DNA of 24,592 bases. Origin: a virus. The notes below the pieces were generated by a model, which saw nothing but the letters and a program-made list of their open reading frames with translations, searched no databases and had not been told where the DNA came from. Positions within the stretch are counted from its first letter, which is position 1; each line of letters opens with the position of its first letter. The stretch is from positions 1-24,592 of the IMG/VR virus record IMGVR_UViG_3300037189_023486; one strand, 5' to 3'. Below, piece after piece: positions 1 to 24,592 of the stretch. A program made the translations under genes and the position numbers.

Positions 1-105
1 ATGCTCAATAGGAATTCCCATTTCAAGTTGGTGCTTCACAAAGGAAACATCAAGACGATGCTTTTTGGCAATTTGCTCAACTGTTCTATGGGGTTTCAGT
101 TGCAT
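1..105 (-). CDS. DUF5661-like small protein, N-terminal 35 residues only (partial)
   Basis: An ATG at 105 opens a frame that stays open to the left window edge (35 codons) and begins MQLKPHRTVEQIAKKHRLD. The visible part reads like the start of the small DUF5661-type proteins of marine T4-like phages: an 'EQIAKKH' helix, then 'VKHQLEMGI' and 'EH', where relatives continue with an EHT...DHL...YY motif that would lie outside the window. Its function is unknown to me. It starts 8 bases after the gp16 stop, so it is probably in the same transcript. A GAG-containing purine stretch at the 3' end of gp16 could serve as ribosome binding site. In this phage group gp17 (large terminase) would be expected just beyond. 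The family assignment rests on recall of the motif and only 35 residues, so it is tentative. That a gene starts here is likely. Confidence 0.6.
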   Translation of the reverse strand, partial: MQLKPHRTVEQIAKKHRLDVSFVKHQLEMGIPIEH

Positions 106-113
106 TTATATAT

Positions 114-542
114 TTAAGATTTCTCTTTATTATTTAGAAAACCTTGCTTGAGTAATTTTTGCAATTCAGAGGTCGATCCTACAAATACCGCGTTGTTAGT
201 AACATTATTAGTTGTTTTTATATCATTTTCTTCAATACTTTTCATTTTTTTCTGCAAATCGATTAATTTATCTGCAGTATCTCCGACACTTTTCAAAATT
301 TGACCAGCAACTTCATATGCTCTAGGACTAGCAGTTTCTGCAGCCAATTCCATAATTCCATTTAAAGTTTCTTGTCCTTTTTCAATAAGTGAGTATAATT
401 GTGCTCTACTATACGCATAATCTTTTTGAACATCATCTGGAGTTGTTTTTATTAACTTAACATCCGATGATTTAGATTCAACTTCAACAATACTACTTTC
501 AGTATTCAGTGCTTTATCAATAGACTCAAAATCATTTATCAT
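114..542 (-). CDS. gp16: gp16, small terminase subunit (DNA packaging)
   Basis: This 142-residue protein matches T4-family gp16 in size (T4 gp16 is 164 residues) and position. gp16 forms a ring that recognises concatemeric phage DNA and stimulates the gp17 motor-nuclease at the portal. The conserved core is visible at about residues 34-105: 'DVQKDYAYSRAQLYSLIEKG', then a helical 'AAETASPRAYEVAGQILK' segment and a charged helix 'DLQKKMKSIEE'. This is the coiled-coil oligomerisation core of the family. The N-terminus is acidic and Ser-rich, and the C-terminal tail ends in basic residues. It starts 12 bases after the gp15 stop, with a TGGA stretch nine bases upstream of the ATG as a possible weak ribosome binding site. 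Identity rests on motif recognition plus the gp13-14-15-16 order. Confidence 0.9.
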   Translation of the reverse strand: MINDFESIDKALNTESSIVEVESKSSDVKLIKTTPDDVQKDYAYSRAQLYSLIEKGQETLNGIMELAAETASPRAYEVAGQILKSVGDTADKLIDLQKKMKSIEENDIKTTNNVTNNAVFVGSTSELQKLLKQGFLNNKEKS

Positions 543-554
543 TTTAATTATCCA

Positions 555-1352
555 TTAAATATCAGTCTGTTGTGTTGGACTGTAAGATTTAGAATCGTTA
601 AAGAATTCCCATTCATCATTAAATCCAAAGTCATCAGCAGGACCAGCATCAATAGGATCTGGAACAACTGTGTATCTCATTTCTCTTTTAGAGTTTACTG
701 TATCAGTACCAGTATACATATCGACCTGTGCCTTACGAATAAGTCCATCAGTTGTATCTGCAATAGGACCAAACAGATAAGTTTTTGCAGTAAAATTTAA
801 TGTATAAATCAAAGATCTTCTTGTTGAAAAATCTCCTTCATAATCATCTTTAAAAGAAATATCATCCAAATTGAGAGGAATATCTCTTTTCTCCCCAATT
901 GAATCAACAAGATCTACAGTCAATGTAAATGCTGGTTGAAAATAAGGAAGAATTTGTTCCACGATTTGTAATGCATCATCATTCAATTTGCACATAATAT
1001 TAAGTTGAAACCCAATATTATATGGAACAGGCATATAAACTTTTTTTAAATTTTGTCCATCGGATGCCTTAAAGGATTGAGTTACACTTGCCTTTCTTGT
1101 AGGATCATATCTTATAGAAGTCATTTCAAATGACATTCTTGGTAAAGTAATTTGGACGGGTTTATTTAAATCTGCTTGCTGCGTTAGTCTGGCAAGAAAT
1201 TTTTGAGTTGGTCCATATGCTAATGGTACTCTCAGTTCACTATAAGGATTATCATTAGCGTCTTGATGCTTAATATAAATTTCATTGAAAACAGTACCAA
1301 AGGCAATAATTGTTTTCCTTATAATATGATGATAATAGTAAGTTCCTAGCAT
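555..1352 (-). CDS. gp15: gp15, tail terminator / proximal sheath stabiliser
   Basis: 265 residues, close to T4 gp15 (272). gp15 forms the hexamer that caps the tail tube and sheath and docks the finished tail to the neck. Visible hallmarks are the N-terminal 'YYYHHIIRKTIIAFGTVFNEIYI' region (first 30 residues), 'ELRVPLAYGPTQKFLAR' near residue 45, and a mid-protein 'YNIGFQLNIMCKLNDDALQIVEQILPYF' region followed by 'FTLTVDLVD'. All are typical of T4-like gp15 in marine phages. The acidic, aromatic C-terminus ('DDFGFNDEWEFF') is also usual. The ATG overlaps the gp14 stop by one base (TAATG), so translation is probably coupled to gp14. No membrane segment or signal peptide is seen. Confidence 0.92.
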   Translation of the reverse strand: MLGTYYYHHIIRKTIIAFGTVFNEIYIKHQDANDNPYSELRVPLAYGPTQKFLARLTQQADLNKPVQITLPRMSFEMTSIRYDPTRKASVTQSFKASDGQNLKKVYMPVPYNIGFQLNIMCKLNDDALQIVEQILPYFQPAFTLTVDLVDSIGEKRDIPLNLDDISFKDDYEGDFSTRRSLIYTLNFTAKTYLFGPIADTTDGLIRKAQVDMYTGTDTVNSKREMRYTVVPDPIDAGPADDFGFNDEWEFFNDSKSYSPTQQTDI

Positions 1353-2752
1353 TAATAGTTACCAAATGGATTTGATTCTGAAAAATCGACAATAAGATCT
1401 GCTTCTTGTTCAATCTCATCATTTTGTTCATATTTATCTGCAAATTCACTTTGAGATGTAATTTGTAAAGTATACATTGCAGAAGATGCAGATCCTACTA
1501 TATTTTCTCCAGGAACAAATGATCCATCTATAACTCCAACTTGAAGAATATTTGTATCCTTATCCCACATTTTAACCCTAGATTTTGTACCAGAAATTGA
1601 TCCAGTTACAATTTCATTAAATGCATATGTACCAATTCCTGTTAATAATGGTGGAGGTGCTATTGTTATGGATGGGGCACTTGTGTATCCTATGCCAGCA
1701 TCTTGAATGAGAACTTGAGTTATACTTCCTGCAGTGCCAATAATAACTCTACCAACTGCAGTTACTGCTATTCCTGCGGTTGGAGAACTAAATGTGATTG
1801 AAGGTGCCACTGCATATCCATCTCCATAAGTTTGTATTCCAATCGCACCAATACCATAATAATCTTTAACAATTTCACATGTAGCAGCTGCTCCAGCACC
1901 ACTTCCATTGGGATAAATTATAATTGAAGGGGGTGTTGTATATCCAGAACCTGGATTTACTAATAAAATTTCTTTAATCGAACAAACTCCCCCCCTACAA
2001 GTTGTAAAAGCAATTGCCGATGCAGTTGTTCCACCAGCAGGAGCTCCTGTAAAAGATACTGTTGGTATTCCAACATAATCATATCCATCATTATTTAAAA
2101 ATATCTTTCTAATATATCCACTGGAAATTCCACAAGTTGCAGTTGCTTGTTGTCCAGTTGCAAATAATTGTAAAGATGTGATATATCCCTGATTTTGTAA
2201 AGTAGAATCAATTTCCTCAATAGTTGTGTTCATATCATTCCATCCACCAACTTCATCTTCATATTCGAATAATTCACATGTTAATTCATAAACATATGTT
2301 TTCCCTAATTGATAAAATGGTTTTTCATGCTCAACAAATTTTACTTCAAATAATCTTTTACCTAAAGGAAAATATATGATATCACCTTCTCTAGGTCTTG
2401 TTGATAATATTATTTCATTATCATCCATAGAATCTAAAAATGGAGATATAAAATCTTCAAATCTTTCTTTCGATATTATTAATGTTACCTCATCTTTCAA
2501 ATTCATTCCAAATTTTGTTAAAATATCTCCAGATCCAGTATAACCTTCATAGTTGCTTACATACGCTTCTATCGAAAAATTATCATCAAATTTTGAGGAA
2601 GTGACTTCTCTTATTATCGTCTCTCTTCTTACAAATTTTCTTGGAATGTAAGAAACTTCTACACCATAAATTTTCAATTGCTCATTAATCAACTCTTGAA
2701 TAAGTCTCTGTTCTCCTGGAGATCCTTGTAAGAAAAAGGGATTAAGTGCCAT
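1352..2752 (-). CDS. gp14: gp14, neck protein, with a Gly-Tyr repeat insertion
   Basis: gp14 joins gp13 in the neck that seals the filled head and accepts the tail. The first ~185 residues carry the family signature: 'MALNPFFLQGSPGEQRLIQELI' at the start, 'YGVEVSYIPRKFV', and an 'EGDIIYFPLGKRLFEVKFVEHEKPFYQLG' region. The C-terminus ends in the familiar '...DFSESNPFGNY'. At 466 residues it is far longer than T4 gp14 (256). The excess is an insert at about residues 210-370 holding four copies of a G-x-G-Y...P-[ST]-[IV]-x-[IFV] repeat. The same repeat type occurs in other virion proteins of this window. Inside the insert a C-x4-C pair (C252, C257) is encoded across a run of seven G. The start overlaps the gp13 stop by one base (TAATG), and TGGA lies just upstream. 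Confidence 0.92.
   Translation of the reverse strand: MALNPFFLQGSPGEQRLIQELINEQLKIYGVEVSYIPRKFVRRETIIREVTSSKFDDNFSIEAYVSNYEGYTGSGDILTKFGMNLKDEVTLIISKERFEDFISPFLDSMDDNEIILSTRPREGDIIYFPLGKRLFEVKFVEHEKPFYQLGKTYVYELTCELFEYEDEVGGWNDMNTTIEEIDSTLQNQGYITSLQLFATGQQATATCGISSGYIRKIFLNNDGYDYVGIPTVSFTGAPAGGTTASAIAFTTCRGGVCSIKEILLVNPGSGYTTPPSIIIYPNGSGAGAAATCEIVKDYYGIGAIGIQTYGDGYAVAPSITFSSPTAGIAVTAVGRVIIGTAGSITQVLIQDAGIGYTSAPSITIAPPPLLTGIGTYAFNEIVTGSISGTKSRVKMWDKDTNILQVGVIDGSFVPGENIVGSASSAMYTLQITSQSEFADKYEQNDEIEQEADLIVDFSESNPFGNY
1650..2110 (-). repeat. Four Gly-Tyr repeats inserted in gp14
   Basis: Four copies of a beta-type unit with a core like DGYDY..IPTVSF, GSGYTTPPSIII, GDGYAVAPSITF and GIGYTSAPSITI. 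They are spaced roughly 42-48 codons apart, measured from the repeated 'tatcc' (coding GGATA) of the Tyr-containing core at about 2083, 1938, 1814 and 1686. Between cores lie Ala/Thr/Gly-rich stretches. The neck-fold halves of gp14 flank the block, so it looks like an accessory domain. Boundaries are approximate. Confidence 0.8.
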
Positions 2753-3591
2753 TATCCAATAAAATCGTAGGGTGGAAGCTCGTATTCCAGAGCCATTTTT
2801 GATCTAATTTCCTCTATCTCTCTTTCCCCATCTTCATAAATTTCTCTTCCATTTAATTCGATACCACCAGGAAGTTTTACTCCTCTAAATTTGATTAAAT
2901 TTTGTCCCCATTGCCTTTTTATTAATGCTGTTAGATATCTTTTTATGAAACTATCATTCCAAACTTTAGTAAAATCATCAGGATCTAAAATTCTATAACA
3001 ATCAATTACAAAGAAATTATCTACTTTTTGCGCTCCCCATTCAATATCCAAATACATCCTATTTTGTCTTTTATTAAATCTAATTTGCTTATCTGTTGTG
3101 AGTAAAAAGTCGATGTCTTCCAAGTAACTTTTTACCATAGCATATTGCAATAATTCCACCGAATTGAAATAATATAAGTCATTTAAAAATAATTGATATT
3201 TAATACTAAACATTCCACCACTAATTGAACTTGTATCAAATTTAAATACTTTTTCTATTCCTATAACCGAATCGGGAACTTGGATATAATTTGCAGTTTC
3301 GTAAAAATTAAAACTTGTAGTTATTCCACTGATTGTAGAACTTCCTGTAGTAGTCTTAATTCCTACTCCAGTAGTATTTTTTGCAGTTCCCCTATCAATA
3401 TCTGCTTGGGTAATTTTGTATTTCAGATACATTCTTTCAACACCATCAAAATGCCTCTCATGGAAGTACTGGAGGGCATCATCAACTAAATCATCTATTT
3501 GATCATCATCGACATTAATTTCCAATACAGGAGCACCCAGACGCCTTAAACAGTAATCTATAAGTGATTGACGACTATTTGGTTTTGACAT
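2752..3591 (-). CDS. gp13: gp13, neck protein
   Basis: 279 residues (T4 gp13 has 309). gp13 binds the portal after packaging and with gp14 forms the neck. Recognisable segments are the N-terminal 'SLIDYCLRRLGAPVLEINVDDDQIDDLVDDALQYFHERHFDGVERMYLKYKIT', central 'IEKVFKF', 'YFNSVELLQYAMVKSYLEDID', 'VIDCYRILDPDDFTKVWND', and C-terminal 'FIKRYLTALIKRQWGQNLIKF'. All are conserved across T4-like marine phages. It ends '...ELPPYDFIG'. A GGAGA ribosome binding site lies 10 bases before the ATG, the clearest in the window, which fits gp13 being the first gene of the coupled 13-14-15 block. A 42-base gap separates it from the upstream 114-residue gene. Confidence 0.93.
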   Translation of the reverse strand: MSKPNSRQSLIDYCLRRLGAPVLEINVDDDQIDDLVDDALQYFHERHFDGVERMYLKYKITQADIDRGTAKNTTGVGIKTTTGSSTISGITTSFNFYETANYIQVPDSVIGIEKVFKFDTSSISGGMFSIKYQLFLNDLYYFNSVELLQYAMVKSYLEDIDFLLTTDKQIRFNKRQNRMYLDIEWGAQKVDNFFVIDCYRILDPDDFTKVWNDSFIKRYLTALIKRQWGQNLIKFRGVKLPGGIELNGREIYEDGEREIEEIRSKMALEYELPPYDFIG

Positions 3592-3633
3592 TAGTAAAAT
3601 ATCTCCATATATTGAATTAAATCAATCTATAAT
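3592..3633 (-). promoter_or_regulatory. 42-base gap before gp13: GGAGA site and AT-rich inverted repeat
   Basis: This short gap holds a Shine-Dalgarno-like GGAGA at 3602-3606, 10 bases from the gp13 start. It also holds an imperfect AT-rich palindrome, ATTGAATTAAATCAAT (3611-3626, one mismatched pair). A TATAGATT (6 of 8 match to the late octamer TATAAATA) lies near the upstream end of the gap. I regard the ribosome binding site as sound, the promoter as weak, and the palindrome as unexplained. No U-tract follows it, so it is not a convincing terminator. Confidence 0.5.
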
Positions 3634-3978
3634 TTATCTAGTTACTCCTTCTCTCACCAAAACCATACCTTCTATAACTCTAGCAGTTGTAGAAGTAATC
3701 CCATTATAAGCAATTATATCGTATATGTACCTTCCTGGTTTTAATGAGGAAGTTACCGATGTTGTCAATCCAATTTTTATTACTCCTTCACTAGGACTAA
3801 CTTTAGTAGTAGTAAAATTGACCGCAGATGAACTAGCTGCATGTTTTCTCATCTGAGAAGTAATAGTATAGTTAGTAAGATCTAATGCTGAATTTGTATC
3901 AGAACTTTCTAAAGTAAAAGTTTGATTAAAATCAGTTCCAGCATTAACAACTATGTTGCTTACATATACTGCGGCCAT
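3634..3978 (-). CDS. Small virion-associated beta-sandwich protein (predicted)
   Basis: 114 residues, beginning MAAVYVSNIVVNAGTDFNQ and ending 'RVIEGMVLVREGVTR'. Proteins with this start and length occur next to the neck genes of marine T4-like phages, where they are usually labelled structural or hypothetical. The pattern is 'aG.dF.qtftL...dg..lDLTnYti.sqmRkh', then 'gvikIgLt...tssLkpGrYiYDi', and a final strand. This resembles the Ig-like fold of phage upper-baseplate N-terminal domains (BppU_N type), but I infer that from the strand pattern and not from a search. There are no membrane segments or cysteines. It follows a perfect late promoter octamer by 23 bases, so it may be the first gene of a late transcript running into gp13-16. 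Its exact role is unknown. Confidence 0.8.
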   Translation of the reverse strand: MAAVYVSNIVVNAGTDFNQTFTLESSDTNSALDLTNYTITSQMRKHAASSSAVNFTTTKVSPSEGVIKIGLTTSVTSSLKPGRYIYDIIAYNGITSTTARVIEGMVLVREGVTR

Positions 3979-4001
3979 CTACAAAAAATCGGACCTCTAT
4001 T

Positions 4002-4009
4002 TATTTATA
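4002..4009 (-). promoter_or_regulatory. T4-type late promoter octamer TATAAATA
   Basis: A perfect TATAAATA on the coding strand lies in the short gap before the 114-residue gene, immediately next to the stop codon of the 58-residue gene. T4 late promoters consist essentially of this octamer, read by gp55 with the gp33/gp45 coactivators, and marine T4-like phages keep a similar motif. Transcription would begin a few bases downstream, leaving a leader of roughly 15-20 bases before the ATG at 3978. An AGAGG lies at 3994-3998 but is far from the start (15 bases). Confidence 0.7.
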
Positions 4010-4186
4010 TTAAGGTTGAACACCCAATTGAATTAATGCCTCTTGTTGAGCAAAATATAATTTTGTATATGATTTTGCAATGTTTTTTAGTAATTCTAAA
4101 TCATCACAAGTATCAATTTCTCGTGAAATTTTTTCATATTCAAATAATTTTGCCATATTTGACAAATTAATTTTAGATGGATCCAT
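4010..4186 (-). CDS. Small conserved-type phage protein, 58 residues, unknown function
   Basis: A 58-codon frame begins MDPSKINLSNMAKLFEYEK and ends '...EALIQLGVQP' at a TAA in 4010-4012. The protein is nearly all helical: 'NMAKLFEYEKISREIDTCDDLELLKNIAKSYTKLYFAQQEAL' has regular heptad-like spacing of Leu/Ile/Phe. I recall short proteins with an 'AKLFEYEKISR.ID' core at this place in cyanophage structural clusters, but no function is known to me. It overlaps the 68-residue gene upstream by 14 bases in another frame. TTGGAAAAAA before the ATG may act as a ribosome binding site. Coding is supported by the coherent amphipathic sequence, its filling of an otherwise empty ~190-base gap, and its stop abutting the late promoter. 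Confidence 0.78.
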   Translation of the reverse strand: MDPSKINLSNMAKLFEYEKISREIDTCDDLELLKNIAKSYTKLYFAQQEALIQLGVQP

Positions 4187-4379
4187 TTTTTTCCAATAAT
4201 TGTTTTAATAATTGCTTTATGTCACTCAATTCATTTTTCATTTGTTCAATTTCTCTTTCTTGCGATTGTCTTATATTTAATGAATTCACATATTTGTTAT
4301 ATGCAATATCATCACAATTTATTATAGCACCTGTTTTTTCATCTCTATATAAATTTGGATGCCCCTCAACTTTTATCAT
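4173..4379 (-). CDS. Small phage protein with C-terminal coiled coil, 68 residues
   Basis: Starts MIKVEGHPNLYRDEKTGAI. The N-terminal half 'VEGHPNLYRDEKTGAIINCDDIAYNKYVN' is a pattern I associate with short hypothetical proteins of T4-like cyanophages and other marine phages. The C-terminal half is a clear short coiled coil, 'EREIEQMKNELSDIKQLLKQLLEK', with Ile/Met/Leu at a and d positions, so it probably oligomerises. The ATG overlaps the stop of the 2,420-residue gene by four bases (ATGA), a classic coupling junction. Its 3' end overlaps the next small gene by 14 bases. Function is unknown. By position it may be an assembly factor or minor part of the tail/neck, which is inference only. Confidence 0.8.
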   Translation of the reverse strand: MIKVEGHPNLYRDEKTGAIINCDDIAYNKYVNSLNIRQSQEREIEQMKNELSDIKQLLKQLLEKNGSI

Positions 4380-7300
4380 CGTACTGCTATTGTTCTAAAT
4401 TCTTTAATTTTTGGAGCATATGCTTGGTTTGTACCCGACATTACAATTTTAATTGTATAACCAGTGAATAGATCTAAATTATCTGCAGTAAACTGATATT
4501 CGGAAAAACCATATGTCAAATTGGGATTTACATATGCATCTGGTTCTCCAGTATTTTTTCCAGAATCTATAACACTATATTTTCCATTATTATCTAATGT
4601 CAAATTATTATATCCTGGGAATAATTCAAATGCTTGAGTAACTTCACTAGAATCTGGTCTAATCAAACTATAAAGAACTCTAAAATCTGAAGATGCTGGA
4701 CGATATGCAGATAAAATTACTTTTAATGATGTTGCTGGTTGCTGCAAGGTAATTGTATTTGAAACATATATACTGGAATGTGGATCATAAAGTCCAGAAT
4801 TTACTCTACTATCCGAAATATAATCAATAATTGGTCTATCTAAGCGATTGCTATTAAATTCGGTGTGCGCCGAATCGCAGAAAATTGCAGGTGATAGATT
4901 TTTATCATTAGTATTTAATGTTATGGCGGTAGTGAAAGATTTATTTCTTGGAACTCCACTCAAATATTCAGTTTCATTTATTTTTGAACATACTATTCTC
5001 GTACTATTGAAAGTATTTAATTTATTTAATTCGACAGGTTCAAATCCATTATCTAAGAATGAAACCTCATCTCCACTAACACTAGTTCCACTTGTGGATC
5101 TTATTGCAGCACTTACTGATGTCAATGATCCTGGTGTTAAAATATTATAATTGGGAATTAATGCATTATATTGGATATTTTGAGTTGCATGAATATTGGG
5201 TCCTCCCAATGTATTTCTATCTGTAAATGAAAGTTGTGGAGCATTTGCCAAACTAGCATCTGCAGATCTATCAGTGCCTTTTGTAGAACTTCTATCAATT
5301 TCCAAATAATACTCATCTAAAGTTATATCTAAATCGCTAATATCATGATTGGTATTAATTCTTCTAAGAGAAACCCCATTTAGTTCATACTTATACATCA
5401 GAGTTCCAATTGGATGAACTATTGAAATAGTAGAATCTTGAGATCTACTGATTGTATTTAATAAACCATTCCCAACAGACTCATATTTAATAATTTCATT
5501 TTCAATTTTTACATATCCTGGATTCGTTGCACTTACTGGGATTCCTTCAAAAGTTCCAAAGTTTGCAGTATCTGCAATTGCAACACTTATTGTAGTGCTT
5601 TCTGCGATTAAAGGTGCAGAAATTGCTACAGGAGGATAATTTGGTTCAACATCACTAATTGTCAGTTTATTAACTTTGGAATACATTCCATGATCAAAAT
5701 GAGAAACTCTTATAAAATTGCCAGAATTTTGATTTGTATCTGATGAATATGAAGTTATTAAAGTGCTTCCTAAAGATACTCTTGTTCCACCATTGTAGTA
5801 TACAAGTTGTGCCGATCCATCACCAGTAAAGGATTCTGCTTGAACACCAGAAAGATATAATGTATCAATACAATTACCATTTCCAGTAATAGTAATTCTT
5901 GCATCTGTTCCAGTATTTCCTGCAGTTGAGGTTACAATACCAACTACATCGCCAACAGCATATCCATGACCTCTAGATACAATGGTTGGAGTTCCTGTAA
6001 TTACACCGTTTGTTGCACTGATATTCAATACTAATCCAGATCCTTTTCCAGTAATATTGAAAGTGTCCACACTAGAATCTGTCACATAATTTTTTCCTCC
6101 TGTTGTCAATCCAACTGTTCCAACAGAGCAACCAACACCAACAACATATCCGTAGTTGTATGTTTTTGTACTCTCACCAATCTTTCTTCCTAAAGATAAG
6201 ATACTAGTCAATGTTGAATTACTTACAGTAGTAATTCCTATTGTGGCAGTTTTGGGGAAAGTTGTTAGTGCATTATTATCCAAATTCTTAATATATCCAT
6301 TGCTTGAATCTAAAGTTGGATTATAGAAGTAAGATGTACCAGACTGTGATGTAAACTCTGCCTTATAAAGTTTAAATTTCAAATCTTGATACTGATTTGC
6401 TGTCCATATAGATCCATTTTGAGATTTGAACAGACTTCCCATGGAAAACTGTGTAGTATATCTAACACTTGATGCATCTGGTAATGATGCAGTATTTACA
6501 GTTTTTTCTCCCATTTGTGCTGTCCACAATTCATAATCATCACTAGTATCTGAAATAATTACAATTGCATATTCTCTTCCTGGACTTAAATAAATTGGAG
6601 ATTCGAATACAACATGAGTTGCTATCTCTGCAGTATCTGAAGTTTTTACATCATCAGGTCTCAATGTAACTGGTTTTCCTATAATTTCTCTAGTTGGAGT
6701 ACCCAACTGCATATTTCTAATTTCAATTCTTACTGGATTATTTCCTGTTGGTTTTGCCGCAAAGAATAAATCTACCGCTGTTAAAAATGCACCATTTACA
6801 TCATCATTGGTATTGGTTGGAGATGGTGCTTCAATATTTCCACCAACAACAAATGATTGAGCAAGAGGATCAACATATCTAGCTGTTGTAACAGTATCTG
6901 TACTTGTTTGTGTTATTAATGTATTTGTAGTAGTGTTAGTTGTTGTAATTACATTTTCAAATTGTTCAACTGTTCCTTCTGAACTATAACTAGTTTCTGC
7001 TGTAGAAACTGAAGTGCTTCCTGGTAATGGATCTTTATTTGTTGAACTTGAGGTTATTTTATATGTCTTATTACCAGTTTGAATTCTTACTGTTGGGGTA
7101 GGAGATGCATTTGGATCTCTCAAGAAAAATGTTCCGATTATATCGCCATAATTATCAGAAATCAATCTCAAATCTTTTACATATGCTACTGCGCCACTAG
7201 TTTGACCAACCAATACCATACCTTTAACCAAATATCCAGAATATCTTCCTTGAGCTTCTTCAGATAATGAAAAAGTATCAATATTCAAAACTTTGGAAGA

Positions 7301-10300
7301 ACTACTATAACTTGCAGATAATTTTTCAGTTTTAATATATGGATTTATTTGATAAGTTGTTGTTGGAGCACTAAATGGACCATATTTGTGATTTCCAGAT
7401 GCAACTCTAAAACTAATTAAATTTGCACCATTGAAAGTTCCAACTACAGTTTCTCCTACTTGAAATGCATTAGACGCGCCATAATTTTGTAAAGATGGGT
7501 CGTTTGCTATTTCTATCAATTTGGGAACAAAATCAACAGAACTATTGCCATCAAGGAATTGATAATACTGAGTTCCTGGTTTGAGCATTGTTACTGAAAA
7601 CTCAGTATTTCTAGATCTCATAAATGCTTCTCTAAAAGATCCAACAAAAAGTCGTTGACTTGTTGTATCCGAATTTACAGAAGCATTTCTTATTTCATTT
7701 GATCTAGTAGTGCTTTCTACAGTTGTATCTACAAATCTTCCCCAACCTCCACCGATTGATACAGATCTACTTTCATTAGTATCTTGACCTCTAATTTCTC
7801 CAATATTCAAATTTACTGTAACCGACCTTTCAATAGTTCTATCTGGCAATTGTACAGTTCTAATCCAACGATCTTCCGATGGAGTTAATTTAATCTCTCC
7901 AGTATATACGATAACATTGAAAGGATTTACATTTTCAACTCTAGTTGCAAAAGGTTGTTCTATCCATCCAACAGAATTATATTTTAAAGTTATAAGATTT
8001 CCTGTTTTTTGAACATTTGGATCAAGTAAATCAAAATTAATTGACAAATCTAATTGTTCATCAATTAATTGACTAGCTGGAGCAATTTGACTTTTGAGCG
8101 AATTTCTACTAACAATTGGTGAAAGTTCTTTTAATTCAGGGTTTACTTGAATCTTAGATAATCTTCTGTTTATTAAATCAAAACTTTTAAAATCATCTAC
8201 AAAGAATCCAGATTTAAATCTATCATTTCCCTGAGCATCTTGGATTTGAAGTGTTTGAGTATTTAATTCCAATAATGATAAAGAAGTAACTCTTTCCAAA
8301 TTTTCTACTCTATCTTCAATTGCACCAATATCTCTCATGGTATATCTTCTATTTTCATCCAAAGATATTAATGCTTCTTGTGGAGTATAAAGATAAGGAG
8401 ATAATCTAATTGTGGCAATATTCATCACCTCTAGATTTTTTCTAGGTTCTTTTGGACTTCTTGAAGACACTCCCTTTTCAACTATTAAAGATCCAAACTT
8501 ATCAATATATAATTTATCAATTCTTCCCAAATAATAAGTATATCCTATTAAAGAACTTTCATTGGGAGATAAAATAACTTTAGGATCAGAATCAAAACTT
8601 CTTTGAGAAAAATCGAATGGTGAAGCACTAGTACTAGTAAAAACTGAAACTCTTGGTCTAAAATCTAAAGTATCTGATGCCCTCACACTGCCAGGTCCAA
8701 TATTTGGTATATCATTCTGGAATCTTTGTTGATCATAACTTAAAACTGTAAATACATCACCACTATCATTAGATGGTACTGAATAATAATCAAATACAAC
8801 CAATAGTTGTTTAGCGGGTTCAGCAATACCTGTTCTTCTAACTAGTTTTGAATAATCATAATATTGATCTTTTTGTCCTTTATCTAAGGTATAAGAATTT
8901 GTGATATTTTTATACTTCCCAACAGTGATGGATTCAATACTTGTAGTTATATTCGATTCTTGGAAAAGAACAGATTCCCCTTCGGTAAATGAATTTTCAT
9001 TCAAATATACAATTCCCAAAATATTTGTACTTGGTTTTGTGACAACTCTTGCTACTGCTTTACTGGATTTTCCAACTATGTTTTCTCCAATTATTGCATT
9101 TGTAGTTACATTAGCACTAGCACTAAATTGAATAGTATCTAATACTGGAGATGATGAATCAAAAGATTCATAAACAGCAATTATCTTAGATACATCGGGA
9201 TATTTTAAACAAATTTCTTCATCTTGAACTCTTAATCCATAATATTGATTATATGTCAATCCATCATTAAGAGAAGATCCATTAGTTGTTCCTGATTGAG
9301 CATATTTTGAAAGACTTACATTAATTGTTGCACTTTTATTGTATGTTTTTACCTTGGATTGAATTCCATTTTTAACTAATGATACATTAACAACAATATC
9401 GGATTGATTTGTTCTTAAATTACTAATTGTTACTATGTTGTTACTAAGAGAAAATTTATCAGAAGTCAAATTTTCTACTACTCCATCAGAATAATGGATA
9501 GAATATCTTTCTTCATCAAAAGATTGGAAAAATGCACTAGTAATACCAGTAATTTGGGAAATATTAAATGTCATTACACCAGAACTATTAGTAGTTTCTG
9601 ATGTTATTTGCTCATTGAGAGATAAAAGAGAGTTAGATAGATTAACCGATGATACATTATCATCTGGTAGTTGTGCATATAATTTTCCTGGTCCACCTAT
9701 GATTGGAGCCCCAAGAAATACATTGGTTGGGGTTACTGTAGTTCCTGGCAAAGTATTATCACATACATTAGAAACTGCTGCTCCAAGGGCAGCAACAGTT
9801 AATGTAGTTCCATTTACTGCCGTTACCCTATTAAATGTTTCTACAGATCCCGCAGATTTCCTATATTTGATAATAGTTCCTATATTAATACCTGTAAAAG
9901 GTTTACTGGAAGTTACTGTACCATCAGAAGCGATTGATACATTAGTAATTCCATTTGGAAAATAAAAATTTTCTAGTTTAGTATCTGCAGAAAAAGTTGG
10001 ATATCCTGATGTTGATTGATATACGGATTTAATATTTTGTGTATTATATACTCTCAGCGATTTAATTGTTCTTGGAAATTCCAATCCATTAATAAGAATT
10101 TGTTCTCCTACTAAAAATGTTCCTGATGTTTGTCTTAAACTAATAGTGGTGGAATCTCCTCCAGCGGAAACTGCATATCCGCTAGCACCGCTACTTTTGC
10201 CTTTAACGAAAGAAGTTGCTGGTAATTCTGTGTTTGAAACTGAAGAATTTAAAGTTAATGTAGTATATGTCTGAATGTCGTAGAGATATAAATCCCAATT

Positions 10301-11638
10301 AGTTGCATTATTTGTATATGCAGCATCGGTCAATTCAAATGCATACACTCTAGCATCACCAATTGTAGATCCACTATCACCTACTCTTCTATCTTTTAAT
10401 AAAATTGTATATTTTTGTCTAGGAACTCCTGAAACATTATTTACTTTTAAGTTATTACCCATTTCAAATGGAATATTTGAAGCATCTATGGTTTCAGTAT
10501 CTCTTGGTTTTTCAACATCAATAATAGATGTACCAGTTTTTAATACATCATATCCCCTAACATAACATTTTCCTGGAGATACTTTTACACACATCAAATT
10601 GTCTGATGGGGTATTTCCTTGTTCAGTTTTTTCATCCTCAAAAAATAATCCATTATTTCCAAGTCTATCATTTAGTGAATTATGAACTGATGGAACAAAT
10701 GGTTGTATAGCATAATCTCCAGATTCATCATAAGTTCTTTCAGCCAAATAATCTTTTATTATTGAATATTGACTCTTTGATTCAATTTTTTTAATTTTAC
10801 CATCTTTAATTCTCAATAACTCAACAAAATCAGTATCATTTAGATCCGTTATTGGTTTTTTAGTTAAAGTTAATTTAATTTTAAATCTATCTGCACCAGG
10901 AGCTGCATAATTTGTAAATCCTTTTGCATTATCATATAATGTTGGATCATCTTTAGCAGTTACAATTAATTCGTCAATTTTTAATCCAACTCTATATGAT
11001 GGAGTATTTGTATAATAATCTAAGATTATTGTTTGAAAATCTACATTTACAAAAGAACCTCTGATAAAGTAAACACCTCTACCAATAGATGCAGCGGAAC
11101 CTATAGAAGTTGCATTTGTTGAAACTAGTGATGCAAATGGTGTTCCCGCATTAATTGTGGTATTACCATAAGTTATATTTTCATCTGCTATTAAAGATTC
11201 ACCATCTTCAAATTGATTAAAAGTAAAATTATCATCGGATTCTTTGTATTTAACATATATTGTTAAATCTTCTACATTAGTTCCATCAGGCAGAACAACA
11301 TATTGAATAGAAGCTGTTGTACCAGAAATTTGACCCCTTACAGTTTTTTTTATAAAATAATCAATGTATACTGAAATGTCAGTGCCATAATTAGTTGGGT
11401 TAAGTTTGACTGCATAAAATTGCCCATCATATGCAATATTACCAGGGATCACCATTGATCCCTCTTTAAATATATGACTACCAAACGATTCTATTTGATT
11501 TTGTAAAATAGACTGTAATGTAGTTAATTCTCTAGACTGAATCGGACGCCCAGGATTGAATAATACTTTATAGTAATTATCATTGGGATCAAAATTATCG
11601 TAATATGGACTGATATTTAAATTTGTTTTTTGTGCCAT
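4376..11638 (-). CDS. Giant DUF4815-type virion structural protein (2,420 residues)
   Basis: The N-terminus, 'PYYDNFDPNDNYYKVLFNPG' followed by 'QSRELTTLQSILQNQIESFG', is the hallmark of DUF4815 phage structural proteins. Next come 'CVKVSPGKCYVRGYDV' (~residues 345-360), long Ser/Thr-rich beta regions, and a predicted coiled coil at ~1085-1130 ('RDIGAIEDRVENLERVTSLSLLEL'). A Thr-rich linker (~1535-1588) leads to 'VDPLAQSFVV' with 'FLTAVDLFFAAK' and 'YLSPGREYAIVI' (~1588-1730). Two Gly-Tyr repeats lie near ~1843 and ~1890, an 'IENEIIKYE...IGTLMY' module near 2043-2085, and a C-terminal beta domain ending 'PKIKEFRTIAVR'. It follows gp8 with a 5-base gap and occupies the place of T4 genes 9-12 and wac. 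A peripheral baseplate or fibre-attachment role is therefore likely but inferred. No signal peptide or membrane segment is seen. Confidence 0.88.
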   Translation of the reverse strand: MAQKTNLNISPYYDNFDPNDNYYKVLFNPGRPIQSRELTTLQSILQNQIESFGSHIFKEGSMVIPGNIAYDGQFYAVKLNPTNYGTDISVYIDYFIKKTVRGQISGTTASIQYVVLPDGTNVEDLTIYVKYKESDDNFTFNQFEDGESLIADENITYGNTTINAGTPFASLVSTNATSIGSAASIGRGVYFIRGSFVNVDFQTIILDYYTNTPSYRVGLKIDELIVTAKDDPTLYDNAKGFTNYAAPGADRFKIKLTLTKKPITDLNDTDFVELLRIKDGKIKKIESKSQYSIIKDYLAERTYDESGDYAIQPFVPSVHNSLNDRLGNNGLFFEDEKTEQGNTPSDNLMCVKVSPGKCYVRGYDVLKTGTSIIDVEKPRDTETIDASNIPFEMGNNLKVNNVSGVPRQKYTILLKDRRVGDSGSTIGDARVYAFELTDAAYTNNATNWDLYLYDIQTYTTLTLNSSVSNTELPATSFVKGKSSGASGYAVSAGGDSTTISLRQTSGTFLVGEQILINGLEFPRTIKSLRVYNTQNIKSVYQSTSGYPTFSADTKLENFYFPNGITNVSIASDGTVTSSKPFTGINIGTIIKYRKSAGSVETFNRVTAVNGTTLTVAALGAAVSNVCDNTLPGTTVTPTNVFLGAPIIGGPGKLYAQLPDDNVSSVNLSNSLLSLNEQITSETTNSSGVMTFNISQITGITSAFFQSFDEERYSIHYSDGVVENLTSDKFSLSNNIVTISNLRTNQSDIVVNVSLVKNGIQSKVKTYNKSATINVSLSKYAQSGTTNGSSLNDGLTYNQYYGLRVQDEEICLKYPDVSKIIAVYESFDSSSPVLDTIQFSASANVTTNAIIGENIVGKSSKAVARVVTKPSTNILGIVYLNENSFTEGESVLFQESNITTSIESITVGKYKNITNSYTLDKGQKDQYYDYSKLVRRTGIAEPAKQLLVVFDYYSVPSNDSGDVFTVLSYDQQRFQNDIPNIGPGSVRASDTLDFRPRVSVFTSTSASPFDFSQRSFDSDPKVILSPNESSLIGYTYYLGRIDKLYIDKFGSLIVEKGVSSRSPKEPRKNLEVMNIATIRLSPYLYTPQEALISLDENRRYTMRDIGAIEDRVENLERVTSLSLLELNTQTLQIQDAQGNDRFKSGFFVDDFKSFDLINRRLSKIQVNPELKELSPIVSRNSLKSQIAPASQLIDEQLDLSINFDLLDPNVQKTGNLITLKYNSVGWIEQPFATRVENVNPFNVIVYTGEIKLTPSEDRWIRTVQLPDRTIERSVTVNLNIGEIRGQDTNESRSVSIGGGWGRFVDTTVESTTRSNEIRNASVNSDTTSQRLFVGSFREAFMRSRNTEFSVTMLKPGTQYYQFLDGNSSVDFVPKLIEIANDPSLQNYGASNAFQVGETVVGTFNGANLISFRVASGNHKYGPFSAPTTTYQINPYIKTEKLSASYSSSSKVLNIDTFSLSEEAQGRYSGYLVKGMVLVGQTSGAVAYVKDLRLISDNYGDIIGTFFLRDPNASPTPTVRIQTGNKTYKITSSSTNKDPLPGSTSVSTAETSYSSEGTVEQFENVITTTNTTTNTLITQTSTDTVTTARYVDPLAQSFVVGGNIEAPSPTNTNDDVNGAFLTAVDLFFAAKPTGNNPVRIEIRNMQLGTPTREIIGKPVTLRPDDVKTSDTAEIATHVVFESPIYLSPGREYAIVIISDTSDDYELWTAQMGEKTVNTASLPDASSVRYTTQFSMGSLFKSQNGSIWTANQYQDLKFKLYKAEFTSQSGTSYFYNPTLDSSNGYIKNLDNNALTTFPKTATIGITTVSNSTLTSILSLGRKIGESTKTYNYGYVVGVGCSVGTVGLTTGGKNYVTDSSVDTFNITGKGSGLVLNISATNGVITGTPTIVSRGHGYAVGDVVGIVTSTAGNTGTDARITITGNGNCIDTLYLSGVQAESFTGDGSAQLVYYNGGTRVSLGSTLITSYSSDTNQNSGNFIRVSHFDHGMYSKVNKLTISDVEPNYPPVAISAPLIAESTTISVAIADTANFGTFEGIPVSATNPGYVKIENEIIKYESVGNGLLNTISRSQDSTISIVHPIGTLMYKYELNGVSLRRINTNHDISDLDITLDEYYLEIDRSSTKGTDRSADASLANAPQLSFTDRNTLGGPNIHATQNIQYNALIPNYNILTPGSLTSVSAAIRSTSGTSVSGDEVSFLDNGFEPVELNKLNTFNSTRIVCSKINETEYLSGVPRNKSFTTAITLNTNDKNLSPAIFCDSAHTEFNSNRLDRPIIDYISDSRVNSGLYDPHSSIYVSNTITLQQPATSLKVILSAYRPASSDFRVLYSLIRPDSSEVTQAFELFPGYNNLTLDNNGKYSVIDSGKNTGEPDAYVNPNLTYGFSEYQFTADNLDLFTGYTIKIVMSGTNQAYAPKIKEFRTIAVR

Positions 11639-11643
11639 TTTTT

Positions 11644-13194
11644 TTAAAATTCCAGGATAATTTTAATGTCTTCTTTTTGTCTAGAATTTCTAGAAACTAG
11701 AGGTCTATTATCAATGTAAATAATATCTCCCGATCCTTTATTTATCTCAGGATTTGCCAACCCATTAGTAAATGTAACTCCCAAATTTATAACTTTATTT
11801 GCAACCGTAACTTTATTATCACTGAAGGAAGTATCAATTGATCCAGAAAATGGAATAATTTGATTTGATGTTGACTCAAAATCTAATACCTTAGAATCTT
11901 CAGATACTGTATTGTAATCTGTTTGATCCTTATTACCAGTAGCACCAAAATATAATGATCTATCTCTATAATATCTTAAAACCTTGGTCTCACTATCATA
12001 TGAGGCAACATATCCTTTTGCAACTCCATCAGTTACTATTTGACTAATTTCTTGACCAATTGTTGGTGTTCCACTAAATGATGATGTGAGTTTTATTGAA
12101 TATAATGATGAATATTGATTTTCTGTAAAAATAGAGTCTGATCCAAAACTGGTTGGATTTTTTAAAATTCCAATTTGGGCAAACTTAGTATCTGTCGGAA
12201 AATCTTTTGTCGAATCATCAAATCTAGCATAAATTAAAATCTTATCAGTTCCCAATTCTTTGTAGATATCATATCCATGACCTTTAGATGGAGGAATAAT
12301 GGGTATCAATTTTGCTGGGTTGGGAATGGATCCACCAGGTTGAAGAGGACCCAAATCTACTATTCCATAGGTGTATCCACTTCCTCCAGATGTAACCGTA
12401 GCAGATAAAATACTACCATTTCCAGAATCCACTTCAATTAATACTTTTCCTCCAGATCCATCACCAAGTATATTAACTTCTCCGGAATTATAATTTGATC
12501 CAGCATTTTCGATATATATTTTTTTAATTTGGTTCTCATTTATAGTAGAATCTCCATTTTCTCTAACTGAAACTATCTGAGAATCTGTGGAAGTTTCCCA
12601 TTCACTTGGAACAACAATATATTCGGTAGAATCAAATTTTATAACATCACTTGGAGAAACTGAAAAAAGATATTTCCATATGTAACCATCTCCACTTTCT
12701 CCTGCTGCAGATGGTTCCAAATCAGTAAATTTTGGTTCATCCTGAGAAGAATTTCCTTTTGGATTTTCTCCAGAAGATCCATTATCAATACAAATATAAA
12801 CCCTATAATCACTATTCATTACATAGTAATTTGCATCATAAAGTCTATATGAATTTGATGTTGGACTTGGTTTTTCTGTACTATAATCATGTCGATACAT
12901 TTCATACTTAAAATTGGCAGTCCAATCCAATCTTCTTATAATTCTTCTAATATTAGAATCTGTAATTTTTCTTGCAAAAATTGATGTGTCATGATAGTGC
13001 CCAGTATAATCAAAATTATCAACAGGTGATGGTGGGTTTTCATCCCAATTATCAGTCCTACCAAATCCAATGGATGCTGGATCTTGGTTGCACAATCCCG
13101 CAAAAACATAATAAGAATTTGAAGTATTTGTCACAGAATCAACAAAATTGTTGGCATTCAGTATTCTAAATTGATCTGTTACAACTGCAGCCAT
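11644..13194 (-). CDS. gp8: gp8, baseplate wedge protein
   Basis: 516 residues, starting MAAVVTDQFRILNANNF, a start I recognise from gp8 of cyanophages and relatives. gp8 is a wedge component of the baseplate (T4 gp8 has 334 residues and is dimeric). Conserved-looking parts are 'SYYVFAGL', 'DPASIGFGRTDNWDENPPSPVDN', 'NFKYEMYRHDYS', 'YRVYICIDNG', 'GYIWKYLFSVSPSDVIKFDS', 'KGHGYDIYKELG' and the C-terminal 'IYIDNRPLVSRNSRQKEDIKIILEF'. The extra length includes a segment at about residues 225-285 with two Gly-Tyr repeats ('AGSNYNSGEVNI', 'GGSGYTYGIVDL'), the same module seen in gp14 and the giants. A perfect late promoter octamer lies 17 bases upstream. There is no strong ribosome binding site, only AGAAAAAA. 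Confidence 0.88.
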   Translation of the reverse strand: MAAVVTDQFRILNANNFVDSVTNTSNSYYVFAGLCNQDPASIGFGRTDNWDENPPSPVDNFDYTGHYHDTSIFARKITDSNIRRIIRRLDWTANFKYEMYRHDYSTEKPSPTSNSYRLYDANYYVMNSDYRVYICIDNGSSGENPKGNSSQDEPKFTDLEPSAAGESGDGYIWKYLFSVSPSDVIKFDSTEYIVVPSEWETSTDSQIVSVRENGDSTINENQIKKIYIENAGSNYNSGEVNILGDGSGGKVLIEVDSGNGSILSATVTSGGSGYTYGIVDLGPLQPGGSIPNPAKLIPIIPPSKGHGYDIYKELGTDKILIYARFDDSTKDFPTDTKFAQIGILKNPTSFGSDSIFTENQYSSLYSIKLTSSFSGTPTIGQEISQIVTDGVAKGYVASYDSETKVLRYYRDRSLYFGATGNKDQTDYNTVSEDSKVLDFESTSNQIIPFSGSIDTSFSDNKVTVANKVINLGVTFTNGLANPEINKGSGDIIYIDNRPLVSRNSRQKEDIKIILEF

Positions 13195-13211
13195 ATTACT
13201 AGTTTTTTCTA

Positions 13212-13219
13212 TATTTATA
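13212..13219 (-). promoter_or_regulatory. T4-type late promoter octamer TATAAATA before gp8
   Basis: A perfect TATAAATA on the coding strand lies in the 30-base gap between the giant gene's stop and the gp8 start, with 17 bases to the ATG. The position fits a late transcript that begins just before gp8 and runs on through the DUF4815 gene. The octamer also lies within an 8-codon TAATG-initiated micro-frame (13200-13226). I found only this one and the copy at 4002-4009 as perfect octamers on the coding strand, and both are intergenic. Confidence 0.72.
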
Positions 13220-13224
13220 CTTCA

Positions 13225-16200
13225 TTATATGATAACTTTTGGTAATGATCCATTTAATCTTAAACCAGTACCTCTTCTTTGAATATCTGAAAAAGTAGAG
13301 AGACCAACATTAACTGTATTTCCAGATACTGTTAATGAAATTGGAGAATCTGAGCGAGTAAATCCAGATAATCTGCCCCAAGAAAATTTTCCTATTGGAC
13401 TTGATATAGTTCCAGTTGTTGCTATCCCAACTGTAGATGTTCCAGATCTTATATTTGTAACTATTTCTGCGTTTGGTCCTGTAGATGTTATACTGTGTAC
13501 ATAATAAATGTTATCCAAGAATGTTGTACCAATTCCAACAATAGTGGAATTTGAAGTATTAATGGAAGTGACACCTTTACCTACAGATGTATCAAAAATA
13601 TAAATTGGATAACCAGTTGATAATCCACTGAAACTTGAAGTTGCAGATCTTAAGAAAAATTTAAGTGCTAAAGGATTTCCACCAGTACCTGTTGTGGTTC
13701 CAATTCCAGTAACAATTCCAGAAAATCCACTAACTAAAGAAACATCTTTAATTAATTCCATTTTTAAATTATCATTAGTAGAATTTGGATCCACTATTAA
13801 TGAATTAAATTTAATATTTGGTGAAACTAGATTTTCATAATTGAAAAATTGTGCATTATCTAAGAATATTTGTGTATCTGTGGTGGAGAAATCCTTAATT
13901 ATTTTTGCTGTTGGATATACTTGAGATTCTATAGAGTCTCTAGATTTATAAACTATTTCTCCATTAATTTCAGTATCTACCTTTTGCTTGGTCCAGGCAA
14001 GAGGTTTATAATTATTTACATCAATACCTTGATCAAAATATAAGTTCGTTTCAAATTTATCAGAATATTGTAAATCAAATACTTTTCTTCTATTTTGAGA
14101 TATTAAATTAGTATTGTTGCCGTTTAATACCTGAACAATATCACCTTTTTTGATGGTAGTGTTCACAGGGACGAGGGAACTATCTTCTTCTTTTGTTCCT
14201 CTGTAGAAAAATACTGCAACATTATCACTTTCTTTGGGAGCAGTTGTAAATGTGAAGGAAGTTCCGCCATCAAAATTATATGCAATTCCTGGTTCCTGAA
14301 TTACTCCGTTTATGACAATTAATAACAAATTATTCATATTAATTTCTGGAGAATTTTCAGATTTTTCAAAACTAAGTAGCGAGGAATTATAATATAATGG
14401 GAAAGTAGTTCTTTCTCCATCTTGGTAACTCTTTATAGAGTCAATATAATCGAATTCTCCAAATTGCCAGGATGCAAAAGAATCTGAGAATGTGTCAATA
14501 ACTGTTAATTTGAATTGGGAAATTGGAGATGACAATCTACCGCTAGTAACTAATCCAACTGGTGTAAATACATCTCCTTTATTAAATCCATAACCCTGTC
14601 TTGTTATGTTGAAAGTTTTAACCTCAAAATAAGTAGATCCAATTCCAGTAGTTGAACTTGCACCAACTTCAATATCTAATAATAATCCAGTTCCTGTAGT
14701 AGTTGTAGTTCCAATACCCAATCTAGAGATTCCAATAATTTCAAGATTTTGATATGATGGTGGAGAAACAAATATTTGTGGATTTGTGTATCCAGTACCA
14801 CCATTTGCCACATTAAAGGATAATGTTCCACCAGCACCGACTGTCGCAGTAATTGATGCTGGAGTTCCTGTATGTCCACTTTGATATACACTCACTCCGA
14901 TTGAAATAATTCCGTTATACCCAGAACCTAATCTATCCGTAGACCCCTTACCTACAGAAATTATGCTTCCAGAGTTTACAACTGCCGTGACAGAAGCGCC
15001 TGCAAGTGGAGCATATCCCAATCCTCCAGATGATCCTAAAGAAACAATTATTCCACCCCTTGGTAATTGATTTTGATTTACATCATAAACTGATGTAATA
15101 ATATTTCCTTCATTATCAGTTATTCCTGAAAATACTACACTGGATACTCCCACATTTGTATTTTCATATATTCTAAAATTATTTGCGGGATTATTATCTG
15201 TTGTTGGAGTTTGGAAAATTCCATTTATTAATAAAATTCCATTTCCTCCAGTTAATCCTAATCCTGCAGTATTAATTCCCTGAGAAGTTAATGTAAATGT
15301 TTTTCCTATTCCAGTAAATTTTAAAGAAATATCATCATATATTTGATTTGTTGTATAATTATTTCTTAAATATACTCTTCCTGTAAAATCAGCAGTTTCA
15401 AACGATAAATTGCTACTATCTGTAATTATTTGAGGATTTCCTCTTGGAGACTCCGCAAAAAATATACTATTTCCAACAATATTATAAGATCCTTTATAAA
15501 TTGTTGCAATTCCTGTAGTATCTTGGTGGGATGTTGCTGATGATCCAACTGCTCCTCTGTTAACTTGAACCAGATTAATATTTCCAGTATTTGTAATTGG
15601 TCCCACACTAGTAGTTCCAAGTCCAACATTCGTAATAGACATATATTCATTATCTATTTTTAAAATATCATTTGGTTTTATTGAAGAAATTCCACTTAAT
15701 GCAAATATTGAAGATTGTGAATTAATTTGTCCACCGTTATTAGTTAAATTATATTTTAATGGTGTAAATGTAATTGGATATTGAATAACATTATCAATTG
15801 TAATAATAGTTTTTGAATTTTTTTCATACATTTCAAGTTGATGAGCATTTCCAACACCATAAGAAGTAAATGTTACACCTATTCCTTGTTGTGCATAATC
15901 TTTTCTGGTAGATAGTTTGAATGTATCTTTGGAAGTTTTGATTACATAGACATCTGATGGCAAACGATTTGTTGTAATCCCCAAAGAATTTAATGTTGTA
16001 CCTATGCCTACAGCACTTTGTGCAACTCCAATAAATGTAGATTTAGGAGTATAGATTAATTTCTCACCATTACTAAAGAAATGATTTTTTATTGAAAACT
16101 CACCAGTTGCAGGATTTAAAATAGAACTATTTGTAGGATCAAAAGTATATGCAAATATTGGATATCCATCAGATGTTAAATTAAATTCTTTTCTGTTTAT

Positions 16201-19200
16201 TCTATTTCCATTGATAGCATTATAAAAACTAACTTCTACAGATTCTGTTATATTTCCATAGTATAAGTTTGGAGGAATATTAACAGAATCAACATATGTG
16301 TAAACACATTCATTGAAAGATGATAAATTTATTCCCGATGTTATGTTTGAATCTGGATAAAATACTAGAGAGAAATAATTTCCATTAAATGAACCACCAA
16401 AAGTTCCTATTCCAGTAGTGCTCCCTACAGAAAGAAATGCTGATTGTTCAACATAAATGTTAGATGTATCTTGAACTAAAAATACTTGATGAAGACTACT
16501 AGTAGATCCAACACCAACTTTAATTACTGATTTTAATGCATTGAAATCATTTTTGTTCAGTGATATTATTGATGATGCTGCAGAAACATTAGATTGATAT
16601 TTTGATTCATATGTTGCAGTTCTTTCATATCCATTTATTTGACCAGATAATTTAAATCTATATGTTCCAACACCAACTGATGTTGTACCCAAACCAACAA
16701 TTTTTGATCTAATCTTAATAGAATTTGAAGAATTGTTGTTATAACTTAATGATAATATTCCAGAAGATATGTTTGCACCGAATGAACCTATAGAGTTGCC
16801 AGAATAACTATCAGTAGTAGATATTGTATCAAAATAATATTCGGAAATATAAGTATTAGTTCCATCATGAGTTAAATATAATTCAACAAAATTCATTTGA
16901 TTTGTTGAATTATCAACTATTTGAACATTGGCGCATAGTGATTGTATTTTTCCAGATTCTACAGAAAAAATTGAAGTTGATAGTCCAGAGTTTACTCCCG
17001 TAGTAGAACTTGTTAGGTTTACAAATCCTACAGAAGTAGTTCCAATACCTGCCGAATATGAACTAAATTTATTTCTAATAACTTTTACATCATAATCATA
17101 GTCATAAGGATTTGCTGGATTAAACTGTAAATATTTTCCATCAACTTCTTCTGAGATTGTAAATTCTCCGTATGCTAGATATGAATTAAATATAGATCCC
17201 TTTTCTAAAATATAACTTTCGGAACTGTTATTTAAAATTACTATCTCTGTTAATTGAATCTGAGCATTTGATGGATCTGAAATTCTGACCAATATTCTAT
17301 TGTATGTTTCTGCAGTATCAATTTTAAAAACATTTAAATATTCTGATGGTTCTCCATCTAAATTGGAAAATTGTCTATGAATGTCATCAATTTTTAAAAC
17401 ATTATTACTTATACACTCAATATAACTTGATAATTTTTTATTTTTTAAATTTAAAAATTTGGATGAATTATTTGTAGTATCAATGTCAACATCTTTAACA
17501 AGATCAAAATTATAGATCGTATCTACCCTATGTTCTTCAGATAAATCTATGAGATCTAATTTAGATGTACTATAATTTTTTGTTGTCAAACTTACTTTAG
17601 ATATGATTTCAGTATCTGCAAAGTTTTTTAATCCACTAGTATGCACTAAATTATTAACAGGTGTCTTTAATTCATTATAAGTAATGGGACTCTTTATTGT
17701 ATAAGAAAGATTTTGGTAATAGTCATTATCAGAAATTACTTGATTATCCTGATTCAGTTTTCCAATATCATTTGACCATCCAATATTTTTTTCTACCGAA
17801 TAATCAATTTTAAATTTTCCAAGATTAGATTCAATTTTGCTTATAGATGCAATACTTCCAGATGTTTTACCTTTAATAATATCTCCAACAGATAACTCAT
17901 AAGATCCAAATACCTTGACAAATGATTTATCCGAACTTGTGATAACCAAATCTATTTCAATTCCATTTGATATTAATTTTTCACCCACTATAAACAAAGA
18001 TGGATCTTGAATTACTTCAAAACTTGGATAGTCTTTATATGCAATAATAACTGGAAATGAATCTTGTATATTTTTTGCTATACCAGTATTTGATGTCAGT
18101 TGAGATACATCAATTTCAACTTTAACTGGATTTACAGAATTATCATAATCACTTATAGTAAGAAATTCATATCCATAATCTTCAGAATTAAATCCGGATC
18201 CATCTTCACTTATTTTTTTAATTCCTTCAATATAAACTTTATCTCCAATTTCAAATTTATTTTCATTAAATCCAAGTATTGGTGTTGTTATAAAACATGT
18301 AAAAATACCAGCAGAAGAAGATTCAACTTTTAAAACACTAATACCGTTATCATTATTAACTGCAAATAAACTTACAGTAGTGGAAGGTAATCCTTTTGGA
18401 GTTTGAATAATATCTACCGAAGTAATTGAATTTTGAGATAATTTTGCTTCTAGAATACCATTATCTATTTTTGTTCTTGTTTCGGAATCAACTACTATTA
18501 ATGAAGGTGCTTTGAGATAATTTTTACCACCATTTATTACATTAATTTTAGATATTAGGTTTGAATTTTCTAATGTTACTAATGGAGGTACGAAGGCAGT
18601 TGGTTGTATTGTTTTATCTTGGGAATAATCAAAACCCTCATTTACAATCCTTACTTCTTTTGGATTTCCTATTGTATTTGATTTTGCAACGATATAAGCA
18701 TCTTTTCCTGTTTCGGATGTTAGATTTGAAAAAGATGGAAGTTTTTTATATCCACTACCACCAGAAATAATATTAATATGGTTAATTGGTCCTTTTGATG
18801 TTAATGATGTTGTACTATACTCCAGAATATCACATTCGGATTGATTGTATGATAATTTTTCTGGATTTTTATTTAAAAATATATTGAAAGTAGTTGAACC
18901 AATCCCAGAAACAGAATATGTATTTGTATATTCGCTGTTTGTAAATAATATTTCTGAGTAGTTTGTTACTTCATTGTCTGCAGTACTTATATACCCAGAT
19001 TTTTCCAAATTATAATATAGTTTAGTTGGCAATTCATTAGAATAATGTAATGTTAATGACGCATATGTTGTTAAACCAACCGTGCCAATACCAGTTACTG
19101 TAAAACCACTAGTTGAAGCTGTAGAAACAAATTCATTTTTAAATTCTTGGTCATAATATACTTTTAATTTGTATCCATATAAAGAGGAATCTGATAAATT

Positions 19201-22200
19201 GAAAATTAGATCATTATTCTTAATAACTTTTATTTGAGGATTTACAAGACTAATTGATTGATATCTTCCGCCCGTAGATGCAAAACTTACTGTATTTGGG
19301 GGATTAATTGTCGAATCATAATAAGTTTGTGAAAATTTTATGTTATTATCATCTACTTTATATACAAAATATGATCCAGTAGATAATCCTGAAGCAATTG
19401 TATCTGTAGAAGAATAAAATACTTTATCTCCAGTATTTAAATTATGAGAATTAATCGTAATAATATTTGTTGTTGTATTAATTCCAGTTGAATTAAATCC
19501 TAAGGGATTAATAAGTATATTCTCAAAAGAATTTTTCTTAACATATATTGAAGTTGAAGTTCCGATACCAACAGATAAATTTGGATTGACATTTAAGTCA
19601 ATTTTATCACCAAATGCCAATTCATGAGATGTTGAAACTGATACTTGTGTTTTGATTCTTTTAACTTTTCCAATTATTTGAGAATAATCACTAATCAGCG
19701 AATAAGTATCATAATCACTTCCATTGTTTAAGAAAAATAACTCTGGAGAATCTATTTGTGTTTTTATTCCTATAACATTTATATTTTTATTCTGAATATA
19801 TAAAACTTGAGAATTTCCTGAACTTGGTATGTTGTAAGATGGAGTTCCAGTTTTGGAAGTTGATACTGAAATGTTAGCCGCACCATCTGGTTTGACAAAA
19901 ATTACTTTTTGATTAGTTTTAAATGGGTGATTTTCAATATAAATTCCTTGAGTTGGAACAACTCTTGTAATTGTTGAGTCACCAAGTTGAACTTCTATAG
20001 AAGTTGTTATTCCAGTTTGTGTTCCTATACCTATAGACTCTATAGGATTAAAATAAACTTTATTATTAAGAGAAGACTCAAAATAATTTACATTATTGGA
20101 AATTGTAAAAGAATCTGGAATGAAATTTATTTGAGATGTTGCAGTATGTGATATTCCAGTTGATCCTCTTATTACCTTTAAAATACTTAAATCTTTAAAT
20201 ATTTCAATGACTTGACATATTTCAGTTGCACCAATACCAATACTACTACCAATAGATACTGATTTTGGAATTTGTGAGACATACAACTCTGTCGATACAC
20301 CAGCAGATTGGGATGGAACAGATTTTATAAGATTTGAATAATAAGAAGTAACTCCTATTGTATAAGAACCATTCAATTTGCTCAAATTTGTAGAAAATCC
20401 AGATATAACGACATTATCAATGTTTGACAAATTGTGATTTGGTAAAATTGTAATATTTACTTGATTTTCATTTTTCCAAGTAAAAATAGCATTTTCATAA
20501 TTTTCTACTGATGTAGAAAGATCTAATATATCTTTACCTTTTATTGAAGAAACTCTTAACAATAATCCTCCACCATTTGTTCCAGTATCGTCAGAAGTAA
20601 ATGAATCATTGACTTTATAATTTGATCCAGAATTTAAAACATCAACACTATTAATATATCCATCAGTTACAGACTCAATGATGGATGTTTGTTTTGAAAA
20701 TTCATTAGACTCAGACAAGAAATCATTGTCTGCATATGGGTCAGAAACTTTATATGGAAATGTATTTCTAACTAAATTTGAAGAGTTAAAGTCGAATGAT
20801 TGATCTATACTTATATTTTCTTCTATAAAATTCGATCTATATGTATCACCAATAAAGTATGGGAATTTGGATTCAAATGTCCCAACTTCAATGGGTGCAA
20901 AATATGCATAGATACCATTTGGGAATTCTGGAGTTTTTCCAAATCTTCCATTATTTTCATCTAAATCTCCAGAATTAGTATAATTATAATCCTCAACAAA
21001 AAATCCATATCCGAATTGTGTAGGTCTATCATTAATATTGTTTGAATTTAATTCATAACCAGGTTGTAAAATTTTTAATTGAGAATTCTTATCTTCTGGA
21101 TCTGAATATCCATATGATCCATAAATCGGGTTTCCGTCATATGCCCACCCAATTATAGGAGAATGTTTTTGTCCAACATCTTTAAATGACTTCTGTAAAT
21201 TATTAAAATAACCACAAACAGAATATTGCAATCCATTTTCAGTTTGATCTAATAATTCATCACCAAACTTAATATTGTTATTTACAGTTAGGTCCCTTAT
21301 TTTTAGATCAAAAATAGCATTTTTTCCTGTTGGAACTACTTTAATAGTAGTTGTTCTGCTAGAGTATCCAAGTCCAGGATTTGTAATGATTACTGATGTT
21401 ATTTTTCCATCGCTTATGACTGGTCTAAGTTCTCCCCCAGATCCAGATTCTGAAGAATCCACAATAATCAAGTCTGGAGAAGAATAATATTCATAACCAC
21501 CATATTGAACATTGACCGCTTTAATCATTCCATTGACAACAACTGGTCTCAATTGTGCTTCTCTACCATTTTTTACTGATAAAATTGGTTTTTTATGTAG
21601 ATTTAATATTGTTGAACCGTAACCAGTACCATTTTCATACAGATATACATCTACAATACTACCTTTAACACTTGCAGTTAGATTAATAGATCTGAATTGT
21701 TGCGATGTAGTACCTAAACCAACTTGAGTATATGATATTGAAGCTGAAATTGTTGGATAACTAAAATATTGATATCCCGATCCGCATGAAGTGAATTTTA
21801 CATAATTTTTTCTATTATAATTTGTTATATCTGTACCACCAATTCCCGCATCACATAATCTAAATGAATTATCATTAAATTTTAAAACATAGAATTGATT
21901 AGATGTTGAAAGTCCTACTATATTCGATGTTTGATAATTATATGTTATAATGTCACCACTGTTAAATCCATGATTTTCAAAATTAATAGTATAATTTAAT
22001 GTTGATATTCCAGTAGGTTTTACGATTAATTTTCTATTTTGATAACCACTTCCACCATTAATAACTTTAATTTCTGAAATTACTTTTTTATTTGAAATCG
22101 TAGAAAATTTATGAAGTCCTGAGTTGTATACTTCAGTAAATCCTATAGTATTAATTCCTGCTGAGTAACTTGAAAATGATGGATATAATTTTATTGATTT

Positions 22201-24592
22201 ATTATTTTCAATTTTTACATAATATGATGAATTATTAACCAAAGTTAAATTTTGATCAATATCACTTCCACCAAATGTGCCTATCCCAATAGGTATATTT
22301 CCATTTGAATTATAAATTACTTCTTGTCCATTATTTAAATTATGATCATCTAAAAATGTTATGGTATCATATACATAATCAACTCCTCCAGAATTTGATG
22401 ATAGTCTTCCATCAAAATAAATTTCCTTTACATTTTTCTTAAAAATTGGTTGAAGAACACATCCAGCACCATTACCACCACTTACTCCAATTGATACTAT
22501 CGAATTAATATCAAATTCTTGTGGATCTATAAAAACTTTTTCAACTTTACCACTAATAACTGGTTGAATTAATGCAGTTATACCTATTCCAGCAGATAAT
22601 TCTATAACTGGTGGATTTACGACATCATAATTTTTTCCACCATTTAAAACCCTTACAGATTTTACAGGGCCATAATAAATTTTATCATGTGATTTATAAC
22701 TTTTAATTTCTACACCATTAACTAACATTCCAATTGAACCAGGAACTGTTAGTTGATGTGTTCCATTTTGAGTATTTTGATTTAATGGAAATTTTTTCAG
22801 TAATTTTTGTGCTTGAATAATTGCAGATCTTTGAGAATATAATATGAATTGATGATCAGTAGAAAAATCTGAGTCCTCAAATTTTAAATTTCTATCACTA
22901 CCAATAAAAGATTTTGAAGCATACAACTTAATTCTATTTTTTAAATCCTGAACTTCTACATAATAGGATCCACCTTCAGTTAATCCAGCAATGACATTTG
23001 ATTCTGGTATGTAATAAATTCTATCTCCAGTAATGTATGGAACATCAGCAGAGCAATTTATAATCGAATATAAATTATCAGCATCTTTGTCGGACAAACC
23101 TACCGCAAAAGCACTATTAGTATTTTTTGTTATTTGATACGCATAGGGTATATTTAATCCTTTGTTATTCGATGGTAATGAATTTGATGCAACATACATG
23201 TATTCATCATTTTCATTGTATACATTTTGTATATCCGATAAAATAATATCATTTCCAAACTCAATGGGTACTTGAGAACTGCTAGATTTATTAATTTTTC
23301 TTCTCAAATCATATTCTTCACCAGATACTGGAGTAAAATTAAAATTGTTTAATGCAAGTGTTTTTGTATTATTTTCTATTTCATCTCTAACATACGGAAA
23401 ACTTTCAGATTCAGTGGGAAATTTTACATTATTAGTACCCCTTTCAACAATTTCTACTAAATCACCCTCTTTTAAACTTGACTTATTGATTGGACTTTTT
23501 ACTGTTATTGTAGATCCACTAATATTTTGTATTTGATATCTGGAACTTGTATTGTATATCCAAGAATTTGCAAATATTTCTTTATACGATTTATCTTGAA
23601 CTGGATCTTTAATTATTTCTCCAAGATTTTTTATTGATATTTCTTCTCCAGTTTTAGATTTAAAGGTATTAGATATCGGTACAAACTCTGATAATACACC
23701 TGTAATTCTAAGTTCTACTTTTTTTGTAGTATCTCCATTTTCATATCCATAATAAATTTCATCAGATCTTATTGAATCTGTAGAATTAATTTCTTCCTCT
23801 ACTCCAGAACAACCTAAAAATTGATTAATGCTTTTTCCAGTATATGTTATGGTATTATTTCCAGATATAATAGTTCCAGTTTTGCTAAATCCAATTGTAG
23901 TGTCAACACTAATTACTGATGCTCCTATAGAAACATTTTCTAAACATTTTGTATTAGGAGTAATTGTAAAAGTACCTTCAATCGCAGATCTATCATCATT
24001 TCCAATAAAGAGAGAAATTTTATAATATCTTTTATTTTGTCTAGTAAATACTTCTACTTCAGAAACTGGAGCATTAGTGTCGGGATCTGTAGACTTTGTA
24101 ATTGTTTGACCCACTAATTTTGAAGGATCTCCAGAAATTCTTTGTGCAGATACAACTCTTCTTCTAATGTATTCTGCAGATGATGGTTTGATTAGAAAAT
24201 CTTCTAAATTTATTACCTGAGGGGTTATTCCGTAAAGTACATTAAATAAAATTTTAAAAGACTCATCAGTACCTTTAGATTGATAAAAAGATCTGGAATT
24301 TTTTATAAAATTTCCTACATTTAAATCGGAAACAAAATCTACATCCTCTAATCCTGGAGTTAATGCAAATTTTATTTTTTTATAAAATTCTTTTAAAAAT
24401 AGTGAACTTAAATTCTGTACCGAAGATTTTGAAGTATGTGCTGAGGATTTAGAAGTTGAAAATACTAATTCTTCTTGATTTGATACTGCATGATAAGAAG
24501 TAATACCACTAAATCCACGAATACATCCAGTAAAAGTATTAGTAGTAATTCCAGTATATGTGATTATTTCATTATCAATTTTTAACAACCCA
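13225..24592 (-). CDS. Giant modular baseplate/tail structural protein with YHYH-type domain (partial, start outside window)
   Basis: The frame runs open to the right edge. A TTG at 24588 is in frame, but the preceding codon (GGG) is open and the sequence begins inside a repeated module, so I treat the gene as truncated. Residues are numbered from that TTG. Near 60-135, 'FYKKIKFALTPGLEDVDF' and 'SKGTDESFKILFNVLYG' are typical of large marine T4-like baseplate proteins. A YHYH-type domain ('GWAYDGNPIYGSYGY') spans ~1140-1240. 'FDLVKDVDID', 'NVLKIDDIHRQFSN' and 'EIVILNNSSESYILEKGSI' lie at ~2350-2475, and two similar beta domains at ~2540-2770. 'LLLIVINGVIQEPGIAYNF' and 'FFYRGTKEED' lie at ~3410-3470, and the C-terminus has 'GKFSWGRLSGFTRS' and 'QRRGTGLRLNGSL'. 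Many Gly-Tyr, HNL and GIGTT repeats occur throughout. It precedes gp8, where T4 has gene 7. A wedge role is inferred. Confidence 0.88.
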   Translation of the reverse strand, partial: GLLKIDNEIITYTGITTNTFTGCIRGFSGITSYHAVSNQEELVFSTSKSSAHTSKSSVQNLSSLFLKEFYKKIKFALTPGLEDVDFVSDLNVGNFIKNSRSFYQSKGTDESFKILFNVLYGITPQVINLEDFLIKPSSAEYIRRRVVSAQRISGDPSKLVGQTITKSTDPDTNAPVSEVEVFTRQNKRYYKISLFIGNDDRSAIEGTFTITPNTKCLENVSIGASVISVDTTIGFSKTGTIISGNNTITYTGKSINQFLGCSGVEEEINSTDSIRSDEIYYGYENGDTTKKVELRITGVLSEFVPISNTFKSKTGEEISIKNLGEIIKDPVQDKSYKEIFANSWIYNTSSRYQIQNISGSTITVKSPINKSSLKEGDLVEIVERGTNNVKFPTESESFPYVRDEIENNTKTLALNNFNFTPVSGEEYDLRRKINKSSSSQVPIEFGNDIILSDIQNVYNENDEYMYVASNSLPSNNKGLNIPYAYQITKNTNSAFAVGLSDKDADNLYSIINCSADVPYITGDRIYYIPESNVIAGLTEGGSYYVEVQDLKNRIKLYASKSFIGSDRNLKFEDSDFSTDHQFILYSQRSAIIQAQKLLKKFPLNQNTQNGTHQLTVPGSIGMLVNGVEIKSYKSHDKIYYGPVKSVRVLNGGKNYDVVNPPVIELSAGIGITALIQPVISGKVEKVFIDPQEFDINSIVSIGVSGGNGAGCVLQPIFKKNVKEIYFDGRLSSNSGGVDYVYDTITFLDDHNLNNGQEVIYNSNGNIPIGIGTFGGSDIDQNLTLVNNSSYYVKIENNKSIKLYPSFSSYSAGINTIGFTEVYNSGLHKFSTISNKKVISEIKVINGGSGYQNRKLIVKPTGISTLNYTINFENHGFNSGDIITYNYQTSNIVGLSTSNQFYVLKFNDNSFRLCDAGIGGTDITNYNRKNYVKFTSCGSGYQYFSYPTISASISYTQVGLGTTSQQFRSINLTASVKGSIVDVYLYENGTGYGSTILNLHKKPILSVKNGREAQLRPVVVNGMIKAVNVQYGGYEYYSSPDLIIVDSSESGSGGELRPVISDGKITSVIITNPGLGYSSRTTTIKVVPTGKNAIFDLKIRDLTVNNNIKFGDELLDQTENGLQYSVCGYFNNLQKSFKDVGQKHSPIIGWAYDGNPIYGSYGYSDPEDKNSQLKILQPGYELNSNNINDRPTQFGYGFFVEDYNYTNSGDLDENNGRFGKTPEFPNGIYAYFAPIEVGTFESKFPYFIGDTYRSNFIEENISIDQSFDFNSSNLVRNTFPYKVSDPYADNDFLSESNEFSKQTSIIESVTDGYINSVDVLNSGSNYKVNDSFTSDDTGTNGGGLLLRVSSIKGKDILDLSTSVENYENAIFTWKNENQVNITILPNHNLSNIDNVVISGFSTNLSKLNGSYTIGVTSYYSNLIKSVPSQSAGVSTELYVSQIPKSVSIGSSIGIGATEICQVIEIFKDLSILKVIRGSTGISHTATSQINFIPDSFTISNNVNYFESSLNNKVYFNPIESIGIGTQTGITTSIEVQLGDSTITRVVPTQGIYIENHPFKTNQKVIFVKPDGAANISVSTSKTGTPSYNIPSSGNSQVLYIQNKNINVIGIKTQIDSPELFFLNNGSDYDTYSLISDYSQIIGKVKRIKTQVSVSTSHELAFGDKIDLNVNPNLSVGIGTSTSIYVKKNSFENILINPLGFNSTGINTTTNIITINSHNLNTGDKVFYSSTDTIASGLSTGSYFVYKVDDNNIKFSQTYYDSTINPPNTVSFASTGGRYQSISLVNPQIKVIKNNDLIFNLSDSSLYGYKLKVYYDQEFKNEFVSTASTSGFTVTGIGTVGLTTYASLTLHYSNELPTKLYYNLEKSGYISTADNEVTNYSEILFTNSEYTNTYSVSGIGSTTFNIFLNKNPEKLSYNQSECDILEYSTTSLTSKGPINHINIISGGSGYKKLPSFSNLTSETGKDAYIVAKSNTIGNPKEVRIVNEGFDYSQDKTIQPTAFVPPLVTLENSNLISKINVINGGKNYLKAPSLIVVDSETRTKIDNGILEAKLSQNSITSVDIIQTPKGLPSTTVSLFAVNNDNGISVLKVESSSAGIFTCFITTPILGFNENKFEIGDKVYIEGIKKISEDGSGFNSEDYGYEFLTISDYDNSVNPVKVEIDVSQLTSNTGIAKNIQDSFPVIIAYKDYPSFEVIQDPSLFIVGEKLISNGIEIDLVITSSDKSFVKVFGSYELSVGDIIKGKTSGSIASISKIESNLGKFKIDYSVEKNIGWSNDIGKLNQDNQVISDNDYYQNLSYTIKSPITYNELKTPVNNLVHTSGLKNFADTEIISKVSLTTKNYSTSKLDLIDLSEEHRVDTIYNFDLVKDVDIDTTNNSSKFLNLKNKKLSSYIECISNNVLKIDDIHRQFSNLDGEPSEYLNVFKIDTAETYNRILVRISDPSNAQIQLTEIVILNNSSESYILEKGSIFNSYLAYGEFTISEEVDGKYLQFNPANPYDYDYDVKVIRNKFSSYSAGIGTTSVGFVNLTSSTTGVNSGLSTSIFSVESGKIQSLCANVQIVDNSTNQMNFVELYLTHDGTNTYISEYYFDTISTTDSYSGNSIGSFGANISSGILSLSYNNNSSNSIKIRSKIVGLGTTSVGVGTYRFKLSGQINGYERTATYESKYQSNVSAASSIISLNKNDFNALKSVIKVGVGSTSSLHQVFLVQDTSNIYVEQSAFLSVGSTTGIGTFGGSFNGNYFSLVFYPDSNITSGINLSSFNECVYTYVDSVNIPPNLYYGNITESVEVSFYNAINGNRINRKEFNLTSDGYPIFAYTFDPTNSSILNPATGEFSIKNHFFSNGEKLIYTPKSTFIGVAQSAVGIGTTLNSLGITTNRLPSDVYVIKTSKDTFKLSTRKDYAQQGIGVTFTSYGVGNAHQLEMYEKNSKTIITIDNVIQYPITFTPLKYNLTNNGGQINSQSSIFALSGISSIKPNDILKIDNEYMSITNVGLGTTSVGPITNTGNINLVQVNRGAVGSSATSHQDTTGIATIYKGSYNIVGNSIFFAESPRGNPQIITDSSNLSFETADFTGRVYLRNNYTTNQIYDDISLKFTGIGKTFTLTSQGINTAGLGLTGGNGILLINGIFQTPTTDNNPANNFRIYENTNVGVSSVVFSGITDNEGNIITSVYDVNQNQLPRGGIIVSLGSSGGLGYAPLAGASVTAVVNSGSIISVGKGSTDRLGSGYNGIISIGVSVYQSGHTGTPASITATVGAGGTLSFNVANGGTGYTNPQIFVSPPSYQNLEIIGISRLGIGTTTTTGTGLLLDIEVGASSTTGIGSTYFEVKTFNITRQGYGFNKGDVFTPVGLVTSGRLSSPISQFKLTVIDTFSDSFASWQFGEFDYIDSIKSYQDGERTTFPLYYNSSLLSFEKSENSPEINMNNLLLIVINGVIQEPGIAYNFDGGTSFTFTTAPKESDNVAVFFYRGTKEEDSSLVPVNTTIKKGDIVQVLNGNNTNLISQNRRKVFDLQYSDKFETNLYFDQGIDVNNYKPLAWTKQKVDTEINGEIVYKSRDSIESQVYPTAKIIKDFSTTDTQIFLDNAQFFNYENLVSPNIKFNSLIVDPNSTNDNLKMELIKDVSLVSGFSGIVTGIGTTTGTGGNPLALKFFLRSATSSFSGLSTGYPIYIFDTSVGKGVTSINTSNSTIVGIGTTFLDNIYYVHSITSTGPNAEIVTNIRSGTSTVGIATTGTISSPIGKFSWGRLSGFTRSDSPISLTVSGNTVNVGLSTFSDIQRRGTGLRLNGSLPKVII
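14560..22665 (-). repeat. Dispersed Gly-Tyr repeats in the giant protein (about 12 copies)
   Basis: Copies of an I/V-x-x-G-G-x-x-Y...P-x-[ILV] unit are scattered over the gene. From N- to C-terminus: NGGKNYDVVNPPVIEL (~22600-22660), NGGSGYQNRKLIV (~22020-22070), CGSGYQYFSYPTIS (~21750-21800), NGTGYGSTILNL (~21600-21650), GGYEYYSSPDLII (~21470-21520), NPGLGYSSRTTTIKV (~21340-21395), NSGSNYKVNDSF (~20595-20645), GGSGYKKLPSF (~18730-18780), NEGFDYSQDKTI (~18610-18655), GGKNYLKAPSLIV (~18490-18545), NGGTGYTNPQIFV (~14760-14815), RQGYGFNKGDVF (~14560-14615). Some are clustered (21340-21800, 18490-18780), others single. Positions are approximate. Confidence 0.75.

Follow-up and report, generated by a model that had tools for sequence, protein, structure and literature searches.

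Results and discussion

The window, meaning the whole stretch of DNA that was analysed, is a complete IMG/VR contig of 24,592 bases from a marine T4-like (cyanophage-type) virus, with its main genes on the − strand. These encode a giant protein whose 5′ end is cut by the contig, gp8, a DUF4815 protein, a short tail-fibre-assembly-like ORF, gp13, gp14, gp15 and the terminase small subunit.

The gp14 neck protein (1352–2752, − strand) was identified as a T4-like head closure protein (Hc2) by its matches over the core to PF11649 (E 6e-30, aa 4–184 only) and phrog_460 (E 4e-127), and its closest annotated relatives are in Synechococcus phage S-SRM01 (61%) and Prochlorococcus phage P-SSM2 (55%). 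Alignment with T4 and other phages gave a layout of core (aa 4–184), a block of Gly-Tyr (GY) repeats (aa 190–375), a second, GETITG-type module and a conserved C-terminal tail. In S-SRM01 an HNH endonuclease gene (L168 30513–31040) separates gp14 from gp15; in the window the two adjoin. The gp8 protein (11644–13194, − strand) was assigned to the T4-like baseplate wedge proteins by PF09215 (E 1e-16) and phrog_438 (E 7e-161). The core folds of both proteins match T4 gp14 and gp8 by sequence (9mkb, 9lu4, 1n7z and 5iv5), and that of gp14 also by fold search; the T4 proteins lack the GY blocks.

The giant protein (13225–24591, − strand) carries a YHYH domain (PF14240, E 2e-26). Its first 3213 residues are covered by a match to phrog_2885, and P-SSM2 has a 15.6-kb gene annotated as gp7 at the equivalent position before gp8. 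Because of this match and synteny, the protein was identified as the gp7 baseplate wedge of T4-like cyanophages. Inspection by eye also found a second repeat in gp7, H-x-[LF]-x-x-G-[DE]-x-[IV]-x-Y followed by G(L/I)...YYV, in at least four or five copies (e.g. aa ~757, 865, 1714 and 2838), one of them inserted beside a GY unit. The gp7 of phage S-SKS1 (L170 11838–25785) is apparently split into several ORFs, at least two of which contain GY units.

The GY repeat in four virion proteins

A first-pass annotation of this DNA had claimed copies of one Gly-Tyr building block in gp14 (four), gp8 (two), the DUF4815 protein (two) and the giant protein (about twelve). A seed profile made from 21 hand-picked units described a repeat of ~43 aa with about 21 copies in the window, which it placed in gp14 (four units, aa 212–379), gp8 (two, aa 221–297), the DUF4815 protein (two, aa 1837–1918) and gp7 (13, aa 640–3360). 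As this search is circular, it was redone with profiles trained on the other proteins only (leave-one-protein-out), with 200 shuffles as the control. The gp14 protein scored 47.5 bits (E 5e-17; best shuffle 10.0 bits) and gp8 22.4 bits (E 5e-9; best shuffle 5.9), six gp7 units exceeded the best of the 200 shuffles, and reversed and shuffled controls lay far below the true scores. A profile built by iteration shifted towards the orthologues of gp14 and gp8, and the claims on gp7 and the DUF4815 protein make no use of it. The repeat was thus confirmed in gp14, gp8 and the giant protein, where the seed profile counts four, two and about 13 copies.

The four gp14 units lie in a block at 1628–2185 (− strand, as are all units below) and make two pairs; an AlphaFold2 model predicts the block to be all-beta. 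They are unit 1 (aa 212–250; 2003–2119; 8.5 bits leave-one-out), unit 2 (aa 257–294; 1871–1984; 26.3 bits), unit 3 (aa 299–337; 1742–1858; 10.2 bits) and unit 4 (aa 342–379; 1616–1729; 16.4 bits). The only pair in gp8 consists of unit 1 (aa 221–257; 12424–12534; 12.1 bits) and unit 2 (aa 260–297; 12304–12417; 12.9 bits).

In gp7, a pair at aa 640–716 (22441–22671; first unit 10.3 bits leave-one-out) is followed by a unit at aa 836–870 (21979–22083; 6.9 bits), four consecutive units at aa 929–965, 976–1019, 1020–1058 and 1061–1098 (21295–21804; the third and fourth 7.3 and 12.0 bits), a unit at aa 1310–1347 (20548–20661; 6.8 bits) and three at aa 1933–1971, 1974–1994 and 2011–2047 (18448–18792; the first 4.8 and the third 8.4 bits). 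The last two, at aa 3257–3288 and 3322–3360 (14509–14820), are conserved in S-SRM01 and S-SKS1 and did not rise above shuffles in the leave-one-out search.

The claim for the DUF4815 protein held in part. Both units were found by the seed profile, but outside their own family they are weak: unit 1 (aa 1837–1876; 6011–6130) was not above shuffles and unit 2 (aa 1878–1918; 5885–6007), a GYxxGD variant, was marginal (5.1 bits; best shuffle 4.7).

Predicted structure and position

Single-chain AlphaFold2 models of gp14 and gp8 were built with 71–72 sequences, and the core parts of both are of low confidence. The gp14 block (aa 190–375) was predicted all-beta with a pLDDT of about 89–96, each GY unit forming a long, a short and a long strand. 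The model of gp8 has matching strand order (aa 225–230, 238–244 and 247–255 in unit 1, then 262–272). Searches of BFVD with the two models returned overlapping sets of proteins, e.g. A0A0F6TH75, A0A6J7X1N2 and A0A6J5SB35, and the gp8 model matched a protein of Alteromonas phage ZP6 and one other phage protein in isolated stretches of 88 columns (rmsd 3.5–3.7), roughly the length of one pair. A common fold in gp14 and gp8 is thus suggested by the profiles, the predicted strand order and the shared structural matches, and these also uphold the earlier proposal that unrelated virion proteins carry the same building block.

In the alignment the gp14 block separates the conserved core from the conserved C-terminal tail, and the gp14 proteins of P-RSM6, S-RIM44, Melnitz-1, Ochrobactrum phage OC and T4 lack it. 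All the cyanophages compared have the gp8 insert; T4 does not. In T4 the post-core region of gp14 (aa 178–256) is disordered when the neck is isolated, and in the virion it binds gp15 (PMC12270204).

Other modules were seen beside the GY block of gp14. A third module, GE-x-I-x-G ... V-K-x-W (window 1450–1630, gp14 aa 373–434), flanks it, and stands alone in the gp14 proteins of P-RSM6 and S-RIM44, which have no GY repeats. A further module (GIQTNxITGI...GQxL) is inserted at the GE-x-I-x-G region in L379 and L375-like genes.

The pair as the unit

The first-pass annotation had described a single repeat unit. The repeat itself is real, but the natural unit is a pair of ~86 aa. In gp8 the segment of 82–91 aa is one pair in 71 of the 71 aligned proteins. 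In 225 distinct gp14 proteins (collected with four gp14 queries and related to one another, so that independent changes are far fewer than 225) the profile counted 0 units (41 proteins), 2 (62), 4 (103), 6 (2), 7–8 (7) and 10–11 (8), with single cases of 3 and 5. The odd counts were read by eye, post hoc: the protein with 3 units is on a contig with a truncated core and its first unit had been filtered out by position, the 5 includes a weak match in another module, and the proteins with 7 were read as having 8 with one missed or variant unit. By eye, the very long gp14 proteins of the L398 group contain 12 units, and 14 in the relatives that carry the insertion described below.

Similarity between units two apart (57.7) was slightly higher than between neighbours (52.8), which adds only slight support for pairs, and a step of +85 aa between the gp14 proteins of L376 and L422 consists of two canonical GY units. 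An earlier argument for pair steps from gp14 lengths alone had to be corrected, since some steps of ~80–90 aa are a different module. Read from the alignments and profile counts, the true unit is the pair, ~86 aa with six predicted strands, and gp14 counts are essentially always even.

Occurrence in other genomes

When 557 ORFs of P-SSM2 (249,999 of 252,401 bases) were searched with the window profile, only gp14, a tail fibre, the hub/tail lysozyme, gp7 and gp8 matched, and the next hit had E > 1. Matches in this related genome are thus confined to virion genes. With the gp14 repeat block alone as the query, tblastn matched gp7-type and other structural genes of cyanophages (E 9e-7 to 4e-4).

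The repeat also occurs in large proteins of planctomycetes, together with Big_3_5, FG-GAP and PATR domains. In Pinibacter soli an ORF with GY-like repeats lies close to genes for gp25 and Baseplate_J (L185; a second locus is L186), which suggests prophages or tail-like particles. Among the structure-search matches were also P22 gp10-like phage proteins and a Sylvanvirus protein. From its presence in planctomycetes, P. soli, P22 gp10-like proteins and Sylvanvirus it follows that the repeat is not special to cyanophages. In three planctomycete MAGs (L182, L183 and L184) the large GY-repeat proteins mix PATR, Big_3_5 and FG-GAP domains and are probably surface proteins. One contig filed as a Euryarchaeota MAG (L181) encodes gp6 and a gp7 that is rich in GY units and has a YHYH-like stretch, and from this gene content looks like a misbinned fragment of a cyanophage-type virus.

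No family in Pfam or NCBIfam covers the GY repeat block. PDB sequences gave chance matches only, and a PDB fold search with the gp14 model gave T4 gp14 (the core) as the sole significant match and nothing for the repeats. A plasmid search found no GY-repeat match, literature searches with motif strings returned unrelated sequences only, and a search of the cyanophage and T4 literature found no description of the repeat; no cryo-EM map of a Kyanoviridae neck or baseplate was found either. None of the libraries searched has an entry that matches the GY module, which is without a name.

Movement of the module

It had been proposed that the module moves between genes of the same genome by recombination, and a comparison of its copies at the DNA level bears on this. 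Of the 21 window units, 20 best matched the same protein in another phage and the remaining one best matched a probable split gp7 fragment of S-SKS1; copies within the genome were no closer to one another than to orthologues. Within the window no DNA repeats between genes were found at the GY units, and the sole DNA-level self-match (19414–19447 with 22312–22345) joins two copies of the second gp7 repeat. Since every copy is closest to an orthologue and no DNA repeats link the genes, no recent movement is seen in the window, and its copies are old and vertically inherited.

The wider population gave a different result. The gp14 proteins of L393, L395 and L402 carry 88 aa that are missing from L398, L404, L421 and L424, and between L393 and L398 this is a clean in-frame step of 264 nt, with DNA identity of 97.4% upstream and 95.9% downstream. 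The inserted piece scored 30.6 bits against the GY profile, a score reached by 0 of 300 shuffles; its second half is a clear GY unit and its first half is degenerate. The piece is most closely related, in named phages, to parts of short tail fibre, ‘head protein’, VrlC/DUF4815 and tail-fibre-connector genes, and in viral contigs to parts of gp7-like, tail, tail-fibre and DUF4815 genes. Two marks of a mobile domain, clean presence or absence between close relatives and kinship of the mobile piece with parts of different host genes, are therefore seen here. The step may reflect either gain or loss of the module. Movement between genes is thus not supported for the window, but the indel and the relatives of the inserted piece support it among virion genes of the wider population.

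A LamG-like stretch, recognised by eye and given no name by Pfam, seems to be inserted within the gp14 GY array of L393 and L398 (aa ~490–720). The 88-aa GY module is itself inserted within this stretch, giving nested insertions in a neck protein.

Interpretation

The GY pair is probably a promiscuous, surface-exposed accessory β-domain that spread by in-frame recombination and expanded in tandem. Each GY repeat would be half of a small all-beta domain made of two three-strand units of ~43 aa, ~86 aa in all. The insertions lie outside the conserved cores of the virion proteins, in loops or linkers that would be permissive; in gp14 the pairs sit in the linker before the C-terminal tail. In-frame recombination may have spread the domain and tandem expansion may have followed, and such insertions would be tolerated because the domain folds by itself and hangs outside the particle. 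Its likeliest job would be as a repeated outer-surface layer or spacer that alters the virion surface, perhaps making weak contacts with host-surface or dissolved polymers. The presence of the module, its pairing, its placement and one indel are results given above; surface display, which is read from homology and position, tolerance and benefit are what we infer. The present evidence fits a spacer or coat and a weak adhesive alike and does not distinguish them.

Two other accounts concern how the copies came to be alike. Chance or low complexity was rejected on the leave-one-protein-out profiles and the shuffles. The units are short, rich in Gly and Thr and of weak pairwise identity, and the DUF4815 copies are marginal, all of which would suit separate origins of a generic Gly-rich beta-hairpin in the different proteins; such convergence is nevertheless very unlikely given the gp14 and gp8 E values with controls so much lower, the confinement of P-SSM2 matches to virion genes and the equal three-strand order over ~43 aa. 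That recent gene conversion within the window genome keeps the copies alike is more improbable still. Hints of such a process come from another phage, S-RIM8, where short DNA matches of ~71–81% link gp7 with a neighbouring 1550-aa protein or gp8 and the units of the 1550-aa protein are closest to that genome's own gp7. Conversion should leave copies closer to each other than to orthologues, with repeats at the DNA level; in the window the units are closest to orthologues and no DNA repeats run between genes, which speaks against it there.

The other two accounts concern function. The pairs could each bind a carbohydrate or polymer, the repeats adding avidity for host lipopolysaccharide or extracellular polysaccharide. 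We regard a specific adhesin of this kind as a minority possibility: the repeat occurs in tail fibres, which also count among the inserted module's closest kin, and, in planctomycetes, in large proteins that have Big_3_5, FG-GAP and the autotransporter-associated PATR, and the conserved Tyr and Gly loop could form a binding edge, but no known carbohydrate-binding family in Pfam or NCBIfam was matched and the repeats are also in neck and baseplate wedge proteins, far from known receptor-binding sites. It is somewhat less likely that the blocks are internal architecture, making specific protein–protein contacts (e.g. gp14 to gp15 or the sheath, or gp8 to gp7) that are essential for assembly. The gp14 block does adjoin the C-terminal tail, whose T4 counterpart binds gp15, and the single pair of gp8 was constant throughout the 71 sampled proteins. 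A gp14 that has no units in T4, P-RSM6, S-RIM44 and others and from 2 to 12 or more in relatives is, however, a poor fit to a fixed contact. Because its copy number ranges from none to many, a fixed assembly role is unlikely for gp14, and such a role is more plausible for gp8.

The preferred reading, an accessory β-domain spread by recombination, has parallels among known systems. Phage Ig-like domains, in the account attributed to Fraser et al. in 2006, are reportedly small beta-domains found on many unrelated virion proteins, dispensable for the core fold and spread between genes and phages. The GY module works in the same way, in that it is found in unrelated virion proteins and is missing from the conserved core of relatives. 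Unlike those domains, it has no Ig or Big match in Pfam or NCBIfam at E 10, the gp14 fold search gives T4 gp14 only, and it consists of two three-strand units inserted internally, before a conserved C-terminal tail, and changing as tandem pairs.

In crAss-like phages, BACON tandem repeats of tail proteins are beta-domain arrays that evolve by duplication and by transfer of separate domains (PMC6949934). GY repeats likewise form tandem beta-domain arrays in phage structural genes, but BACON is a recognised domain and the GY family is a different, unnamed one that reaches the neck and the baseplate wedges; the GY block had no match to the BACON profile in Pfam up to E 10. Domain mosaicism, in which proteins of different functional class have domains in common, is enriched in baseplate and receptor-binding proteins and has been described for known ECOD domains (PMC10684548, which cites the 2006 work on Ig-like domains; its main text does not mention ‘head closure’). 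The GY module is a case of such mosaicism, but with no matching entry in the libraries tested.

Conclusions

Much of the enlargement seen in structural proteins of cyanophages (gp14 from 256 to more than 1100 aa, gp7 from 1032 to more than 6000 aa) was previously without explanation. A named and modelled module would be recognisable by annotators in many hypothetical virion proteins, and it ties together neck, baseplate, fibre and bacterial surface proteins. The gp14 proteins with 0, 2, 4 or 8 units, together with the pair that differs by the 264-nt indel, offer a natural experiment on accessory β-domains in marine phages. A bolder reading, possible though doubtful at present, is that the module represents an undescribed family of promiscuous virion-surface β-domains common to marine phages and surface proteins of bacteria, and that gaining or losing whole pairs tunes how many copies the neck carries (from 0 to about 14 in gp14). 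If true, this would give marine phages an adjustable adhesive or protective coat.
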